Assembly: GCF_011043545.1 (NCBI RefSeq)
Contig: NZ_JAAKGP010000003.1
Span: 124,001 to 188,000, forward strand
Length of the DNA: 64,000 nucleotides
Direction: 5' to 3'
Source of the DNA: Rhodobacter sp. SGA-6-6
Lineage (GTDB): Bacteria; Pseudomonadota; Alphaproteobacteria; Rhodobacterales; Rhodobacteraceae
Made by a program: the position numbers and the translations under genes. Below are positions 1-64,000 of the stretch, in pieces (within the stretch, counting starts at the first letter, position 1; each line of letters begins with the position of its first letter). Under the pieces are notes generated by a model. The model made no database searches. It had not been told where the DNA came from and worked only from the letters and a program-made list of their open reading frames with translations.

Positions 1-322
1 CGCCGGGGCCGCGGCTGTATTCGTCGAAGAGCGCGATCTTCAGGAAGTTCTCGGCCAGCATCCGGTCGGTGAAGGGCGTGTCCTGCCCGCCGCCGTCGGT
101 GCGCAACAGCCCCTGCGACAAGAGCGCCTGCTGCACCTGGGCGAAATAGGCCCGCGCGGCGGCGCTTTTCGCCGTCTCCGCCACCGGGGCGGGAGAGGCG
201 GGGCGGGGCTGCGGCGCGGTGCCGGGGCGCGTCGGCGCCTCGGCCGGCACGCAGGCGGTCACCGCCGCCAGGGCGGCGGCGGCGAAAGGCTTCAGGGGGA
301 AGGAACGGCGCAGTTTGCTCAC
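1..322 (-). CDS. DUF2927 domain lipoprotein, C-terminus outside window
   Basis: Leftward gene cut by the window start; about 107 residues are visible. It begins at a GTG (322-320), one base after the TGA of the upstream TelA gene. The N-terminus has a positively charged stretch and a hydrophobic run ending in Ala-Ala-Val-Thr-Ala-Cys, a weak lipobox-like site, followed by an Ala/Pro-rich linker. The segment FTDRMLAENFLKIALFDEY, preceded by QGLLRTDGG, matches the start of DUF2927 proteins common in Rhodobacteraceae. No enzymatic function is known for this family. The spacing implies translation coupled to TelA, but a functional link is only inferred. Confidence 0.7.
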   Translation of the reverse strand, partial: MSKLRRSFPLKPFAAAALAAVTACVPAEAPTRPGTAPQPRPASPAPVAETAKSAAARAYFAQVQQALLSQGLLRTDGGGQDTPFTDRMLAENFLKIALFDEYSRGPG

Positions 323-323
323 C

Positions 324-1505
324 TCAGGCCCGGGCTGCGGCTGCGGCGGCGGGGGCGGAGGCCCGGGCGCGGGCCGAGGCCAGGGTGTCGCGCAGCTCGG
401 CCTCCATCTTGACCAGATCGGCCTCGGCGGCGGCGCGCTTGGCCTTGCCCTCGTCGGCGATGGCCAGGCTTTCGTTGATGGTGTCGATCAGCGTCTGGTT
501 GGCGCGCTTCACCGTCTCGATGTCGAAGACGCCGCGTTCCATCTCCTGCCGGACCACGCGGTTGGTCTCCTGCAGGTTCTTGGCGTTCGCCTCCAGCAGT
601 TCGTTGGTCAGGTCGGAGGCGCGTTTCACCGCCACGGCAGCCTCTTGCGAGCGCTGGATGGTCACCGCCTGCGCCAGCTGGGTCTCCCACAGCGGCACGG
701 TGTTGACGAGCGTCGAGTTGATCTTGGTCACCAGCGACTTGTCGTTCTCCTGCACCAGCCGGATCGAGGGCAGACTTTGCATCGTCACCTGCCGGGTCAG
801 CTTCAGGTCGTGCACCCGGCGCTCCAGGTCGTCGCGGGCGGCGCGCAGGTCGCGCAGTTCCTGCGCCTTGATCACCTTGTCGTTCTCGGCCGCGGCGGCG
901 ATCTCGGCTTCCTTCGCCGGGATCACGGTGGCGTCCAGTTCGGCCAGCTTGGCCTCGCCCGCGGCGATGTAGAGCGCCAGTTCGTCGTAGAAATCCAGCG
1001 TCTTGCCGTAAAGGACATCCAGCGACTTGATGTCCTTCAGGAGCTTGTGCTCATGGCCCAGCAGGTCCTCGGTGATCCGGTCGATCTGGCCCTGCACGTC
1101 CTCGTAGCGGGCGACGAACTTGGCGAAGGGCGCGGTGCGGCCGAGCAGGCGTTCCCACCAGCTGGCCTTGCGCCGCAGGTCCAGCTCGGAGACGGAAAAG
1201 CCCCGGATCGCGGTGACGATGTTCTGCAAGCTGTCGCCCGCCGGCCCCACGTCCTTGTTCTTCACGTCCTGCAGCATCTCCTGGCTGATGACCTGCAGCT
1301 CGGCCTGCGCCGCCGATCCGAAGGAGATGATCGACTGGGTGTTGGAGATGTCCAGCTCGTCCATCCGCTTGCGGATCGCGGCGGCCTTGTCGGCCGGCGC
1401 GGCCTCCAGCGGCACGACCTCGGCCATGGGTTCGGCAAGGATTACGGCGGATACCTTCTCGACCTCGGTCGCAAGGGTGCTGTCGGGGGTGGTGGAGGGG
1501 GACAT
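324..1505 (-). CDS. TelA family toxic anion resistance protein
   Basis: 393 residues, the usual length for the TelA family (PF05816), named for tellurite resistance though its molecular role is not settled. The protein is mostly alpha-helical and rich in Glu/Lys/Ala with long coiled-coil potential. Family-like segments are visible: GFSVSELDLRRK and WWERLLGRTAPFAKF near residues 100-130, and a C-terminal region with VKRANQTLIDTINESL. No signal peptide or membrane segment is seen, so it is probably cytoplasmic. It lies 34 nt downstream of the XpaC-family gene. A TelA/XpaC pair is a common neighbourhood, so the two products may act together on envelope stress. The C-terminal tail is an Ala-rich low-complexity run. 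Confidence 0.88.
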   Translation of the reverse strand: MSPSTTPDSTLATEVEKVSAVILAEPMAEVVPLEAAPADKAAAIRKRMDELDISNTQSIISFGSAAQAELQVISQEMLQDVKNKDVGPAGDSLQNIVTAIRGFSVSELDLRRKASWWERLLGRTAPFAKFVARYEDVQGQIDRITEDLLGHEHKLLKDIKSLDVLYGKTLDFYDELALYIAAGEAKLAELDATVIPAKEAEIAAAAENDKVIKAQELRDLRAARDDLERRVHDLKLTRQVTMQSLPSIRLVQENDKSLVTKINSTLVNTVPLWETQLAQAVTIQRSQEAAVAVKRASDLTNELLEANAKNLQETNRVVRQEMERGVFDIETVKRANQTLIDTINESLAIADEGKAKRAAAEADLVKMEAELRDTLASARARASAPAAAAAARA

Positions 1506-1539
1506 GGGGCAACTCTTCCTTGGATGGGGGACGGGAGGG

Positions 1540-2415
1540 TCAGCGGTTTTCCATCTTCAGCCGGTCGCGCAGCACCGAGATCTCGATGTCGAGGTCGGTG
1601 CGGTCGTTGGCCAGGAGGGCGGTGGAGCGGTCGGCGAAGGTGGTCTCCAGATCGGTCAGCAGCGCCTCCCAATCGGCGCGGGCGCCATCGTCGCGGGTGC
1701 GCGCCCAGTGGTCGGCGAACTTGACGGTCGCGTCGCGGGCGCCGGTCAGGTAGACGGTCAGATACTTGCGCGCGGCGGTCAGGTCGCGCGGGTCTTCCTC
1801 GATCCGCCGGAACAGCGCCCGGGCGCGGGTGGCGAATTGCTCGACCCGGGCCTCGGCCCGGCGGTCGTTCGCGCGCAGGATGGCGTCCTTCATCTGGGCC
1901 AAGGTGGTCTCGGCCTCGGTCACCGCGCGGGCCACCCGCTCGGTCTGGAAGGGGTCGATCCCCTCCATCCCCTTGTCGCGCATCGGGTCCATGCCGAAGG
2001 CGCCGAGGTGCAGCGCGGCCCCGGCGAGGGCGTAGAGCGCGGGGAAGATCGAGACGCCATGGGCGATGATGCCGCCCAAGGCGAGGGCCACCCCGGTGGC
2101 GAAAGCGCCGAACAGGATGCGCGGGAAGGCCGGGCGGCGGGCGGTGCGGCGGGCCTGCCATTCGGCGCGGGCGCGCATCCCCTCGCGCGTCAGCCCGGCG
2201 GAGAGGATCAGCAGGCCGCCGGCGCAAAGGCCGGTCAGCATCGCCCCGGGCGCGTCGCCGAAGGCCGGGAACAGGAAGGCGAAGGCCGAGAGGAACAGGA
2301 TCGTGGTCCGCCAGCGGCCCGGCACGCGCACCGCCGGCTCTGCCGGAAGCGGGCGGCCTTCGCCGTCCTGCCGGGGCTGCGGGCTGTATTTGCCGCCGTA
2401 GCGTTGCGCCATCAC
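1540..2415 (-). CDS. XpaC-like membrane protein
   Basis: 291 residues starting at GTG 2415 or the adjacent ATG 2412. Four hydrophobic segments lie in roughly residues 30-75 and 95-140, in a two-plus-two arrangement. They are followed by a soluble helical domain with GMDPMRDKGMEGIDPFQTERV and RKYLTVYLTGARDATVKFADHW-type motifs (quoted in part). This organisation and the TelA gene downstream fit the XpaC family, annotated from a 5-bromo-4-chloroindolyl phosphate hydrolysis phenotype. The actual biochemical activity is uncertain. Its start overlaps the stop of a tiny upstream ORF (ATGTGATGG), suggesting coupled translation. Confidence 0.8.
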   Translation of the reverse strand: MMAQRYGGKYSPQPRQDGEGRPLPAEPAVRVPGRWRTTILFLSAFAFLFPAFGDAPGAMLTGLCAGGLLILSAGLTREGMRARAEWQARRTARRPAFPRILFGAFATGVALALGGIIAHGVSIFPALYALAGAALHLGAFGMDPMRDKGMEGIDPFQTERVARAVTEAETTLAQMKDAILRANDRRAEARVEQFATRARALFRRIEEDPRDLTAARKYLTVYLTGARDATVKFADHWARTRDDGARADWEALLTDLETTFADRSTALLANDRTDLDIEISVLRDRLKMENR

Positions 2416-2495
2416 ATGCCCCCCGATCCGGCGACATAGAAGACCAGCGCCACCAGAAGCGCCAGCGAAAGGGTTTTCAGGCCGGAGTCAGACAT
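2412..2495 (-). CDS. Possible 27-residue membrane peptide upstream of xpaC
   Basis: An ATG at 2495 opens a 27-codon frame ending in ATG-TGA. Its last bases overlap the start of the XpaC-like gene. The peptide has Lys7, a hydrophobic stretch LSLALLVALVFYVAG and a short Gly-rich end, so it would be a single-span membrane peptide. The Shine-Dalgarno sequence is weak. It could be a real small subunit, a leader that couples translation, or chance. The tight overlap and the clean hydrophobic composition favour a gene. No function can be assigned. Confidence 0.45.
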   Translation of the reverse strand: MSDSGLKTLSLALLVALVFYVAGSGGM

Positions 2496-2636
2496 GCAGC
2501 GCGTTCCAGGGCATCACGGCCGCGATCCTAGCCGAGAGGCGCCGCCCATGCCAGCGGGCAGGCAGGGGAATGCGCGGGTTTATTCCCCGGGGGCGGGAGA
2601 GGGGGGGCACGGTCCGGCCCTTGCTTCCCCGTGTCT

Positions 2637-2850
2637 TGGCGAAGGCGCGTGCCTTCGCCACGCCGCAACATTTCCCTCTGTCCGGCCGGGTGCCCAAGCA
2701 CCCGGCCAGCGCCCGCCCCGCCCTTGGGCCAAGCGCTTCTCGCCCGCCGGGCCAGGCGCTGGCCTCTCGGGTTTAGGGCCACCACCGTCTCCGGGTGCTG
2801 CGCCGCGCACGGGCGGGGGCGAGGCAGTGCCTCGCCTTTTTCCCGCCCGG
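2637..2850 (+). repeat. Structured repeat element, copy A
   Basis: First of five dispersed copies (others at 12567, 19646, 26034 and 50430). Stem 1 is TGGCGAAGGC/GCCTTCGCCA at 2637-2660 with a GCGT loop. Stem 2 is GGCCGGGTGC/GCACCCGGCC at 2684-2707. Stem 3 pairs GGCCAGCGCC at 2704-2713 with GGCGCTGGCC at 2755-2764 and so competes with stem 2 for GGCC. Stem 4 is CGGGCGGG...CCCGCCCG at 2810-2849 enclosing GGCGAGGC/GCCTCGCC with a five-T bulge. The stem-4 end lies 32 nt from the stop codon of the leftward pseudouridine synthase gene. Function unknown. Confidence 0.85.
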
Positions 2851-2881
2851 TCGGTCCGTTGAGATGATCGTCGTTGCCCGC

Positions 2882-3997
2882 CTATGTTCCGCGCCGGGGC
2901 CTTGGCGCGTCACGGCCCGGGCCGCGGGGCTTGGCCGGACCGCTGCGGCCCGAGGGTGCGGCGGAGCGCTTCGGCGGAGGTTTGGCCTCGCCGCGGGCGG
3001 CGGGCTTGGCGGTTGGTTTCGGGGCCGGTTTCGCCCCGGCTTTCCCGGTCGCCGGGCGGGTGGGCTTGCCGCCCGGATCGGGCGTGACCGCCTCCTTCCA
3101 GGCCCGGGCCAGCGCCTTCACCCCGTCGCCGGACCTGGCGGTGCGGGGCAGGGCGGTTTTTCCGGCCGTGGCCCGCGCGGGTTTCGCCCCTGCCTTTCCC
3201 GCCGGTTTCGCTGCCTGCGAGGCCGGTTTGCGGGCGGGCCTGGCGGGGGCCGCATCGTCGCCTGCCATCGCTCCCAGCTGTTCGCGCAGCACCTTGGGAC
3301 GCACCTCCTCCACCTCGCCCGGCCGCATGTCGTTCAACCGGAACGGGCCGTAGGAGACCCGGATCAGCCGGTTGACGTAAAGGTCGATGGCGTTCATCGC
3401 CCGCCTGATCTCGCGGTTCCGGCCCTCGCGCAGGCCCACCGTCAGCCAGGCGTTGGCCCCCTGGATGCGGTCCAGCGTGACCTGCATCGGCTGGAACCTT
3501 TCCCCCTCGATGGTGATGCCCTTGCGCAAAGGCTCCAGCTGGTCGTCGGTCGGGTTGCCGTTGACCCGCACCCGATACTTGCGCAGCCAGCCGGTGGAGG
3601 GCAGCTCGAGCCGCCGCTTCAGTTCGCCGTCGTTGGTCAGCAGCAGCAGCCCCTCGGAGTTCAGGTCCAGCCGGCCGACGGACATCACCCGCGGCATGTC
3701 CCCGGGCAGGTGGTCGAAGACGGTGTCGCGGCCCTTCTCGTCGGCGGCCGAGGTCACCAGCCCCTCGGGCTTGTAGTAGAGCCAGAGCCGGGCGGGTTCC
3801 TCCTCCGGCAGCGGCTTGCCCGAGACGGTGATGCGGTCCTTCTCCGTCACGTTCAGCGCCGGCGAGGCGATGACCTTGCCGTTGACCGTGACCTCGCCGG
3901 CCTCGATCAGCCGCTCGGCCTCGCGGCGCGAGGCGATGCCGCGGCGCGACAGGACCTTGGCGATGCGCTCGCCTTCAGGGGTTGCTTTGTCGGCCAT
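2882..3997 (-). CDS. rluB: 23S rRNA pseudouridine synthase, RluB/RluE type, with long basic tail
   Basis: 371 residues from ATG 3997, preceded by AAAGG. Residues about 10-55 form an S4-like RNA-binding domain (RIAKVLSRRGIASRREAERL). Residues about 70-235 form the RsuA/RluB catalytic domain with the GRLDLNSEGLLLLTNDG motif; Asp111 is the expected catalytic aspartate. It should isomerise a uridine in 23S rRNA. Beyond about residue 250 the protein is a 120-residue Ala/Lys/Pro/Arg-rich low-complexity tail, common in alphaproteobacterial members and probably an RNA-binding extension. The reading frame is open further upstream, but the S4 domain fixes this start. Repeat copy A lies just after the stop. 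Confidence 0.9.
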   Translation of the reverse strand: MADKATPEGERIAKVLSRRGIASRREAERLIEAGEVTVNGKVIASPALNVTEKDRITVSGKPLPEEEPARLWLYYKPEGLVTSAADEKGRDTVFDHLPGDMPRVMSVGRLDLNSEGLLLLTNDGELKRRLELPSTGWLRKYRVRVNGNPTDDQLEPLRKGITIEGERFQPMQVTLDRIQGANAWLTVGLREGRNREIRRAMNAIDLYVNRLIRVSYGPFRLNDMRPGEVEEVRPKVLREQLGAMAGDDAAPARPARKPASQAAKPAGKAGAKPARATAGKTALPRTARSGDGVKALARAWKEAVTPDPGGKPTRPATGKAGAKPAPKPTAKPAARGEAKPPPKRSAAPSGRSGPAKPRGPGRDAPRPRRGT

Positions 3998-4052
3998 GAA
4001 CGGAAACCTTTGCGCGGGGCGGTTGACCCCGGGGGTTTTCCACCCCCGGAAC

Positions 4053-4083
4053 CCCCGGAGAGTATTTGGGCCAAGATGAAGAC
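4053..4083 (+). repeat. GGAGTATTTGG-type short repeat overlapping tadA start
   Basis: CCCCCGGAGAGTATTTGGGCC followed by AAGATGAAGA belongs to the short intergenic motif family also seen near 9038, 9087, 16895, 40356, 40518, 48600, 48639 and 63895. Here its 3' part contains the first possible ATG of the tRNA adenosine deaminase gene. Confidence 0.7.
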
Positions 4084-4540
4084 GCAATCGGGGTTCCGGT
4101 CCTTCATGGAGATCGCGCTGGAAGAGGCGCGGGCAGCGGGCGCGCGGGGCGAGGTGCCGGTGGGCGCGGTCGTGGTCGCGCCTTCCGGGCAGGTGGTCGC
4201 CCGGGCGGGCAACCGCACGCGGGAACTGGCGGACCCTACGGCGCACGCCGAGCTGCTGGCGATCCGCGCCGCCTGTGCGGCGGCGGGGTCCGAGCGGCTG
4301 CCGGGCCATGACCTTTACGTCACGCTGGAGCCCTGCCCGATGTGCGCCGCCGCGATCTCCTTCGCCCGGGTGGCGCGGCTCTACTACGGGGCGGCGGACC
4401 CGAAGTCGGGCGGGGTGGCCTTCGGCGCCCGGGTGTTCAGCCACCCGCAATGCCACCACCGGCCCGAGGTCTACGACGGCATCGCCGCGGCCGAGGCCGA
4501 GGCGCTGCTGAAGGGCTTCTTCGCCGGGCGGCGGGAGTAG
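4076..4540 (+). CDS. tadA: tRNA-specific adenosine deaminase TadA
   Basis: 154 residues from ATG 4076. It deaminates adenosine-34 to inosine in tRNA-Arg(ACG). The zinc deaminase signature is complete: His57-Ala-Glu59 in TAHAELLAIR, then Pro-Cys87-Pro-Met-Cys90 in LEPCPMCAAAI. The C-terminal FFAG region completes the fold. Length is normal. The first ATG lies inside a copy of the GGAGTATTTGG intergenic repeat, so the true start may be Met11 (ATG 4106), whose following sequence MEIALEEAR aligns better with the family's usual N-terminus. It is divergent from the pseudouridine synthase gene. Confidence 0.93.
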   Translation: MKTQSGFRSFMEIALEEARAAGARGEVPVGAVVVAPSGQVVARAGNRTRELADPTAHAELLAIRAACAAAGSERLPGHDLYVTLEPCPMCAAAISFARVARLYYGAADPKSGGVAFGARVFSHPQCHHRPEVYDGIAAAEAEALLKGFFAGRRE

Positions 4541-4543
4541 GCG

Positions 4544-5239
4544 CTAGAACCGGATCGGGTCCAGCACCTCGTGCTCGATCACCTCGGTGCCGGGCGGCAG
4601 GCCGGCGCGCAGGGCGGCGGCGTCCTGCGCCAGCAGCGGGAAGGTCTTGTAATGGCAGGGGATCACCCAGCGGAAGTTGAAGTATTTCCGTGCCGCCCAA
4701 GCCGCGCGCTGCATGTCCATGGTGTAATGGCCGCCGCAGGCGAGGATGCCGATGTCGGGGCGGTGGTATTCGCCCATCCAGCCCATGTCGGCCATGATGT
4801 CGGTGTCGCCCGAGACATAGATCGTATGGCCCTCGCCCGCGATCATGAAGCCCGCCTCCGACCCGGCCGGCAGCAGCCCCTTCCCGCCGAAGTCGATCGA
4901 GGCGGAATGGGTGGCGTTGACCATGGTCACCTTCGCCCCGCCGCAGTCGATGGTGCCGCCCTTGCCGAAGCCGATGGCCTGCGCGCCCTGGCCGTTCAGC
5001 CATTCGGACAGCTCATGGATGCAAGCGACCGGGATGCCCTTCTCCGCGGCGATGGCGGCGGCGTCCGAGGCGTGGTCGCCATGGGCATGGGTCAGAAGGA
5101 CATGGGTCGCGCCCTCCAGCGCCTCGGCGCGGCGGGCGGCGGGGAACATCGGGTTGCCGGTCAGCCAGGGATCGACCAGCAGCACGGCCTCTTCGATGGT
5201 AATGCGAAAGCCGGAATGGCCAAGCCAGGTGATCTGCAT
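4544..5239 (-). CDS. UPF0173 metal-dependent hydrolase (metallo-beta-lactamase fold)
   Basis: 231 residues from ATG 5239. The metal-binding motif His51-x-His53-x-Asp55-His56 (THAHGDHASD) is intact. Further ligands appear in NATHSAS, SGDTD and the terminal PCHYKTFPLLAQ. Length and motifs fit the UPF0173/YtkL family of small cytoplasmic metallo-hydrolases, whose natural substrate is unknown. It converges on tadA with a 3-nt gap and is divergent from gatC. The start is the ATG that opens directly with the strand MQITWLGHSGF typical of the family. Confidence 0.88.
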   Translation of the reverse strand: MQITWLGHSGFRITIEEAVLLVDPWLTGNPMFPAARRAEALEGATHVLLTHAHGDHASDAAAIAAEKGIPVACIHELSEWLNGQGAQAIGFGKGGTIDCGGAKVTMVNATHSASIDFGGKGLLPAGSEAGFMIAGEGHTIYVSGDTDIMADMGWMGEYHRPDIGILACGGHYTMDMQRAAWAARKYFNFRWVIPCHYKTFPLLAQDAAALRAGLPPGTEVIEHEVLDPIRF

Positions 5240-5384
5240 GGGGTCGTCTCCGCTGGTTGTCTGCGAGGCGCGCAAGGTTAGCGTCCCCGTCCGGCCATGC
5301 AACCCCGAAGCGGAGCGGTGCTTGCAGGGCCGGGCGGGGGCGGCTAAACGGGGCCGGTCATCCGCCCGAACCCCGAGGGTCCCC

Positions 5385-5672
5385 ATGTCGATCGACATCG
5401 AAACCGCGCGCAAGGTCGCCAAGCTGGCCCGGATCCGGGTCGAGGAGGCGGCGCTGCCGAAGCTGGCCGAGCAGCTGTCCGGCATCCTGACCTTCATGGA
5501 ACAGCTGAACGAGGTGGATGTGGAGGGCGTGGAGCCGATGGTCAGCGTCACGCCGATGCGGCTGAAGCGGCGGGCGGATGTGGTGACTGACGGCAATATT
5601 CAGGCCCAGGTCCTGAAGAACGCGCCGGAGGCGCGCGAGGGGTTCTTTGCCGTGCCGAAGGTGGTGGAATGA
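5385..5672 (+). CDS. gatC: Asp/Glu-tRNA amidotransferase subunit GatC
   Basis: 95 residues, normal for GatC. It stabilises GatA in the amidotransferase that converts Glu-tRNA(Gln) and Asp-tRNA(Asn) to the correct amino-acyl forms. Family hallmarks are visible: [22 protein letters not shown] at the N-terminus and [11 protein letters not shown], then [16 protein letters not shown] at the C-terminus. Its TGA overlaps the ATG of gatA (ATGA), so the two are translationally coupled. gatB is not in the window. Confidence 0.95.
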
Positions 5673-7153
5673 ACGCGAACAGCCTGACGATCGCCGCGGC
5701 GCGGGATGCGCTGCGCAAGGGGGAGCTCTCCGCTGTCGACCTGACCATGTCCTGCCTGACGGCGATGGATGCGGGCGATGCGCTGAACGCCTTCGTCTAC
5801 AAGACCCCCGAGATCGCGCTGGATCAGGCGCGGGCGGCGGATGCCCGGCTGGCCGCGGGCGATGCGCCCGCCATGTGCGGCATCCCCCTCGGCATCAAGG
5901 ACCTGTTCTGCACCAGGGGCGTGCCCTCGCAGGCGGCGTCGAACATCCTCAAGGGCTTCCGGCCGGAATACGAATCCACCGTGACCACGCGCCTGTTCGA
6001 GGCCGGGTCGGTGATGCTGGGCAAGCTGAACATGGACGAATTCGCCATGGGCTCGTCCAACGAGACCTCCTGCTACGGCAATGCGGTGAACCCCTGGCGG
6101 CGCGGCAACGACGATGCCGCGCTGACGCCCGGCGGGTCCTCGGGCGGCTCGGCGGCGGCGGTGGCGGCGGACCTTTGCCTGGCGGCGACCGGGACGGACA
6201 CCGGCGGCTCGATCCGCCAGCCGGCGGCCTTCACCGGCATCGTCGGGATCAAGCCGACCTATGGCCGCGTCTCCCGCTGGGGGGTGGTGGCCTTCGCCTC
6301 CTCGCTGGATCAGGCGGGGCCGATGACCAAATCGGTGCGCGACGCGGCGATCATGCTGGGGGCGATGGCGGGCCACGACCCGAAGGATTCGACCAGCGCC
6401 GACCTGTCCGTCCCGGATTTCGAGGCGGCGCTGACCGGCGACATCCGCGGCAAGGTGATCGGCATCCCCAGGGAATACCGCATGGACGGGATGCCGGCCG
6501 AGATCGAGGCGCTGTGGCAGAAGGGCATCGCCATGATGCGCGACGCCGGGGCCGAGATCCGCGACATCAGCTTGCCGCATACGAAATACGCGCTGCCCGC
6601 CTATTACGTCATCGCGCCGGCCGAGGCGTCCTCGAACCTCGCCCGCTACGACGGGGTGAAATACGGCCACCGGGCCAGGCTGGCGCAGGGCGACGGCATC
6701 ACCGAGATGTATGAGAAGACCCGGGCCGAGGGCTTCGGCGCCGAGGTGCAGCGCCGCATCCTGGTCGGCACCTATGTGCTGTCGGCGGGCTTCTACGACG
6801 CCTATTACAACCGCGCCCGCAAGGTCCGCGCCCTGATCAAGCGCGACTTCGAGACCGTCTTCGCCGAAGGCGTCGACGCGATCCTGACCCCGGCCACGCC
6901 GTCTTCGGCCTTCGGCCTGGGCGAGATGGCCAATGCCTCGCCGGTGGAGATGTATCTGAACGACGTCTTCACCGTGACGGTGAACCTGGCCGGCCTGCCC
7001 GGCGTCTCGGTCCCGGTGGGCTTGGACGCGCAGGGGCTGCCGCTGGGCCTGCAGCTGATCGGGCGGCCCTGGGACGAGGCCGGGCTGCTCAATCACGCCC
7101 ATGTGCTGGAGCGTGCGGCCGGATTTGTTTCCAAACCGGCAAAATGGTGGTAG
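5669..7153 (+). CDS. gatA: Asp/Glu-tRNA amidotransferase subunit GatA
   Basis: 494 residues, full length. This is the amidase subunit that releases ammonia from glutamine for transamidation of misacylated tRNA. The amidase-signature triad can be read as Lys77 (GIKDLF), the cis-Ser in [11 protein letters not shown] near residue 157, and the nucleophile Ser181 in [11 protein letters not shown]. The C-terminus has [10 protein letters not shown] and [10 protein letters not shown] motifs typical of GatA. It overlaps gatC by 4 nt. Confidence 0.96.
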
Positions 7154-7195
7154 GGGGCGGCGAAAAGCCGTTCCCGCATTCCGCATGAGGCAGTG

Positions 7196-7930
7196 ATGAT
7201 CCGCCGTTCCGCCATGGTCCTTCTGGCTGCACCCCTGCTGGCCGCCTGCCAGCCGCAGGTGCCGGATTCCGGCGCCGGGGTCGGGTTCCAAGATTACAAC
7301 AGCTATATCCGCAACACTTCCACGCCGCCGGCCTCCCCGGCCGCGCCCGCCCCGGCGGCCGGTTTCGACCCCGCCGCCGCCTCGGCCGCGATCGACCGCG
7401 CCTCGGGCGTGACGCCCGCGCCCGCGGCGGCTCCCGCCCCGGTGGCCGATGCCCCGCTCGGCACGCTGGACCCGAACCGGCCGCGCGGCGACGCCCCCGC
7501 CGGCATCAAGTCCGAATCCGGCGAGGTTGCCAATCTCGGCCATGCCGGGATTTCCGACGAGCAGGATTTCTCCGCCGTCGCCTCGCGCGAGACCATCGAG
7601 AGCGACAAGGAACGGATCGAGCGCAACCGGGCGCAATATGTCGTGGTCCAGCCCAAGGACCTGCCGGTGCGGCCGGGCGAACTGGGACCGAACATCGTCG
7701 ACTACGCGCTGAAGACCACCAACGACCCGGGGACGCCGCTCTACAGCCGCTCGGGCCTGATCAAGCGCGACCCGATGATCGCCTGTGCCAAGTTCGCCTC
7801 GCCCGATCTGGCGCAGCAGGAATTTCTGGCCAAGGGCGGGCCGGACAAGGACCGGCAGGGCCTCGACCCCGACGGCGACGGCTTCGCCTGCTCCTGGGAC
7901 CCGCGCCCCTTCCGCACCGCCCTGCAGTGA
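7196..7930 (+). CDS. Lipoprotein with excalibur-like calcium-binding motif
   Basis: 244 residues from ATG 7196 (GAGG at 7187; a GTG at 7193 is the alternative start). A lipobox LLAAC places the acylated cysteine at residue 18. A Pro/Ala-rich linker fills residues about 40-85. The C-terminus holds a DPDGDGFAC segment followed by SWDPRPFR, matching the end of excalibur-like extracellular calcium-binding domains. It is probably anchored in the envelope. The next gene, an amidase, starts within its stop codon (GTGA), so a role near peptidoglycan is plausible but unproven. Confidence 0.75.
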   Translation: MIRRSAMVLLAAPLLAACQPQVPDSGAGVGFQDYNSYIRNTSTPPASPAAPAPAAGFDPAAASAAIDRASGVTPAPAAAPAPVADAPLGTLDPNRPRGDAPAGIKSESGEVANLGHAGISDEQDFSAVASRETIESDKERIERNRAQYVVVQPKDLPVRPGELGPNIVDYALKTTNDPGTPLYSRSGLIKRDPMIACAKFASPDLAQQEFLAKGGPDKDRQGLDPDGDGFACSWDPRPFRTALQ

Positions 7931-8589
7931 CCTTCCCCTCGCCGAATTTCGGTGAACGGCGGGACGGCCTGCGCCCTTCGCTGGTGGTGATCCATTACAC
8001 CGCCATGGCCAGCTGCGCCGAGGCGCGCGAAAGGCTCTGCGACCCGGCGGCCGAGGTCTCGGCGCATTGGCTGCTGTCCGAGACCGGCGCGGCGGAGGCG
8101 CTGGTGCCCGAGGCGGCCCGCGCCTGGCACGCCGGGGCGGGGGAATGGGGCGGGCGGACGGATGTGAACAGCCGCTCCATCGGCATCGAGCTGGCCAACC
8201 GCGGCGACCATCCCTTCCCCGAGCCGCAGATGCGGGCGCTGGAGGCGCTGCTGGCGGGCATCCTGGCGCGCTGGTCGATCCCGCCGCAGGGGGTGATCGC
8301 GCATTCCGACATGGCCCCGGGACGGAAGGCCGACCCGGGCCCGCGCTTCGACTGGCGCAGGCTGGCGCTGCGGGGCCTGTCGGTCTGGCCCTCGCCCCGT
8401 GCGCCCGGGGATTTTCGCGCCGATGCCTCGCGCTTCGGCTATCCGCCGGTGGCGGACGACCTGCTGCTGGCCGCCTTCCGCCGACGCTTCCGCCCGTGGG
8501 CCGAAGGGCCGCTGTCGCCGGAGGATGCGGCGCTGGCCGCCGACCTTGCGGCGCGCTTCCCGGTTGACGCGGGCCGGGCGGGCGCCTAA
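7927..8589 (+). CDS. N-acetylmuramoyl-L-alanine amidase (Amidase_2/AmiD type)
   Basis: 220 residues starting at GTG 7927, overlapping the upstream TGA. It should cleave the amide bond between MurNAc and L-Ala in peptidoglycan or anhydro-muropeptides. Zinc-ligand motifs of the Amidase_2/PGRP fold are present: VIHYTAM (His23), AWHAGAGEWGGRTDVNSRSIGIE (quoted in part) and VIAHSDMAPGRKADPGPRFDW. There is no signal peptide, so it resembles cytoplasmic AmpD/short AmiD forms, possibly for muropeptide recycling. A C-terminal region after residue 160 is less conserved. The rnpB promoter lies in its last codons. Confidence 0.88.
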   Translation: MTFPSPNFGERRDGLRPSLVVIHYTAMASCAEARERLCDPAAEVSAHWLLSETGAAEALVPEAARAWHAGAGEWGGRTDVNSRSIGIELANRGDHPFPEPQMRALEALLAGILARWSIPPQGVIAHSDMAPGRKADPGPRFDWRRLALRGLSVWPSPRAPGDFRADASRFGYPPVADDLLLAAFRRRFRPWAEGPLSPEDAALAADLAARFPVDAGRAGA

Positions 8590-8592
8590 GTC
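8564..8592 (+). promoter_or_regulatory. Predicted sigma-70 promoter of rnpB
   Basis: TTGACG at 8564-8569, a 17-nt spacer and TAAGTC at 8587-8592 sit 8 nt before the first base of the RNase P RNA. The -35 lies in the amidase coding sequence and the -10 overlaps that gene's TAA stop codon. Confidence 0.6.
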
Positions 8593-8599
8593 CCCCCTC

Positions 8600-9000
8600 G
8601 CGCGGATGGCCGGATGACCGCGGCCCCGGACTTGATCCGGGGGCGAGGAAAGTCCGGACTCCATGAGGCAAGGGTGCCGGGTAACGCCCGGCGGGGGCGA
8701 CCCCAGGGAAAGCGCCACAGAGAAGAGACAGCCCCGGTTCGCCGGGGTGATGGTGAAACGGTGGGGCAAGAGCCCACCGCGGGACGGGCAACCGGACCGG
8801 CACGGCAAGCCCCACCCGGAGCAATGCCGAATAGGGGCCTCGCGCGGGGCTGGTCCTGAAAGGGATACCGCCGCAGGGATGCTTCAGCCCGAGAGGCCCG
8901 GGTTGGCAGCTGGACCCCCTCCGCAAGGCGGGGGCTAGAGGAATGGTCATCCATGGCGGGCAACCGCCGGGACAGAATCCGGCTTACAGGCCATCCGCGC
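8600..9000 (+). ncRNA. rnpB: RNase P RNA, bacterial type A
   Basis: The catalytic RNA that matures the 5' ends of tRNAs. The 5' end GCGCGGATGGCC (8600-8611) pairs exactly with GGCCATCCGCGC (8989-9000), closing the P1 helix. The conserved core segments are present: GAGGAAAGTCCGGACTCC near 8644-8661, AGGGAAAGCGCCACAGA near 8705-8721, GGTAAACGG-like joining regions, and ACAGAATCCGGCTTACAG near 8971-8988. At about 400 nt it has the usual length for an alphaproteobacterial type A RNA. A promoter is visible just upstream. Confidence 0.97.
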
Positions 9001-9037
9001 GTTTTCCGGCCGAGGCCGGGGGGCCAGCCCCCCGGGC

Positions 9038-9113
9038 CCCCCGGGATATTTGTGTCCAGAAAGAGGAGGGAGATCGCCCTTCCCCTTCCTCTTGATCCAA
9101 ATACTCCGGGGGT
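9038..9113. repeat. Inverted pair of short intergenic repeats
   Basis: CCCGGGATATTTGTGTCCAG plus AAAGAGGA (from 9038) and, in the opposite orientation, CCTCTTGATCCAAATACTCC plus GGGGG (9087-9113) form an inverted pair between rnpB and rpmG. Their purine/pyrimidine tails can pair (AGAGG with CCTCT). The surrounding GC-rich palindromes (GGGGGGCCAGCCCCCC and GGGGGGCCGGCCCCC) add further hairpin potential. This looks like a terminator or spacer element. Confidence 0.65.
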
Positions 9114-9189
9114 GCGGGGGGCCGGCCCCCGCTGCGGCGCCTGCTGCGGGGGGCGGCGCAGAATCCTTCCCGCCCGCCCCGTTTCGCTG

Positions 9190-9217
9190 TTGACTCCGCC
9201 GGGCGCGCGGCTAAAAG
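9190..9217 (+). promoter_or_regulatory. Predicted sigma-70 promoter of rpmG
   Basis: TTGACT at 9190-9195, 16-nt spacer, TAAAAG at 9212-9217, about 57 nt ahead of the rpmG start codon. Confidence 0.45.
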
Positions 9218-9273
9218 GCGGGCTTCAAGGATTTCCGGGGAAACGCCGTTTCTCCGAGGCAGGAGAGACGACT

Positions 9274-9441
9274 ATGGCGAAGCCGACGACGATCAAGATC
9301 CGTCTGAACTCGACGGCGGGCACCGGGCACTTCTACGTGACCAAGAAGAACGCCCGCACCATGACCGAGAAGATGGTGGTGAAGAAATACGACCCCGTGA
9401 AGCGGGAGCATGTCGAATACAAGGAAGGCAAGATCAAGTAG
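9274..9441 (+). CDS. rpmG: 50S ribosomal protein L33
   Basis: 55 residues, the standard size. [20 protein letters not shown] and the [14 protein letters not shown] end are diagnostic of L33, a large-subunit protein. This is the zinc-independent (Cys-minus) form, lacking the CxxC pairs. An AGGAGAGACG ribosome-binding site precedes the start. A clear Rho-independent terminator follows, so it is probably monocistronic. Confidence 0.97.
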
Positions 9442-9466
9442 GATCGCCGGACCTGTGACGCGATAG

Positions 9467-9490
9467 GGCCGCCCGTTGGGGCGGCCTTTT
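9467..9490 (+). terminator. Rho-independent terminator of rpmG
   Basis: GGCCGCCC (9467-9474), four-base loop, GGGCGGCC (9479-9486), then TTTT. Confidence 0.85.
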
Positions 9491-9605
9491 GCTTTGCCGG
9501 GCGGTGCTGCAGGCGCAGGTTCCGGGCCGCGGATGCGCAGCTTCCGGGTCGAGGCATCGGCCGCGGCGGCCTAGGTCCTTCGCATCGACAGCGAAAGGAA
9601 TTGCG

Positions 9606-10367
9606 ATGCTTCTGAAAGACAAGGTCTTCATCATCACGGGCGCTTCGAGCGGGATCGGCGCGGCGGCGGCCGACCTGTTCGCCAGGAACGGTGCGGCGGT
9701 CGTCCTGGGCGCGCGGCGGGAGCGGGAGCTTGCCACCGTCGCCGACCGGATCGTTGCAAGCGGCGGAAGGGCGGTGCCGCTGCCCGGCGACGTGACGGAG
9801 GCGGGCTATGCCGAGGCGCTGGTGGCCCGGGCACAGTCCGAGTTCGGCGGGCTGGATGGTGCCTTCAACAATGCGGGGCGGTTGGGCAGCGGACGCATGG
9901 TTGCGGAAACCCCGCCCGAGGAATGGGCGGAGGTGCTGGCGACGAACCTGACCTCGGCCTGTCTTACCGCGCGGGCGCAGCTTCCGGCTCTGGTGGCGCG
10001 CGGGGGCGGGTCGCTGATCTTCACCGGCTCCTTCATCGGCCATACCGCAACCCTGCCCGGGATGGGCTGCTATGCGGCGTCGAAGGCCGGGCTGGTGGGG
10101 TTGGTGCAGGCGATTGCCGTCGAATACGGCGCGCAGGGTGTCCGGGCCAACGCGCTCTTGCCCGGGGGAACGATGACCGCCATGGCCGGAGACGCGGCGA
10201 CGAACCCGGATGCGGCAACCTTCATCGCCGGTCTTCATGCGTTGAAGCGCATTGCCCGGCCGGAAGAAATTGCGAAAGCGGCGCTGTTCCTCGCCTCGGA
10301 TATGGCGAGTTTCGTGACCGGCACGGCGATGCTGGCGGATGGCGGCAATTCGATCTGCAAGGTCTGA
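9606..10367 (+). CDS. SDR family oxidoreductase
   Basis: 253 residues from ATG 9606 with AAAGGA upstream. A classical short-chain dehydrogenase/reductase: the NAD(P)-binding TGASSGIG motif is at residues about 11-18, NNAG near 88, a serine in FTGSFIG, and the catalytic Tyr-x-x-x-Lys in CYAASKAG. The C-terminal ADGGNSICKV is typical. The substrate cannot be deduced. There is no operon partner: it is preceded by the rpmG terminator and followed by a bidirectional terminator, so it looks like a single-gene unit. Confidence 0.88.
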   Translation: MLLKDKVFIITGASSGIGAAAADLFARNGAAVVLGARRERELATVADRIVASGGRAVPLPGDVTEAGYAEALVARAQSEFGGLDGAFNNAGRLGSGRMVAETPPEEWAEVLATNLTSACLTARAQLPALVARGGGSLIFTGSFIGHTATLPGMGCYAASKAGLVGLVQAIAVEYGAQGVRANALLPGGTMTAMAGDAATNPDAATFIAGLHALKRIARPEEIAKAALFLASDMASFVTGTAMLADGGNSICKV

Positions 10368-10395
10368 GGCCGTCTCAGGGTTGCCGCCGCAACGG

Positions 10396-10424
10396 AAAAA
10401 GGCCGGGGTTTCCCCCGGCCCTTC
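10396..10424. terminator. Bidirectional terminator between SDR and BI-1 genes
   Basis: AAAAAGGCCGGGG, loop, CCCCGGCCCTT (stem 10401-10408/10413-10420) lies between two convergent genes. The A-run gives a U-tract for the leftward transcript. Confidence 0.7.
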
Positions 10425-10444
10425 GCATCCGCCCTGGCAGCAGG

Positions 10445-11215
10445 TCACTCGCGGTTGCCGAGGAACTGCAGCAGGAACATGAACAGGTTGATGAAGTCGA
10501 GGTAGAGGTTCAGCGCGCCCATGATGGCGGCCTTGCCCAGCCACTCCTGGTCCATCGCGGCCGCGTGCTGGATATAGGTGTTCTTGATGTTCTGGGTGTC
10601 CCAGGCGGTCAGGCCGGCGAAGATCAGCACGCCGATCACCGAGATGGCGAAGGCCAGCGCCGAGGAGCCGATGAAGATGTTGACCACCATCGCCACGATC
10701 AGGCCGATCAGGCCCATCACCAGGAAGGCGCCCATGGCCGACAGGTCGCGCTTGGTGGTGTAGCCGTAGAGCGACAGGCCGGCGAAGGCGATCGCGGTGA
10801 TCAGGAAGGTCTGCGCGATCGAGGTCGAGGTGAAGACCAGGAAGATCGACGACAGCGACAGCCCCATCAGCGCCGCGTAGACGTAGAAGAACACCTGCGC
10901 CCCGGCGGCCGAGATGCGGTTGATCAGCGCGCCGAAGGCGAAGACCATCACCAGCGGCAGGAACATGATCACCCATTTCAGCGGCGAGACGTAGAGCGCG
11001 TAGCCGAAGTCGGTCAGCCATTGCGTCGCGCTGATCTGGTATTCGGTCGGGGTGCTGCTGACCGACAGGCCGGCCAGCGCCCAGGCGGCGCCGGCGGTGA
11101 TCAGCATTGCCACGGACATCAGCCCGTAGACCTTGTTCATATGGGCGCGAAGCCCCTCGTCGATCTGGGCGCGGGCGCCTACGCCGACGCTGCGGACCGT
11201 GTCAAATTGAGCCAT
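10445..11215 (-). CDS. Bax inhibitor-1/YccA family membrane protein
   Basis: 256 residues with about seven hydrophobic helices from residue 30 on. The family's characteristic AWDTQNIKNTY and DFINLFMFLLQFLG near the C-terminus are present. Members are inner-membrane proteins with proposed calcium-leak or FtsH-modulating roles, and the function is not settled in bacteria. The start is ATG 11215 after GAGGCTTGA. It ends at the bidirectional terminator shared with the SDR gene. Confidence 0.92.
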   Translation of the reverse strand: MAQFDTVRSVGVGARAQIDEGLRAHMNKVYGLMSVAMLITAGAAWALAGLSVSSTPTEYQISATQWLTDFGYALYVSPLKWVIMFLPLVMVFAFGALINRISAAGAQVFFYVYAALMGLSLSSIFLVFTSTSIAQTFLITAIAFAGLSLYGYTTKRDLSAMGAFLVMGLIGLIVAMVVNIFIGSSALAFAISVIGVLIFAGLTAWDTQNIKNTYIQHAAAMDQEWLGKAAIMGALNLYLDFINLFMFLLQFLGNRE

Positions 11216-11350
11216 TCAAGCCTCCGATGTTGTCCCTGAGGGCAACGCCGATTTGGCCGGCGCGGCCACATGGCCCGAATATCGGGGCGATGGCGCAGGA
11301 TTTCAAGAATAACCGGGCCGGAAATCGTCATTTCCGCCCGGGGTTTGCCG

Positions 11351-11569
11351 TCATTTCCGCCAGTGCTGCGGCGCGTCCCAGGCCGGGCGGGCGGCTTCGG
11401 CCTCGGCTTCCGGCCGGTTGAGGCCGATGTCGCGCAGCATCCGGTCGTCCAGAGCCGCCAGCCGGGCGCGCTGGCGGCGCAGCGAGGCCATGCCCAGCAG
11501 ACGGGCGAGAAGGCCGCGGCGGCGCAGCGGCAGCGGGCGGAAGGGCAGGGTGCGGGCAGGGGAGGTCAT
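11351..11569 (-). CDS. DUF1127 small protein
   Basis: 72 residues from ATG 11569, with GGAGAGA upstream in the mRNA. The C-terminal half RLAALDDRMLRDIGLNRPEA is the DUF1127 (YjiS-like) signature; the N-terminus is Arg/Pro-rich and basic. Small DUF1127 proteins of alphaproteobacteria are linked in some species to RNA turnover and phosphate or stress adaptation. It is divergent from a LysR regulator with a 120-bp AT-richer interval, so that regulator is the likely controller (inference). Confidence 0.85.
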   Translation of the reverse strand: MTSPARTLPFRPLPLRRRGLLARLLGMASLRRQRARLAALDDRMLRDIGLNRPEAEAEAARPAWDAPQHWRK

Positions 11570-11689
11570 CGTTCTCTCCATCATCAAACGTGATATTCAT
11601 CCGGGGGATCATTCCTGTTGATGAAGATGCGCTCTCGTGCTTCATTATGGAAATGAATGATCGTGACGCCATGAATCAGGAACCGTGAT

Positions 11690-12541
11690 ATGCCGCGCAA
11701 CCTCGACCTTGCCGCCCTGCGCTCTTTCGTCACCGTGGCCGAGGTGGGCGGAGTGACCCGCGCCGCGGGCTTCCTGAACCTCACGCAATCCGCCGTCTCG
11801 ATGCAGATCAAGCGGCTGGAGGAGAGCCTCGGCCAGCTGCTGTTCCTGCGGGCGGCGAAGAAGCTGGTGCTCTCGCCCGAGGGCGAGCAGCTCTTGTCCT
11901 ACGGCCGCCGGATGCTGGCGCTGAACGACGAGGTGCTGTCGCGCTTCGCCACCGGCGCCTTCGAGGGCGAGATGCGGCTCGGCGTGCCCTGCGACATCGT
12001 CTATCCGGCGATCCCGGGCATCCTGAAGCGGCTGGCGCAGGCCTATCCGCGGGTGCGGGTGAACCTGATGTCCTCCTTCACCCTGCCGATGAAGGAGGAT
12101 TTCGCCCGCGGCGAGTTCGACGTGATCGTGACCACCGAGATGGCGCCCGACCCGGGGGCCGAGGTGCTGGGGGCGCGGCCGCTGGTCTGGATCGGCGCGC
12201 CGGGCGGCACCGCTTGGCAGCGCCGGCCGCTGCGGCTGGGGTTCAAGGACAGCTGCATCTTCCGCCCCCGCACCCAAGCCGCGCTGGACGAGGCCGGCAT
12301 CCCCTGGGAACTCGCCACCGGCGGCGAGAGCGAGCAGGCGGTGGAGGCGACGGTGGCCGCGGACCTTGCCGTCTCGGTGCGGCTGGAGGGCGGCATTCCC
12401 GCCGGCTGCGCGCCGATCCCCGGCGACAACGCCCTGCCGAAACTGGGCGAGATGAAGATCGGCCTCTACCGCAACCAGCGCCGGCGGGACGAGGTGATGG
12501 AACTGCTGCTGTCGGAACTGCGCTGCGCCTATGGCGGGTGA
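11690..12541 (+). CDS. LysR family transcriptional regulator
   Basis: 283 residues. The N-terminal winged helix (residues about 5-65) is typical: LAALRSFVTVAEVGGVTRAA, then LNLTQSAVSMQIKRLEE. The rest is a periplasmic-binding-protein-like effector domain. It is divergent from the DUF1127 gene, and the shared interval 11570-11689 contains ATTCAT/ATGAAT half-sites suitable for a LysR T-N11-A operator. Repeat copy B begins 26 nt after its stop. The effector is unknown. Confidence 0.9.
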   Translation: MPRNLDLAALRSFVTVAEVGGVTRAAGFLNLTQSAVSMQIKRLEESLGQLLFLRAAKKLVLSPEGEQLLSYGRRMLALNDEVLSRFATGAFEGEMRLGVPCDIVYPAIPGILKRLAQAYPRVRVNLMSSFTLPMKEDFARGEFDVIVTTEMAPDPGAEVLGARPLVWIGAPGGTAWQRRPLRLGFKDSCIFRPRTQAALDEAGIPWELATGGESEQAVEATVAADLAVSVRLEGGIPAGCAPIPGDNALPKLGEMKIGLYRNQRRRDEVMELLLSELRCAYGG

Positions 12542-12566
12542 GAGCGCGCGAGGGCTGCCGTAACCA

Positions 12567-12779
12567 TGGCGAAGGCGCGTGCCTTCGCCACCGCGCAACG
12601 CTTCCCCTTGTCCGGCCGGGCCTTCAAGGCCCGGCCAGCGCCCGCCCGCCCGCCCGGGCGGGCGCTTCTCGCCCGCCCGGGCGGGCGCTGGCCTCTCGGG
12701 GTCATGTGCCACCACCGTCTCCGGGCGAAACCGTCCGCACGGGCGGGGGCGAGGCAATGCCTCGCCTGTTCTCGCCCGG
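12567..12779 (+). repeat. Structured repeat element, copy B
   Basis: Same four-stem layout as copy A. Stem 1 is identical (12567-12590). Stem 2 has changed to GGCCGGGCCTT/AAGGCCCGGCC (12614-12636), keeping full pairing. The inner part of stem 3 is a perfect GGGCGGGCG/CGCCCGCCC hairpin with a CTTCT loop around 12655-12680. Stem 4 is GGCGAGGC/GCCTCGCC inside CGGGCG/CGCCCG. The stem-4 end is 20 nt from the stop of the leftward rraB gene. The other end faces the LysR stop. Confidence 0.85.
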
Positions 12780-12798
12780 ACGAGCCGTTGAAATTCCC

Positions 12799-13116
12799 CT
12801 ACAGATCCAGTTCCCACCCGTCCGGGTAGAAGTCGAAGGCCAGCGCGATCCGCGTCGCCAGTTCCTCCCAGTGCCAGACCTCCTCGCCGGTCACCGCCAC
12901 CGGGCCGATCGAGGCGATCACCGTCTCGCCGTCCTTCAGCCGCTTGACCCGGAAGCCCTTCGCCTTCAGCGCCCGCTCGAAGCCGGCCCAGTCGGCCTCC
13001 TCCTCCTCGACGAAGAAGGCGTAGTCGATCACCGCCCTTTCGGGCAGCTTGACGCCTTTCGACTGGCGGAAGGTGTCGAAGGTCTCGCGTCTCTGGGCGG
13101 CGTAATTGTGGCTCAT
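12799..13116 (-). CDS. rraB: Ribonuclease E inhibitor RraB family protein
   Basis: 105 residues. The acidic, ferredoxin-like RraB fold (formerly DUF1260) is recognisable from DYAFFVEEEEADWAGFERAL, AKGFRVKR and ALAFDFYPDGWEL. The characterised Escherichia coli homologue binds RNase E and changes degradosome composition. It is a single leftward gene converging on the LysR gene, with repeat copy B between them. Recognition is by family pattern; whether it inhibits RNase E here is not shown. Confidence 0.78.
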   Translation of the reverse strand: MSHNYAAQRRETFDTFRQSKGVKLPERAVIDYAFFVEEEEADWAGFERALKAKGFRVKRLKDGETVIASIGPVAVTGEEVWHWEELATRIALAFDFYPDGWELDL

Positions 13117-13147
13117 GGCCCCGTCATACGCCCTCCGCTGCCCGCCC

Positions 13148-13729
13148 TCAACCGCCGGCGCTGCACCAGCCGCGGGTGAAGGCCGCGTCGTGGCGCCAGC
13201 TGCTGGCGTTCAGCGCCGCGAGGTCCATCGCCGGCAGGTCGCGGGTCCGGCCGTCCTCAGTCACTTTTCCCGCCAGCAGGTCGACCTCGCAGCCGTAGTC
13301 CCGGGTTCCGCCGTCGGTATACTCGGCCAGCCGGAAGGCATAGCCGGTCACGGTGAACTGGAAGTCGATGAACCGCAGCGAGACCACCTCGCGCCCCTCG
13401 CCGGTCTCGTCGGCGAAATCGGTCACCACCTGCAGGGTGCTGCCCTCCGGCCCCTCCACCACCTCCAGCCGGTTGGTGGCGAAGGCCGACAGCGCGAACT
13501 CCGGCACCACCAGCTCCGGCTCCGCCGCGGCGGAGGGCACGCCGTCCATGCCGTTGCGGATGACCAGCGTCACGCTGTCCGCCACCCCGTCCAGCGTGGC
13601 GCGGAAATGGAAGCCGCCGCCGGCGGCCCCGGCCCAGTTGCCCGTCGCCTCGGCCCGCGGCTCGGCCGCTGCGGCCTGAGCCATCGCCACAAGCGCCAGC
13701 CCCGCCATCGCCCCCGAAATGCCCCGCAT
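13148..13729 (-). CDS. Secreted protein of unknown function
   Basis: 193 residues from ATG 13729. A clear signal peptide (GLALVAMAQAAAAEP, cleavage after about residue 22) is followed by a beta-rich domain with few cysteines: one in DYGCEVDLL and one near the end in RGWCSAGG, which could form a disulfide. I do not recognise the family. It is probably periplasmic. It lies 31 nt from the RraB gene on the same strand and is divergent from the next membrane gene. Confidence 0.65.
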   Translation of the reverse strand: MRGISGAMAGLALVAMAQAAAAEPRAEATGNWAGAAGGGFHFRATLDGVADSVTLVIRNGMDGVPSAAAEPELVVPEFALSAFATNRLEVVEGPEGSTLQVVTDFADETGEGREVVSLRFIDFQFTVTGYAFRLAEYTDGGTRDYGCEVDLLAGKVTEDGRTRDLPAMDLAALNASSWRHDAAFTRGWCSAGG

Positions 13730-13879
13730 CGCCGTTCTCCTTGTCCGACCGCCTGACGGGATAATCCGTCGGCGGGGCGGCGGCAAAGGGGGAAATCCCG
13801 ACCGGCCCCGCGCCAATTCCCCTTGCGGCGCGGCAGGCGGGGCCGCAAAGTCCCGGCCAGAGCCGAAAGGAGCCCGCCC

Positions 13880-14341
13880 ATGCGCGCCATCGCCATCCTT
13901 GCCGCCATCGCCATGGTCGCGGGCCTGTTCCTGCCCTGGCTGAACCCGGGGCTCGTGCGCTTCGTGCCCTGGGACCTGGTCAAGGAGCTGGACCCCAGCG
14001 TCGAGACCTTGCAGAAGCTCGCCTCCGATGCGCCCGAACTGCTGGCCTTCCTTGCCACCTTCGTGCTGGCCGGGCTGTTCCTGCTGCTGGCGATCCTCGG
14101 CGCCCCGTCGCGGGCGCTGGCCTTCCTGGCCGGCGGCGGCGCGGTGGCGATGATGGCCTACGCCCTGCTGCGGCTGCGCGACCAGGCCACGGCGCTCGGC
14201 CTGCCGCTGCCCTCCGCCGATACCCTGGGCGATTTCGCCCGCAAGCTGCCCGAGGTGGCGGGGACCGGCGCGATGGCCTGGGCGGGCGGCGGCGCGGTGC
14301 TGCTGCTGGCGGCGCTGATCGGCTTCCCCTCGCGCCGCTAG
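13880..14341 (+). CDS. Small membrane protein, unknown
   Basis: 153 residues from ATG 13880, with AAAGGAG upstream. Four hydrophobic segments: an N-terminal one (about 3-22), two in the middle (about 55-95) and one at the C-terminus (about 132-150). No recognised motif. It is followed after 9 nt by another short secreted or membrane-anchored ORF, so the two are likely co-transcribed. Confidence 0.65.
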   Translation: MRAIAILAAIAMVAGLFLPWLNPGLVRFVPWDLVKELDPSVETLQKLASDAPELLAFLATFVLAGLFLLLAILGAPSRALAFLAGGGAVAMMAYALLRLRDQATALGLPLPSADTLGDFARKLPEVAGTGAMAWAGGGAVLLLAALIGFPSRR

Positions 14342-14350
14342 GAATCTGCC

Positions 14351-14683
14351 ATGGCCTCGCGCCGGTTCCTCACCATCGCCGCCCTGCTGCTGATCGCCGC
14401 CGCCGGGGCGGGCTATGTCTTCCTCGGCCCCAGCGTCCTGTTCGGCGGGCCGAGCAAGGCCGAGATCGTCCGGGTCGCCCGCGAGGGCATGATCGCCGCC
14501 GCCGCCTCGCCGGAGGAGGACGCCGTGGCGCGGGACGCCCGCATCGCGCCGCAGGGCTATTGCAGCAGCGCCGGGGGCGGGGCCTGGGCCTGCATCGTCG
14601 GGGTCTCGCTGGAGGGCGCGCAGGCCGGCACCTTCGTCGCCCTGCTGAAACGGAATGCCGAGGGGGAATGGGCGGCGCCGTAA
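14351..14683 (+). CDS. Small membrane-anchored or secreted protein, unknown
   Basis: 110 residues. An uncleaved or cleaved N-terminal hydrophobic segment (FLTIAALLLIAAAGAGYVFL) precedes a small domain with two cysteines, in GYCSSAGG and AWACIVGV, that could pair in the periplasm. The family is not recognised. It lies between the membrane ORF and a methyltransferase, 13 nt from the latter, consistent with a short operon. Confidence 0.6.
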   Translation: MASRRFLTIAALLLIAAAGAGYVFLGPSVLFGGPSKAEIVRVAREGMIAAAASPEEDAVARDARIAPQGYCSSAGGGAWACIVGVSLEGAQAGTFVALLKRNAEGEWAAP

Positions 14684-14696
14684 GCCGCCCGACAGC

Positions 14697-15428
14697 ATGG
14701 CCCAGAACATCTACGACAATCCCGATTTCTTCGCCGGCTACAGCCGGTTGCCGCGGCAGGTGCAGGGACTGGACGGTGCGCCGGAATGGCCTGCGATCCG
14801 GGCCCTGCTGCCGGATGTGGCCGGCAGGCGCGTCGCCGATCTCGGCTGCGGTTTCGGCTGGGCCGCGCGCTGGTTCCGCCGGCAGGGGGCGGCTTCCGTC
14901 CTGGGTCTGGACCTGTCGCGGAAGATGATCGACCGGGCCCGGGCCGACACCGATGATGCCGCCATCGACTACCGCATCGCCGATCTGGAGCAACTGGACC
15001 TGCCCGGGGCGGCCTTCGACCTGGTCTACAGCGCGCTGGCCTTCCACTATGTTCAGGACTTCGCGCGGCTGATCCGCAGCATCCACGCGGCGCTGGTTCC
15101 GGGCGGCGATCTGGTCTTCACCATCGAACACCCGATCTTCATGGCCGCCGCGCATCCGCACTGGCTGCGGGACGAGGACGGCCGCCAGACCTGGCCCGTC
15201 AACGGCTATTCCATCGAGGGAGAGCGCCGCACCGACTGGTTCGCCAAGGGGGTGCTGAAATACCACCGCACCCTGGTGACCACGGTCAACACCCTGCTGG
15301 GCGCGGGCTTCCGGCTGCGGCGGATCGAGGAATTCGCGCCGACGCCGGAACAGGTCGCGGCGATGCCGGAACTGGCCGAAGAGAGGGAACGGCCGATGAT
15401 GCTGCTGGTCGCGGCGCAGAGCGCCTGA
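14697..15428 (+). CDS. Class I SAM-dependent methyltransferase
   Basis: 243 residues from ATG 14697. Methyltransferase motif I is VADLGCGFGWAARWF near residue 45. LGLDLSRKMIDRAR follows as motif II, then YSALAFHYVQDF and LVPGGDLVFTIEHPIF. Length and layout fit small-molecule methyltransferases of the UbiE/type-11 group. The substrate is unknown. The frame is open 14 codons further upstream, but MAQNIYDNPDFFAGY is the usual family N-terminus. It converges on the oxoguanine deaminase with a 4-nt gap. Confidence 0.85.
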   Translation: MAQNIYDNPDFFAGYSRLPRQVQGLDGAPEWPAIRALLPDVAGRRVADLGCGFGWAARWFRRQGAASVLGLDLSRKMIDRARADTDDAAIDYRIADLEQLDLPGAAFDLVYSALAFHYVQDFARLIRSIHAALVPGGDLVFTIEHPIFMAAAHPHWLRDEDGRQTWPVNGYSIEGERRTDWFAKGVLKYHRTLVTTVNTLLGAGFRLRRIEEFAPTPEQVAAMPELAEERERPMMLLVAAQSA

Positions 15429-15432
15429 GGTC

Positions 15433-16773
15433 CTACCCCGCCAGCCGCGCCGCCAGCCGGTTCTGCCGCTCCACCGCAAGCCCCAGGTCCAGCGTCGCCA
15501 GCACCCCGTCGCGCACCACCTGCCGCCCCTCGACCCAGAGGTCGCGCACCCGTTGCGGGCCGCAGAGGACCAGCGCCGCCACCGGGTCCCAGGCCCCCGC
15601 GGCCTCGATCCCGCGCAGGTCCCACAGCGCGATGTCGGCCCGCTTGCCGGGCTCCAGGCTGCCGCAGTCGCTGCGCCCCAGCACCCGCACCCCGCCCAGG
15701 GTGGCGATCTCCAGCGCCTCGCGCGCCGCCATCGCATCCGCCCCGCGGGCGACGCGTTGCAGCAGCATCGCCATCCGCATCTCCGCTGCCAGGTTGCCGG
15801 CGTCGTTCGAGGCCGAGCCGTCCACCCCCAGCCCGACCTTCACCCCGGCGTCCCGCATCGCCCGCACCGGCGCGATGCCGGAGCCGAGGCGACAATTCGA
15901 ACATGGACAATGGGCGACGCCGGTCAGCGACCGGGCAAACAATGCGATTTCCGAACCATCCAGCTTCACGCAATGGGCGTGCCAGACATCCGGCCCGGTC
16001 CAGCCGAGGTCCTCGGCATATTGCCCCGGGCGGCAGCCGAACTTCTCCAGCGACCAGGCCACGTCCTCGCCGTTCTCGGCCAGATGGGTGTGCAGCATCA
16101 CCCCCTTGTCGCGCGCCAGCACCGCCGCCTCGCGCATCAGGTCGCGGCTGACCGAGAAGGGCGAGCAGGGCGCCAGCCCGACCCGGCACATCGACCCCTC
16201 GGCGGAGTCGTGGAAGGCGTCCACCACCCGTTCCATGTCCTTCAGGATCGCCGCCTCGGCTTCCACCAGCGAATCCGGCGGCAAGCCGCCCGCGCTTTCG
16301 CCGATGCTCATGGCGCCGCGGGTGGGATGGAAGCGCAGGCCCACCTCGGCGGCGGCATGGATGGTGTCCTCCAAACGGGCGCCGTTCGGGTAGAGGTAGA
16401 GGTGGTCCGAGGTCAGCGCGCAGCCCGAGAGCGCCAGTTCCGCCAGCCCGACCTGGGCCGAGGCGAAGATTTCCTCCGGCCCGAAGCGCTGCCAGATCGG
16501 ATACAGCGTCTTCAGCCAGCCGAACAGCAGCGCGTCCTGCCCGCCGGGCACGGCGCGGGTCAGGGTCTGGTAGAGGTGGTGATGGGTGTTCACCAGCCCC
16601 GGCGTGACCACGCAGCCCGCGGCCTCCACCACCTCGGCTTTCTCGGCGGCCAGTCGCTGGCCGACGGCGGCGATCACGCCCCCGCGGATCAGCACATCGC
16701 CCCCGGCGAGTTCCTCGCGGGCGGCGTTCATCGTCACCACGGCGGCGGCATTGCGGATCAGGATGTCCGGCAT
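15433..16773 (-). CDS. 8-oxoguanine deaminase-like amidohydrolase
   Basis: 446 residues from ATG 16773 with GGAGGG upstream. An amidohydrolase-superfamily TIM barrel with metal ligands in NTHHHLYQT (His64/His66), HTHLAEN, WHAHCVKLD and GVDGSASND. The segment TRAVPGGQDALLFGWLKTLY matches enzymes characterised as 8-oxoguanine deaminases, which convert 8-oxoguanine to urate. Related hydroxyatrazine hydrolase-like enzymes are the main alternative. It is probably cytoplasmic purine salvage or oxidised base disposal. A true guanine deaminase is encoded 3.1 kb downstream. Confidence 0.82.
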   Translation of the reverse strand: MPDILIRNAAAVVTMNAAREELAGGDVLIRGGVIAAVGQRLAAEKAEVVEAAGCVVTPGLVNTHHHLYQTLTRAVPGGQDALLFGWLKTLYPIWQRFGPEEIFASAQVGLAELALSGCALTSDHLYLYPNGARLEDTIHAAAEVGLRFHPTRGAMSIGESAGGLPPDSLVEAEAAILKDMERVVDAFHDSAEGSMCRVGLAPCSPFSVSRDLMREAAVLARDKGVMLHTHLAENGEDVAWSLEKFGCRPGQYAEDLGWTGPDVWHAHCVKLDGSEIALFARSLTGVAHCPCSNCRLGSGIAPVRAMRDAGVKVGLGVDGSASNDAGNLAAEMRMAMLLQRVARGADAMAAREALEIATLGGVRVLGRSDCGSLEPGKRADIALWDLRGIEAAGAWDPVAALVLCGPQRVRDLWVEGRQVVRDGVLATLDLGLAVERQNRLAARLAG

Positions 16774-16894
16774 CGTTCCCTCCATCCCCTTCGGTGGAAC
16801 GATGCGGCGGGCCGACAGAAGGGGGAAGGACTCGGGCACGCGGCGGCGAGATTAGCCGAAACCCGCAAGGGGCTCAATTCTTCCCCAAGCCCCT

Positions 16895-17050
16895 CTCCTC
16901 TTTCTGGAGAAAAATATCCTCAGGGGTATGCCAGCGGTTTCGCCATCGGTTCGAGAAACCGATGGCATGGGGGGCAGAATGCCCCCATCAGGCGACAGAA
17001 GACACAAGAGGCTCCGCTGGCCACAACGACAGGGCTTGCCGCGGCAGCGG
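16895..17050. repeat. Short-repeat copy with extended repeat arm
   Basis: The 287-bp gap 16774-17060 contains a reversed GGGATATTT motif (16895-16927) and two hairpins: GCCATCGGTT/AACCGATGGC near 16942-16966, and GGGGGCA/TGCCCCC at 16970-16986. A GC-rich arm continues to about 17050. The part 16970-17050 matches, inverted and with mismatches, 48512-48596 after putA. No gene is seen here. Confidence 0.6.
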
Positions 17051-17060
17051 CGCAATTGCC

Positions 17061-17861
17061 TCACCGGGCGTTCAGCAGCTCCAGCGCCCGGGCGTGCAGC
17101 GCCGGGCAGGAGGCGGCGAGGACCTGGCCGCCATGGTGCACCGGCCCGCCGGACCAATCGGTGACGATGCCGCCGGCGGCCTCGATCACCGCGATGGGGG
17201 CCTGCACGTCATAGGCCTGCAGCCCGGCCTCGATCACCAGGTCGATCTGGCCCGCGGCCAGCAGCGCATAGGCGTAGCAGTCCATGCCGTAGCGGACCAG
17301 CCGCGCCTGCCCGGCGACGCGGGCGAAGGCGGCGCCTTCCTGCGCCGTGCCGACCTCGGGAAAGGTGGTGAACAGGATCGCCTCGGACAGGGTGCGCGGC
17401 GGCCGCACGGCCAGCGCGGCGCGGCCCATCGGGCCGTTGACCTCGGCCCGGCCGAGGCCGCCCTCGAAGCGTTCGCGGATATAGGGCTGGTCGATGATGC
17501 CGAAGAGCGGGCCTTCGACATCCGAGACCGCGACCAGCACGCCCCAGGTCGGCGTGCCCGACAGGTAGCCTCGGGTGCCGTCGATCGGGTCCAGCACCCA
17601 GGTCAGGCCCGATGTGCCGGGCTTCGGCCCGAATTCCTCGCCCAGGATGGCGTCCTGCGGCCGGCGGGCGGCGAGGATGGCGCGCATCCGCTCCTCGCTC
17701 AGCCGGTCGGCCACGGTGACGGGGTCGAAGCGGTGGGTCTCCTTGGTCTCGGCCGACAGTCCGGCCCGGCGGAAATGCTGCAGCGTCGCCTCGCGCGCCG
17801 CATCGGCCAGCGCATGGGCCGTCGCCACCAGTTCCGCCGCCTCTTCCCCGGAAACCCGCAT
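17061..17861 (-). CDS. hisN: Histidinol-phosphatase HisN (inositol monophosphatase fold)
   Basis: 266 residues. It should remove the phosphate from L-histidinol phosphate in histidine synthesis, as alphaproteobacterial HisN does. Metal-binding motifs are GEEFG (Glu75, Glu76), DPIDGTRGYLSGTPTWG (Asp91, Asp94) and YDVQAPIAVIEAAGG near the C-terminus. The GTRGYLSG and DVQAP forms, rather than GTTNFLHG and DMAAG, separate it from the SuhB-type enzyme encoded at 49528. Other his genes are not in the window. Confidence 0.85.
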   Translation of the reverse strand: MRVSGEEAAELVATAHALADAAREATLQHFRRAGLSAETKETHRFDPVTVADRLSEERMRAILAARRPQDAILGEEFGPKPGTSGLTWVLDPIDGTRGYLSGTPTWGVLVAVSDVEGPLFGIIDQPYIRERFEGGLGRAEVNGPMGRAALAVRPPRTLSEAILFTTFPEVGTAQEGAAFARVAGQARLVRYGMDCYAYALLAAGQIDLVIEAGLQAYDVQAPIAVIEAAGGIVTDWSGGPVHHGGQVLAASCPALHARALELLNAR

Positions 17862-17945
17862 CGCATCCCCCTGAAACCCGATGCCCCGGCGTAGTCAGCG
17901 CCGGGGCGGGGGTCAAGCGGCGATCGGGCGCTGATCGGGCGGCGG

Positions 17946-18308
17946 TCAGGCCGCTTCGGACAGGACGCGCGCCAGATCGAACAGCCGGCGGCGCTGCGCC
18001 TCGGGAATGGCGTAATAGGAGCGGACGAGGTCCAGCGCCTCCTTGTCGGCGAGGATGTCGCCATGGCCGGTGGCAGCGGCCGGCTCGTCCCCGGACAGGC
18101 CCTCGAAGAAGAAGGCGATCTGCACACCGAGCGCATCGGCGATGTCCCAGAGCCGCGAGGCGCTGACCCGGTTCATCCCGGTTTCGTATTTCTGGATCTG
18201 CTGGAACTTGATGCCCACCTTGTCGGCAAGCTGTTGCTGGGTCATTCCCACCATCCAGCGGCGATGGCGGATACGCTTGCCCACATGGGCGTCAACCGGG
18301 TGCTTCAT
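17946..18308 (-). CDS. Xre family transcriptional regulator
   Basis: 120 residues. The helix-turn-helix at about residues 11-65 is clear: GKRIRHRRWMVGMTQQQLAD, then KFQQIQKYETGMNRVSASRL. A short helical C-terminal region (VRSYYAIPEAQRRRLFDLAR) probably dimerises. This cytoplasmic repressor-like form is widespread in Rhodobacterales. The upstream region is AT-rich and contains a sigma-54-like motif and a palindrome, so it may be autoregulated. Its targets are unknown. Confidence 0.9.
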   Translation of the reverse strand: MKHPVDAHVGKRIRHRRWMVGMTQQQLADKVGIKFQQIQKYETGMNRVSASRLWDIADALGVQIAFFFEGLSGDEPAAATGHGDILADKEALDLVRSYYAIPEAQRRRLFDLARVLSEAA

Positions 18309-18647
18309 TCTTTACTCCGTAAGGCGCCTTCCCGGCGCGGGGTCCCCACCTTCAGATAAGCATAAATCGTGCCAAAATCCGCATTTTCTGAAAAGAATCG
18401 GAGATGAAGCAAATGCCTGTCAAAACCTGTCCATTTGGACAGTGGCAATTCCACGTGTGTATAACAACTTGCGGCCGGTCTGTGGACAACACTCTGGCGC
18501 GCCAAGGGCCTTCGGGACTCGCCTTCCGCGGGTTTTCCGTTGTGCAGTTTCATTATGCACATATGATTGCGAAATGCAATGAAGCTGGCCTCTGGCTCCG
18601 GCTGCGGCCGCAGGCTAGCCTGCCGGCACCGCAAGAGGGAGAGCGAG
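18309..18647. promoter_or_regulatory. AT-richer divergent control region
   Basis: 339 bp without a gene between the leftward Xre gene and the rightward oxidoreductase. It holds a perfect palindrome CTGTCCA-TT-TGGACAG at 18427-18442. On the minus strand, TGGCAC-GATTT-ATGC (18374-18360) is close to the sigma-54 consensus and lies 52 nt before the Xre start. A TTGACA also occurs on the minus strand near 18418-18423. The AT content contrasts with its surroundings. Confidence 0.5.
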
Positions 18648-19622
18648 ATGAAGGCCTGGCTTGTCGAGACCCTGGGTCAGCCGCCCCGGCTGGCCGAGTT
18701 GCCGCGTCCGGTGCCGGGGCCGGGCGAGGTGCTGCTGCGGGTCGCCGCGGCGGGGCTGAACTTCGCCGACCTGCTGATGGCCGAGGGAAAATACCAGGAC
18801 CGGCCGGGTCTGCCCTTCATCCCCGGCATGGAACTGGCGGGGGTGGTGGAGGATGCGGGACCCGGTGCTGCCTTCGCCCCCGGCGCGCGGGTGGCGGCGC
18901 ATGTCCGCTGCGGCGCCTTCGCCGAATGGGCGGTGGTGCCGGCCGACCGGCTGCTGGCGCTGCCCGAGGCGATGCCCTTCGACCATGCCGCCGGGTTCCA
19001 GATCGCCTATGGCACCTCGCATCTGGCGCTGGCCGGCAAGGCCGGGCTGCGGCCGGGCGAGACGCTGTTCGTCACCGGCGCGGCCGGGGGCGTCGGGCTG
19101 ACGGCGGTGGAGATCGGGCATTTGCTAGGTGCGCGGGTCATCACCCAGGTCCGCGGGGCGGAGAAGGCGGCGCTGGCCCGGGCGGCCGGGGCGGAGGAGG
19201 TGATCGACGCCGGCCACCCCGACCTGAAGGCGGCGCTGCGCGATCTGGGCGGGGTGGATGTGGTCTACGACACCGTGGGCGGCCCGGGCTTCGAGGCGAG
19301 CTTGCGCGCCACCCGGCCGGGCGGGCGGATGCTGGTCATCGGCTTCGCCGGCGGCGAGGTGCCGAAGGTGCCGCTGAACCAACTGCTGGTGCGCAACGTC
19401 AGCGTGATCGGCTTCTGGTGGGGCGGCTACCTGTCCTTTGCGCCGCAGGAGCTGACCGGCTCGCTGGAGGTGCTGCTGCGCTGGTATGCCGAGGGGAAGC
19501 TGCGCCCGCATGTCTCTGCCGCGCTGCCCTTCGACCGCCTGCCCGAGGGGCTGGAGGCGATCCGCAGCCGCAAGGCGACGGGGAAGATCGTGCTGACGGT
19601 GGGGGAGGGATCGGCGGGGTGA
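18648..19622 (+). CDS. NADPH:quinone oxidoreductase family protein (zinc-independent MDR)
   Basis: 324 residues from ATG 18648, preceded by GAGGGAGAGCG. The GroES-like N-terminal domain (PGPGEVLLRVAAAGLNFADL) and the Rossmann motif VTGAAGGVGLTAVEIG are those of QOR-type medium-chain reductases; zinc-ligand cysteines are absent. It probably reduces a quinone or an enone with NADPH. Close relatives are often annotated acryloyl- or crotonyl-CoA-like reductases, so the substrate is uncertain. It converges on guaD, with repeat copy C between them. Confidence 0.87.
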   Translation: MKAWLVETLGQPPRLAELPRPVPGPGEVLLRVAAAGLNFADLLMAEGKYQDRPGLPFIPGMELAGVVEDAGPGAAFAPGARVAAHVRCGAFAEWAVVPADRLLALPEAMPFDHAAGFQIAYGTSHLALAGKAGLRPGETLFVTGAAGGVGLTAVEIGHLLGARVITQVRGAEKAALARAAGAEEVIDAGHPDLKAALRDLGGVDVVYDTVGGPGFEASLRATRPGGRMLVIGFAGGEVPKVPLNQLLVRNVSVIGFWWGGYLSFAPQELTGSLEVLLRWYAEGKLRPHVSAALPFDRLPEGLEAIRSRKATGKIVLTVGEGSAG

Positions 19623-19645
19623 ACCCTGCCGATCTGCTGCTTCCT

Positions 19646-19858
19646 TGACGAAGGCGCGTGCCTTCGTCACATCGCGCCGCTGCAACCTGGACCGGCCGGG
19701 TGCCCAAAGCACCCGGCCAGCGCCCGCCCGCCCCTCGGCGGGCGCTTCTCGCCCGCCCGGGCAGGCGCTGGCCTCTGTGGTCTCGTGCTGCCACCGTCTC
19801 CGGGTGCAACCGCCGTGCACGGGCGGGGCGAGGCAATGCCTCGCCTTGTCCCGCCCGA
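19646..19858 (+). repeat. Structured repeat element, copy C
   Basis: Stem 1 is TGACGAAGGC/GCCTTCGTCA (19646-19669); compared with copies A, B, D and E both arms changed (G-C to A-T), so pairing is kept. Stem 2 is GGCCGGGTGC/GCACCCGGCC (19694-19718). The inner stem-3 hairpin is GCGGGCG/CGCCCGC. Stem 4 is GGCGAGGC/GCCTCGCC within CGGGCGG/CCGCCCG. The stem-4 end lies 17 nt from the guaD stop codon. Confidence 0.85.
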
Positions 19859-19875
19859 TCCGACGGCAGCGCCGC

Positions 19876-21156
19876 CTAGCTTCCCCGCTTCCGTCCGCCC
19901 ACCCAGACCTCGCGGATGGCGCGGTCGTCGCCCATCATGATGGTCGGGAAGATCTGCTGCCAGATGTCCCCGGCCCGCCGCGTCGCCTGTTCGATGGCGG
20001 GAGTGGAGGCGAGGTCGACCACCACCAGGTCGGCCTCCATCCCCGCGGCGATGTTGCCGATCTGGTGGTCGGCGTGCAGCGCCCGGGCCGAGCCCTGGGT
20101 CGCCAGCCACCACAGCTGCGACGGGTGCAGCGCCTGGCCGCGCAGCTGGCCGATCTCGTAGGCCGCGGCCATGGTGTGCAGCATCGAAAAGGACGACCCG
20201 CCGCCGGTGTCGGTCGCCAGCCCGACCCGCAGCTGGCGGGCCAGTCCCATGTCGAACAGGCCCGAGCCGATGAAGGTGTTCGAGGTCGGGCAATGGATCA
20301 GGCTGGCCCCGGCCTCGATCAGCCGCGCCTTCTCGCGCTCGGTCAGGTGGATGGCGTGGCCGTAGAGCGCGCCTTCCCGCAACAGCCCCTGCGCCTCGTA
20401 GGTGTCGAGATAGTCGCGGGACTGCGGGAATAGCTCCTTCACCCAGGCGATCTCGTCGGTCTGCTCCGACAGATGGGTCTGCATCAGGCAGTCGGGATGT
20501 TCCTTCCACAGCTGGCCGAGCGCCGCCAGCTGCTCGGGCGTCGAGGTGGGCGAGAAGCGGGGGGTGATCACATAGGACAGCCGGTCCACCCCGTGCCACT
20601 TCCGCAGCAGCGCCTTGCTGTCGTCATAGGCCGACTGCACCGTGTCGCGCAGCCCTTCGGGAGCGTTCCTGTCCATGCAGGTCTTGCCGGCGTAGAGCCG
20701 CTGGCCGCGGGCCTGCGCAGCCTCGAAGATGGCATCCACCGAGGCAGGGTGGATCGTCGCATAGCTGCAGACGGTGGTGGTGCCATGCGCCAGGGTCAGG
20801 TCGAGGTAGCGGCCCGCCACCTCCGCCGCATAGGCGGGATCGGCGAAGCGCATCTCCTCGGGGAAGGTGTAGCCGTTCAGCCAGTCGATCAGCCGCTTGC
20901 CCCAGGAGGCGATGATCGCGGTCTGCGGATAGTGCACATGGGCATCGACGAAACCCGCCGAGATCAGCGCGCGCCCATGGTCGTGCCGGGTCGCCTGCGG
21001 ATGGGCGGCTTTCAGCGCCGCGGCCTCGCCCACCGCGGCGATGCGGCCGCCCTCCACCAGCACCGCGCCCTCGGCGATGTGGCGGGCGGCCGCCGGCCCC
21101 TCGGCGAAGGGATCGGCGGCGAAGGACAGCACCTGCCCCAGAAGAAGATCGGCCAT
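19876..21156 (-). CDS. guaD: Guanine deaminase
   Basis: 426 residues from ATG 21156, with GGGAGGTG upstream. It converts guanine to xanthine in purine catabolism. Amidohydrolase metal ligands are HVH (His73/His75) in GFVDAHVHYPQTA, QTHLSEQTDEIAW, YGHAIHLTERE and the Asp in ATDTGGGSSFSML. The long C-terminus with PTIMMGDDRAIREVWVGG is typical of GuaD. The length is normal. Repeat copy C follows its stop. Confidence 0.93.
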   Translation of the reverse strand: MADLLLGQVLSFAADPFAEGPAAARHIAEGAVLVEGGRIAAVGEAAALKAAHPQATRHDHGRALISAGFVDAHVHYPQTAIIASWGKRLIDWLNGYTFPEEMRFADPAYAAEVAGRYLDLTLAHGTTTVCSYATIHPASVDAIFEAAQARGQRLYAGKTCMDRNAPEGLRDTVQSAYDDSKALLRKWHGVDRLSYVITPRFSPTSTPEQLAALGQLWKEHPDCLMQTHLSEQTDEIAWVKELFPQSRDYLDTYEAQGLLREGALYGHAIHLTEREKARLIEAGASLIHCPTSNTFIGSGLFDMGLARQLRVGLATDTGGGSSFSMLHTMAAAYEIGQLRGQALHPSQLWWLATQGSARALHADHQIGNIAAGMEADLVVVDLASTPAIEQATRRAGDIWQQIFPTIMMGDDRAIREVWVGGRKRGS

Positions 21157-21292
21157 GACACCTCCCATGACACCTGCCTGTGTCGGAACCCGGACAGAAT
21201 AGGACCTCGCGCGCGAAAGGGAATCTGCGGCTTGCCCCTGTTTCCCTGAAACTGCTTCCGGTAAGGTCGGGGCAATCGGGACAGGGGGCGGG

Positions 21293-22663
21293 ATGGCGGA
21301 AGACCGGGCAGAACGCGACGAGGAGGCGGAGGCCGCCGACCGGCTGGACTCCGTCCTCGCCGCCGTGGAGGCGGGCGACGCCGGGGCGCTGTCGGCGCTG
21401 CTGGAGCCGCTGCATGCCGCCGACATCGCCGATATCCTGGAACAGATCGGCCCCTCGGAACGGCAGGCGCTGCTGGCCTTGTGGCATGGCGGCATCGACG
21501 GCGAGATCCTGTCCGAGATCGACGAATCGATCCGCGAGGAGGTGATCGAATCCCTGCCCGAAGAGGTGGTGGCCGAGGCGGTTCGCGAACTCGACACCGA
21601 CGACGTGGTCGACATCCTCGAAGACCTGGAGGCCCCGGCGCAGGAACGCATCCTCGACGCGCTGGAGGATGCCGACCGGCTGGCGGTGGAACAGGCGCTG
21701 TCCTACCCCGAGCACTCCGCCGGCCGCCTGATGCAGCGCGAGGTGGTGGTGGCCCCGGAACACTGGACCGTGGGCGAGGCCATCGACTGGCTGCGCGGCG
21801 CCGAGGTGCTGCCGGACCAGTTCTACCACGTCATCCTGACCGACCCGCGGATGAAGCCCACCGGCTATGTCACCCTGGGGCGGGTGCTGTCGGCAGCCCG
21901 GGCGACCCCGCTGCGCGAGATCAGCGAAGAAAGCTTCCGCACCGTCCGGGCGACCGAGGAAGAGGCCGACGTCGCCTATATCTTCAACCAGTATCACCTG
22001 ATCTCCTGCCCGGTGGTGGATGCCGACGGGCGGCTGGTCGGCGTCATCACCATCGACGACGCCATGAACGTGCTGGACGAGGAGCACGAGGAGGACATGC
22101 TGCGGATGGCCGGCGTCGGCGGCGAAAGCTCGGTCTCGGACGGAGTGTGGGAGACGATCAAGGGCCGCATCCCCTGGCTGTTCGTCAACCTGGTCACCGC
22201 CAATATCTCGGCGCTGGTGATCGGCCAGTTCGCCGGCACCATCGGCCAGATCGTCATCCTTGCCGCGCTGATGCCGATCATCGCCTCGATGGGCGGGATC
22301 GCCGGGACGCAAAGCCTGACCATCGCGGTGCGGGCGCTGGCGACGCGCGACCTGACGGTGTCGAACGCCATGCGCGTGGTGCGGCGCGAGGCGGCGGTCG
22401 GGGTGATCAACGGGCTCAGCTTCGCGCTGGTGATGGGGCTGGCGGGGTGGCTGGCGCTCGGGATGCCGATGCTGGGCGTGGTGCTGGCGCTGGCGATGAT
22501 CATCAACCTCTGTGTCGCGGCGCTGGCCGGCATCCTGGTGCCGCTGGCGATGGAGCGGCTGGGGTTCGACCCGGCGCTGGCCTCGGGGACCTTCGTGATG
22601 ACGGTGACGGATGTGGTCGGATTTTTCGCCTTTCTGGGGCTGGCGACGGTGATGCTGCTATGA
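21293..22663 (+). CDS. mgtE: Magnesium transporter MgtE
   Basis: 456 residues, full length. The order is: N-terminal helical MgtE domain ([18 protein letters not shown], repeated armadillo-like helices, residues about 15-135), two CBS domains (about 145-270; SCPVVDADGRLVGVITIDDA) and five membrane helices (about 290-455) with PIIASMGGIAGTQSLTIAVR and the terminal FMVTVTDVVGFFAFL pore region. It gates Mg2+ uptake at the inner membrane. Its stop overlaps the next ATG by 4 nt, so the cyclo-ligase is co-translated. No Mg riboswitch is seen upstream. Confidence 0.95.
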   Translation: MAEDRAERDEEAEAADRLDSVLAAVEAGDAGALSALLEPLHAADIADILEQIGPSERQALLALWHGGIDGEILSEIDESIREEVIESLPEEVVAEAVRELDTDDVVDILEDLEAPAQERILDALEDADRLAVEQALSYPEHSAGRLMQREVVVAPEHWTVGEAIDWLRGAEVLPDQFYHVILTDPRMKPTGYVTLGRVLSAARATPLREISEESFRTVRATEEEADVAYIFNQYHLISCPVVDADGRLVGVITIDDAMNVLDEEHEEDMLRMAGVGGESSVSDGVWETIKGRIPWLFVNLVTANISALVIGQFAGTIGQIVILAALMPIIASMGGIAGTQSLTIAVRALATRDLTVSNAMRVVRREAAVGVINGLSFALVMGLAGWLALGMPMLGVVLALAMIINLCVAALAGILVPLAMERLGFDPALASGTFVMTVTDVVGFFAFLGLATVMLL

Positions 22664-23205
22664 CGGATGTGAAGGCGCTGGCGCGCAAGGCGGCCTTTGC
22701 CGCGCGGAAGGAGGCCCATGCCTGCGGGCAGGGGCAGGCGGCGGAGATCCTGGCGGACTACCTGGCGGCGCAGGCGGGGGCGGTGCTGTCGGGCTACATG
22801 CCGATGCGCAGCGAGATCGACCCCTTGCCCGCCATGGCCGCGCATCGCGGCGTGGTCGGCGTGCCGGTGATCCCGGGGCCGGCGATGCCGCTGAAGTTCC
22901 GCGAATGGAGCCCGGGCTGCGTGCTGGTGGCGGGCGAGTTCGGCGCGCCGATCCCGGCCGAGGGCGCCTGGGTGGAGCCGGCGGTGCTGATCGTGCCGAT
23001 GCTGGCCTTCGATGCCCGCGGCTACCGGCTGGGCTACGGCGGCGGCTTCTACGACCGCACGCTGGAACTGCTGCGGGCGAAGCGCCCGACCCTGGCCGTG
23101 GGCTTCGCCTATGCCGCGCAGGAGGTGGACGAGGTGCCGATCGACGCCTTCGACCAGCAGCTCGACGCGGTGGTGACCGAAGAAGGGGTGCGGGAGTTCG
23201 GCTGA
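22660..23205 (+). CDS. 5-formyltetrahydrofolate cyclo-ligase
   Basis: 181 residues. It uses ATP to turn 5-formyl-THF into 5,10-methenyl-THF. The family motifs are visible: ARKEAH near the N-terminus, GYMPMRSEIDPL, VLIVPMLAFDARGYRLGYGG and GFYDRTLE. The ATG overlaps the mgtE stop (ATGA). It is the second gene of a run mgtE, cyclo-ligase, secreted protein, each joined by an overlap. Confidence 0.93.
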   Translation: MTDVKALARKAAFAARKEAHACGQGQAAEILADYLAAQAGAVLSGYMPMRSEIDPLPAMAAHRGVVGVPVIPGPAMPLKFREWSPGCVLVAGEFGAPIPAEGAWVEPAVLIVPMLAFDARGYRLGYGGGFYDRTLELLRAKRPTLAVGFAYAAQEVDEVPIDAFDQQLDAVVTEEGVREFG

Positions 23206-23759
23206 TGCGGCTGGCGGCCCTCCTGGCGCTTCTCTCCGCCGCCGCTGCCCCGGCCCGGGCAGGCTGTTTCGCCGAGGACGGGATGCCGGTGCGGGCGGTC
23301 TACGACGACGGCTCGGCGCTGGAGTATCTGGACCGCGAGGGCGAGGTGCTGACATACCGCTCGGGGGAGGTGGTGTCGCGGATGCAGGCCGGGCTCTGGC
23401 CGCTGGAGCATCGGGGCGAGGGTTACCTGAAGCAATACCAATGGGACACGCCGCTGCCGGATCTGGCGGAGGTGATCGCGGCCGGAGGCAAGGCCCGGGC
23501 CGAAGGGCGGGTGACCGAGACCAAGAAGGCGGCGCTGCCGGTGGCGGTCGAGATCGAGGTGATCGGGACAAGGACGGTGGACTGGGAGGATTGCCGCTAC
23601 GAGGCGGTGGAATTCCGCAAGACCATGCACAGGGAGGGCCGGAAGATGTCCGAGGGCGTGATGCTCTACGCCCCCGCGGCGATGATCGCCTTCCGCACCG
23701 AGTCGGTGGAGCTGGCGACCGGCAAGACCTGGTCCTACGCGCTGGAGGCGCTGGAATAG
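23205..23759 (+). CDS. Secreted protein, paralogue of the one at 25435
   Basis: 184 residues; the ATG overlaps the previous TGA by one base. The signal peptide LAALLALLSAAAAPARAG is followed by Cys21, shortly after the predicted cleavage site. The core Y-D-D-G-SALEYLDREGEVLTYR aligns with YDSGAVVEVLGREGEALRYR of the gene at 25435. Both also share a later EIEVIG...CRYEAVEF segment with a conserved cysteine. I do not recognise a named family. It is probably periplasmic. The two paralogues flank the recombinase region, as expected if DNA was inserted into a former tandem pair. Confidence 0.7.
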   Translation: MRLAALLALLSAAAAPARAGCFAEDGMPVRAVYDDGSALEYLDREGEVLTYRSGEVVSRMQAGLWPLEHRGEGYLKQYQWDTPLPDLAEVIAAGGKARAEGRVTETKKAALPVAVEIEVIGTRTVDWEDCRYEAVEFRKTMHREGRKMSEGVMLYAPAAMIAFRTESVELATGKTWSYALEALE

Positions 23760-23769
23760 CCGGCGCCCT

Positions 23770-24362
23770 TCAGACCCGCTTCGCGACCGCCCCGCCTTTT
23801 CCGCCGGGCTGACCCGCGGCCAGCCATTTCCGCATCGTCCGCGGCGACACCCGGAAGCGGGCGGCGACGGCGTTCAGATCCTCGCCGCGCTGGCAGACGG
23901 AAATCCGCGCCGACAGGATGTCCTTGGCCGACAGCGCCGGCGGCCGGCCGAGATGCCGGCCCTTGTCCCGCGCCGCGCTCATGCCGGCCCGCGTCCTTTC
24001 GCTGATCAGGTTGCGCTCGAACTCCGCCAGCGCGGCCATCATGTGGAAGACCAGCCGCCCGCCCGGGCTGGTGGTGTCGCCGCCTCGGTCAGCGACATGA
24101 AGTCGATGCCGCGATGGCCCAGGTCCTCCACCACCTGGACAAGGTTCACCAGCGACCGGCCCAGCCGGTCCAGCCGCCAGACGACGAGGGTATCGCCGTT
24201 GCGCAGCGCCCGCAGGGCCGCGGTCAGGCCGGGGCGGACCATCGACTGGCCGGAGAGGCCTAGGTCGGTGAAGATCCTGTCGCATTGGGCCCTTTGCAGG
24301 GCCGCCGTCTGCAGATCGAGCTTCTGATCCTCGGTCGATACTCGGGCGTAGCCAATTCTCAT
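23770..24362 (-). pseudogene. Serine recombinase/resolvase, frameshifted
   Basis: The N-terminal half, from ATG 24362, reads MRIGYARVSTEDQKLDLQ with the nucleophile Ser9 and continues through RLDRLGRSLVNLVQ to GIDFMSLTEA. The frame is then lost near 24079-24085. The other frame continues with DTTSPGGRLVFHMMAALAEF, ERNLISERTRAGMSAARDKG and a C-terminal helix-turn-helix (LNAVAARFRVSPRTMRKWL). One missing base between the Glu-Ala and Asp-Thr-Thr codons explains the break. An intact protein would be a Tn3-resolvase/invertase type enzyme of about 197 residues. As read, it is inactive unless the break is a sequencing error. Confidence 0.85.
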
Positions 24363-24466
24363 GGGTCGTTCCTGCCATCTCTTGCCAATCCTGCGGCCGA
24401 ACGCTTGCCCGAGCCGGGGCCGCAGCGGCCCTTGCCAGCGGCGGCGGAGGGACGGGACTGCCTTGA

Positions 24467-24486
24467 CAACAAGGGTTCCCTTGTTG
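24467..24486. repeat. 20-bp palindrome upstream of the recombinase
   Basis: CAACAAGGG-TT-CCCTTGTTG is a perfect dyad about 105 bp before the recombinase start. Its right part GGGTTCCCTTGTTG recurs inverted at 24573. Candidate recombinase site. Confidence 0.55.
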
Positions 24487-24564
24487 CGGTCGTCATTCCG
24501 GTGCGGATTCAACTTAAGGTAGCCCCGTTTTGCTGTTAGTTACGGCGCCGGTCGCGCTTCGAGC

Positions 24565-24592
24565 CACTATGGCAACAAGGGAACCCATAGTG
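24565..24592. repeat. Second dyad, with inverted copy of the 14-bp motif
   Basis: CACTATGG (24565-24572) and CCATAGTG (24585-24592) flank CAACAAGGGAAC. The 14 bases CAACAAGGGAACCC (24573-24586) are the exact reverse complement of 24473-24486. Together they frame about 86 bp of AT-richer sequence. Confidence 0.55.
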
Positions 24593-25353
24593 ACGGACGT
24601 GATGTCGCGGGGGGCGGCGCCATCGCCCTGCTTGTCGCCGGCATCGCGCTCACCTGCGGCGGGATCGCGGCCTTTCTGCTGGGGGCGGTGCCCGCGGGTG
24701 TCCTGGCGGGGTGGGCACTGCTCCTCTGCGTAAGCCTTCTGGTCATCGTCGGGCTCGCCCGCAGGTCTCCGCACAGGGACGCGCGGGACAGGGCCTGGAT
24801 CGGTGCGCCGGTGGACGGGGCGCTGGCCGACCGCCTTTTCCGCGAGGCGGCGGGCCGGCCGGGCATCGGTCCTCCGCAGAAATCCGTGCTTGTCGTCAGC
24901 GCCTCTGCCGAGGAGGCCCGGAAACTGCAGGAAGGGTTGCAGGAGCTGCAACGGCACGCGATCACCCTCGCCGACACGCTGACGGCCATAGACTGGATCG
25001 TCGAGAACGAGGATTTCTTCGAGGCGATCATCCTGGACGTGCCCGGCCTCGGGCTCGGCCCCTGCCGGGCGTTCTGCCGCGACCTGCAGGACCTCGGCCT
25101 GCCGATCCCGGTGGTCCTGGCCTCCTCCTTCCCGACCCACGGGCTGCGGGCCGCCTTTGCGGATTTCGGGCCGGTCCTCCTGATCGCGGTTTCCGGAGGA
25201 AAGATGCGGCTCAGGATCGAACTGGCCGGGATGTTCCAGGAGATCGAGTTGCGCGGGATGGGGCAGGGCGGTTCCTCCGGCGAGGACCGGCCGCCCCCCG
25301 GCAAAGGTTGGACGCCAAGGGTCATCCACGGCGGGGGCGAAAGCGGCGGATGA
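24590..25353 (+). pseudogene. Membrane-anchored receiver-like protein, N-terminus frameshifted
   Basis: The body (GTG 24688 on, 221 residues) has a hydrophobic segment LAGWALLLCVSLLVIVGLA. A receiver-like alpha/beta domain follows: SVLVVSASAEEARKLQEGL, then FEAIILDVPGLGLGPCRAF with an Asp where a phospho-acceptor would be, and IPVVLASSFP. The same frame upstream of 24688 encodes another hydrophobic helix (AIALLVAGIALTCGGIAAFL) but has no start. A GTG (24590) or ATG (24601) in the neighbouring frame would supply one if the six-G run near 24608-24613 lost or gained a base. Either the gene is broken there or it starts at 24688. Partner kinase and function are unknown. Confidence 0.5.
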
Positions 25354-25434
25354 CGGAATTATTCACCCGCAAGGCCTCCGTGTCGGGGTAATGCTGGGCA
25401 GGGCGGGCCGATCCGCCCCGACCAGGAGTTGCCG

Positions 25435-25995
25435 ATGATCCGCCCCTTCGCCCTTGCCCTCTGCCTCACCTCGCCCGCCTTGGCCGACTGCCTGCCGGAG
25501 GGCGCGCTGCCCGCGAAACTGACCTACGATTCCGGCGCCGTGGTCGAGGTGCTGGGGCGGGAGGGCGAGGCGCTGCGCTATCGCCAGACCATCGTCGAGA
25601 CCGGCAAGCAGGTGGAGATGACGGTCCATGCCGGCATCTTCACCGTCAGCGCCCTGCGCGACGGCGAGGGCGCGGTGTTCGACTGGACCACCGGCCTGCC
25701 GGCGCTGGCGGAGCTGGTGCCGGGGGCGACGTTCCACGAGGAGGCGATGCTGACCACGCCGGGCTTCCTGCCGCCGCGGCCCTTCACCACCGACCTGGAG
25801 ATCCTGGGGATGGAAGAGATCGAAGTGGCGGGCTGCAAGGTGCAGGCGCTGAAGATGGTGGTCAGGAACCGCGAGGCCGGCAAGGACCTGGGCGAGATCA
25901 CCAAATGGCTGCACCTGCCTTCGTTGCTGACCCTGCGCAGCGAGGTGCGCGAAGGCGAGGCGATGCGGGCGCAGGAAGTGGTGGCGATGGAGTAG
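25435..25995 (+). CDS. Secreted protein, paralogue of the one at 23205
   Basis: 186 residues from ATG 25435, with AGGAG seven bases upstream (an in-frame TTG at 25429 is less likely). The signal peptide MIRPFALALCLTSPALA is followed by DCLPEG, with the cysteine just after the predicted cleavage point as in the paralogue. Shared features: the Tyr-Asp-Ser-Gly core, REGEALRYR, and DLEILGMEEIEVAGCKVQAL aligned to the paralogue's EIEVIG/DCRYEAV region. Family not recognised. A short GC hairpin (GGGCGgggcttCGCCC) and then repeat copy D follow the stop. Confidence 0.72.
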   Translation: MIRPFALALCLTSPALADCLPEGALPAKLTYDSGAVVEVLGREGEALRYRQTIVETGKQVEMTVHAGIFTVSALRDGEGAVFDWTTGLPALAELVPGATFHEEAMLTTPGFLPPRPFTTDLEILGMEEIEVAGCKVQALKMVVRNREAGKDLGEITKWLHLPSLLTLRSEVREGEAMRAQEVVAME

Positions 25996-26033
25996 GGCGG
26001 GGCTTCGCCCTCGGCGCTTCGCTGCGGTGCGGC

Positions 26034-26242
26034 CGGGCGGGACAAGGCGAGGCACTGCCTCGCCCCCGCCCGTGCGCGACGCATCAGCCGGAAACTTGTC
26101 AGCACGAGACCTCGGGAGGCCAGCGCCCGACCCGGCGGGCGAGAAGCGCCCGCCGGGGGCGGGGCGGGCGCTGGCCGGGCCTTTGGGGCCCGGCCGGTCC
26201 AGTTGAAACGGTGCGCTGTGGCGAAGGCGATGGCCTTCGCCA
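26034..26242 (-). repeat. Structured repeat element, copy D (reverse orientation)
   Basis: Read on the minus strand it has the same order of stems. Stem 1 is TGGCGAAGGC/GCCTTCGCCA with loop CATC at 26219-26242. Stem 2 is GGCCGGGCC/GGCCCGGCC with an AAA loop around 26174-26196. Stem 3 holds the inner hairpin CCGGCGGGCG/CGCCCGCCGG. Stem 4 is CGGGCGGG/CCCGCCCG at 26034-26072 around GGCGAGGC/GCCTCGCC. The stem-4 end is 38 nt from the stop of the rightward secreted-protein gene. This is the only copy in this orientation, and its neighbour is also the only rightward one, so the arrangement matches the rule. Confidence 0.82.
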
Positions 26243-26267
26243 GGGTCGGGCAAGGCCCGTTCCGGCC

Positions 26268-27602
26268 TCAGTGCGCAATCGCCTCCTGCCGGACGAACAT
26301 GTTGCCCCAGGCGCGGTCGATCAGCTCGGGGGTCATCTGGTAGGGGATGCCCTCGAATTCGCAGACCGAGATCATCTGGTCGATCAGGAAGACCGGCATG
26401 TAGTTGGCGTAATTGTTGCCGATGGTCGGGAACTTGACCTTCAGGAGATACATCAGCGCCTTCTCGTCCAGCGGCATCTTCTTCTTCTTCGCCACCATGG
26501 CGAAGATCTTGAGGAAATTCTGCTGGTCCGGCCCGTCGATCTTGATCTTGAAGAAGATCCGCCGCAGCGCCGCGCCGTCGAAGATCTCGTTGGGGTGGAA
26601 GTTGGTCGAGAAGATCACCAGCGTGTCGAAGGGCACGGTGAACTTCTCGCCCGATTGAAGGGCGAGGATGTCGCGGCTTTCCTCCAGGGGCACGATCCAG
26701 CGGTTGACGATCTTCTGCGGCGGCTCGGCCTGGCGGCCGAGGTCGTCGATGATGAAGATGCCCCCGGTCGCCTTCAACTGCAAAGGCGCCTGGTAGGTCC
26801 GCGCGGTGGGGTTGTAGGCGAGGTCCAGCATGTCCAGCGACAGTTCGCCCCCGGTGATCACCGAAGGCCGCTCGCAATAGACATAGCGCTGGTCGAAGCG
26901 GTTCGAGGTGCGGCGCAGGCTGTTCGGATCGTCCACCACGGTTTCCGCGGCAGAATGCACGATCGGGTCGTAGACCGAGATCACCTGGCCGGAATATTCG
27001 ATGGCGCGGGGGACGTAGACCTTGTCGCCCAAGGCGGCGCGGATGCCGTGCGAGATCGAGGACTTGCCGTTGCCCGGCGGGCCATACATCAGGATCGACC
27101 GGCCCGAGGTCACCGCCGGGCCGAGGTTGCCGATCAGGTCGGGCGGCAGGATCAGGTGGCCCATGCCGCTGAGCAGCTGGTCGCGCGTCAGCTTGATGTT
27201 GCGCACCGACTGGCGCTTGATCTGCTCGCGATACTGGTCCAGCGGCACCGGCACCGCGCCGTAGTATTCCGACTGCGACAGCGCATCCAGCGCCCGGGCC
27301 TTGCCGCCGTCGGTCAGCTGGTAGCCCATCTCGTTGCCGGAGGTGGCGTGCAGCGTCCCGGTCGCCTCGATCATCCGCTGGCCGCGGGCCATGTCGACCA
27401 GGTCCTGGGTCAGCGGCACCGGCAGCGAGATTGCCCGCGCGATCTCGGACACCAGCGACAGGTTGGTGCGGAACATCGTCTTCAGCAGGATGTCGCGCAT
27501 CATCACCGTGTTGATGCCGACATCGGCCAGGGTGCGCGGAGAGGGCGGCGGCTGCACGCCCGATTGCACGCCCTGCGCCGCCGGATTGACCTGCACGTTC
27601 AT
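26268..27602 (-). CDS. AAA family ATPase next to the Tad locus
   Basis: 444 residues. Walker A is GPPGNGKSS near residue 180, Walker B is GIFIIDDLG near 265, and STNF serves as a sensor. An N-terminal region of about 150 residues has PRTLADVGINTVMMRDILLK and LARGQ-type helices. The protein resembles MoxR/ATPase-like proteins found beside Flp/Tad pilus genes in Rhodobacteraceae. It may remodel or regulate the pilus machine, but its function is not established. It is the last leftward gene, 67 nt after cpaA. Repeat copy D lies between its stop and the convergent secreted-protein gene. Confidence 0.75.
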   Translation of the reverse strand: MNVQVNPAAQGVQSGVQPPPSPRTLADVGINTVMMRDILLKTMFRTNLSLVSEIARAISLPVPLTQDLVDMARGQRMIEATGTLHATSGNEMGYQLTDGGKARALDALSQSEYYGAVPVPLDQYREQIKRQSVRNIKLTRDQLLSGMGHLILPPDLIGNLGPAVTSGRSILMYGPPGNGKSSISHGIRAALGDKVYVPRAIEYSGQVISVYDPIVHSAAETVVDDPNSLRRTSNRFDQRYVYCERPSVITGGELSLDMLDLAYNPTARTYQAPLQLKATGGIFIIDDLGRQAEPPQKIVNRWIVPLEESRDILALQSGEKFTVPFDTLVIFSTNFHPNEIFDGAALRRIFFKIKIDGPDQQNFLKIFAMVAKKKKMPLDEKALMYLLKVKFPTIGNNYANYMPVFLIDQMISVCEFEGIPYQMTPELIDRAWGNMFVRQEAIAH

Positions 27603-27669
27603 CGACTGCCCCTCTTGTCTGCTCCGCCGCGGGCGGACTGCTCCGAAGCGGGTCTAGCCGGAAAAGGTG

Positions 27670-28173
27670 TCAGCCTTGGGGCAGGAAGGCGGCAAGAAGA
27701 TAGAGAACCGCCATCGCGGCCAGCGCCAGGCCCATCGGGAACTTGTTGTGGGTCCAGCTTTTCCACTCCGGCGTCAGGTTCCGCACGGCGGGAACGGCGC
27801 GCAGGGCGCGGTGGACGACGAAGGCGCCGATGGAGCAGACGGCATAGAGCGCGGCGATGAACATCGGATCGCCGGCGGTGAAGAGGCCCGACATCGCGGC
27901 GGCGAATTTCGCGTCGCCCGCGCCGAAAAGACCCGCGGCATTGCCGACGAAGCCCGCCACCAGCACCACGGCCATGATGGCGAAGCCCATCAGCCACAGC
28001 TGCCAGGGGAACACCAGCCAGCCCAGAAGCGGCCAGAGCGCGGCCATCGCCAGCACCGCCTTGTTGGGGATCTTCATCCGCGCCATGTCGCTCCAGGCGA
28101 CCCAGAGCGCGATGGGCAGGACGAAGGGCAGGAAGACCAGGGCCTCGCGGACCGGCGGGTAGGTGAAATCCAT
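27670..28173 (-). CDS. cpaA: Prepilin peptidase CpaA/TadV
   Basis: 167 residues with several membrane helices. It carries the two aspartate motifs of type IV prepilin peptidases: WSDMARMKIPN near residue 28 and GAGDAKFAA near 85. There is no methylase domain, as usual for the short CpaA/TadV form. It should cut the Flp prepilins encoded upstream. It is 9 nt after the larger TPR lipoprotein gene. Confidence 0.92.
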   Translation of the reverse strand: MDFTYPPVREALVFLPFVLPIALWVAWSDMARMKIPNKAVLAMAALWPLLGWLVFPWQLWLMGFAIMAVVLVAGFVGNAAGLFGAGDAKFAAAMSGLFTAGDPMFIAALYAVCSIGAFVVHRALRAVPAVRNLTPEWKSWTHNKFPMGLALAAMAVLYLLAAFLPQG

Positions 28174-28182
28174 GGGGAAGCC

Positions 28183-29043
28183 CTAGGTGCGGACGTTGGC
28201 GTCGAGCGCGGCAAGGCTGCGGGTGGCGGCCTCGAAATGCTGCGGATGGGTGTCGATGGCCTGCTGCAACAGGCCCTTGCCGACCGAGACGTCGCCCTGC
28301 TTGATCGCGGCCAGGGCCATCGTATACAGCAGCTCCGCCCGTTCGGTCTGGGTCATGTCGACCACCGGCAGATCATACTTGCGCTGCGCCGCGCGGGCCA
28401 GCACCAGGTTGTTCTTGGCGGTGAAGACGGTGGGGTCGTATTTCAGCGCCTCGACGAACAGCTTCTCGGCCCCGGCATTGTCGCCGCGGGTCAGCTTGGA
28501 GAAGCCCCAGTTGTTCAGCACCCCCGCCGGTTTCGCGGTCAGCCCGGCGGCGATCTCGTAGAAGCTGTCGGCCTTGGCCCAGTTCTTCTCGCTGTCGGCG
28601 ACCATCGCCTCCAGCCGGTAGCGGTCGTAGGTCTCGTGCGTGGGCGGGATCGAGTTCAGCACCTGCTTGGCCTTGTCCCACTGGTTGGCGCGGATATGGG
28701 CGTCAGCCAGCATCACCCGGTCGTCCATCGTGCCCTCGGCCGAGGTGGTGATCTTCTCCCAGACCTGCGCCGCTTCGGTCGGCTTGCCGGCGCGGGCCAG
28801 CGACTTGGCCAGGCCGCGCATCAGATCCACCCGCCCCGGGTCCTTCTGCAGGGCGCCGCGGAAATAGGCCACCGCCTCGTTCGGGTCGCCGACCGTCAGC
28901 ATGATGTCGTTGAGGTTGGATTCGTCGATGACGTTCACGTCTTTCAGCGCGCGCTGGACCTGGGCGTCGGAGCCGCCGCCGTTGCACCCCGCCAGAAGCG
29001 CGGTGCTGCCCAGGCACAGCGCGAAGAAAACCGTGTGGCGCAT
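28183..29043 (-). CDS. TPR lipoprotein of the Tad locus
   Basis: 286 residues. A lipobox (STALLAGC) gives Cys20. The rest is a TPR solenoid with repeats such as GDPNEAVAYFRGALQKDPGR and GDNAGAEKLFVEALKYDPTV. It resembles TadD, which supports pilus assembly, possibly as a pilotin-like factor for the secretin. This is the second of two TPR lipoprotein genes in a row; the other is at 29079. Confidence 0.83.
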   Translation of the reverse strand: MRHTVFFALCLGSTALLAGCNGGGSDAQVQRALKDVNVIDESNLNDIMLTVGDPNEAVAYFRGALQKDPGRVDLMRGLAKSLARAGKPTEAAQVWEKITTSAEGTMDDRVMLADAHIRANQWDKAKQVLNSIPPTHETYDRYRLEAMVADSEKNWAKADSFYEIAAGLTAKPAGVLNNWGFSKLTRGDNAGAEKLFVEALKYDPTVFTAKNNLVLARAAQRKYDLPVVDMTQTERAELLYTMALAAIKQGDVSVGKGLLQQAIDTHPQHFEAATRSLAALDANVRT

Positions 29044-29078
29044 TTTGCGTCCTTTTCGTTGACTGCCCGGAGCCCCGG

Positions 29079-29639
29079 TCAGAGCTGCGTCAGCAGGACA
29101 TACCTGCCCTTCTCGCGCCGGACCAACTGGAACTCGCCTTCTTCTTCTTGGGGGGCATCATACACATTCGCCTCGGTCGCGGCGATAGCGCGCATCAGAT
29201 TCTGCCGGATCGAGTCCGATTGGCCACTGTCCAGCGCATAGGCTTCCTGGAAGATCACCCTGGCCTCGCCGGTCTTGCCCTGCTCCATCAGCACCACGCC
29301 CAGGTTGTTCAGGGCGGGCACGAAGGTCGGGTCCTGCTCCAGCGCCCGGCGCAGAATCTTCTCGGCCTGGCCGAGACGGCCCAGCTTGAGGTTGGCCGAG
29401 CCCACGGCGGACAGCGTGTCGACATTGACGCCATGCTCGGCCGCCGCGCCGTAATAGGCCTTCAGCGCCAGTTCGTATTCGCCCGCCGCCATCAGCCGGT
29501 GGCCGACGATCAGCGGGTCGACCGCCTCGCCGCGCGGATTGACGCCGTAGGGAGTGTTCCGCGATGCGCCAAGGCCGCCCGCGTTTCCGCAGGCGGCCAG
29601 CAGGACCACAGTCAGAAGCGCGAGACCTGCTCTCGTCAC
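29079..29639 (-). CDS. tadD: TadD-like TPR lipoprotein
   Basis: 186 residues. Signal peptide with lipobox LLAAC (Cys17). TPR units include AGEYELALKAYYGAAAEHG and LGRLGQAEKILRRALEQDP. Small size and position directly after tadC (8-nt gap) fit TadD, an outer-membrane-linked assembly protein of the Tad machine. The C-terminus ends in a charged segment without a further domain. Confidence 0.85.
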   Translation of the reverse strand: MTRAGLALLTVVLLAACGNAGGLGASRNTPYGVNPRGEAVDPLIVGHRLMAAGEYELALKAYYGAAAEHGVNVDTLSAVGSANLKLGRLGQAEKILRRALEQDPTFVPALNNLGVVLMEQGKTGEARVIFQEAYALDSGQSDSIRQNLMRAIAATEANVYDAPQEEEGEFQLVRREKGRYVLLTQL

Positions 29640-29647
29640 GACAGCCC

Positions 29648-30625
29648 TTAATTCGTGTTCATCTGCCCCAGCATGGTGGCGATGCCATAGACCGACGGCC
29701 CGATCAGGATGATCATCAGCGGCGGCACGGTGAACATCATTGTGCCAAGAGTCAGCTTGGTCGGCAACATGTTCGCCTTCTCTTCGGCCCGCATCACCCG
29801 TTTGTCCCGCATGTCGGCAGAATAGACACGCAGCGCCTCGGCGATCGAGGTGCCGAAGGTGGCGGACTGCACCAGCGTGGTCACGAAGGAGGCCACGTCG
29901 GGGATGCCGACGCGTTCGGACATGTCCTTCAGCACCGTCACCCGTTCCTTGCCGGCCTTGACCTCGTGGCTGACCATATCGAATTCGTCGGCCAGGGCGG
30001 GATAGCCGGCGCGGCTTTCCTTCCCCACCCGGATGATCGCCTGGTCCAGCGACTGGCCGGCCTCGACGCAGACCAGCATCAGGTCCAGCGCATCGGGGAA
30101 GCCCTGGGTGATCTCGGTCTGGCGCTTGGTCATCCGCTTGTTGACCCAGTATTGCGGCAGGTAATAGCCAAGCGCGCCGGGCATCAGCGTGTAGAGGATC
30201 ATCGACTGGGTCGAGACCTCCTCATTGGCCGATTTCAGCATGGCGTAGATCAGCCCCAGCGCCAGCAGGCCGATGCCGAGCACCAGCTTGGCGGCGTGGA
30301 ACATGTGAACCGCGCTCTTGTCCGGGTAGCCCGCGCGCAGCAGCTTCAGCCGGATGGCCGACATCTCCTCGGCCTTCTGCGGTTCGAGGAAATGGGCGAA
30401 TTTCTCCAGCTTCTCGGCCGTGCCGCCGGTGCCGCGGCGCAGGGCCCGGTCGTCGGCCTTGCCGGACCGCGCCTCGATCTTCAATTCCGAGAAGCGGTCG
30501 CGCTGCTTCTTCATCATGGTCGGCAGGGCGATCAGGATCAGCACCAGGCCGAGGAAGCCCACGGCGATCAGCGGGCCGAGCGGGCCGAGCGCGGAGACCA
30601 GCATCTCCTGGAGGGATGTGAACAT
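29648..30625 (-). CDS. tadC: Tad inner-membrane platform protein TadC
   Basis: 325 residues. A type II secretion F-domain protein: FPDALDLMLVCVEAGQSLDQ is the F-domain core, with hydrophobic helices near the N-terminus (about 15-35), the middle (about 110-155) and the C-terminus. With TadB it forms the membrane platform that CpaF drives to extrude Flp pili. It is 9 nt after tadB. Confidence 0.92.
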   Translation of the reverse strand: MFTSLQEMLVSALGPLGPLIAVGFLGLVLILIALPTMMKKQRDRFSELKIEARSGKADDRALRRGTGGTAEKLEKFAHFLEPQKAEEMSAIRLKLLRAGYPDKSAVHMFHAAKLVLGIGLLALGLIYAMLKSANEEVSTQSMILYTLMPGALGYYLPQYWVNKRMTKRQTEITQGFPDALDLMLVCVEAGQSLDQAIIRVGKESRAGYPALADEFDMVSHEVKAGKERVTVLKDMSERVGIPDVASFVTTLVQSATFGTSIAEALRVYSADMRDKRVMRAEEKANMLPTKLTLGTMMFTVPPLMIILIGPSVYGIATMLGQMNTN

Positions 30626-30634
30626 GGCGGGACC

Positions 30635-31603
30635 TCAGACCTTGATGTTGACCATGACCTTCATGAAGATCACGTTGATGATCAGGAAGGCGAAGACGAC
30701 CAGGGCCGCCGGAACGAAGGCGGCGGTCTCGCGCACCTCGTCGTAATAGTCGGGCTGGATGACGTTGATCATCACCAGCGCCAGGATCGGGAAGGCCGAC
30801 AGGAACATGCCTGACCATTTCGCCTCGGCGGTGATGGCGCGGACCCGGCGGAACAGTTTGAACCGCGCGCGGATCACCTTGGCCAGCCCTTCCAGGATCT
30901 CGGCCAGGTTGCCGCCCGAGGTCTGCTGGATCGACACCGCCACCGCAAGGAAGCGCAGGTCCTGGCTGTCCATCCGCTCGGCGAAGGCTTTCAGGCTTTC
31001 GGCCACGTCGCGGCCATAGGCGGCCTCGTCGGCGATGACGCCGAATTCGCTACCCAGCGGATCGGGGATTTCCTTCGCCACGATGCCGATGGCGCTGCTG
31101 AACGGGTGGCCGACGCGCAAGGAACGCACCATCAGCTCCACCGCGTCGGGAAGCTGTTCCTCCAGTAGCGACATCCGCTTCTTGGCCTTGTTGTTGACCC
31201 AGAAATAGACCCCGCCGACGCCCATGCCGATGGAGACGATGGCCCGCACCGCCACTTCGGCCGAGGTGCCGACCGTCATCGCCAGGAAGGCGAAGGCCGA
31301 CAGCCCCGCCATGATGCCGACCAGCGCCCTGGGCGAGAAGGCGATGTTCGCCCGCTGCGCCTTCTTGGCCAGGATGGAATAGAGCGGGATCGACTTCGAG
31401 TTCAGGTGCTGGCTCATCTCCTTGCGGAGCTGTTCCAGCACCTGTTCGCGGTTGCCGTTCTTCTCCAGCAGCGTCAGCCGCCGCGAGATGCGGTTGTTCA
31501 GGCTGATCGACTTGCCGAAGACGGTCAGGTAGAGGCCCTCGACGAGGACCACCACCGCCACGAAGATCATGATGTAGATGAGGGGGGCAGCGCTGATCTG
31601 CAT
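30635..31603 (-). CDS. tadB: Tad inner-membrane platform protein TadB
   Basis: 322 residues. An F-domain with LPDAVELMVRSLRVGHPFSS and GGNLAEILEGLAKVIRARF, plus N-terminal and C-terminal membrane helices. It is the paralogue and partner of TadC. It follows cpaF after 9 nt. Confidence 0.92.
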   Translation of the reverse strand: MQISAAPLIYIMIFVAVVVLVEGLYLTVFGKSISLNNRISRRLTLLEKNGNREQVLEQLRKEMSQHLNSKSIPLYSILAKKAQRANIAFSPRALVGIMAGLSAFAFLAMTVGTSAEVAVRAIVSIGMGVGGVYFWVNNKAKKRMSLLEEQLPDAVELMVRSLRVGHPFSSAIGIVAKEIPDPLGSEFGVIADEAAYGRDVAESLKAFAERMDSQDLRFLAVAVSIQQTSGGNLAEILEGLAKVIRARFKLFRRVRAITAEAKWSGMFLSAFPILALVMINVIQPDYYDEVRETAAFVPAALVVFAFLIINVIFMKVMVNIKV

Positions 31604-31612
31604 GGCTTTGCC

Positions 31613-33058
31613 TTACACGATGGGTTCGTAGATCGACGGCGGCAGGTCGAAGCCCCACTGCCGGAAGCGGTCGGAATAGGCGGAACGGATGCCGGTGGCG
31701 TTGAAGCGGCCGATGATCTTGCCCGAAGGCTCGATCCCCAGCCGTTCGTAGCGGAACACTTCCTGCATCGAGATCACCTCGCCCTCCATCCCGGTGATCT
31801 CGGTGATCGAGACCATGCGGCGCGACCCGTCCTGCAGGCGGCTGGCCTGCACGATCAGGTTGACGGCGCTGGCGATCTGGCTGCGGACCGCCTTCAGCGG
31901 CATCTCGATCCCGGCCATGGCGACCATGTTTTCCAGACGGGAAATGCCGTCGCGCGGGTTGTTGGCGTGGATCGTGGTCATCGACCCGTCATGGCCGGTG
32001 TTCATCGCCTGCAGCATGTCGATCACTTCCTCGCCACGGGTTTCGCCGACGATGATCCGGTCGGGGCGCATCCGCAGCGCGTTGCGCAAGCAGTCGCGCT
32101 GCGTCACCGCGCCCTTGCCCTCGACGTTGGCCGGGCGGCTTTCCATCCGGCCGACATGGACCTGCTGCAGCTGAAGTTCCGCGGTGTCTTCGATGGTCAG
32201 CACCCGTTCGGCGTTGTCGATGAAGGACGACAGCGCGTTCAGCGTGGTGGTCTTGCCCGACCCGGTGCCGCCCGAGACGATGATGTTCAGCCGGCAGCTG
32301 ACCGCGGCCTGAAGATAGGCCGCCATCTCCTCGGTGAAGGCGCCGAAGCGGACCAGGTCCTCGATCTTCAGCTTTTCCTTCTTGAACTTTCGGATCGAGA
32401 CCAGCGACCCGTCCACCGCCACCGGCGGCACCATGCAGTTGAAGCGCGACCCGTCGGCAAGGCGGGCGTCGCAATAGGGGTTGGATTCGTCGACCCGCCG
32501 GCCCACGGCCGAGACGATCTTGTCGATGATCCGCAACAGGTGGCGTTCGTCGCGGAAGGTCACGTCGGTCAGTTGCAGCTTGCCCGCGCGTTCCACGAAG
32601 ACCCGGTTCGGCCCGTTGACCAGGATGTCGTTGACCGTCTCGTCCTTCAACAGCGGCTCCAGCGGGCCGAGGCCCATCACCTCGTCGTAAAGCTCTTGCA
32701 CCAGGGTGCTGCGGTCGTCCTTGTTCAGCGCGACCGACATCTCGTCCAGCGCCTCGGAGGCGAGGGCGGAGATTTCCGACTTCAGGCTCTGCTCGCTGGC
32801 ATGTTCCAGCGCGGAAAGGTTCAGCGTCTCCAGAAGCCGCTTGTGCAGCTCCAGCTTCAGCTCCATCAGCCGGGTCTTGCGCTTGGCCTCCTTGTCGGCG
32901 GCCACCGCCTCGGCGGGGCTGCGGGCCGCGGCGGAGGGCACCGCGCGCATGGCGGTGACCGGCGCGGCCGAGGGCTTCGGGGCCGAAGGGGCGGGCCCGG
33001 CGGCCGCGGGTGCGGCGGGCCGGGCGGGAAGGTTGTCTTTCTTGAAACGGCTGAACAT
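31613..33058 (-). CDS. cpaF: Tad pilus ATPase CpaF (TadA)
   Basis: 481 residues from ATG 33058 (TTG at 33067 is the alternative). A VirB11/GspE-type secretion ATPase with Walker [11 protein letters not shown] near residue 275, an Asp box, and a His box within [19 protein letters not shown]. The N-terminal 100 residues include an Ala/Pro-rich linker. It powers Flp pilin assembly. It lies 33 nt after cpaE. Confidence 0.95.
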
Positions 33059-33091
33059 CTTTATCAAACCCCTTGGGTCACATGGCCCGGA

Positions 33092-34354
33092 TCACTTGCC
33101 CCTGCCGGTCTCGGCCGCCTTGTTCAGGTCGTGCAGCGACTTGGCGAGTTTCTGCAGCTCCTTGCGGAGCGGGTTCTTGGCGGCGCTGGTCGCCAGCGGC
33201 AGACCGTGGTCGTTGGCCTGCGTCACCTGCGCGCCGCCGTCGGGCAGCTGCACCTCGATGTCGATGTCCAGGCTTTCCGCCATCCGCTTGACCCGGCTTT
33301 TCGCCGACAGGTCGGTGAACTTCGGCGCGCGGTTCAGCACGTAGCGCAGCTTCTCGTGCGGCAGGCCCTCGGCCTTCAGCGCGCGGACGAAGCGCAGGAT
33401 GTTCTGGGCCGAGCGCAGGTCCAGCTCCAGCATGGCGAAATAGACATGCGCCCGGGTCAGCACGGCCTCGGTCCATTGCACCACGGTCGTGGGCATGTCG
33501 ATGATGACGAAATCGAAATTCGCCAGCGCCAGATCGACCAGCCGCCCCAGATCCTCGCCCGAGATGATGTCGAGCGGCAGCATGTCCGAGGGCGCGGTGA
33601 AGACATGCAGCCGGTCGTTGTAGGTCTGCATGGTCTTGATCAGGCTGTCGGCATCGGCGGCGGTCGGGTCGGTCAGGACCTCGAAGATCGCCTCCTTGCG
33701 CGGCAGGTCCAGATAGGTCGCGGCAGAGCCATACTGGAAGTTCAGGTCCATCAGGCAGACGCGCGGGGCGTCCTTCTCCACCGTCGCCAGTTCCCAAGCC
33801 AGGTTCACCGCGAAGGTCGAGGTGCCGCAGCCCCCCGCCATGCCGTGCACCGGCAGCAGAACGCCCTGCCGGTCGCCCTTGGCCTTGAAGCTGGGGGCGG
33901 GGGCCGGCTCTTCGGCCGGGGCCGCGACCGGCGCGGGTTCGGGGTCGGGGCGGCGGATGCGTTCCACCGCGTCGTGCAGGGCGCCTTCGGGCAGGGGATA
34001 AGGCACGAAATCGTCGGCCCCGAGGCGCATCAGCTGATGCAGCGCCATCGGGCTGACCTCGTTCGCCACCAGGATCACCTTGACCTTGCCGGCCTTGGCC
34101 TTGCGGATCACGTCGCCGACGCGGGTCAGGTCGCCCTCGTCGTCGGCATCGACGGCGATGGCGATGAATTCCAGCGTCGCCGCATCCGGCTGGTCCAGGA
34201 ACAGGATCGCGTCCTCGAAGCCCAGGTCGCCCCAGGCTTCGCCCAGTTCGGCCTCCATGTCGTCGATCAGGATCTCGAAGTTCTGCACGTCGCGCGATAC
34301 GGTGCACGCGACGATGGGCGCCGGGTCGGGTTGCAGGGTTGCCACGCTCGTCAT
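33092..34354 (-). CDS. cpaE: Pilus localisation protein CpaE/TadZ
   Basis: 420 residues from ATG 34354 (GTG 34363 possible). The N-terminus is receiver-like (VILVANEVSPMALHQLMRLG). A MinD/ParA-type ATPase follows, with a deviant P-loop GMAGGCGTSTFAVNL in place of the usual KGGVGKT. TadZ proteins position the pilus machine at the pole. It is separated from the OmpA gene by 266 bp holding a terminator-like hairpin, so cpaE may begin a second transcription unit. Confidence 0.9.
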   Translation of the reverse strand: MTSVATLQPDPAPIVACTVSRDVQNFEILIDDMEAELGEAWGDLGFEDAILFLDQPDAATLEFIAIAVDADDEGDLTRVGDVIRKAKAGKVKVILVANEVSPMALHQLMRLGADDFVPYPLPEGALHDAVERIRRPDPEPAPVAAPAEEPAPAPSFKAKGDRQGVLLPVHGMAGGCGTSTFAVNLAWELATVEKDAPRVCLMDLNFQYGSAATYLDLPRKEAIFEVLTDPTAADADSLIKTMQTYNDRLHVFTAPSDMLPLDIISGEDLGRLVDLALANFDFVIIDMPTTVVQWTEAVLTRAHVYFAMLELDLRSAQNILRFVRALKAEGLPHEKLRYVLNRAPKFTDLSAKSRVKRMAESLDIDIEVQLPDGGAQVTQANDHGLPLATSAAKNPLRKELQKLAKSLHDLNKAAETGRGK

Positions 34355-34563
34355 CAGCCTCACGTCCTTTCAAGACGGCCTCGCAAGGCATCGGCCTGCC
34401 ACAGGATTGTGGCGAAACTCGTGCAATGCCCCGGATGCCGCGCGGCAGATTCCCGCCGCGGCCGTTTCCATTGCTCCCAAAGTGTCTGCGGATAACGGCG
34501 AGATTGGGGCCGGAATGGCGTCAATCCTTGAAATTTGCGCGCCGGGGATGCGGCCGAACGACG

Positions 34564-34592
34564 AAGGCCGGGCGCTGCCTGCGCCCGGCCTT
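34564..34592 (-). terminator. Strong hairpin between the ompA-like gene and cpaE
   Basis: AAGGCCGGGCGC (34564-34575), five-base loop, GCGCCCGGCCTT (34581-34592): a 12-bp perfect stem just after the OmpA gene's stop. There is no long U-tract, so it may terminate or attenuate read-through into cpaE. Confidence 0.6.
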
Positions 34593-34620
34593 GCTGTCGA
34601 TTCCCGGCCCGTGGCGCGGA

Positions 34621-35283
34621 TCAGCCGTCGGGCTTGGTCTCGGTCACGATGGTGGTGTTGCCGGGATGCGGCCGCTCGGCCAGTTCGGTGGTATAGGTCC
34701 GCCAGATGATCGCGGCATATTTGCCGTTCAGCACCAGCGGGTGGCTGGAGACGAAGCCCGAGACCTCGGTCACCGTGCGGCGGTTGCGCACTTCCGGCTG
34801 GTTGGTCTGGATCAGCGGCCGGGTCTTGCCGTAGCTGACCACCGCCTCCAGCCGCGACCGGGAAATGCCCTTGCCGACCAGATAGTTGACCACCGCCTTC
34901 GCCCGCCGCAGGCCGAGGTTGTAGTTGTAGCCCTGGCTGCCCACCAGATCGGTATGGCCGAAGACCTTGAACCGCACCTCGGGGAACTGCTTGATGAAAT
35001 TGGCCTGCGCGTCGAGAATCCTCATCGCCTCGGGCGAGAGGTCGGCGCGGTTGAAGGCGAAGTTCACCGTGTCCGGCACCTCGTTGGCGAAGCGCTGCGC
35101 CAGGGCGATGGTGTATTCCATCTGCCCGGACTGCAGCAGCGTGTTGTGCATGGTGGCATTGCCGAACTGGCCCTTGTCGACCTCGGCCCCCAGCTCCTGG
35201 TCGAAGCTGGTGGACGTGTCGCCGCAGGCGGCCAGCGCCAGAAGCGGGACGGAGGCCAGAAGGATCGGAAGCTTGCGGCTCAT
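34621..35283 (-). CDS. OmpA family lipoprotein of the Tad locus
   Basis: 220 residues. A lipobox (LLALAAC) gives Cys20. The OmpA-like peptidoglycan-binding domain covers residues about 70-170: VNFAFNRADLSPEAMRIL, then FKVFGHTDLVGSQGYN and LGLRRAKAVVNYL, ending in NRRTV. It lies 4 nt after the secretin gene, so it probably anchors the secretin complex to peptidoglycan, in the place of RcpB or CpaD in other loci (inference). Confidence 0.85.
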   Translation of the reverse strand: MSRKLPILLASVPLLALAACGDTSTSFDQELGAEVDKGQFGNATMHNTLLQSGQMEYTIALAQRFANEVPDTVNFAFNRADLSPEAMRILDAQANFIKQFPEVRFKVFGHTDLVGSQGYNYNLGLRRAKAVVNYLVGKGISRSRLEAVVSYGKTRPLIQTNQPEVRNRRTVTEVSGFVSSHPLVLNGKYAAIIWRTYTTELAERPHPGNTTIVTETKPDG

Positions 35284-35287
35284 CGGC

Positions 35288-36688
35288 TCACTCCATCACA
35301 TAGCCGTAGGAGGTGGAGAAGTCCTGCTTCGCCACTTCGCCCGCCGCGCCCTTCGGGGTCTTGGCCACATCGCCGAACAGGAACAGCTCGCGCTCGGTCG
35401 GGATGCGGACGCGGTCGGTCGGCAGGGCCAGCGCCTCGCCGTTGACCGGGGTCACCAGATGCGGGGTGACGATGATCACCAGCTCGGACTGCGCGCGCTG
35501 GTATTCGGCGCTGCGGAAGAGGGCGCCGATGATCGGCACGTCGCCCAGCCATGGCACCTGGCCGTTCAGGTCGCGGAAGTCGTCCTGCAACAGGCCGGCG
35601 ATGGCAAAGCTCTCGCCGTCGCGCATCTCCACCGTGGTCGAGGTCTCGCGCCGCTTGAAGGCGTTGATGGCGAAGCCGTTCGCCTCCAGCGAGGTGGTCG
35701 AGTCGATCGAGCTGACGGCGGCGTTGATCGTCAGGTTGATGATGTCGCCGTCCACCACCACCGGGGTGAAGTTCAGCTCCACCCCGAAGGGCTTGTATTC
35801 GATGCCGATCTGGCCTTCGCCGGCCGCGACCGGGATCGGGTATTCGCCGCCCGCAAGGAACTTGGCCTCCTGTCCCGACAGCGCAGTCAGGTTCGGCTCG
35901 GCCAGGGTGCGGACCATGCCCTTCGATTCCAGCGCCTCCAGCAGGACGCCGAATTCGAAGGCGCCGGCGGTGAAGCCCAGGAGCATGGCGCTGTTGGCGG
36001 AATCGCGGGTGGTGATCGGGGTGGTGCCGAGGGCGTTGCCGGGCTCCAGCCAGGTGCCGGTCTCCACCCCGCCGCCGACCGTGCCGCTGTTCGAGTTGAT
36101 CGCCAGCGAGGAGGACAGGTTCTTCGACACCGACCGCTGCATCTCGGCAAAGCGGACCTTCAGCATCACCTGCTGGGTGCCGCCGACCACCATCAGGTTC
36201 GACACCCGGTCCGGCGCGTAGCGGTTGGCCAGGTCCAGCGCCCGGTCCAGCTTGGCGGTGGAGGAGACCACGCCCGACAGCACGATGCCGTCGTTGGCGG
36301 TGCGCACCTCGATCTTCTCGCCCGGCAGGATCTGCTGCAGGCGTTCCTTGAACTCGGCGATGTCGGGGGTGACGTGGACATCCACGTTGGAGATCAGCTT
36401 GCCGTCCGGCGACAACAGCGTCAGCGTCGTCCGCCCCGGCGCCTTGCCGAGGACGTAGATCGAGCGGTCCGAGAGGGTGGAGATGTCGGCGATCCCAGGG
36501 TTGGCGATGGAAAGCTCGGCGAAGGGCACGTCACTCTCGACCACAACCGCGCGGTTCATCGGCACGTTCAGCGCCGAGGAGGCCTGACCCGTGGCGACCC
36601 GAAGGACCTCTGCACCCGCCGGCGTCAGCGCCGCCGTGGCCAGGGCCGCGCCCAATGCGCCGGCTGCAAGGATTGTCTTCATGCTCAT
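35288..36688 (-). CDS. cpaC: Tad secretin CpaC/RcpA
   Basis: 466 residues. A signal peptide (AAGALGAALATAALTPAGA) is followed by a pilus N-domain (residues about 30-105) and a BON-like segment (ISNVDVHVTPDIAEFKERL). The secretin domain ends with WLGDVPIIGALFRSAEYQ and VIIVTPHLV. It forms the outer-membrane channel for the Flp pilus. It lies 207 nt after cpaB. Confidence 0.93.
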   Translation of the reverse strand: MSMKTILAAGALGAALATAALTPAGAEVLRVATGQASSALNVPMNRAVVVESDVPFAELSIANPGIADISTLSDRSIYVLGKAPGRTTLTLLSPDGKLISNVDVHVTPDIAEFKERLQQILPGEKIEVRTANDGIVLSGVVSSTAKLDRALDLANRYAPDRVSNLMVVGGTQQVMLKVRFAEMQRSVSKNLSSSLAINSNSGTVGGGVETGTWLEPGNALGTTPITTRDSANSAMLLGFTAGAFEFGVLLEALESKGMVRTLAEPNLTALSGQEAKFLAGGEYPIPVAAGEGQIGIEYKPFGVELNFTPVVVDGDIINLTINAAVSSIDSTTSLEANGFAINAFKRRETSTTVEMRDGESFAIAGLLQDDFRDLNGQVPWLGDVPIIGALFRSAEYQRAQSELVIIVTPHLVTPVNGEALALPTDRVRIPTERELFLFGDVAKTPKGAAGEVAKQDFSTSYGYVME

Positions 36689-36895
36689 GGTGATCTGCCC
36701 TTTCGATCACGCCTCGGGATGGGTCTTGTCGCCCAAATTCCGCCCCAATTTGCCGGAAGCGGTGTTTTTTTGCAAGAATCAAGTGTTTGGGGGCCGTTCT
36801 TTATGTGGATAACCGGCAACAGCCCGCAAAGCTTGGTGAAGCGGATCGGGCGCAGGCCCCAGATGATGTGGTCCGCGCCCGGCCTTCGGCCTTGA

Positions 36896-37816
36896 TCAGT
36901 TGGTGCAGGGGATCGGGATTTCCACCACGTCGGCGCCCTTGCGGGTCTTGATGGTGCATTGCTCCTCGGCCTCGACCTGCACCACTTCCTGTCTCTCGAT
37001 ACCCAGGAGCTTGTCGCCGTCGACCTCGACCAAGCCGGCCACCTGATCGGCGGAATCGGCCACCAGCGACATCGACAGCTGCCCCGTCGCCTGCGCCTGC
37101 GCCAGCCGCGCCACCTGCTCGGGCGTCGCCGCCACGGTCACGGTATTGGCGGTGCCGCCCAGCGACTGGCCCTCGCCCGAGGCTTGGTCCACCGCGATCA
37201 CCCGGATCGCGCTTTCGATCAGCCGCGTGACCTCGCCGTTGACGCTGCCGCCGCCGACCCCGGTCCAGTAGATGTCGATATAATTCTCCGGCATTACGAA
37301 ATCCGCCACGCCGGAGGAGGAACTGACCTTGATCTGGAAGGCCCGCATCCCCTTTTCCAGCTTGCCGGTCAGCCCGGCCACCTGGCCCGGCTCGGTCACG
37401 CGGCTGGCCAGCAGAATTTCGTGCGGCTCCATCGAGCGCATGATGTAGCGCGGCTTGTCGACGGTCTCGGGGAACAAGGGGCCGGTCGGCGTCTGCACCA
37501 CGACCTCGCCTTCCTGGGCCGGGACGGCGGGCTTGTATTCCACGGTCTCGCCCTCGCGCGGGACGACATAGGCGCCGGCGGGCAGGAACCTCTCCTGCAC
37601 GTAAAGCACCTCGACATCGTCCTTGGTCAGCGGATCGCCGAACTTCATCGGCTTGTTGATCGCGTAGACCTGCACCAGCCGGCCCGTCTCACGCTGCAGG
37701 GCCTGGGCCCGGGCCACCGCGGCCTGGGACTGGCCCACGTAGCTTTGCGCCATGTAGACGGCGACGCCCGCAAGCGCCATGCCGACCACCAGCACGAGTG
37801 CAAAGACTGCTCGCAT
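36896..37816 (-). CDS. cpaB: Pilus assembly protein CpaB/RcpC
   Basis: 306 residues. The N-terminal membrane helix VFALVLVVGMALAGVAVYMA is followed by a SAF domain (KPMKFGDPLTKDDVEVLYV near residues 55-75, then MRAFQIKVSSSSGVADFV). It is a periplasmic partner of the secretin. Four cysteine-light domains end with a Cys pair in EEQCTIKTRKGADVVEIPIP and the final CTN. Confidence 0.9.
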   Translation of the reverse strand: MRAVFALVLVVGMALAGVAVYMAQSYVGQSQAAVARAQALQRETGRLVQVYAINKPMKFGDPLTKDDVEVLYVQERFLPAGAYVVPREGETVEYKPAVPAQEGEVVVQTPTGPLFPETVDKPRYIMRSMEPHEILLASRVTEPGQVAGLTGKLEKGMRAFQIKVSSSSGVADFVMPENYIDIYWTGVGGGSVNGEVTRLIESAIRVIAVDQASGEGQSLGGTANTVTVAATPEQVARLAQAQATGQLSMSLVADSADQVAGLVEVDGDKLLGIERQEVVQVEAEEQCTIKTRKGADVVEIPIPCTN

Positions 37817-37954
37817 TCCCGTTACCCCTATACATCCCCGAAGCGCGGCCCTGCCGCTTTCCGGTGCTACCCATCCGGCGCGTGCGGGATTGCCGCGCCT
37901 TGTCCTTCACTTCCGCGCCGTCGCCCGTCGGCCGCCGCGTCCGCCGGTCCCTCG

Positions 37955-38143
37955 CTACTCGATGAACTGGCCGTATTCCGAAACCTTGACGCCGATGCTT
38001 TCCGAGACCCCGACAAGGGCATTGCGCATGGGCGTCAGCAGCAGGATGACCTGGATGCCGACGATCAGCGCCGTCAGCACCACCCAGTCCACCGTGATCG
38101 CACCGTCTTCCGACCTGGCGAAGGCCCTGACGAGGTTCCGCAT
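37955..38143 (-). CDS. flp: Flp family pilin, divergent copy
   Basis: 62 residues. A basic leader ending in SEDG, then AITVDWVVLTALIVGI and a hydrophobic helix. Cleavage is expected after the glycine. It shares the GA(I/V)TVDWVVLTA core with the two identical pilins upstream but has a different C-terminus, so it may be a minor pilin. It lies between the main pilins and cpaB. Confidence 0.85.
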   Translation of the reverse strand: MRNLVRAFARSEDGAITVDWVVLTALIVGIQVILLLTPMRNALVGVSESIGVKVSEYGQFIE

Positions 38144-38285
38144 CTCTCTCTCCGTCCCGTTGCGCGGGGTCGTGCGTCCCGCCTCAAACCAGTTTTCTGC
38201 GCAGTGATTGCGGCGAAATTTTGCAGGCCCGGCGGGCTTTTCGCGGCGTTTTCGCCGGATCGGGCCTATCGCTCCTGCAAGACGA

Positions 38286-38316
38286 GGGCCGCGCCTTCCT
38301 TTCGGAAGCGCGGCCC
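38286..38316 (-). terminator. Stable hairpin after the downstream flp copy
   Basis: GGGCCGCGC and TTCC pair with GGAA and GCGCGGCCC across a short loop (one bulged base). It is found 35 nt after the pilin stop, and an identical hairpin occurs at 38825-38855. There is little U-tract, so it may stabilise pilin mRNA 3' ends or cause partial termination. Confidence 0.6.
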
Positions 38317-38350
38317 GTTCCGGCTTGGCCCTTGGGCCAGGCGTCCCCGA

Positions 38351-38551
38351 TTACGGGGTGGTGCCGAAGCTGTCGTCGGCCTTGCCGATCTCGGTGGCGA
38401 TCGAGGTCGAGAGGTTCGAGATCGCCGGCTTGATGGCGGCCATGACGATCAGGCCCAGGCCGACGATGGCGGCGGTCAGCACGACCCAGTCCACGGTCAC
38501 GGCGCCGTCTTCGTCTTTCTGGAAACGCTTCAGCAGGTTCAGAGCTTTCAT
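38351..38551 (-). CDS. flp: Flp family type IVb pilin, copy 2
   Basis: 66 residues from ATG 38551, preceded by AAAGGGACACC. Leader MKALNLLKRFQKDEDG, then AVTVDWVVLTAAIVGLGLIV. The position-5 Glu and position-6 Tyr of classic Flp pilins are Asp and Trp here (VDW). The protein is identical to the copy at 38890. An in-frame upstream ATG (38590) would add 13 residues and is less likely. It is the structural subunit processed by CpaA. Confidence 0.92.
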   Translation of the reverse strand: MKALNLLKRFQKDEDGAVTVDWVVLTAAIVGLGLIVMAAIKPAISNLSTSIATEIGKADDSFGTTP

Positions 38552-38818
38552 TTCGGTGTCCCTTTCCAAGGTGCTCAGGTTTTCACTCATCCGTGGCGGT
38601 CTGTCCGGTCTGGCCTCTGTTCCGCGCCGGTCCCGCTTGGGATGTCCCCATATGGCCCCCCAATCGTGGCGGCAGTTGGGAAGGAATCCCGGGGTTTGCG
38701 GCGGAAATGGGGAATCTTTGGGGTTTCTGCGAAACGGTGGGATTTGATCGTTTCCGCGTTCCGCGGGCAGCTCCTGCCCTTCGGGCGGGCGGACGGCAGG
38801 CGGTTCGCCCCTTTGAAC

Positions 38819-39211
38819 AGACGAGGGCCGCGCCTTCCTTTCGGAAGCGCGGCCCGTTCCGGCTTGGCCCTTGGGCCAGGCGTTCCCGATTACGGGGTGG
38901 TGCCGAAGCTGTCGTCGGCCTTGCCGATCTCGGTGGCGATCGAGGTCGAGAGGTTCGAGATCGCCGGCTTGATGGCGGCCATGACGATCAGGCCCAGGCC
39001 GACGATGGCGGCGGTCAGCACGACCCAGTCCACGGTCACGGCGCCGTCTTCGTCTTTCTGGAAACGCTTCAGCAGGTTCAGAGCTTTCATTTCGGTGTCC
39101 CTTTCCAAGGTGCTCAGGTTTTCACTCATCCGTGGCGGTCTGTCCGGTCCGGCCTCTGTTCCGCGCCGGTCCCGCTTGGGATGTCCCCATATGGCCCCCC
39201 AATCGTGGCGG
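38819..39211. repeat. 393-bp tandem duplication, right unit
   Basis: Second unit of the pilin duplication, with the same hairpin, pilin gene and leader as 38280-38672. Confidence 0.92.
38890..39090 (-). CDS. flp: Flp family type IVb pilin, copy 1
   Basis: 66 residues, identical in sequence to the copy at 38351. It is first in the leftward Tad locus, with the common control region upstream (39091-39448). Leader with cleavage expected at DEDG/AVTVDW. Two identical genes in tandem would raise pilin output or allow recombination between the copies. Confidence 0.92.
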   Translation of the reverse strand: MKALNLLKRFQKDEDGAVTVDWVVLTAAIVGLGLIVMAAIKPAISNLSTSIATEIGKADDSFGTTP

Positions 39212-39448
39212 GCTTTTGCTGCGATCGGGGCCTTTTCACGCAATCGAGAGATTCTTCCGGCAGAATTCATAACTCATTGAATATTAAAGATTCATTTTTA
39301 GGAACCGTCTCTGCCGCTGCTCCCATCCCCGTGGTTTTTCGGTCAAATCTGGCGGAAATGCCATTTTCCGGCGGCGATTCCCCTTTGCGGACGGGAGATT
39401 CTCTGCAACCTTCCCGGCAAAAGAAGAACAAGAGCAGGCAGCCCGCAG
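39091..39448. promoter_or_regulatory. Divergent control region, Tad locus and transglycosylase
   Basis: 358 bp without a gene. The left 121 bp belong to the pilin duplication. The rest has the lowest GC content nearby (AACTCATTGAATATTAAAG around 39270-39288), a likely promoter area for one or both directions. No clear -35/-10 pair could be fixed. Confidence 0.45.
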
Positions 39449-40300
39449 ATGCGGATCACGACAGGCGCGTTCCTGGCGATTCTGTCCCTGGCCGTGCCGG
39501 CGATCCCGGCCGCGGCGCAGGAGGATTTCACCTTCCGCCGCATCAAGGCCAGCGACCGGGTCTCGGGCAAGCTGATCACCGTGCAGATCGACCCCGAGGA
39601 ACAGGCCCGCCGGCTGGCCGCCACCGCCTGGAAGGACCCGGCGCTGAAATCCGAGGAGCCCGCGCCCCCGGGCGCCGACGGCACCCCCGCGCCGGCGCCG
39701 AAGTCGAACTACGCCTGGTTCTGGGAAATGATCCCCCCGGGCATCGCCGAGGTCTCCGGCCGCTATCCCGCTGCCATGGCCGCGCTGAGCCAGGGGCCGG
39801 GCAGGGCGCAGGTGGCCGCGCCGCGGATGCAGTCGATGCAGACCCTGGCCGAGATCTACGGCAAGGACATCCTCGGCGCGACGGTCGGCACCCGGGTCTC
39901 GCCCGCGCTGGTGCTGGCGGTGATGGGGATCGAAAGCGCCGGCCGCAAGGATGCGGTCAGCAGCGCCGGGGCGACCGGGCTTATGCAGCTGATGCCCGCC
40001 ACCGCCGAGCGCTTCGGCGTCTCGGACAGCACCGACCCGGTGCAGAACATCAAGGGCGGCGTCGCCTATCTCGACTGGCTGATGGGCGAATTCAACGGCG
40101 ACCCGCTGATGGTGCTGGCCGCCTACAACGCCGGCGAGGGCGCGGTGCGCGCCAACCAGGGCGTGCCGCCCTATGCCGAGACCCGCGACTACGTGCCAAA
40201 GGTGCTGGCCGCCTGGCAGGTGGCGCAGGGCCTGTGCCAGACCCCGCCGGAACTGGTCGGCGACCCTTGCGTGTTCAAGATCCTCCTCGCCGGCGGCTGA
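39449..40300 (+). CDS. Lytic transglycosylase, SLT domain
   Basis: 283 residues with a signal peptide (LAVPAIPAAAQ). The SLT domain covers residues about 140-240. The catalytic glutamate is in VLAVMGIESAGRKDAVSSAG, followed by ATGLMQLMPATAERFGV and LAAYNAGEGAV. It cleaves peptidoglycan glycan strands in the periplasm. Divergent from the Tad locus, it may open the wall for pilus assembly (inference). Confidence 0.9.
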   Translation: MRITTGAFLAILSLAVPAIPAAAQEDFTFRRIKASDRVSGKLITVQIDPEEQARRLAATAWKDPALKSEEPAPPGADGTPAPAPKSNYAWFWEMIPPGIAEVSGRYPAAMAALSQGPGRAQVAAPRMQSMQTLAEIYGKDILGATVGTRVSPALVLAVMGIESAGRKDAVSSAGATGLMQLMPATAERFGVSDSTDPVQNIKGGVAYLDWLMGEFNGDPLMVLAAYNAGEGAVRANQGVPPYAETRDYVPKVLAAWQVAQGLCQTPPELVGDPCVFKILLAGG

Positions 40301-40305
40301 GGCAC

Positions 40306-40324
40306 GACTTTTCTGCGAAAAGTC
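40306..40324. terminator. Hairpin after the transglycosylase gene
   Basis: GACTTTTC-TGC-GAAAAGTC begins 6 nt after the stop codon. It is followed by a GGGGG/CCCCC palindrome. A similar CGATTTTTCG/CGAAAAATCG dyad occurs after the rhomboid gene at 49479. Confidence 0.6.
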
Positions 40325-40355
40325 AGGGGGCGCCGCCCCCTCGGCCTGCGGCCTC

Positions 40356-40549
40356 ACCCCCGGGATATTTTTCTCCAGAAAGAGCAGAAGGCGGACGCGC
40401 CCCGACGGGGGATTGCTCCAGCCGCGGGGCGCGCCTCTTCCTGGAGCGGTCATCGGCTTCCCAGCCTGCACCGCAGGGGCAGACTGCGGCAGCCGGGGTT
40501 AAGGGGGTCTTAACGGCCCCTCTTTCTGGATGAAAATATCCCGGGGGTG
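40356..40549. repeat. Inverted pair of GGGATATTT repeats
   Basis: ACCCCCGGGATATTTTTCTC followed by CAGAAAGAG (40356-40386) and the opposite CCTCTTTCTGGATGAAAATATC followed by CCGGGGGT (40518-40549) bracket about 130 bp with no gene. The gap between the transglycosylase and the acetyltransferase (289 bp) consists mostly of these elements. Confidence 0.7.
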
Positions 40550-40589
40550 AGCCCGGAACGGGCGAGGGGGCAGCGCCCCCTGCGACCTG

Positions 40590-40883
40590 TCAACCGGCGA
40601 ACACGTCCGCCCATTCGGGATGCTTCAGGCTCTGCGCCTTCACGAAGGGGCAGAGCGGCACGATCTTGAACCCCTCCGCCCGTGCTGCCGCCACCAGGGC
40701 CTGCACCAGCGCCAGCCCGGCGCCGGTGCCGCGGAAGCTGTCGGGCACGCCGGTGTGGTCGGCGATGACCAGCGCGGGGGTGGTGACGGAATAGGTCAGC
40801 TCCGCCTCCTCGCCGCCGCGGCGGATGACGAAGCGACCGCGGCTCTCCCCGTGTTCGCGGCCGACCTGATGAGCCTCAGACAA
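40590..40883 (-). CDS. GNAT-like N-acetyltransferase (YjdJ/Gcn5-related type)
   Basis: 97 residues. The small GNAT-like fold is recognised from [20 protein letters not shown] (acetyl-CoA binding, RGTGxG) and the end [18 protein letters not shown]. The substrate is unknown. Its ATG overlaps the 3' end of scoB by 8 nt, so it is the last gene of the scoA-scoB unit. Confidence 0.87.
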
Positions 40884-41514
40884 GGGTCGCCTCCGTCGCG
40901 GCCCGCAGTTCGGCCTCGGTCACGCCCGGCGCCAGTTCCACCAGCTTCAGCCCCCCCGGCACCACGTCGAGGACGCCGAGGTTGGTGATGATCCGGTTCA
41001 CCACCGCCTTGCCGGTCAGCGGCAGGGTGCATTGCTTCAGCACCTTCGACTCGCCGTGCTTGGAGGTGTGGTCCATCACCACCACCACCCGGCCGACGCC
41101 CGCCACCAGGTCCATCGCCCCGCCCATCCCCTTGACCAGCTTGCCCGGGATCATCCAGTTCGCCAGGTCGCCGTTCTCGGCCACTTCCATCGCGCCGAGG
41201 ATCGCCATGGCGATCTTGCCGCCGCGGATCATGGCGAAGGAGGTCGCCGAATCGAAATAGGCGGTCTGCGGCAGTTCGGTGATGGTCTGCTTGCCGGCGT
41301 TGATCAGGTCGGGGTCTTCCTCGCCCTCATAGGGAAACGGTCCCATCCCCAGCATCCCGTTCTCCGACTGCAGGGTGACGTTCACCCCTTGCGGAATGTA
41401 GTTGGCCACCAGCGTCGGGATGCCGATGCCGAGGTTGACATACCAGCCGTCCTGCAGCTCCTGCGCCGCCCGCGCCGCAATGCCGTTGCGGTCCCAGCCC
41501 TTCGCTTCCGACAT
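40876..41514 (-). CDS. scoB: 3-oxoacid CoA-transferase subunit B
   Basis: 212 residues from ATG 41514, overlapping the scoA stop by one base (TGATG). The catalytic glutamate is Glu51 in [11 protein letters not shown], and the core [19 protein letters not shown] is typical. With subunit A it moves CoA from succinyl-CoA to acetoacetate or a similar 3-oxoacid, feeding ketone bodies into central metabolism. Confidence 0.93.
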
Positions 41515-42218
41515 CACACCGCCTCCCGCTTGCGCACCGTGCGCTGTTCGATCCGTTTCTCGTGTTTTCCGGCGACGATGCGGTGGACATAGATCCCCGG
41601 CAGGTGGATCGCATCGGGATCCAGCGACCCGAGCGGCACGATCTCCTCCACCTCCACCACGCAGGTGCGCCCGCAGGTCGCCGCCGGCACGTTGAAGTTC
41701 CGCGCGGTCTTGCGGAAGACCAGGTTGCCCGAGGGATCGGCCTTCCAGGCCTTCACGATCGACAGGTCGGCGACGATGCCGCGCTCCAGGATATAGGTGC
41801 GGCCGTCGAAGTCGTGGTGTTCCTTGCCCTCGGCGATCACCGTGCCGACGCCGGTGGCGGTGTAGAAGCCGGGGATGCCGGCGCCGCCCGCCCGCATCCG
41901 CTCGGCCAGCGTGCCCTGCGGGTTGAATTCCAGCTCCAGCTCGCCGCTCAGATACTGGCGCATGAATTCCGCGTTCTCGCCGACGTAGGAGGAGATCATC
42001 TTGCGGATCTGCCGTGTCTCCAGCAGCACCCCGAGCCCGAAGCCGTCGACGCCGGCGTTGTTCGAGGCCACCGTCAGCTCCTTGACGCCGGAGTCGCGGA
42101 TCGCCGCGATCAGCAGCTCCGGGATGCCGCAGAGGCCGAAGCCCCCGGCCGCGATCAGCATTCCGTCGCCGAGAAGCCCCTCAAGCGCCGCCCCGGCGCT
42201 CGGATAGACCTTGTTCAT
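41514..42218 (-). CDS. scoA: 3-oxoacid CoA-transferase subunit A
   Basis: 234 residues. The CoA-transferase glycine motif [13 protein letters not shown] lies near residue 25, then [20 protein letters not shown] and [15 protein letters not shown] close to the end. First gene of a three-gene leftward unit (scoA, scoB, acetyltransferase), starting at ATG 42218 after GGGGGATATCC, a fair ribosome-binding site. Confidence 0.93.
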
Positions 42219-42367
42219 GGATATCCCCCGCAAACTCCTGGCCCCATAAAGAGGGCCATGCGCGGGCTTGTCAATTGCCGCGCCGCGGCATCCGGGAAGC
42301 GGAAAACGACAGCAGGCCCGGGAAGGGCTTCCCCCGGCCCGCAGCTTCGCTATGGTGCGCCGCGCCC

Positions 42368-42453
42368 GCCCGCGTGGTGGAATGGTAGACACATGGGACT
42401 TAAACTCCCTGGGCCGCAAGGCCGTGCCGGTTCGAGTCCGGCCGCGGGCACCA
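42368..42453 (+). tRNA. tRNA-Leu (anticodon UAA)
   Basis: Acceptor arm GCCCGCG (42368-42374) pairs with CGCGGGC (42443-42449), followed by A and encoded CCA. The anticodon loop CTTAAAC has TAA at 42401-42403. The extended variable arm (TGGGCCGCAAGGCCGT) marks a class II tRNA, and the T-arm CCGGTTCGAGTCCGG is canonical. Identity elements and arm length fit leucine. Confidence 0.97.
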
Positions 42454-42531
42454 GCTTGCCGGTTTTGCGGCGCGGGGCGGGAACATCCTCCGGCCTTCGC
42501 TGTTGTCGGGGCGAAGCCGAGGGAGGCCCCC

Positions 42532-42702
42532 ATGATCCAGCATCCCAAACCGCCGACGGACCCGGTTCCGCCGCCGCCCGATCCCGATCCGCCGCCCACC
42601 GCCATCCGCCGCTCCGGCATCGCCCACAACCCGGCGCGGGACTGCCGCGGCAGGATCGACCATCAGGCCGACGCGCAGGAGCAGCTGCTGCAGGCCCGCT
42701 AG
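42532..42702 (+). CDS. Small proline-rich protein, unknown
   Basis: 56 residues from ATG 42532, with GGGAGG seven bases upstream. The first half is [20 protein letters not shown]; the second half is charged ([19 protein letters not shown]). No membrane segment. The good ribosome-binding site and its fit into the space after the tRNA and before the convergent Lrp gene support it, but the composition alone does not show it is a gene. Confidence 0.45.
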
Positions 42703-42718
42703 CCGGGGCGCACGTCGG

Positions 42719-43180
42719 CTACAGCGTCTCCTTCACCGCCTCCATCGCCACATAGGTCGAGGTGGAGGCGACATGGGGCAGGGCGCTGATCCGCTCGGCC
42801 AGCACGCGGCGGTAGTCGGCGATGTCGGCGGTGCGCACCTTCAGCAGATAGTCGAAGCGGCTGGCGATCATGTGGCATTGCTCGATCTCGGGCACCGCCA
42901 GCACCGCCTTGTTGAACGCCCGCAACGCCGCCTCGCGGGTGTCGCTGAGCCGCACCTCGACGAAGGCGACATGGGCCTGCCCCATCCGCACCGGATCGAG
43001 GATCACCCGGTAGCCTGCGATCACCCCCGCCTCCTCCAGCCGCTTCATCCGCGCCTGGGTCGGGCTTTTCGACAGGCCGATGCGGCGGGCCAGTTCGGTG
43101 GCGCTGATCCGCCCCTCGGCGGACAGCACCGCAAGGATCGCCCGGTCGAAACGGTCCAGCTCCTCCTTGCCCGGTCGCAT
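42719..43180 (-). CDS. Lrp/AsnC family transcriptional regulator
   Basis: 153 residues from ATG 43180. The helix-turn-helix ([20 protein letters not shown], then [20 protein letters not shown]) is followed by a RAM ligand-binding domain ([20 protein letters not shown]). Such regulators often control putA in alphaproteobacteria; putA is encoded 1.9 kb away, though not adjacent, so this is a candidate controller only. Confidence 0.9.
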
Positions 43181-43375
43181 CCCGCCCTCCCGCCGACGCC
43201 TGCGCCATTGTGGAAGGGCGGGGCGGCGGCTGCAAGCGGCGGGATTGTCCGGCAAAGCCGCGGCAATCGCCCGGAAATGCCCCGACCCCCGCCCAGTTTC
43301 GCCACATTCCGCTGACAGACAGGCCCGCGGCGGCCGGCACAGACCGCGGGACGACAGGCAGGGGAAGAGACAGGC

Positions 43376-44182
43376 ATGGACTATACCGCGATCCTGATTC
43401 TGGCGTGCATCTTCATCCCGCTGGAGCGCCTGCTGCCCCTGCACCACGACCAGCCGATCCTGCGGCGCGACTGGGCGAACGACCTGATCTACCTGCTTTT
43501 CAACGGTTTCCTGGTGCGGGCCGGGTCGATCCTGGTTCTGGGCGGGGTGATGGCCAGCTGGACCCACTGGGTGCCGGCGGAGGCGACCGCCTGGACGCGG
43601 GGCCTGCCGCTCTGGGCGCAGGTGATCGGCGTGATCGTCGTGGCCGACATCGGCTATTACACCGCGCATCGGTTGTCGCACGGCATTCCCTTCCTGTGGA
43701 AGTTCCACTCCGTGCACCACAGCATCGAGGAGATGGACTGGCTGGCCTCGCACCGCGTCCATCCCTTCGACCAGATCTGGACCAATGCGCTGTCGCTGCT
43801 GCCGGTCTATTTCCTGGGCTTCTCGGCCCCGGCGGTGGCGATCTTCAGCTTGATCTACCACGTCCAGGCGCTGCTGCTGCATTCCAACCTGCGCATCACC
43901 TTCGGGCCGCTGAAATGGCTGATCGCCTCGCCCGAATACCATCACTGGCACCATGCCGACCAGCGCGAGGCCTACAACCGCAACTTCGCCGCCCAGCTGT
44001 CGCTGATCGACGTGGTGGCGGGCACCATGTTCCTGCCGCGGCACCGGCCCGAGCGCTATGGCGTCTCCGACCCGGTGCCCCGGTCCTACCCCCTCCAGCT
44101 TCTCTATCCCTTTGCGGCCCTGCTGAAGGCGCGCCGCAAGCAGACAAACACGAAAGGTGCGACCCATGAACAGAACGCTTGA
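43376..44182 (+). CDS. Sterol desaturase/fatty acid hydroxylase family protein
   Basis: 268 residues with four or five membrane helices. The di-iron histidine motifs are present: HRLSH, HSVHH, an intermediate HSN and HHWHH near residue 203. These integral-membrane oxidases hydroxylate or desaturate lipids. The substrate is unknown. Its 3' end overlaps the next methyltransferase-like gene by 17 nt, so the two form an operon and may modify the same lipid. Confidence 0.9.
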   Translation: MDYTAILILACIFIPLERLLPLHHDQPILRRDWANDLIYLLFNGFLVRAGSILVLGGVMASWTHWVPAEATAWTRGLPLWAQVIGVIVVADIGYYTAHRLSHGIPFLWKFHSVHHSIEEMDWLASHRVHPFDQIWTNALSLLPVYFLGFSAPAVAIFSLIYHVQALLLHSNLRITFGPLKWLIASPEYHHWHHADQREAYNRNFAAQLSLIDVVAGTMFLPRHRPERYGVSDPVPRSYPLQLLYPFAALLKARRKQTNTKGATHEQNA

Positions 44183-44858
44183 AGACCGCCTCGGAATGGG
44201 CCTGCTGCTGATCGTGTTCGGCTGGCTGCTGGTCAGGTCCCTGAAAGGGATGGCGGCCCTCGTCGCCGCGCATGACACGGTGCCGATGTGGGAGCTGATC
44301 CTGCTCTCGCGCGTCTCGAACCTGGTCTTCCTGGGCATGATCGTGTGGTTCACCGCCACCCGCCTGCCCGCCCGCAACGCCGCCACCGGGCTGATGCCGC
44401 GGCTGGTGGCCATTGCCGGCACCTTCGTGATGATGCTGGTCGCCGTCGCCGCGCCGGTCGAGGTCGGCCCGGTGCAGCGCGTGGTCTCGACGGTGCTGGT
44501 CGTCCTCGGCACCGTGCTGTCGATCCTGTGCCTGACGCGGCTCGGCCGGTCGTTCTCGGTCGTGGCCTCGGCGCGGGCGCTGGTCACCGCCGGCCCCTAT
44601 CGCATCGTGCGCCATCCGCTCTATGCCGCCGAACTGGTGGCGGTGCTGGGGGTGACGATGTCGAACGGCTCGGCCGCTGCCTATGCGCTCGGCCTGTCCT
44701 GCCTGGCGTTCCAGATCGCCCGGGCGCGGCTGGAGGAAAAGGTGCTGGCCGAGACCTTCCCGGAATATGCCGGTTATGCCCGGCGGGTGCCGATGCTGAT
44801 CCCCGGCCTGAACGGCCTGCTGCCGCGGCGCGCGGCGCCGGTGGGCGAAAGCGCCTGA
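44166..44858 (+). CDS. Isoprenylcysteine carboxyl methyltransferase-like membrane protein
   Basis: 230 residues from ATG 44166 (the frame opens at 44157). Five hydrophobic segments and the ICMT/phospholipid methyltransferase motif GPYRIVRHPLYAAELVAVL near residue 140, followed by EEKVLAETFPEYAGYARRV. It would use SAM to methylate a lipid-type substrate. Coupled to the upstream desaturase-like gene. Confidence 0.85.
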   Translation: MNRTLEDRLGMGLLLIVFGWLLVRSLKGMAALVAAHDTVPMWELILLSRVSNLVFLGMIVWFTATRLPARNAATGLMPRLVAIAGTFVMMLVAVAAPVEVGPVQRVVSTVLVVLGTVLSILCLTRLGRSFSVVASARALVTAGPYRIVRHPLYAAELVAVLGVTMSNGSAAAYALGLSCLAFQIARARLEEKVLAETFPEYAGYARRVPMLIPGLNGLLPRRAAPVGESA

Positions 44859-44989
44859 GCCTTTCCGCGACTCCGGCCGGTCCGGCCCTGACCCGCGGCG
44901 CCCCACCGGCGCTGCGGGTCTTGGCTTTGTAGGCCGGATCGGCCTGGCTTCCTCGTATTATCAGGCCATAGAGCTGGAGATATCGCAAA

Positions 44990-45014
44990 GAACGGGCAAA
45001 TCGCCTGCCCGTTC
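44990..45014. promoter_or_regulatory. Perfect inverted repeat upstream of putA
   Basis: GAACGGGCA (44990-44998), 7-nt spacer, TGCCCGTTC (45006-45014), 36 bp before the putA start. Size and position fit an operator; a transcript hairpin is the alternative. Confidence 0.5.
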
Positions 45015-45050
45015 GGCGCTATCCTGCCGCCGCGAGCCGAGGAGAGCGCC

Positions 45051-48000
45051 ATGACCGACCTTACCCCCTGGGACATCATCGCCAAAGGGTCCCTGACCGA
45101 TGAGGAGGCGCTGGTCCGCCGCTTGCTGGATCAGGCCGCGCTCGGCCCGGACGACCGCGCCGCCATCGCCGCGGCCGGGGCCGATCTGGTCCGCCGCATC
45201 CGGGGCGCGACCAAGCCGGGGCTGATGGAAGTCTTCCTGGCCGAATACGGCCTCTCCACCGACGAAGGCATCGCGCTGATGTGCCTGGCCGAGGCGCTCT
45301 TGCGGGTGCCGGATGCCGAGACGATGGACGCGCTGATCGAGGACAAGATCGCCCCCTCCGACTGGGGCCGCCATCTCGGCCGCTCCGCCTCGTCGCTGGT
45401 CAACGCTTCCACCTGGGCGCTGATGCTGACCGGCAAGGTGCTGGACGACCGCGAGCCCGGCGTGGCGGGCCACCTGCGCGCCGCGGTGAAGCGGCTGGGC
45501 GAGCCGGTGATCCGCTCCGCCGTGTCCCGGGCGATGAAGGAGATGGGCCGCCAGTTCGTCCTCGGCGAGACCATCGACAAGGCCATGGCCCGGGCGCGAG
45601 AGATGGAGGCCAAGGGCTACACCTACAGCTACGACATGCTGGGCGAGGCGGCGCGGACCGAAGCGGACGCCCGCCGCTATCACCTGGCCTATTCCCGGGC
45701 AATCACCGCCATCGCCGCGGCGGCAAAGGGCAGCGACATCCGCGCCAACCCCGGCATCTCGGTGAAGCTGTCGGCGCTGCATCCCCGCTACGAGGTGGCC
45801 AAGGAAGCACGGGTGATGGAGGAACTGGTGCCGCGGGTGCGGGCGCTGGCGGGGCTGGCCCGGGCCGCCGGCCTGGGCTTCAACATCGACGCGGAAGAGG
45901 CCGACCGGCTGGCGCTGTCCCTGAAGGTGATCGAGGCGGTTCTGGCCGACCCGGCGCTGAAGGGCTGGGACGGGTTCGGCGTGGTGGTGCAGGCCTATGG
46001 CCGCCGCTGCGGCGCGGTGATCGACTGGCTTTATGCGCTGGCGCAGCGGCTGGACCGCCGGATCATGGTGCGGCTGGTGAAGGGCGCCTATTGGGACGCC
46101 GAGGTGAAGCGGGCGCAGGTGCTGGGGCTGGAAAGTTTCCCGGTCTTCACCCGCAAGCAGGCGACCGATGTGTCCTACATCGCCAATGCTCGCAAGCTGC
46201 TGGCGATGACCGACCGCATCTACCCGCAATTCGCCACCCACAACGCCCATACCGTCGCCGCCATCCTGCACATGGCCGAGGGCCTGCCCGGCGGGGCGCT
46301 GTCCTACGAATTCCAGCGCCTGCACGGCATGGGCGAACGGCTGCACGACATCGTCCACACCGACCGCGGCACCCGCTGCCGGATCTATGCGCCGGTGGGC
46401 GCGCACCGCGACCTCTTGGCCTATCTGGTCCGGCGGCTGCTGGAGAACGGCGCCAACTCCAGCTTCGTCAACCAGATCGTCGACGAGGACGTGCCGGCCG
46501 AGCGCGTCGCCGCCTGCCCGCTGACCCGGATCGAGGAAATGGCGGCGATCCCCTCCGCCGCGGTCACCCCGCCGCCGGTGCTGTTCCCCGGCCGCCGCAA
46601 CTCGAAGGGGCTGGACCTGACCTCCGCCGCCGATCTGGAGGCGGTGGAGGCCGCCCGCGCGCCGTTCCGCGACGCGCTGTCCGAGGCTTCGCCTCTCATC
46701 GCCGGCCGCCCGGCGGGCGGCGAGCGGACCGAGGTCCTGAACCCCGCCACCGGCGCGCTGGTCGGCCATGTGCTGGCCGCCAGCGCCGCCGATACCGACA
46801 CCGCGCTGCGGCTGGCCGAACCCTGGGCCGCCGGGCCGGCCGAACGCGCCGAGGTGCTGAACCGCGCCGCCGACCTTTACGAGCAGAACATCGGCGAGAT
46901 CTTCGCCCTCTTGTCGCGCGAGGCCGGCAAGACCCTTTCCGACGCTCTGGCCGAACTGCGCGAGGCGGTGGATTTCCTGCGCTACTACGCCTCCGGCATC
47001 AAGGGGCTGGCGCATCCGCCACTCGGCACCTTCACCTGCATCAGCCCGTGGAACTTCCCGCTGGCCATCTTCACCGGCCAGATCGCCGCGGCGCTGGCCG
47101 CCGGCAATGCCGTGCTTGCCAAGCCCGCGCCGCAGACTCCGCTGATCGCCGCGCTTGGGGTGAAGCTGATGCACCGGGCCGGGGTGCCAGAGACCGCGCT
47201 GCAACTGCTGCCCGGCGGCGGCGAGGTGGGGGCGATGCTGACCTCGGACCCGCGGGTCGATGGCGTCTGCTTCACCGGCTCCACCGCCACTGCGCAGAAG
47301 ATCCGCCGCGCCATGGCCGAGAACCTGTCCCCCACCGCGCCGCTGATCGCCGAGACCGGGGGTCTGAACGCGATGGTGGTCGATTCCACCGCGCTGCCGG
47401 AACAGGCGGTGCGCGACATCATCGCCTCCGCCTTCCAGTCGGCCGGCCAGCGCTGCTCGGCCCTGCGCTGCCTCTACGTGCAGGAAGACGTGGCGGAGAC
47501 CATCTCCGAGATGCTGTCCGGCGCGATGGAGGAACTGGCGCTCGGCGATCCCTGGGACCTGTCGACCGACGTCGGCCCGCTGATCGACGCGCAGGCGCAG
47601 GCGGCGATCCGCGCCTATGTGGACCAGGCCCGCGCCGAGGGCCGCCTGCTGAAGCAGCTGCCCGCGCCTGAAGGCGGCCATTTCCTGCCGCCCGCGGTGA
47701 TCTCGGTCCCCGGGATCGAGGCGATGCAGCGCGAAATCTTCGGCCCGGTCCTGCACCTCGCCACGTTCAAGGCCGAGGAGGTCGGGCAACTGGTCGACCG
47801 CATCAACGCCACCGGCTACGGGCTGACCTTCGGCCTGCACACCCGCATCGACGACCGGGTGCAGGAGATGACCGCGCGGCTGGCGGTCGGCAATGCCTAT
47901 GTCAACCGCAACCAGATCGGCGCGGTGGTCGGCAGCCAGCCCTTCGGCGGCGAAGGCATGTCCGGCACCGGCCCCAAGGCCGGCGGCCCGGACTACCTGC

Positions 48001-48497
48001 ACCGCTTCACCCGCGCCGAAGCGCCGGGCGCGGGCCGCTCCGGCGCCCCGGCGGAGGAGGCCGAGGTCGCGCAGCGCCTCGCCACCCCCGCGGCCGCGCA
48101 GCCGGTGGAGCCGCTGGACCTGCCCGGCCCCACCGGCGAATCGAACCGCCTGCGCTTCGAGCCGCGGGCGCCGCTCCTGTGCCTCGGCCCGGGGGCGGAG
48201 GCGGCGCTGGCGCAGGCCGATGCCGTCCGCCGCCTCGGCGGCCGGGCGGTCGAGGCCCCGGACCTGCGGCCCGACGCGCTGGCCCGGCTGCAAGGCTTCT
48301 CCGGCGCGCTGTGGTGGGGGGCGGCCGATCCGGCGCGGGCCTATGTGCAGGCGCTGGCCGGGCGCGAGGGGCCGATCCTGCCGCTGATCGGCGGCCTGCC
48401 CGACCGCGCCCATGTCGCGCACGAGCGCCACATCTGCATCGACACCACCGCCTCGGGCGGCAACGCCCGCCTGCTGGCCGCGGTGTCCGAGGACTGA
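45051..48497 (+). CDS. putA: Bifunctional proline dehydrogenase/glutamate-semialdehyde dehydrogenase PutA
   Basis: 1148 residues. It oxidises proline to glutamate in two steps. The FAD proline dehydrogenase barrel (about 60-480) carries VRLVKGAYWDAEVKRAQV, then YPQFATHNAHTVAAI and GMGERLHDIV. The aldehyde dehydrogenase (about 510-990) has general base Glu768 in AETGGLNAMV and nucleophile Cys802 in GQRCSALR. A C-terminal region of about 150 residues is extra to the minimal form. No N-terminal ribbon-helix-helix DNA-binding domain is visible, so unlike the Escherichia coli protein it should not repress its own gene. Confidence 0.96.
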   Translation: MTDLTPWDIIAKGSLTDEEALVRRLLDQAALGPDDRAAIAAAGADLVRRIRGATKPGLMEVFLAEYGLSTDEGIALMCLAEALLRVPDAETMDALIEDKIAPSDWGRHLGRSASSLVNASTWALMLTGKVLDDREPGVAGHLRAAVKRLGEPVIRSAVSRAMKEMGRQFVLGETIDKAMARAREMEAKGYTYSYDMLGEAARTEADARRYHLAYSRAITAIAAAAKGSDIRANPGISVKLSALHPRYEVAKEARVMEELVPRVRALAGLARAAGLGFNIDAEEADRLALSLKVIEAVLADPALKGWDGFGVVVQAYGRRCGAVIDWLYALAQRLDRRIMVRLVKGAYWDAEVKRAQVLGLESFPVFTRKQATDVSYIANARKLLAMTDRIYPQFATHNAHTVAAILHMAEGLPGGALSYEFQRLHGMGERLHDIVHTDRGTRCRIYAPVGAHRDLLAYLVRRLLENGANSSFVNQIVDEDVPAERVAACPLTRIEEMAAIPSAAVTPPPVLFPGRRNSKGLDLTSAADLEAVEAARAPFRDALSEASPLIAGRPAGGERTEVLNPATGALVGHVLAASAADTDTALRLAEPWAAGPAERAEVLNRAADLYEQNIGEIFALLSREAGKTLSDALAELREAVDFLRYYASGIKGLAHPPLGTFTCISPWNFPLAIFTGQIAAALAAGNAVLAKPAPQTPLIAALGVKLMHRAGVPETALQLLPGGGEVGAMLTSDPRVDGVCFTGSTATAQKIRRAMAENLSPTAPLIAETGGLNAMVVDSTALPEQAVRDIIASAFQSAGQRCSALRCLYVQEDVAETISEMLSGAMEELALGDPWDLSTDVGPLIDAQAQAAIRAYVDQARAEGRLLKQLPAPEGGHFLPPAVISVPGIEAMQREIFGPVLHLATFKAEEVGQLVDRINATGYGLTFGLHTRIDDRVQEMTARLAVGNAYVNRNQIGAVVGSQPFGGEGMSGTGPKAGGPDYLHRFTRAEAPGAGRSGAPAEEAEVAQRLATPAAAQPVEPLDLPGPTGESNRLRFEPRAPLLCLGPGAEAALAQADAVRRLGGRAVEAPDLRPDALARLQGFSGALWWGAADPARAYVQALAGREGPILPLIGGLPDRAHVAHERHICIDTTASGGNARLLAAVSED

Positions 48498-48511
48498 GCC
48501 GCCGTCACAAG

Positions 48512-48666
48512 GAGCGGCTGCCGCCGCAAGCCTTTGTCTCTGCGGCTGGGGAGTCTCCTTGCGGCTGCTGTCGACTGATGGGGGCATTCTGCCCCCAAAC
48601 CCCCTGAGAGTATTTGGATCAAGAGGAAGCGGCATGTCTTCATCTTGGCCGAAATACTCCGGGGGC
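48512..48666. repeat. Extended repeat arm plus inverted GGAGTATTTGG pair after putA
   Basis: From 15 nt after putA's stop. The arm 48512-48596 with hairpin GGGGGCA/TGCCCCC (48580-48596) matches 16970-17050 in inverse. Then CCCCTGAGAGTATTTGGATC plus AAGAGGAAG (48600-48630) and its opposite CATCTTGGCCGAAATACTCC plus GGGGG (48639-48666) form a tight inverted pair. It probably terminates or insulates putA. Confidence 0.6.
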
Positions 48667-48732
48667 CCGGGGGCTGGCCCCCGGTCGCCGGCCGGGGATT
48701 GACCGCCCGGCAAGGATAGGGAAGGCTCGCGC

Positions 48733-49473
48733 ATGTTTCCGATCCGCGACCACAACCCCTCGGGCGGCACGCCTTTCGTCACGCTGGCGCTGATCGCCGT
48801 CAACGTGCTGGTCTTCCTCGGCTATTACACCACGCTGGAGGGCTGGCCGCTGATGCGGTTCTTCATGGAATGGGGGCTGGTGCCGGCGCGGCTGGCGCAG
48901 GGGCAGGGCTACGGGACCCTGCTGACCCATATGTTCCTGCACGGCGGCTGGATGCACCTGATCGGCAACATGCTGTTCCTGTGGATCTTCGGCGACAACC
49001 TGGAAGAGGAGATGGGCCGCATCGGCTTCCTGCTGTTCTACCTCGGCAGCGGGCTGGCCGCCGCGGCCTTGCAGATCGCCGCCGATCCCGGATCGGGGGC
49101 GCCGATGGTCGGGGCCTCGGGCGCGGTGGCCGGGGTGATGGGGGGCTATCTGCTGCTCTACCCCAAGGCCCGGGTCGACGTGCTGCTGTTCTTCGTCATC
49201 TTCTTCCGGGTCTTCGCGCTGCGGGCCTGGATCGTCCTCGGCCTCTGGTTCGGGCTGCAACTGGTCTCGGGCGTCTCGACCCCGACCGAAGGCGGCGGCG
49301 TGGCCTATTGGGCGCATATCGGCGGCTTCCTGGCCGGGCTGGTGCTGGTGCTGCCGGTCTGGCTTCGCCGCGGCGGGCGCGGCTACTGGCGGCGCACCCA
49401 TGGCGAACCGCCGCACCCGGAGGCGAAATACCCGCTGAGCCCGAGCCGCATCCCGCGCGTGCCCCGGCGCTAG
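48733..49473 (+). CDS. Rhomboid family intramembrane serine protease
   Basis: 246 residues with six to seven membrane helices. The catalytic pair is Ser129 in GASGAVAGVMGG and His195 in AYWAHIGGFLAGL. The conserved LHGGWMHLIGNMLFLWIFGD precedes the serine, as expected for rhomboids. It should cut membrane proteins within the bilayer; no substrate can be named. The C-terminal tail is basic and ends in GEPPHPEAKYPLSPSRIPR-type sequence. Confidence 0.94.
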   Translation: MFPIRDHNPSGGTPFVTLALIAVNVLVFLGYYTTLEGWPLMRFFMEWGLVPARLAQGQGYGTLLTHMFLHGGWMHLIGNMLFLWIFGDNLEEEMGRIGFLLFYLGSGLAAAALQIAADPGSGAPMVGASGAVAGVMGGYLLLYPKARVDVLLFFVIFFRVFALRAWIVLGLWFGLQLVSGVSTPTEGGGVAYWAHIGGFLAGLVLVLPVWLRRGGRGYWRRTHGEPPHPEAKYPLSPSRIPRVPRR

Positions 49474-49478
49474 AAGTC

Positions 49479-49529
49479 CGATTTTTCGCCGAAAAATCGT
49501 GAAACGATCCTTCGCCGAAGGATCGTTTC
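49479..49529. terminator. Two adjacent dyads between rhomboid and suhB genes
   Basis: CGATTTTTCG/CGAAAAATCG (49479-49499) and GAAACGATCCTTC-GCC-GAAGGATCGTTTC (49501-49529, 13-bp arms) lie between convergent genes. The second dyad overlaps the suhB stop codon (49530-49528). They look like a bidirectional terminator. Confidence 0.7.
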
Positions 49530-50316
49530 AGCCGCGGATCACCTTGCGGAAGGGCTCGAACAGCGCCTCGTTGCCAAGGATCACCGAACCCGAGTCCATC
49601 GGGTCCTGCCCCTCGCGGATGCCCGAGACCATGCCGCCGGCCTCCTTCACCAGCAGCAGGCCCGCCGCCATGTCCCAAGGGCCGAGTTCGCGTTCCCAGA
49701 AGCCCTCGTAACGCCCGGCGGCGACATAGGCCATGTCCAGCGAGGCCGCGCCCCAGCGGCGCAGGCCGGCGCAGGCGGGCATCAGCGCCGCCAGGTCCTT
49801 CAGCATTGCGGGCAGGGTCTTCTTGGCGCCGAAGGGCACGCCGGTGGCGAAGACCGCCTCGTGCATCTGCCGCCGGGCCGAGACGCGCAACCGGCGGTTG
49901 TCGTTCAGCCAGCAGCCGGCGCCCTTCTCGGCCCAGAACATCTCGTCCTTGGCCGGGTCGTAGACCACGGCCGAGACGATCTCGCCCTTGTGCTCCAGCG
50001 CGATCGAGATCGCCCAATGCGGCATCCCGTGCAGGAAGTTGGTGGTGCCGTCCAGCGGGTCGACGATCCAGCGCCGGGTCGGGTCCTGCCCGGCGGTCTC
50101 GCCGGTCTCCTCGCCCAGCCAGCCATAGGTCGGCCGGCCGCCCATCAGCTCTTCCTTGATGATCCGCTCCGCTTCCCGGTCGGCCTTGGTGACGAAGTCG
50201 CCCGGACCCTTGGCCGAGACCTGGAGGTTCTCGACCTCGCGAAAGTCCTTCACCAGGCTGCGCGCGGCGCGGCGGGCGGCCTTGATCATCAGGTTCAGGT
50301 TGGCGCTGCCTTGCAT
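49528..50316 (-). CDS. suhB: Inositol-1-monophosphatase SuhB
   Basis: 262 residues, full length. IMPase metal sites: GEETGET near residue 70, WIVDPLDGTTNFLHGMPHW near 88 and WDMAAGLLLVKEAGG near 210. It hydrolyses inositol monophosphate; SuhB homologues also act in RNA polymerase and ribosome biogenesis. The encoded GTTNFLHG form separates it from the hisN product at 17061. Its stop lies inside the terminator dyad. Repeat copy E begins 114 nt upstream of its start. Confidence 0.93.
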   Translation of the reverse strand: MQGSANLNLMIKAARRAARSLVKDFREVENLQVSAKGPGDFVTKADREAERIIKEELMGGRPTYGWLGEETGETAGQDPTRRWIVDPLDGTTNFLHGMPHWAISIALEHKGEIVSAVVYDPAKDEMFWAEKGAGCWLNDNRRLRVSARRQMHEAVFATGVPFGAKKTLPAMLKDLAALMPACAGLRRWGAASLDMAYVAAGRYEGFWERELGPWDMAAGLLLVKEAGGMVSGIREGQDPMDSGSVILGNEALFEPFRKVIRG

Positions 50317-50429
50317 CGGCGGACTCCTCGGATGGAGCCCCGGCCTCTAGCGGCAAAATCGCGGCTTGAAAAGCCCGGGGCGGCATTGCCGTTGGGTAGG
50401 GACCGGAACCCGTCCGGCTATCGGCTCAG

Positions 50430-50643
50430 TGGCGAAGGCCATCGCCTTCGCCACGGCGCAACGCTTCCCCTTGTCCCGGCCGGGCCTTAAAGGCCCGGCC
50501 AGCGCCCGCCCCGCCCTCGGGCCAAGCGCTTCTCGCCCGCCGGGTCGGGCGCTGGCCTCTCGGGTTTCAGGTTGCCATCGTTTCCGGGTGCAATCGTCGC
50601 GCACGGGCGGGGGCGAGGCAGTGCCTCGCCGTCTCCCGCCCGA
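50430..50643 (+). repeat. Structured repeat element, copy E
   Basis: Stem 1 is TGGCGAAGGC/GCCTTCGCCA with loop CATC (50430-50453). Stem 2 is GGCCGGGCCTT/AAGGCCCGGCC (50478-50500). Stem 3 is GGCCAGCGCCCG/CGGGCGCTGGCC, 12 bp. Stem 4 is CGGGCGGG/CCCGCCCG (50604-50642) around GGCGAGGC/GCCTCGCC. The stem-4 end is 25 nt from the stop of the leftward metR-like gene. This 351-bp gap holds no other gene. Confidence 0.85.
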
Positions 50644-50667
50644 CCGAACCGTGGATCGGATGCCGCG

Positions 50668-51576
50668 CTACAGCCCCCGCTGCAGCTTCACCGGCTCGCT
50701 GCGGGCCAGCCGCAGGAAATGCGCGACATAGGGCTTCACCGCGTCCTCCTCGCGGGTGGCGCCATACATCCGCTTGGTCACCGGCTGCGGCCCCAGCGGG
50801 CGGGTGACGTAATCGGCATTCGCCTTCACCTCGCGCATCACCCAGTCCGGCAGCACCGCCACCCCGCGGCCCGAGCCGACCAGCATCAGGATCACCGCCG
50901 TCAGTTCCGCCGTCCGCTGCGCCCGCGGCTCCACCCGGGCCGGCGTCAGCACCTCGCTGAACACGTCCAGCTTGTTGCGGCCGACCGGATAGGTGATCAG
51001 CACCTGGTCGCGGAAATCCTCGGCGGTGATGAAATCCTTCTCCGCCAAGGGGTTCTGCGCCGAGGCGACGAAGGTCGGGTGATAGTCGAACAGCGGATTG
51101 AAGGCCACGCCCGGCATCGGCCCGGCTTCCGAGGCGATCACCAGGTCCACCTCCTCGCGGTGCAGCGCCGGGAAGGCATCGAAGGCGAAGCCGGCGCGGA
51201 TGTCCACGTCCACCTCGGGCCAGGCGTGGCGGAACAGTTCGAGGCAGGGGAACAGCCAGTCGAAACAGGCGTGGCATTCGATGGCGATGTGCAGCCGCCC
51301 GGTCTTGCCGGCGCGGAGCGCGCGGAATTCCTCTTCCATCGCGTCGATCTCGGGCAGGATGCGGTCCGCCGCCCGCAGCATCCGCTGCCCCGCCGCCGAC
51401 AGCCGCATCGGCTTCGACCGCCGCACGAACAGCTCCATCCCGGCCTGGTCCTCCAGCCCCGCGACCTGATGGCTCAGCGCCGACTGGGTCATGTTCAGCA
51501 GCGCCGCCGCCTTGGCCAGCCCGCCGGCCTGATGGATCGCCCGGATCGTCCGCAGGTGCCGCAACTCGATATACAT
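50668..51576 (-). CDS. metR: LysR family regulator, probable MetR
   Basis: 302 residues. The LysR helix-turn-helix (LRHLRTIRAIHQAGGLAKAA, then LLNMTQSALSHQVAGLED) and effector domain with IECHACFDWLFPCLELFRHAW are typical of MetR. It is divergent from metF with an 87-bp interval, the classic arrangement for a homocysteine-responsive activator of methionine genes. TGAACCTCA and TGAGACCA-like half-sites lie between. Repeat copy E follows its stop. Confidence 0.88.
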   Translation of the reverse strand: MYIELRHLRTIRAIHQAGGLAKAAALLNMTQSALSHQVAGLEDQAGMELFVRRSKPMRLSAAGQRMLRAADRILPEIDAMEEEFRALRAGKTGRLHIAIECHACFDWLFPCLELFRHAWPEVDVDIRAGFAFDAFPALHREEVDLVIASEAGPMPGVAFNPLFDYHPTFVASAQNPLAEKDFITAEDFRDQVLITYPVGRNKLDVFSEVLTPARVEPRAQRTAELTAVILMLVGSGRGVAVLPDWVMREVKANADYVTRPLGPQPVTKRMYGATREEDAVKPYVAHFLRLARSEPVKLQRGL

Positions 51577-51663
51577 GCGGTGAACCTCATAATGATGCTG
51601 AAAACTATGAATTGGTCTCACATTCCCGAATCTGCGACAAGGGGGCATCGAAGGAGCCAGACC

Positions 51664-52524
51664 ATGACCCGGACGCCCCGCATCAGTTTCGAGTTCTTCC
51701 CGCCGCAGACGCTGGATGCGTCGTTCCGGCTGTGGGAAACCGTGCAGGCGCTGGCACCGATGCAGCCGGAATTCGTCTCGGTCACCTATGGCGCCGGCGG
51801 CACCACCCGCAAGCTGACCCATGACGCGGTGGAGACGATCCATCGCCACTACGGGCTGAACGTCGCCGCGCACCTGACCTGCGTCGACGCGACCAAGCTG
51901 GAAACCCTTGAAATTGCCAGCGCCTACCTGGCCGCCGGCGTGACCGAGATCGTGGCCCTGCGCGGCGACGCGCCGAAGGGCGCCGCCCGGTGGGAGCCGC
52001 ATCCCCAGGGCTTCGCCTCCTCGGTCGAGCTGGTGGACACGCTGGCGCGCACCGGGCGGTTCAACATCCGTGTCGGCGCCTATCCCGAACGCCACCCCGA
52101 TGCCGCCGCCAACATCGACTGGCTGAAGCGCAAGATCGACGCCGGGGCCTCCAGCGCGATCACCCAGTTCTTCTTCGAGGCCGACACCTTCTTCCGCTTC
52201 CGCGATGCCTGCGCGGCGGCGGGGATTTCGGCGCCGATCATCCCCGGCATCCTGCCGATCGTCAGCTGGGACGGCGCGCGGAAGTTCGCCCTGCGCTGCG
52301 GCACCACGGTGCCGAAGAAGCTGGACGAGGCCTTCACCCGCGCCATCGCCGACGGCCGGGAAGAGCTTTATGCGCTGGCCCATGCCACCCAGCTGTGCGA
52401 CCGGCTGATCGAGGGCGGAGTCGAGGACTTGCATTTCTACACCCTCAACCGCCCGCAGATGACGCGCGAGGTGGTGCGCGCGCTTGGCATCCAGCCGCCG
52501 GTGGCGCTGGAGAAAGTCGCCTGA
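51664..52524 (+). CDS. metF: Methylenetetrahydrofolate reductase
   Basis: 286 residues. RISFEFFPPQT at the N-terminus, VSVTYGAGGTT near residue 40, LTCVDATK, ALRGDAP and the C-terminal HFYTLNR are all family hallmarks of the FAD TIM barrel. It reduces 5,10-methylene-THF to 5-methyl-THF for methionine synthesis. The divergent metR gene is the likely activator. A terminator follows. Confidence 0.96.
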   Translation: MTRTPRISFEFFPPQTLDASFRLWETVQALAPMQPEFVSVTYGAGGTTRKLTHDAVETIHRHYGLNVAAHLTCVDATKLETLEIASAYLAAGVTEIVALRGDAPKGAARWEPHPQGFASSVELVDTLARTGRFNIRVGAYPERHPDAAANIDWLKRKIDAGASSAITQFFFEADTFFRFRDACAAAGISAPIIPGILPIVSWDGARKFALRCGTTVPKKLDEAFTRAIADGREELYALAHATQLCDRLIEGGVEDLHFYTLNRPQMTREVVRALGIQPPVALEKVA

Positions 52525-52559
52525 CCTCAAGGCTTCGGGGATCTATCCTGTCTCCCTGA

Positions 52560-52596
52560 ACGGCCCTTTCGCCCCGGCGGAGGGCCGTCTTTTTTT
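52560..52596 (+). terminator. Rho-independent terminator of metF
   Basis: CGGCCCT (52561-52567), loop, AGGGCCG (52581-52587), then TCTTTTTTT. Confidence 0.88.
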
Positions 52597-52638
52597 GCCG
52601 CCGCCGCCCTTGCCCCGCGGAGGCGATCCGCCAGAGCA

Positions 52639-52735
52639 TCTTCCGATGCTGATAGAAGCATCGGAAGAGTTCCGGCTTCAGAGGAACCGCCTGTCTTTTC
52701 GACAAAACCGGATTCCACTTTTGTCGGACAGGCTC
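52639..52735. repeat. Two hairpin dyads before aroQ
   Basis: TCTTCCGATGCT and AGCATCGGAAGA form a 12-bp stem (52639-52668). CGACAAAA and TTTTGTCG, flanked by CTGTC/GACAG, form a second one (about 52690-52732). They lie after the metF terminator and upstream of aroQ, and could be part of the aroQ leader or a small repeat. Confidence 0.45.
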
Positions 52736-52771
52736 TAAGGTCGTGTCCGTGCCGCAAGGAAAGCCCCGCTG

Positions 52772-53209
52772 ATGACGCAGATCCTGCTGTTGAACGGCCC
52801 CAACCTGAACCTGCTGGGCCTGCGCCAGCCCGAGATCTACGGGCGCGAGACGCTGGCCGACGTGGTTGCCGCCTGCACCGCCCTTGGGGCGGAGCTGGGG
52901 CTGAAGGTGGTGGCGAAACAGTCCAACCACGAAGGCGCGATGGTCGACTACATCCACGCCGCCCGCGACAATGCCGCCGGGATCGTCATCAACCCCGGGG
53001 CCTATTCGCATACCTCGGTGGCGATTCTCGATGCGCTGATGGCCTTCGACGGCCCGGTGCTGGAAGTGCACATTTCCAACATCCACAAGCGCGAGGCCTT
53101 CCGGCATCACTCCTACGTCTCCGCGCGGGCCGAGGGGGTGATCTGCGGCTTCGGCACCGAGGGCTATCTTCTGGCGCTGCGGCGCATGGCGACGCTGGTG
53201 AAGAAATGA
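52772..53209 (+). CDS. aroQ: 3-dehydroquinate dehydratase, type II
   Basis: 145 residues. [19 protein letters not shown] with Arg18 and catalytic Tyr23, [13 protein letters not shown] and [16 protein letters not shown] match the type II enzyme of the shikimate pathway. It is first of four overlapping rightward genes: the next ATG overlaps its TGA by 4 nt, so the aldolase is translated with it. Confidence 0.95.
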
Positions 53210-53979
53210 GCTTGCCTGTCAATACCTTCAAGCGCGCCCTTCATGAGGGCCGGCAGCAGATCGGCATCTGGAACACCATCCCCGGCCCGGTGGTGGCCGA
53301 GTTGCTGGCGGGGGCGGGCTTCGACTGGATGGTTCTGGATACCGAACATTCGCTGACCGACATCCCCGACCTGATGGGGATGCTGCAGGCGGTGGCGCCC
53401 TATCCGGTGGCGCCGGTGGTGCGTCCGCAGGCCAACGACACCGTGCTGATCAAGCGGGCGCTGGACCTCGGTGCGCAGACGCTGCTGCTGCCCTACGTGC
53501 AGACGCGGGCAGAGGCCGAGGCCGCCGTCCGCGCCATGCGCTACGCCCCGCGCGGCATCCGCGGCGTCTCGGGCATGACCCGGGCCAGCCGCTTCGGCGC
53601 GGTGAAGGACTATGTGAAGCGCGCCGAGGAGGAACTCTGCCTGATCGTGCAGGTCGAGACCGGCGAGGCGGTGGCGCGGATCGAGGAGATCGCCACCGTG
53701 GACGGGGTGGATGCGGTCTTCATCGGGCCATCGGACCTTGCCGCCAGCCTCGGGCATCCGGGGAATGCCGGCCACCCGGAGGTGGTGGCGAAGGTCGAGG
53801 AGGCGATCCTGCGGCTGAAGGCCGTGGGGGTGCCCTCGGGAATCCTGACGCTGGATCAGGGCTTTGCCCGGCGCTGCATGGAACTGGGGACCGGCTTCAC
53901 CGCGGTCGGCGTCGATATGGCGCTGCTGCGCGGGGCGGCGGTCGGGCTGGCGCGCGGCTTCGGCCGGGGCGATGGCTGA
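53206..53979 (+). CDS. HpcH/HpaI family aldolase
   Basis: 257 residues. A class II aldolase of the 4-hydroxy-2-oxoheptanedioate/2-dehydro-3-deoxyglucarate type: [37 protein letters not shown], then [20 protein letters not shown] with metal ligand Glu and [20 protein letters not shown] with Asp. The product class is pyruvate plus an aldehyde. The true substrate is uncertain. Overlaps aroQ and the acyl-CoA synthetase-like gene. Confidence 0.9.
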
Positions 53980-55069
53980 CGACCGTTTCCGGCTGCATCC
54001 CGCCGCGCGGCTGATCGGCCCGGACGGGGCCGAGGCCGCCGCGCCTGACCTGCGCGAAGCGCTGGCGAAAGGCGCCGGGTTCCGCATCGGCCTGCCGGAG
54101 GCTCCTGCGCCCGCGCCGGAGGGGTTCGAGACGCTGACCTCCGGTTCCACCGGGACGCCGCGGCGGATCAGGCGGTCGGTCGCCAGCTGGACGGCCTCCT
54201 TCGCGGTGAATGCCGGGCTGTTCGGCATCGGGCCGGGCGCGCGGGTCGCCGTCCTCGGTGCGCTGGAGCATTCGCTGGCGCTCTATGGCGCGCTGGAGGG
54301 GGCGCATCTCGGGGCCGAGGTGCATCTGCTGGCCGGGCTGCGGCCCGACCGGCAGGCGGCGGCGCTGGCTGCCCGGCGGGTGGAGGTGCTCTACGTCACC
54401 CCGGCACAACTGCGCGGGTTGAGCCGGCCGATGCCCGGGCTGCGGGCGGTGCTGGTGGGCGGGTCGAAGCTGGACCTTGCGCTGCGGGAGCGGTTGGCGG
54501 AGTTGGCCCCGGCGGCGGAGTTGCGGGAGTTCTACGGCGCGGCGGAGGCGAGTTTCATCACCCTGGCGGATTCCGATACCCCGGCGGCCTCAGTCGGCAG
54601 GCCCTATCCCGGGGTGGAGCTGGAGATCCGTGACGGCGAGGTCTGGGTGAGAAGCCCCTATCTGTTCGAGGGCTACGCTTCCGATCCCGGCTCCGCCCGC
54701 TGGCGGGACGGCTGGCTGACGGTGGGCGAGATGGGGCGGCTGGAGGGCGGGTATCTCCACCTGCACGGCCGCAAGGGACGGATGGTGACGGTGGCCGATC
54801 AGAACGTCTTTCCCGAAGAGATCGAGGCGCTGATGGAAAGCCTGCCGGGGGTGGAGCGGGCCGCGGTGCTGGCCCGTCCCGATGCCGCGCGGGGGCATGT
54901 GCTTCATGCCGTGGCGATGGGGGACCCGACGGCGGAGGCGGCGGTGATGGCGGCGCTGCGGGCGGCGCTCGGCCCGATGAAGGCGCCGCGGTCGATCCGC
55001 TGGCGGGCCGACTGGCCGGTGACGGCCTCGGGCAAGACCGACCTTTCCGCGCTGGAGCGCGGGGAATGA
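53972..55069 (+). CDS. Acyl-CoA synthetase-like AMP-binding protein, short form
   Basis: 365 residues against about 500 for usual acyl-CoA ligases; much of the N-terminal subdomain is missing. The core motifs remain: TLTSGSTGTPRRIRR (phosphate-binding loop, near residue 54), EFYGAAEASFITLA, and the C-terminal TASGKTDLSALE with the catalytic lysine. It ends in an overlap with the thiolase gene. Similar synthetase-thiolase pairs near bioY are known from the biotin regulon of Bacillus (yhfT-yhfS), and bioY lies just beyond here in convergent orientation. Confidence 0.85.
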   Translation: MADDRFRLHPAARLIGPDGAEAAAPDLREALAKGAGFRIGLPEAPAPAPEGFETLTSGSTGTPRRIRRSVASWTASFAVNAGLFGIGPGARVAVLGALEHSLALYGALEGAHLGAEVHLLAGLRPDRQAAALAARRVEVLYVTPAQLRGLSRPMPGLRAVLVGGSKLDLALRERLAELAPAAELREFYGAAEASFITLADSDTPAASVGRPYPGVELEIRDGEVWVRSPYLFEGYASDPGSARWRDGWLTVGEMGRLEGGYLHLHGRKGRMVTVADQNVFPEEIEALMESLPGVERAAVLARPDAARGHVLHAVAMGDPTAEAAVMAALRAALGPMKAPRSIRWRADWPVTASGKTDLSALERGE

Positions 55070-56151
55070 GCGCCCGGATCATCGCCGCCCGCCGCACCGC
55101 GGTGGCGCCGCGGGGCGGGGCGTTCCGGCACCTGCGGATCGAGGATCTGGCCGCGCCGGTGGTGCAGGCGGTGCTGGCGGATGCGGGGCTGACGCCCGGC
55201 GAGGTGGATGAACTGGTCTGTTCCAACGCGCTCGGCGCCGGCGGCAATCCGGGCCGGCGGGTGGTTCTGGCTGCCGGCCTGCCGGAGCGGGTGGCGGGGC
55301 TGACGCTGGACCGGCAATGCGCCGGGGGCCTGGACGCGATTGCGCTGGCGGCGGCGCTGGTGGCCTCGGGACAGGCGCGGGTGGTTGTTGCCGGGGGCGC
55401 GGAGAGCCACTCGCTGCGGCCGCTGCGGGCGATGCCGGACCCGGAGGGCGGGCCTCCGGTGGCTTATGAGCAGGCGCCGTTCACGCCTTGGCCGGACCGC
55501 GATCCCGAGATGGCGCAGGCGGCGGCGGCTCTGGCGGTGTCCTTGGGGATCACCCGGGCGGAGGCCGACGCCTATGCGGTGGAGAGCCATCGCCGCGCCC
55601 TGGGCGCCGATTTCCGTGCGGAAATCGTGCCCCTCGCCGGACTGCAGCGTGACGCCTTCACCCGGGCGCTGACTCCGGCGCTGGCGGCGCGGGCGAAGGT
55701 GCTGGCGGGTCCGGTAACGGCGGCCAATGCGGCGGTGGCGGCGGATGCGGCCGCTTTCGTGGTCGTCGCGGCGGAGGAGACCGCGCGGGGCAGGGGGCTG
55801 CGGATCGCCGCCTCCGCGACGCTCGGCGCGGACCCGGAGCAACCCGGCTTGGCACCCATCCCGGCCATCGCGGCGGCGCTGGCACAGGCGGGGATCGGCC
55901 CGGCCGACCTGCGCCAGACCGAGGTGATGGAGGCCTATGCGGTGCAGGCGCTGGCCTGCATCCGCGGGGCGGGGCTGGAGCCGGGGATCGTCAACCCGAA
56001 GGGCGGCGGGCTGGCGCGGGGGCATCCGATCGGCGCCTCGGGCGCCATCCTCGCGGTGCGGCTGTTCCACGACCTGTCCGCCGGACATGGACTGGCCGCC
56101 ATCGCCTCGGCCGGCGGGATCGGCGCGGCGATGGTGCTGGCGGCGGGGTAG
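55066..56151 (+). CDS. Thiolase family protein lacking the second catalytic cysteine
   Basis: 361 residues, slightly shorter than typical thiolases (about 390). The nucleophile Cys85 is in LDRQCAGGLDA, and the C-terminal GGGLARGHPIGASGA histidine motif is intact. The final segment is LAAIASAGGIGAAMVLAAG, where the family usually has a Cys-x-Gly-Gly acid/base motif. The cysteine there is replaced (Ala/Ser), so normal thiolysis or Claisen condensation may be lost or changed. It may act as an acyltransferase instead. Coupled to the upstream synthetase-like gene. Confidence 0.85.
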   Translation: MSARIIAARRTAVAPRGGAFRHLRIEDLAAPVVQAVLADAGLTPGEVDELVCSNALGAGGNPGRRVVLAAGLPERVAGLTLDRQCAGGLDAIALAAALVASGQARVVVAGGAESHSLRPLRAMPDPEGGPPVAYEQAPFTPWPDRDPEMAQAAAALAVSLGITRAEADAYAVESHRRALGADFRAEIVPLAGLQRDAFTRALTPALAARAKVLAGPVTAANAAVAADAAAFVVVAAEETARGRGLRIAASATLGADPEQPGLAPIPAIAAALAQAGIGPADLRQTEVMEAYAVQALACIRGAGLEPGIVNPKGGGLARGHPIGASGAILAVRLFHDLSAGHGLAAIASAGGIGAAMVLAAG

Positions 56152-56210
56152 CTCCTCCTTCGCCTTCGGCTTGTCGTCGCGAGGAGCGGCCGAAGGCGAG
56201 CGAGGAGCGG

Positions 56211-56753
56211 TCAGGCCCGCGACAGCAGCGACCCCGGGCGCATCCGGGCGATGCCTTGGGTCACGAAGCCCGCCAGCACCGCCTTCAGGATGTCGCCGGG
56301 CAGGAAGGCCATGCCCAGCATCGCGGCCTCGGGCAGGGTTTTGTCCAGCACGATGGCCATGCCGGGGATGCCGAAGAGATACAGCACCGCGATGCCGCCG
56401 ATGACCGAGGCCGCGCCGGCGGCAAGGCCGGCGGGCAGGGTGGTCCGCTCCATGATCCAGCCCGCCACGAAGGCGGCGACGGGGAAGCCGACCAGATAGC
56501 CGACCGAGGGCCCGGCGAAGACGCCGATGCCGCCGCGGCCGCCCGACAGCAGCGGCAGGCCCGCCGCGACCAGCGCCAGGAACAACAGCACCGCCAGCGC
56601 CCCGCGTTTCGCCCCGAGGACGGTGCCGCAGAGCATGATCCCCAGCGATTGTGCGGTGATCGGCACCCCGCCGGCCAGCGTGATCTGCGGCACCAGGCCG
56701 AGGATCGCCACCAGCGCGGCGAAAAGGGCGATATGGGTCAGGTCGCGTTCCAT
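56211..56753 (-). CDS. bioY: Biotin transporter substrate-binding subunit BioY
   Basis: 180 residues with five to six membrane helices. VPITAQSLGIMLCGTVLGAK and GRGGIGVFAGPSVGYLVGF are BioY family motifs for high-affinity biotin binding (S component of an ECF transporter). Start ATG 56753 after AAGGAAGACCG. Last of the three leftward genes bioM, bioN, bioY, 57 nt after bioN. Confidence 0.93.
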   Translation of the reverse strand: MERDLTHIALFAALVAILGLVPQITLAGGVPITAQSLGIMLCGTVLGAKRGALAVLLFLALVAAGLPLLSGGRGGIGVFAGPSVGYLVGFPVAAFVAGWIMERTTLPAGLAAGAASVIGGIAVLYLFGIPGMAIVLDKTLPEAAMLGMAFLPGDILKAVLAGFVTQGIARMRPGSLLSRA

Positions 56754-56810
56754 CGGTCTTCCTTGTCTTTGGACTGTGCCGTGGCCCCGGCTCCGGCTGC
56801 CGGGCAAGGT

Positions 56811-57407
56811 CTAGTCGCTTCCGCCCCGGGCGCGCAAGGCCTCCGCGGCCTGATCGGCCCCGTCCAGCGCCGCCAGCGTGGCGGGGACGGCCAGCCGCCA
56901 GCCGGGGCGGCGCGGGCTGCGGGCGCGGGAGGCCTGCGCCAGCAGCGCCATCCGGTCGGAGAGGGTGGGGATGAAGCGGATCACCAGCGCGAAGGCCAGC
57001 GCCAGCCGACGCGGCGGCAGGATCGGCGACAGCGGGCGGGCCAGGGTCTCGAACACCGCCAGCATGTCGGACAGCCTTGTGGTCATGGTGACGAGATTGG
57101 CGGCGGCGACGGCGGCGACCATCCGCAGCAGGATCACCGCGCCGCCGTGCAGGTCCCGCGTCCAGAGGTGCCAGAGCGCGACCACGGCCACGAAGGGCCA
57201 GAGCGGGCGCAGCATCCGCAGGGCGTGCAGGGCGAAGGTCCGGCCCCAGGGCAGGTGCAGCGCCGCCACCAGCGCCGCCGCCCCGGCCAGCGGCAGCGGC
57301 GAAGACAGGCGGAACAGCACAAGCGTGAAGACCGCCAGCGCCGCCAGTTTCGCCCCGGCGGGCAGGCGGTGCAGCGGCGTCTCAACCGGCGAGGTCAGCG
57401 TCAGCAT
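56811..57407 (-). CDS. bioN: ECF transporter membrane subunit BioN
   Basis: 198 residues with four to five helices and an EcfT/CbiQ-like coupling region: FIPTLSDRMALLAQASRARS carries the Ala-Arg-Gly-like coupling motif. It links BioM to BioY. Its start overlaps bioM by 26 nt. Confidence 0.88.
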   Translation of the reverse strand: MLTLTSPVETPLHRLPAGAKLAALAVFTLVLFRLSSPLPLAGAAALVAALHLPWGRTFALHALRMLRPLWPFVAVVALWHLWTRDLHGGAVILLRMVAAVAAANLVTMTTRLSDMLAVFETLARPLSPILPPRRLALAFALVIRFIPTLSDRMALLAQASRARSPRRPGWRLAVPATLAALDGADQAAEALRARGGSD

Positions 57408-58101
57408 CGGCCTCTCCGATCCGTGCCATCTCGGCCGTGAACCCGGGCAGCACCTCGGCCGGGGGACCGTCGGTGCGGATGCGCCCGGCCTCCAGCCAGA
57501 TCACCCGGTCGGCCCCGGCCACGGCGGCGGTGTCGTGCGAGATCGTCACCAGCCGCTGCGGCAGCGCGGCCAGCCGGCGCGAGACCCGGGCGATGCTGGG
57601 CAGGTCGAGGCCGGCGAAGGGCTCGTCCAGCAGGATCGTCGCGGGGGCCATCAGCAGCACCGCCTGCAGGCAGAGCCAATGCTTCTGCCCGCCGGAGAGG
57701 GTGGAGACCGGGGCTTTCGCCCAATGCCCCCGGCCCTCGGCGGCAAGCGCCGCCCGGGCGGCCTCCAGCGCCTGTCGCTGCGGCATCCCCTGCTGGCGCA
57801 GGCCGAAGGCCAGTTCCTCCTCGACGGTGGGGAAGAGGATCTGGTGCTCGGGGTTCTGGAACAGGATGCCGAGGCGGGACAACGCCCCTTTCCGGTCGGC
57901 GAAAGGGTTTATCCCGTCGACCCGGACGGTGCCGGCGGAGGGCGCCACCAGCCCGGCGATCAGCCGCAGAAGCGTGGTCTTGCCGCTGCCGTTGCGGCCG
58001 ACGATGCCGATGCGGGGCTCTTCCAGATGCAGCGAAAGGCCGGAGAGGATGACCTTCCCGCCCGCGGAATAGCCTGCGTCCTGAAGGGTGATCCCGCCCA
58101 T
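57382..58101 (-). CDS. bioM: ECF transporter ATPase BioM
   Basis: 239 residues from ATG 58101. Walker A GRNGSGKTT near residue 35, Q-loop ILFQNPEHQILFPTVEEELA, ABC signature STLSGGQKHWLCL, Walker B TILLDEPFAGLD and switch His in ISHDTA. The FQNPEHQIL form is usual for CbiO/EcfA-like ATPases. It hydrolyses ATP for biotin uptake. Upstream ATG 58152 in frame would add 17 residues without a better ribosome-binding site. Confidence 0.9.
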   Translation of the reverse strand: MGGITLQDAGYSAGGKVILSGLSLHLEEPRIGIVGRNGSGKTTLLRLIAGLVAPSAGTVRVDGINPFADRKGALSRLGILFQNPEHQILFPTVEEELAFGLRQQGMPQRQALEAARAALAAEGRGHWAKAPVSTLSGGQKHWLCLQAVLLMAPATILLDEPFAGLDLPSIARVSRRLAALPQRLVTISHDTAAVAGADRVIWLEAGRIRTDGPPAEVLPGFTAEMARIGEADADADLAG

Positions 58102-58155
58102 GCCGCCCCCGTCTTCGGCCGGGGTGATACCTGCCGTCCGATGGGGTGGCAATGC

Positions 58156-58181
58156 AAAAGGGGGCGGGTCATCCCGCCCCC
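58156..58181 (-). terminator. Terminator of the glycine-zipper lipoprotein gene
   Basis: GGGGGCGGG and CCCGCCCCC arms (58160-58168/58173-58181). On the minus strand the stem is followed by TTTT. Confidence 0.75.
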
Positions 58182-58196
58182 CGTCTCAGGCCGCGA

Positions 58197-58457
58197 TCAG
58201 CAATTGGCGATGAAGCGGTTGCCGTTCGCGTCGCGGTAATAGCATTTGCCGGGCTGGTTGGTCTGGCCGATCATGGTGCCGGCGATGGCGCCCACGGCGG
58301 CGCCGGTCAGCGCGCCCTGGACCTTGTCGTCGCCGCCGGAGACGGCTGCCCCGATGGCTGCGCCGGACAGCGCGCCGACGGCGGTGTTCTGTTCGGGCGA
58401 GGCGACGCAGGCCGCCAGGGCAAGGGCAGCGATCGGCATGAACAGGTGAATTTTCAT
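58197..58457 (-). CDS. Glycine-zipper lipoprotein
   Basis: 86 residues. A lipobox (ALALAAC) gives Cys17. The centre is a glycine-zipper hairpin (GALSGAAIGAAVSGG, then GALTGAAVGAIAGTMIG), and the end YYRDANGNRFIANC has two further cysteines. This is the small outer-membrane lipoprotein class related to the SmpA/OmlA and Lpp-like 2TM glycine-zipper group. The role may be structural. It ends before a good terminator. Confidence 0.82.
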   Translation of the reverse strand: MKIHLFMPIAALALAACVASPEQNTAVGALSGAAIGAAVSGGDDKVQGALTGAAVGAIAGTMIGQTNQPGKCYYRDANGNRFIANC

Positions 58458-58565
58458 CTCTATCCCCTTCGGTGTGCGAGTCTTGACGCAAGGGGATACC
58501 CGCCAGCGGCGGATCGGTTCCCTGCGGCGGGACAGGCCCGCCGCAGGATGGTGGAAAACCGCCGA

Positions 58566-59843
58566 TCAGCCCGCGCGCGCGGCGGCGACCGAGGCTTCGA
58601 GGATGCCGAGCGCCTCGGTGAAATGCGCCTCGGGGATGGTGATCGGGGCGAGGAAGCGCACCACGTTGCCGTAGACGCCGCAGGTCAGCAGGATCAGCCC
58701 GCGCTTCTGCGCCTCCAGCCGCACCCGGTTGGTGAAGCCGGCGTCGGGCTCTTTCGTCGAGGGGTTGGCGAATTCCGCCGCGACCATGAAGCCCGGGCCT
58801 CGGATGTCCACGATCTCGGGCGTGCTGGCGCGGATCTCCTCCAGCTTCTGCTTCAGGCGCGAGCCGAGTTCGTTGGCCCGGGCGCAGAGCTGCTCTTCCT
58901 CGATCACGTCCAGCACGGCGTGCGCCGCGGCGATCCCCAGCGGGTTGCCCGCATAGGTGCCGCCCAGGCCGCCGGGGTTGGCGGCGTCCATCAGTTCGGC
59001 CCGGCCGGTGACGGCGGCCAGCGGCAGGCCGCCGGCAAGGCCCTTGGCCATGGTGGTCAGGTCGGCGGCGACGCCGTGCGCCTCCATGGCGAAGAGGTGC
59101 CCGGTGCGGGCGAAGCCGGTCTGCACCTCGTCGGCGATCATCACGATGCCGTGCTGGTCGCAAAGGGCGCGGATCGCCTTGACCAGATCGGTCGGCGCCG
59201 GGTTGAAGCCGCCCTCGCCCTGCACCGGCTCGAAGATGATGGCGGCGACGCGGGCGGGGTCGACATCGGCCTTGAACAGCTTTTCGAGGCCGGCGATGGC
59301 GTCCTTGGTGGAAATCCCCTGCGGCCCCATCGGGAAGGGCACGTGGAAGACGCCCGGCATCATGCTGCCGAAGCCTTTCTTGTAGGGTTCCACCTTGCCG
59401 GTCAGCGCCATGCCCATGAAGGTGCGGCCGTGGAAGCCGCCGCCGAAGGCGATGACGGCATCGCGCCCGGTGGCGATGCGGGCGATCTTCACCGCATTCT
59501 CGCAGGCCTCGGCCCCGGTGGTGACGAAGATCGTCTTCTTGGCGAAGTTGCCCGGCACGGCGGCGTTCAGCCGCTCGGCCAGCGCGATATAGGGCTCGTA
59601 GGGCATGACCTGGTGGCAGGTGTGGGTGAACTTCTCCAGCTGCGCCTGCACCGCGGCCATCACCTTGGGGTGGCGGTGGCCGGTGTTCACCACCGCGATC
59701 CCGGCGGCGAAGTCGATGTAGCGGTTGCCCTCGATGTCCCAGACCTCGGCGTTCAGGGCGCGGTCGGCATAGATCTGGGTCTGCATCCCCACGCCGCGGG
59801 AAATGGCCTCGTCCCGGCGCTTGGCGACATCTGCGTTCTTCAT
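58566..59843 (-). CDS. gabT: 4-aminobutyrate aminotransferase
   Basis: 425 residues. A class III PLP aminotransferase with the lysine in TTMAKGLAGGLPLAAV, IFEPVQGEGGFNPAP, IADEVQTGFARTG and GGTYAGNPLG. These fit GabT, which moves the amino group of GABA to 2-oxoglutarate, though related diamine enzymes cannot be excluded. A long inverted repeat lies just upstream. No succinate-semialdehyde dehydrogenase gene is adjacent in the window. Confidence 0.92.
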   Translation of the reverse strand: MKNADVAKRRDEAISRGVGMQTQIYADRALNAEVWDIEGNRYIDFAAGIAVVNTGHRHPKVMAAVQAQLEKFTHTCHQVMPYEPYIALAERLNAAVPGNFAKKTIFVTTGAEACENAVKIARIATGRDAVIAFGGGFHGRTFMGMALTGKVEPYKKGFGSMMPGVFHVPFPMGPQGISTKDAIAGLEKLFKADVDPARVAAIIFEPVQGEGGFNPAPTDLVKAIRALCDQHGIVMIADEVQTGFARTGHLFAMEAHGVAADLTTMAKGLAGGLPLAAVTGRAELMDAANPGGLGGTYAGNPLGIAAAHAVLDVIEEEQLCARANELGSRLKQKLEEIRASTPEIVDIRGPGFMVAAEFANPSTKEPDAGFTNRVRLEAQKRGLILLTCGVYGNVVRFLAPITIPEAHFTEALGILEASVAAARAG

Positions 59844-59868
59844 GGCATTGCTCCCTTGGGGCGGGCCT

Positions 59869-59939
59869 GCCCCGATCTGGCGCTATTTGATCAAGTTTCC
59901 CCCCGCCTATCAATCGAGGAGATAGCGCCAGATCGGGGC
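59869..59939. promoter_or_regulatory. 18-bp perfect inverted repeat upstream of gabT
   Basis: GCCCCGATCTGGCGCTAT (59869-59886) and its exact reverse complement (59922-59939), with 35 bp between. It begins 26 bp before the gabT start, inside the divergent gabT/dprA interval. The spacer is AT-richer. Probably a paired operator, possibly for a GabR/MocR-type regulator, with none seen nearby. Confidence 0.6.
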
Positions 59940-60043
59940 CTTGGATCGGGCCAGCCCGGCGATTGCGGAATTCCGGTCCCGATTCAGCATTCGTTAACCC
60001 TCGCCGGTCCATGCTGCGACTCGCGGATGAGGCGAGGATGGGA

Positions 60044-61204
60044 ATGGCGGACGGCTTCTTTTCGAACCCCACACACCCCACACCACCCCGATCGGAGGAC
60101 GAGCGCCTGGACTGGCTTCGCCTCATCCGTTCCCGCCGGGTCGGCGCGGTCACCTTCCACCGGCTGCTGGCCGAACACGGTTCCGCCGCCGCGGCGCTGG
60201 AGGCGCTGCCCGGGGTGGCCCGGGCCGCCGGCGTGCAGGATTATCGCGCCTGTCCGCCGGAGGTCGTGCGCGCCGAACTGGCCGAGGCGCGGGTTGCGGG
60301 GGCGGTGGCCCTGTTTTTCGGCGAAAAACAGTATCCTGCGGCATTGATGGACCTGAACGACGCCCCGCCGGTGCTCTGGGCGCAGGGCGACCTGGCGCTC
60401 TTGGACCGGCCGATGGTGGCGATGGTGGGCGCACGGAATGCCTCCTCCCTCGGGCTGCGGATGGCGACGCGGCTGGCCGAGGGGCTGGGGCAGGCGGGCT
60501 TTGCCGTGGTCTCCGGTCTTGCCCGCGGCATCGACCGCGCCGCGCATCTGGCGGCGCTGGCCACCGGCACGGTTGCGGTGCAGGCGGGCGGAGTGGACAC
60601 CATCTACCCCGAGGAGAATGCGGCCCTGGCCGAGGACATCCGCCAGCGCGGCCTGCGGCTTTCCGAACAGCCGATGGGGACCACCCCGCAGACAAGGCAT
60701 TTCCCGCTGCGCAACCGGCTGATCGCCGGGCTGTCGCGCGCGGTGATCGTGGTCGAGGCGGCGGCGCGTTCCGGCAGCCTGATCACCGCCCGCAACGCCG
60801 CCGACCAGGGGCGCGAGGTGATGGCGGTGCCCGGCCATCCCTTCGACGCCCGCGCCTCGGGCTGCAACATGCTGATCCGCGATGGCGCCACCCTGGTCCG
60901 CGGCCCGGCCGATGTGCTGGAGGCGCTTGGCGAACCCGCCCGCCGCTCCGCCGATGCGGTCGCCGATGCCGCGCTGGCCGAGGAGCCGCCGCTGCCCGGC
61001 CCGGTGCCCGCACCGCGCCCGCTTGCGGAAATGGCGGAACTGCATAGCCGCATCCTCTCGCGCCTTGGCCCCAGTCCGCTGGCCGAGGACCAGCTGATCC
61101 GCGACCTCGCCCTGCCGCCGGCGCATCTGGCCCCGGCGCTGCTGGCGCTGGAGCTGGAGGGGCGGATCCTGCGCCAGCCGGGCGGGCTGCTCAGCCGCAA
61201 CTGA
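60044..61204 (+). CDS. dprA: DNA-processing protein DprA
   Basis: 386 residues from ATG 60044 (GAGG six bases upstream; 60038 is in frame too). The Rossmann DNA-binding core includes VAMVGARNASSLGLRMATRL, VVSGLARGIDRAAHLAAL, TIYPEENAALAEDI, then HFPLRNRLIAGLS and SGSLITARNAADQGREVMAV. A C-terminal winged helix (LAEMAELHSRILSRLG) completes it. It loads RecA onto incoming single-stranded DNA in transformation. It precedes topA, as in many Rhodobacteraceae. Confidence 0.94.
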   Translation: MADGFFSNPTHPTPPRSEDERLDWLRLIRSRRVGAVTFHRLLAEHGSAAAALEALPGVARAAGVQDYRACPPEVVRAELAEARVAGAVALFFGEKQYPAALMDLNDAPPVLWAQGDLALLDRPMVAMVGARNASSLGLRMATRLAEGLGQAGFAVVSGLARGIDRAAHLAALATGTVAVQAGGVDTIYPEENAALAEDIRQRGLRLSEQPMGTTPQTRHFPLRNRLIAGLSRAVIVVEAAARSGSLITARNAADQGREVMAVPGHPFDARASGCNMLIRDGATLVRGPADVLEALGEPARRSADAVADAALAEEPPLPGPVPAPRPLAEMAELHSRILSRLGPSPLAEDQLIRDLALPPAHLAPALLALELEGRILRQPGGLLSRN

Positions 61205-61248
61205 GGCCGGTTTCGCACCGCCGGACTGCGGGGTCGCGACCGCCGCGG

Positions 61249-61278
61249 TTGACAACCCCCCCCTTTGGCCCACATCTA
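61249..61278 (+). promoter_or_regulatory. Predicted sigma-70 promoter of topA
   Basis: TTGACA at 61249-61254, 18-nt spacer, CATCTA at 61273-61278, 38 nt before the topA start codon. Confidence 0.5.
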
Positions 61279-61315
61279 GCCCCGCCTGCGTGCCGTCGGA
61301 GCAAAAGGGGATTCC

Positions 61316-63895
61316 ATGCCAGTCGTCGTCGTCGAATCTCCGGCCAAGGCCAAGACGATCAACAAATATCTCGGCCCGGACTTCACCGTGCTGGCTTCCT
61401 ACGGCCATGTCCGCGACCTGCCGGCCAAGGACGGCTCGGTCGATCCCGAGCATGATTTCGGCATGACCTGGGAGGTCGCGCCGGAAAGCAAGAAGCATGT
61501 GCGGGCCATCGCCGAAGCGCTGAAGACCGACGATACCCTCATCCTCGCCACCGACCCCGACCGCGAGGGCGAGGCGATCTCCTGGCACCTGAAGGAAGCC
61601 CTGCAAAGCAGCCTGAAGAAGGGCAAGACGGTCGCCCGCGTCACCTTCAACGCCATCACCAAGGACGCGGTGACCCGGGCGATGAAGGAGCCGCGCGAGG
61701 TCGACCAGGCGCTGGTCGAGGCCTATCTCGCCCGCCGGGCGCTGGACTATCTGGTCGGCTTCACCCTGTCGCCGGTGCTGTGGCGCAAGCTGCCCGGGGC
61801 GCGGTCGGCCGGGCGGGTGCAATCGGTTTGCCTGCGGCTGATCGTGGAACGCGAGATGGAGATCGAGGCGTTCAAGGCCCAGGAATACTGGACCGTGAAG
61901 GCGGTGCTGCGCACCCCGCGCGGGCAGGAGTTCGAGGCCGGGCTCGTCACCCTCGGCGGCAAGAAACTGCAGAAGTTCGACATCCCGACCGCCACCGCGG
62001 CGGAGCTGGCGGTGCAGGCTGTCACTTCCCGCACCTTCGCCGTCTCGGGCGTGGAATCGAAGCCCGCCACCCGCAATCCCTGGCCGCCCTTCATGACCTC
62101 CACTCTGCAGCAGGAGGCCAGCCGTAAATACGGCATGGGCGCCAAGCAGTGCATGAACGCGGCGCAACGTCTCTACGAGGCGGGCTACATCACCTATATG
62201 CGGACCGACGGCATCGACATGGCGCCCGAGGCGGTGATGGCGACGCGGGCCGAGATCGAACAGCGCTTCGGCAAGCCCTATGTGCCCGACTCGCCGCGGA
62301 TGTATAAGAACAAGGCCAAGAACGCGCAGGAAGCGCATGAATGCATCCGGCCGACCGACATGGGTCTCGGGCCGGAGAAGATCCGGGTCGAGGAAGACCA
62401 GCGCCGGCTCTACGACCTGATCTGGAAGCGCACCATCGCCAGCCAGATGGCCGCGGCGCGACTGGAGCGCACCACGGTCGACGTCACCAGCCCGGACGGG
62501 CAGGTCGGCCTGCGCGCTAACGGGCAGGTGGTGCTGTTCGACGGCTACCTGAAGGTCTACGACCAGGGCCGCGACGACCGGCAGGACGGCGAGGAAGACG
62601 ACGAGGGCCGCCTGCCGCAGGTGATGCAGGGCGAGGCGGTCGAGAAGGGTGCGATCACCCCCGACCAGCATTTCACCCAGGCCCCGCCGCGCTATACCGA
62701 GGCGACGCTGGTCAAGCGGATGGAGGAACTGGGGATCGGCCGCCCGTCGACCTATGCCTCGATCCTGACCACCATCGTCGACCGCGAATATGTGCGGAAA
62801 GAGAAGAACCGGCTGTTCCCCGAGGACAAGGGCCGGCTGGTCACCGCCTTCCTGGCCAACTTCTTCCGCCGCTATGTGGAATACGACTTCACCGCCGATC
62901 TGGAGACGGAACTGGACGACGTGTCGGCCGGGGAACGGGACTACAAGGAAGTCCTCTCCCGCTTCTGGCGCGATTTCAGCGCGGCGGTGGCGGAAACCGC
63001 CGACCTGCGCATCGGCGAGGTCCTGGAGAAAATCGACGATTTCCTCAGCCCCCATCTCTACCCGCCCCGGGCCGATGGCGGCGACCCGCGCGCCTGCCCG
63101 ACCTGCGGCACCGGCCGGCTGCACCTGAAGACCGCGCGTTCCGGCGGGGCCTTCATCGGCTGCGGCAACTATCCCGAATGCCGCTACACAAGGCCGCTGG
63201 CCGGGGATGCGGAAGCGGTGGCTTCGGACGGGCGCATCCTCGGGCAGGATGCGGCGGGCAACGAGATCAGCCTGCGGGCCGGCCGCTTCGGCCCCTACGT
63301 CCAGCGCGGCGAGGCGACGGAGGCGCAGCCGAAGCCCGACCGCGCCAGCCTGCCGAAGGGCTGGTCGCCCGACAGCCTCACGCTGGAGCGGGCGCTGGAC
63401 CTGCTGGCGCTGCCGCGGCTGATCGGCCCGCACCCCGAGGACGGCGCCCCGGTCGAGGCCGGGATCGGCCGCTTCGGGCCTTACGTCAAGCACGGGCCGG
63501 TCTATGCCAATATCTCCGATGTCGAGGAGGTCTTCTCCATCGGCATGAACCGCGCGATGGAGGTTCTGGCGCAGAAGGCCGCGCGCGGCGGCCGCGGCTC
63601 TGCCCCCGCGGGCCCGCTGAAGGTGCTGGGCGCGCATCCCGACGGCGGCGAGGTGCAGGTGATGCCGGGCCGCTACGGGCCCTACGTCAAGTGGGAGAAG
63701 GTGAACGCCACCCTGCCGAAGGACCTCGCGCCGGAAGAGGTGACGCTGGAGCAGGCGCTGGAACTGATCGCCGAGAAGGCGGCGAAGGGCGGCAAGGGCA
63801 AGAAGACCGCCGCGCGCAAGGCCCCGGCGAAGAAGGCGGCGGCAAAGCCTGCGGCGAAGAAAGCCCCTGCCAAGAAGACCGCAAAGACGGCCTGA
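61316..63895 (+). CDS. topA: DNA topoisomerase I
   Basis: 859 residues. The TOPRIM domain starts at residue 3 (VVVESPAKAKTINKYL) and holds TDPDREGEAISWHLKE. The active-site tyrosine is Tyr294 in YITYMRTDGIDMAPEA. A zinc-ribbon-like segment CPTCGTGRL/GCGNYPECRY lies near residues 598-622. Three C-terminal topo-I repeat domains (RFGPYV motifs) follow. The last 40 residues are a Lys/Ala-rich tail (KKTAARKAPAKKAAAKPA). It relaxes negative supercoils. Its stop is followed at once by a short-repeat copy. Confidence 0.97.
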   Translation: MPVVVVESPAKAKTINKYLGPDFTVLASYGHVRDLPAKDGSVDPEHDFGMTWEVAPESKKHVRAIAEALKTDDTLILATDPDREGEAISWHLKEALQSSLKKGKTVARVTFNAITKDAVTRAMKEPREVDQALVEAYLARRALDYLVGFTLSPVLWRKLPGARSAGRVQSVCLRLIVEREMEIEAFKAQEYWTVKAVLRTPRGQEFEAGLVTLGGKKLQKFDIPTATAAELAVQAVTSRTFAVSGVESKPATRNPWPPFMTSTLQQEASRKYGMGAKQCMNAAQRLYEAGYITYMRTDGIDMAPEAVMATRAEIEQRFGKPYVPDSPRMYKNKAKNAQEAHECIRPTDMGLGPEKIRVEEDQRRLYDLIWKRTIASQMAAARLERTTVDVTSPDGQVGLRANGQVVLFDGYLKVYDQGRDDRQDGEEDDEGRLPQVMQGEAVEKGAITPDQHFTQAPPRYTEATLVKRMEELGIGRPSTYASILTTIVDREYVRKEKNRLFPEDKGRLVTAFLANFFRRYVEYDFTADLETELDDVSAGERDYKEVLSRFWRDFSAAVAETADLRIGEVLEKIDDFLSPHLYPPRADGGDPRACPTCGTGRLHLKTARSGGAFIGCGNYPECRYTRPLAGDAEAVASDGRILGQDAAGNEISLRAGRFGPYVQRGEATEAQPKPDRASLPKGWSPDSLTLERALDLLALPRLIGPHPEDGAPVEAGIGRFGPYVKHGPVYANISDVEEVFSIGMNRAMEVLAQKAARGGRGSAPAGPLKVLGAHPDGGEVQVMPGRYGPYVKWEKVNATLPKDLAPEEVTLEQALELIAEKAAKGGKGKKTAARKAPAKKAAAKPAAKKAPAKKTAKTA

Positions 63896-63929
63896 TCTTC
63901 CTCTTGATCCAAATACTCTCGGGGGGTGC
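63895..63929 (-). repeat. GGAGTATTTGG-type short repeat after topA
   Basis: CTTCCTCTTGATCCAAATAC then TCTCGGGGGG begins at the topA stop codon. It is the reversed form of the family, followed by GGGGGGCAGAAGGCCCCCC hairpin sequence like that at 16970. Confidence 0.65.
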
Positions 63930-63959
63930 GGGGGGCAGAAGGCCCCCCGCCGCCTTCGG

Positions 63960-64000
63960 CTATCCCCGCGGGTCCAAGAGCTTGCCCATCACATCGGCCG
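63960..64000 (-). CDS. C-terminal end of an unknown gene, cut by the window
   Basis: On the minus strand a frame open to the window edge ends ...ADVMGKLLDPRG then TAG at 63962-63960. Only 12 codons are visible; it would converge on topA. It cannot be identified, and chance is possible. Confidence 0.35.
   Translation of the reverse strand, partial: ADVMGKLLDPRG

Follow-up and report, generated by a model that had tools for sequence, protein, structure and literature searches.

The genome of Rhodobacter sp. SGA-6-6 holds an estimated 240 copies of a large ordered repeat of about 210 nt with four hairpins in one fixed order. The copies take their direction from the replication fork rather than from the genes, and their variable parts reassort. 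Five full-length copies lie in the window, the 64 kb stretch of DNA analysed here. Our tentative reading, at a probability of roughly 45%, is that these are non-autonomous hairpin repeats of a new, BIME/REP-like family, which are spread and reshuffled as DNA on the lagging-strand template. New here are the replication orientation, the placement near gene 3' ends, the contrast between stems and loops, the unlinked variable sites, the GTAG REPs at fixed offsets and the scarcity of copies in relatives, where the three sites that could be compared lack the element. REPs, BOX, ERIC and other hairpin repeats were described decades ago, and we know of no settled account of their spread or retention. 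Two open questions become testable with this repeat, namely propagation on the lagging-strand template and exchange of segments between copies at the stems.

Five copies in the window and the genome-wide family

Aligned with about 35 nt of flank each, the five window copies (Table 1) have a mean column identity of 79%. A covariance model was built from 60 sequences (the five window copies, 48 others of the same genome and seven from relatives). On the window it gave exactly five strong full-length matches (163-206 bits, E 3e-39 to 8e-50), which sit inside the model and match by construction; no other place in the window matches strongly, the next-best match (21 bits) being copy 4 on the opposite strand. 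Alignment and search bear out the sequence-only reading of this DNA, which had described five copies sharing one order of stems. The stems that it named are correct, and stem 4 is resolved as a small hairpin, GGCGAGGC/GCCTCGCC, nested within an outer CGGGCGGG/CCCGCCCG. Its interpretation, a real structured intergenic family with a constant layout, holds but is incomplete, since the five belong to about 240 genome copies (the core matches 262 times, its reversed control 22 times) and are thus part of a high-copy dispersed repeat. Three contigs (C1, C12 and C23; 1.81 of 4.29 Mb) gave 113 matches, 97 of them full length, and in this part of the genome the repeat is nearly always full length. The copies are intergenic, as had been stated: with genes called by a simple in-house script, 1 of the 113 matches shares over 30 nt with a predicted gene.

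Table 1. Window copies, resolved stems and neighbouring genes
Feature	Position	Strand	Details
Copy 1	2637..2850	+	Leading-strand orientation; ~31 nt to 3' end of pseudouridine-synthase-like gene 2882-3997 (-)
Copy 1, stem 1	2637..2660	+ (search listed palindrome's other strand)	TGGCGAAGGC / GCCTTCGCCA, 4-nt loop; model positions 1-24
Copy 1, stem 2	2684..2709	+ (listed as palindrome's other strand)	Model positions 47-71
Copy 2	12567..12779	+	Leading-strand orientation; convergent gap, ~25 and 20 nt to both gene 3' ends
Copy 2, left neighbour	11690-12541		LysR-type gene
Copy 3	19646..19858	+	Leading-strand orientation; convergent gap, ~23 and 18 nt to gene 3' ends
Copy 3, neighbour	18567-19622	+	Zinc-binding dehydrogenase
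Copy 3, neighbour	3' end 19876	-	Amidohydrolase
Copy 3, stem 3	19719..19769	+ (listed as other strand)	Outer AGCGCCCG/CGGGCGCT-type arms; model positions 72-122
Copy 3, stem 3 inner hairpin	within 19719..19769		GGCGGGCG-CTTCT-CGCCCGCC
Copy 3, stem 4	19820..19860	+ (listed as other strand)	Outer arms enclose GGCGAGGC/GCCTCGCC hairpin; model positions 170-211
Copy 4	26034..26242	-	Sole lagging-strand copy of the window; convergent gap between 25435-25995 (+) and 26268-27602 (-)
Copy 5	50430..50643	+	Leading-strand orientation; 113 nt upstream of inositol-monophosphatase gene 49528-50316 (-)
Copy 5, other neighbour	50668-51576	-	LysR-type gene, 3' end ~25 nt away

The copies lie close behind genes, at a median distance of 35 nt from gene 3' ends and with 94 of 144 adjacent 3' ends within 45 nt; divergent gaps are avoided, convergent ones being enriched relative to them (odds ratio 9.5). 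Such placement would suit a transcript-level 3' element, whose hairpins would end or protect the mRNAs of the flanking genes from both sides like REPs, and it is in keeping with this that a gene's own hairpin of at least 7 bp precedes the element at 23 of 144 gene 3' ends against 197 of 633 other 3' ends (within 60 nt, the scanned lengths being unequal). However, insertion tolerance behind genes yields equal placement, and an intrinsic terminator would have a T-run behind a G+C hairpin, read in the sense of transcription, whereas no T-run follows stem 1, the T stretch after stem 4 is variable (alignments, by eye) and the element's orientation ignores transcription. At one site, C23:83516, the neighbouring gene retains a terminator-like hairpin of its own (by eye). 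We regard a transcript-level element as quite unlikely; a transcript role may be a side effect.

Orientation along the direction of replication

Replication direction was taken from GC skew together with the polarity of GGGNAGGG (49+/158- on C12, 176+/47- on C23, 75+/121- on C1). By this measure 82 of 97 full copies are in leading-strand orientation (p 2e-12), namely 31 of 34 on C1, 24 of 29 on C12 and 27 of 34 on C23, and the element shares this orientation with GGGNAGGG. Near co-directional genes, the ratio of leading to lagging is 23:6 for sense and 20:2 for antisense copies; orientation follows replication, irrespective of the direction of neighbouring genes. On nine further contigs, 26 of the 29 copies among the matches listed have the majority orientation of their own contig (21.1 at random, p 0.002). 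Elsewhere, judged from match coordinates alone, orientation looks two-blocked in one other genome (G085) and mixed in a second (G015).

The four-hairpin fold is backed by covariation, with both-sided change in 16 pairs (0 of 500 shuffles) and, for instance, a G-C pair replaced by A-T, a compensated change, in stem 1 of copy 3. Copy 4, the one copy folded, lies far below its shuffles both as DNA and as RNA (z -7.7 each). Changes in the stems are mostly full Watson-Crick replacements altering both sides (64 cells), against 9 one-sided cells (G-U steps). This weakens an RNA reading, 84 unpaired cells among 3162 notwithstanding, and so does an orientation that tracks replication, not transcription. 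Together these observations suggest a DNA-level repeat tied to replication, rather than an ordinary RNA gene.

We infer that the element acts as DNA. On fork passage its top strand would become single-stranded on the lagging-strand template and the four hairpins would form; there a putative enzyme that processes single strands in an HUH-like manner, yet lies outside the Y1/TnpA-REP family (of which no member was found), would copy or exchange the element, or else the replication and recombination machinery would do so. Such copying or exchange would account for the strand bias, the missing target duplications and the mosaic copies, the last because the invariant stems would serve as anchors for template switching. 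The stems would stay intact because copying or conversion takes only copies with intact hairpins, and survival would be mainly behind genes because neither promoters nor coding frames are broken there.

The orientation common to the element and GGGNAGGG is also consistent with a host-selected chromosome element, its copies kept in place and its orientation read by a DNA-binding or translocating factor (FtsK-like, or at a polar fork or nucleoid site). Copies are, moreover, scarce around dnaA: in the dnaA-containing interval of C1 (440-674 kb) 2 of 75 gaps carry the element, compared with 29 of 161 in the rest of C1, a split picked after the data were seen. Plain insertion does not explain this scarcity, which speaks against propagation. 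We consider a host-selected element unlikely, for reasons that lie in the truncated copies and in the relatives (below). A related proposal, rather unlikely in our view, is that freely recombining, replication-polarised four-hairpin elements mark replication direction along the chromosome and are held in place by selection, a putative factor reading them as folded single strands on the lagging-strand template; the element would then be the structured counterpart of the short polar motifs of the FtsK type.

Conserved stems, reassorting loops and insertion sites

Across 96 copies, variants occur at a rate of 1.3% in stem positions and 20% in other positions, a difference of about 16-fold that would also be expected of host selection. 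Of 68 copies measured, 63 are 208-213 nt long, so the constant length and variable loops first noted in the five copies extend to the family. Linkage between variable sites more than 10 nt apart is near background, essentially none; loop 1 is uncorrelated with either linker, and the two linkers are only slightly correlated with each other (9 of the 96 copies, having no anchor, were left out of the linker test). Variable segments reassort almost freely between copies, as in a sexual population. Two further helices were considered and rejected: the flanks would not form a closing helix, real partners pairing no better than shuffled ones (90 copies), and the long-range linker 1/linker 3 helix predicted by folding has equal duplex energy with real and shuffled partners (88 copies). 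As a family, linkers 1 and 3 are somewhat complementary (-17.6 vs -14.8 kcal/mol for scrambled letters).

Two observations bear on propagation against selection in place. The most similar pair among 68 copies reaches 90.6% and no pair is near-identical; this absence of recent duplicates argues for host selection and against propagation, since a recent burst should yield them. Nine truncated copies show changes at 26 of 526 stem and 114 of 514 other positions. They were hand-picked from 41 partial rows, after dropping opposite-strand matches that fell within or overlapped a copy counted before, the nearly full C12:73753 and three rows of another repeat (C12:123607, C12:212110 and C23:120884). 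That good stems persist in them argues for constraint at copying and against host selection; however, their stem change is 2.5-4 times that of full copies, as in-place selection predicts and contrary to propagation.

The ends are sharp and without target duplication, the search for which stayed at chance level (96 copies), and the two flanks of a copy pair with each other no better than shuffled flanks (90 copies). IS200/IS605 transposition likewise makes no target duplication. An ordinary MITE that has decayed and is bounded by terminal inverted repeats would match the non-autonomous, high-copy, intergenic and lineage-specific character of the repeat, as well as a weak CGGYTT/RARCCG-like complementarity in base frequencies directly outside the ends, but the chance-level duplications and flank pairing, together with stems that are not decaying, make it very improbable. 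Comparison with an empty relative was possible at three sites, at one of which synteny is weak (one gene has 51% identity): in G011 one gap measures 73 nt where this genome has 417, and another 30 nt where it has 289, and the gap in L187 measures 94 against 372. At a further locus, L153, compared with copy 4, the gap is 691 nt and no element was found; this comparison was too uncertain and was left out.

GTAG REPs stand at fixed offsets from the element ends, typically 14-18 nt outside stem 1. A BIME would be an intergenic mosaic in which REP units are combined with further conserved motifs; of the 88 non-divergent gaps that house a full element, 17 also contain a GTAG REP, compared with 11 among the 555 lacking one (p 3e-9), and most copies have no such REP. 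These REPs are not replication-oriented (20 of 42 on the leading strand). The element's own consensus has no GTAG or CGTC tag at a stem foot; CGTC does occur in the linker before stem 4.

Relatives, mobilising enzymes and known families

The covariance-model search of other genomes that had been proposed at the outset matched 36 of 146 genomes, the own one included, at E <= 0.01, with scores above 100 bits in five (among the best 16 candidates at most per genome). Exact core matches number 151 here, and each of the 12 other genomes in the genus has 0-3 (among the matches listed), and relatives' copy numbers are lower bounds where the best 13-16 candidates were scored. A scan of 285 gaps (620 kb of G011) found no 14-mer shared by more than 7 of them. 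Both results count against host selection, as does the decay of a small family in G062 (stems 8% and other positions 20% variant; 12 copies). The few copies in relatives mostly have different stem letters with the pairing retained, a pattern that speaks for host selection.

Among 20 loci with a relative's element, the flanks of eight matched own genes within 1.81 Mb. The element at L009 lies beside the same gene as copy 5 (inositol-monophosphatase side) and that at L115 beside the same gene as copy 4 (26268-27602 side), each in the same relative orientation; by a rough estimate chance alone would produce about one case of this kind, and we therefore do not claim inherited sites. L295 was rejected as a shared site, its element lying at the gene's opposite end. 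Carriage of the repeat on mobile replicons was considered and rejected. A phage collection searched with copy 5 gave no match; one viral contig carries the core near its end, and two Leisingera plasmids match 30% of copy 5. A core-only Rhodobacteraceae repeat has the stem 2/stem 3 core in common with the element and is without the flanking stems 1 and 4 at most loci viewed (by eye). Among 148 other family genomes, one per genus, 51 gave between 1 and 10 pattern matches to it; with the reversed control matching once in 19 genomes, single core matches may be chance. No name for it was found in the literature searched.

Y1 transposase (PF01797), and with it a cognate TnpA-REP/RAYT gene, was found in 0 of 5 genomes including the own one (positive control, 5 of 14 genomes). 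The RVT_1 search gave one match in the genome, a defence-type DRT2 with its own RT-13 RNA, and a link of the repeat to this reverse transcriptase was rejected. That neither search found a mobilising enzyme argues against propagation. The Rfam RT-15 group is associated with reverse transcriptases, and a retro-copied structured RNA related to it seems highly improbable. In short stretches covering copies 2, 4, 5 and L115, the full RF03018 model matched copy 4 (26.4 bits, E 1.5e-4) and copy 5 (19.3 bits, E 0.011) weakly, but the gathering score is 82 bits, copy 2 and L115 gave no match in equally short stretches, and neither did the whole-window or 12-locus searches (stricter filters). The matches carry a bias correction of 20 bits with one model stem largely missing, and the sole reverse transcriptase found is the DRT2.

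No Rfam family reaches its gathering score on the element, and no published family with such a layout was noticed in the portions of the literature searched, in agreement with the sequence-only reading, which had recognised none. By the features tested the element does not match a known REP or MITE family, the identity that would have told against that reading; yet REP/BIME is the closest kind. Among structured intergenic families, ERIC, YPAL and BOX (~80-170 nt; tables of PMC2267715) resemble the element by description; the word 'replication' is absent from the main text of that paper, leaving no orientation claim for comparison. IS200/IS605 elements have end hairpins and are coupled to the lagging-strand template (PMC6006769, in excerpt). 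The element resembles them in these respects, including the orientation bias, and in the missing target duplication, but has four hairpins, not two, in a genome in which no Y1 transposase was found, unlike an IS200/IS605-derived miniature element. REPs are high-copy intergenic palindromes, often species-specific, that lie mainly between co-directional or convergent genes, downstream of coding regions, and CGTC REPs are reported without a dedicated transposase (excerpted text of PMC3733652); BIMEs are composites of REP-type parts (PMC2817692, in excerpt). The element differs from a REP, a palindrome of 20-40 bp with an unpaired GTAG/CGTC tag at one end, in its unit of about 210 nt with four ordered hairpins, in its untagged stem foot and in being replication-oriented, unlike the GTAG REPs of the same genome, and it is like REPs and BIMEs in forming high-copy intergenic palindromes behind genes.

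Architecture and base pairing of the repeat

The five stretches that the sequence-only reading had grouped together align end to end over their whole length and form one family, which confirms that reading's observation; the strong matches of the family covariance model in the window are these five copies, with none besides. The sharply conserved stretch of the four-hairpin repeat spans TGGCGAAGGC to CCCGCCCG, and beyond its sharp ends lies a weakly conserved zone of about nine bases on each side. None of the copies matches an Rfam family at gathering score. The only Rfam matches in the window are RNase P and tRNA. Between predicted genes, window 52607-52745 (-) resembles the Brucella sRNA CI27 (30.8 bits, E 0.0085, below the gathering score of 59.8).

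Parts of the four-hairpin repeat and coordinates of other features
Feature	Location	Strand	Description or source
Stem 1			24 nt; 5'-most part of the repeat
Linker after stem 1			about 20-25 nt; before stem 2
Stem 2			directly before stem 3
Stem 3			long; contains CTTCT-loop hairpin
Linker before stem 4			about 45 nt
Stem 4			hairpin nested within hairpin
Bacterial class A RNase P RNA	window 8602-9002	+	Rfam
tRNA gene	window 42368-42450	+	Rfam
Second repeat (CCGGCCAGCGCCCGACCG...GGGCGGGCGCTT)	C12:123516-123607, C12:212040-212110, C23:120815-120884		Rhodobacter sp. SGA-6-6
Second repeat (CCGGCCAGCGCCCGACCG...GGGCGGGCGCTT)	G011:C6:49839 and 50051		two copies about 212 nt apart

The structure is demonstrated by covariation among 60 sequences, 53 from SGA-6-6 and seven from relatives. 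Paired cells make up 97.3% of 3162, with changes on both sides in 16 of 53 pairs (64 cells); one-sided changes occur in nine cells. A further 84 cells are unpaired, in part because the relatives are shifted by one base at the alignment's right end. In a shuffle test, none of 500 replicates equals or exceeds the observed value on any of five measures, and structures slid along the alignment pair in just 40-47% of cells. The relatives' letters are mostly different yet pairing in both stem 1 (TGGCGGCGAC, TGGCCGAGGC, TGGCAGAGGC) and stem 4 (GGAAACGC or GGAAAAGC); one copy in the relative G011 (locus L009) has the same stems as SGA-6-6. Inside SGA-6-6 itself, stem 1 of window copy 3 carries a compensated change. 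Full stem-pair replacements greatly exceed G-U steps, an excess that suggests a better fit to DNA than to RNA. An extra helix joining the two linkers, predicted by folding without covariation support, was set aside. Stem 3 has an insert of about 66-73 nt in its apical loop at two loci of relatives (L267, L270).

Amplification in one lineage

Copy counts demonstrate a lineage-specific amplification. In the 4.29-Mb SGA-6-6 genome, of which the window is C23:124001-188000, the core motif (stem 2 plus stem 3, ≤2 mismatches) has 118 occurrences on the forward strand and 144 on the reverse, versus 11 + 11 for the reversed control, from which we estimate about 240 elements. Contigs C1, C12 and C23 (1.81 Mb) hold 113 matches, 97 of them full length, which merge into 108 sites. 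The longer exact core occurs 151 times versus 0 in the control and, within the genus, is present in three of 13 genomes (SGA-6-6, 151; G011, 3; G010, 1). A DNA search of 60 genomes matches nine including SGA-6-6, mostly via the stem 2-3 core, and 52 of 149 genomes (one per genus) contain the core pattern, with 174 in SGA-6-6, ≤10 in any other and 19 single matches of the reversed core across the set. The covariance model, with at most the best 16 candidates per genome scored under stricter filters, matches 36 of 146 genomes at E 0.01; among the candidates scored, values above 100 bits occur only in SGA-6-6 (at least 16, all of those scored), G062 (6), G011 (3), G024 (1) and G010 (1). G062 has 14 places by covariance model and 11 distinct sites by stem-4 pattern, and decay is further advanced in its copies (8% of stem positions and 20% of others variant; 12 copies). 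Across 620 kb of G011, no 14-mer is shared by more than 7 of 285 gaps. Two SGA-6-6 sites lie in gaps of 417 and 289 nt, versus 73 and 30 nt in G011; at C23:83516 the gap is 372 nt, versus 94 nt at locus L187, with weaker synteny. These relatives' gaps count as three empty sites. A second, different repeat is common to SGA-6-6 and G011 (table).

Placement and replication orientation

The repeat is placed towards gene 3' ends. The 113 matches have 226 flanking gene ends; 3' ends account for 151 of these (median distance 35 nt; quartiles 23 and 66) and 5' ends for 75 (median 113 nt). Among gaps ≥40 nt once the element is removed, full copies occupy 36/151 convergent, 50/597 co-directional and 8/252 divergent gaps (convergent versus divergent, odds ratio 9.5, p 2e-10). 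Similar placement is reported for REPs too (PMC3733652). The repeat may in addition act at transcript ends. In other Rhodobacteraceae, a core-only form with stems 2 and 3 (L013, L016, L018, L020 and G011:C7:173195-173269) seems to have a start codon nearby in some loci, an impression by eye that contrasts with the 3'-end placement in SGA-6-6.

SGA-6-6 also holds a classical GTAG-tagged palindrome, GTAG-GGCGGGGTTCACCCCGCC, with 42 copies in C1, C12 and C23 (1.81 Mb; none in the window). For 26/42 of these REPs, a full element lies no more than 120 nt away. The usual distance is 14-18 nt beyond stem 1 and 10-18 nt beyond stem 4, and inverted pairs are seen in several cases; with divergent gaps excluded, the REPs occur in 17/88 element gaps versus 11/555 others (p 3e-9). 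They have no orientation bias (20/42 on the leading strand). No Y1/TnpA-REP transposase was found in SGA-6-6 or four other genomes. Contig C13 encodes a defence-type reverse transcriptase (L304:1174-2469, -; DRT2 match, E 3e-129) adjoined by an Rfam RT-13 RNA (L304 2484-2552, -). Of four short stretches searched, two show a weak likeness to Rfam RT-15 that stays far under the gathering score and is not relied on.

Replication direction was assigned from GC skew plus the polarity of GGGNAGGG, a motif known from E. coli FtsK work. The four-hairpin repeat is strongly oriented, with 82/97 full copies in leading-strand orientation (p 2e-12): 31/34 on C1, the least clear arm (GGGNAGGG 75 versus 121; final 220 kb mixed), 24/29 on C12 and 27/34 on C23. 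On nine further contigs, 26/29 among the copies listed follow their own contig's majority orientation (p 0.002). Only 52-60% of genes are on the leading strand, and between co-directional genes the bias is 23:6 for sense and 20:2 for antisense elements, with no difference (p 0.44). Base composition does not explain the bias, because the C-rich top strand of the element (GC skew -0.087) opposes the G-rich leading strand. In the dnaA-holding part of C1 (440-674 kb), 2/75 suitable gaps are occupied versus 29/161 elsewhere on C1 (p 7e-4, for a split chosen after seeing the data). The literature searched yielded no report of such orientation bias for hairpin repeats.

Shuffling among copies and relation to known repeats

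Any two of 68 copies are 67-91% identical (mean 82%), and no pair comes close to identity. Across 96 copies, deviations affect 1.3% of stem positions and 20% of positions elsewhere in the repeat. Between variable sites ≥10 nt apart, mean r-squared is 0.001-0.02 (chance, 0.01), the exception being a compensatory set of sites in stem 3. In 87 of the 96 copies, loop 1 shows no correlation with linker 1 (253/500 permutations as high) and with linker 3 (191/500), and the two linkers are slightly correlated (r 0.07, 22/500). Given this near-absence of correlation between segments, the behaviour of the copies is close to that of a single recombining pool, demonstrating shuffling. In nine truncated or gapped copies, hand-picked out of 41 partial rows, changes affect 26/526 stem positions (15/466 minus the most decayed copy) and 114/514 others; the corresponding values for full copies are 1.3% and 19%. 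Because truncated copies keep their stems too, selection acting in place on whole elements is not the sole reason for the low stem change. A replication-polar function under in-place selection is nonetheless a serious rival, and stem change in truncated copies is 2.5-4 times that of full ones. We infer that the acting form would be single-stranded DNA on the lagging-strand template, and that exchange between copies would take place at the invariant stems. Single-stranded activity on the lagging-strand template is documented for IS200/IS605 elements (PMC6006769).

No description of the repeat was found in the literature searched, where subscription journals mostly fell outside scope, and "Rhodobacter" is absent from the main text of four of the papers (PMC12306157, PMC3733652, PMC2817692, PMC2267715), which likewise yielded no description. 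The four-hairpin repeat belongs to a known kind, the dispersed bacterial hairpin repeats, yet differs from them in its size, its ordered four-hairpin build and its replication-bound orientation.
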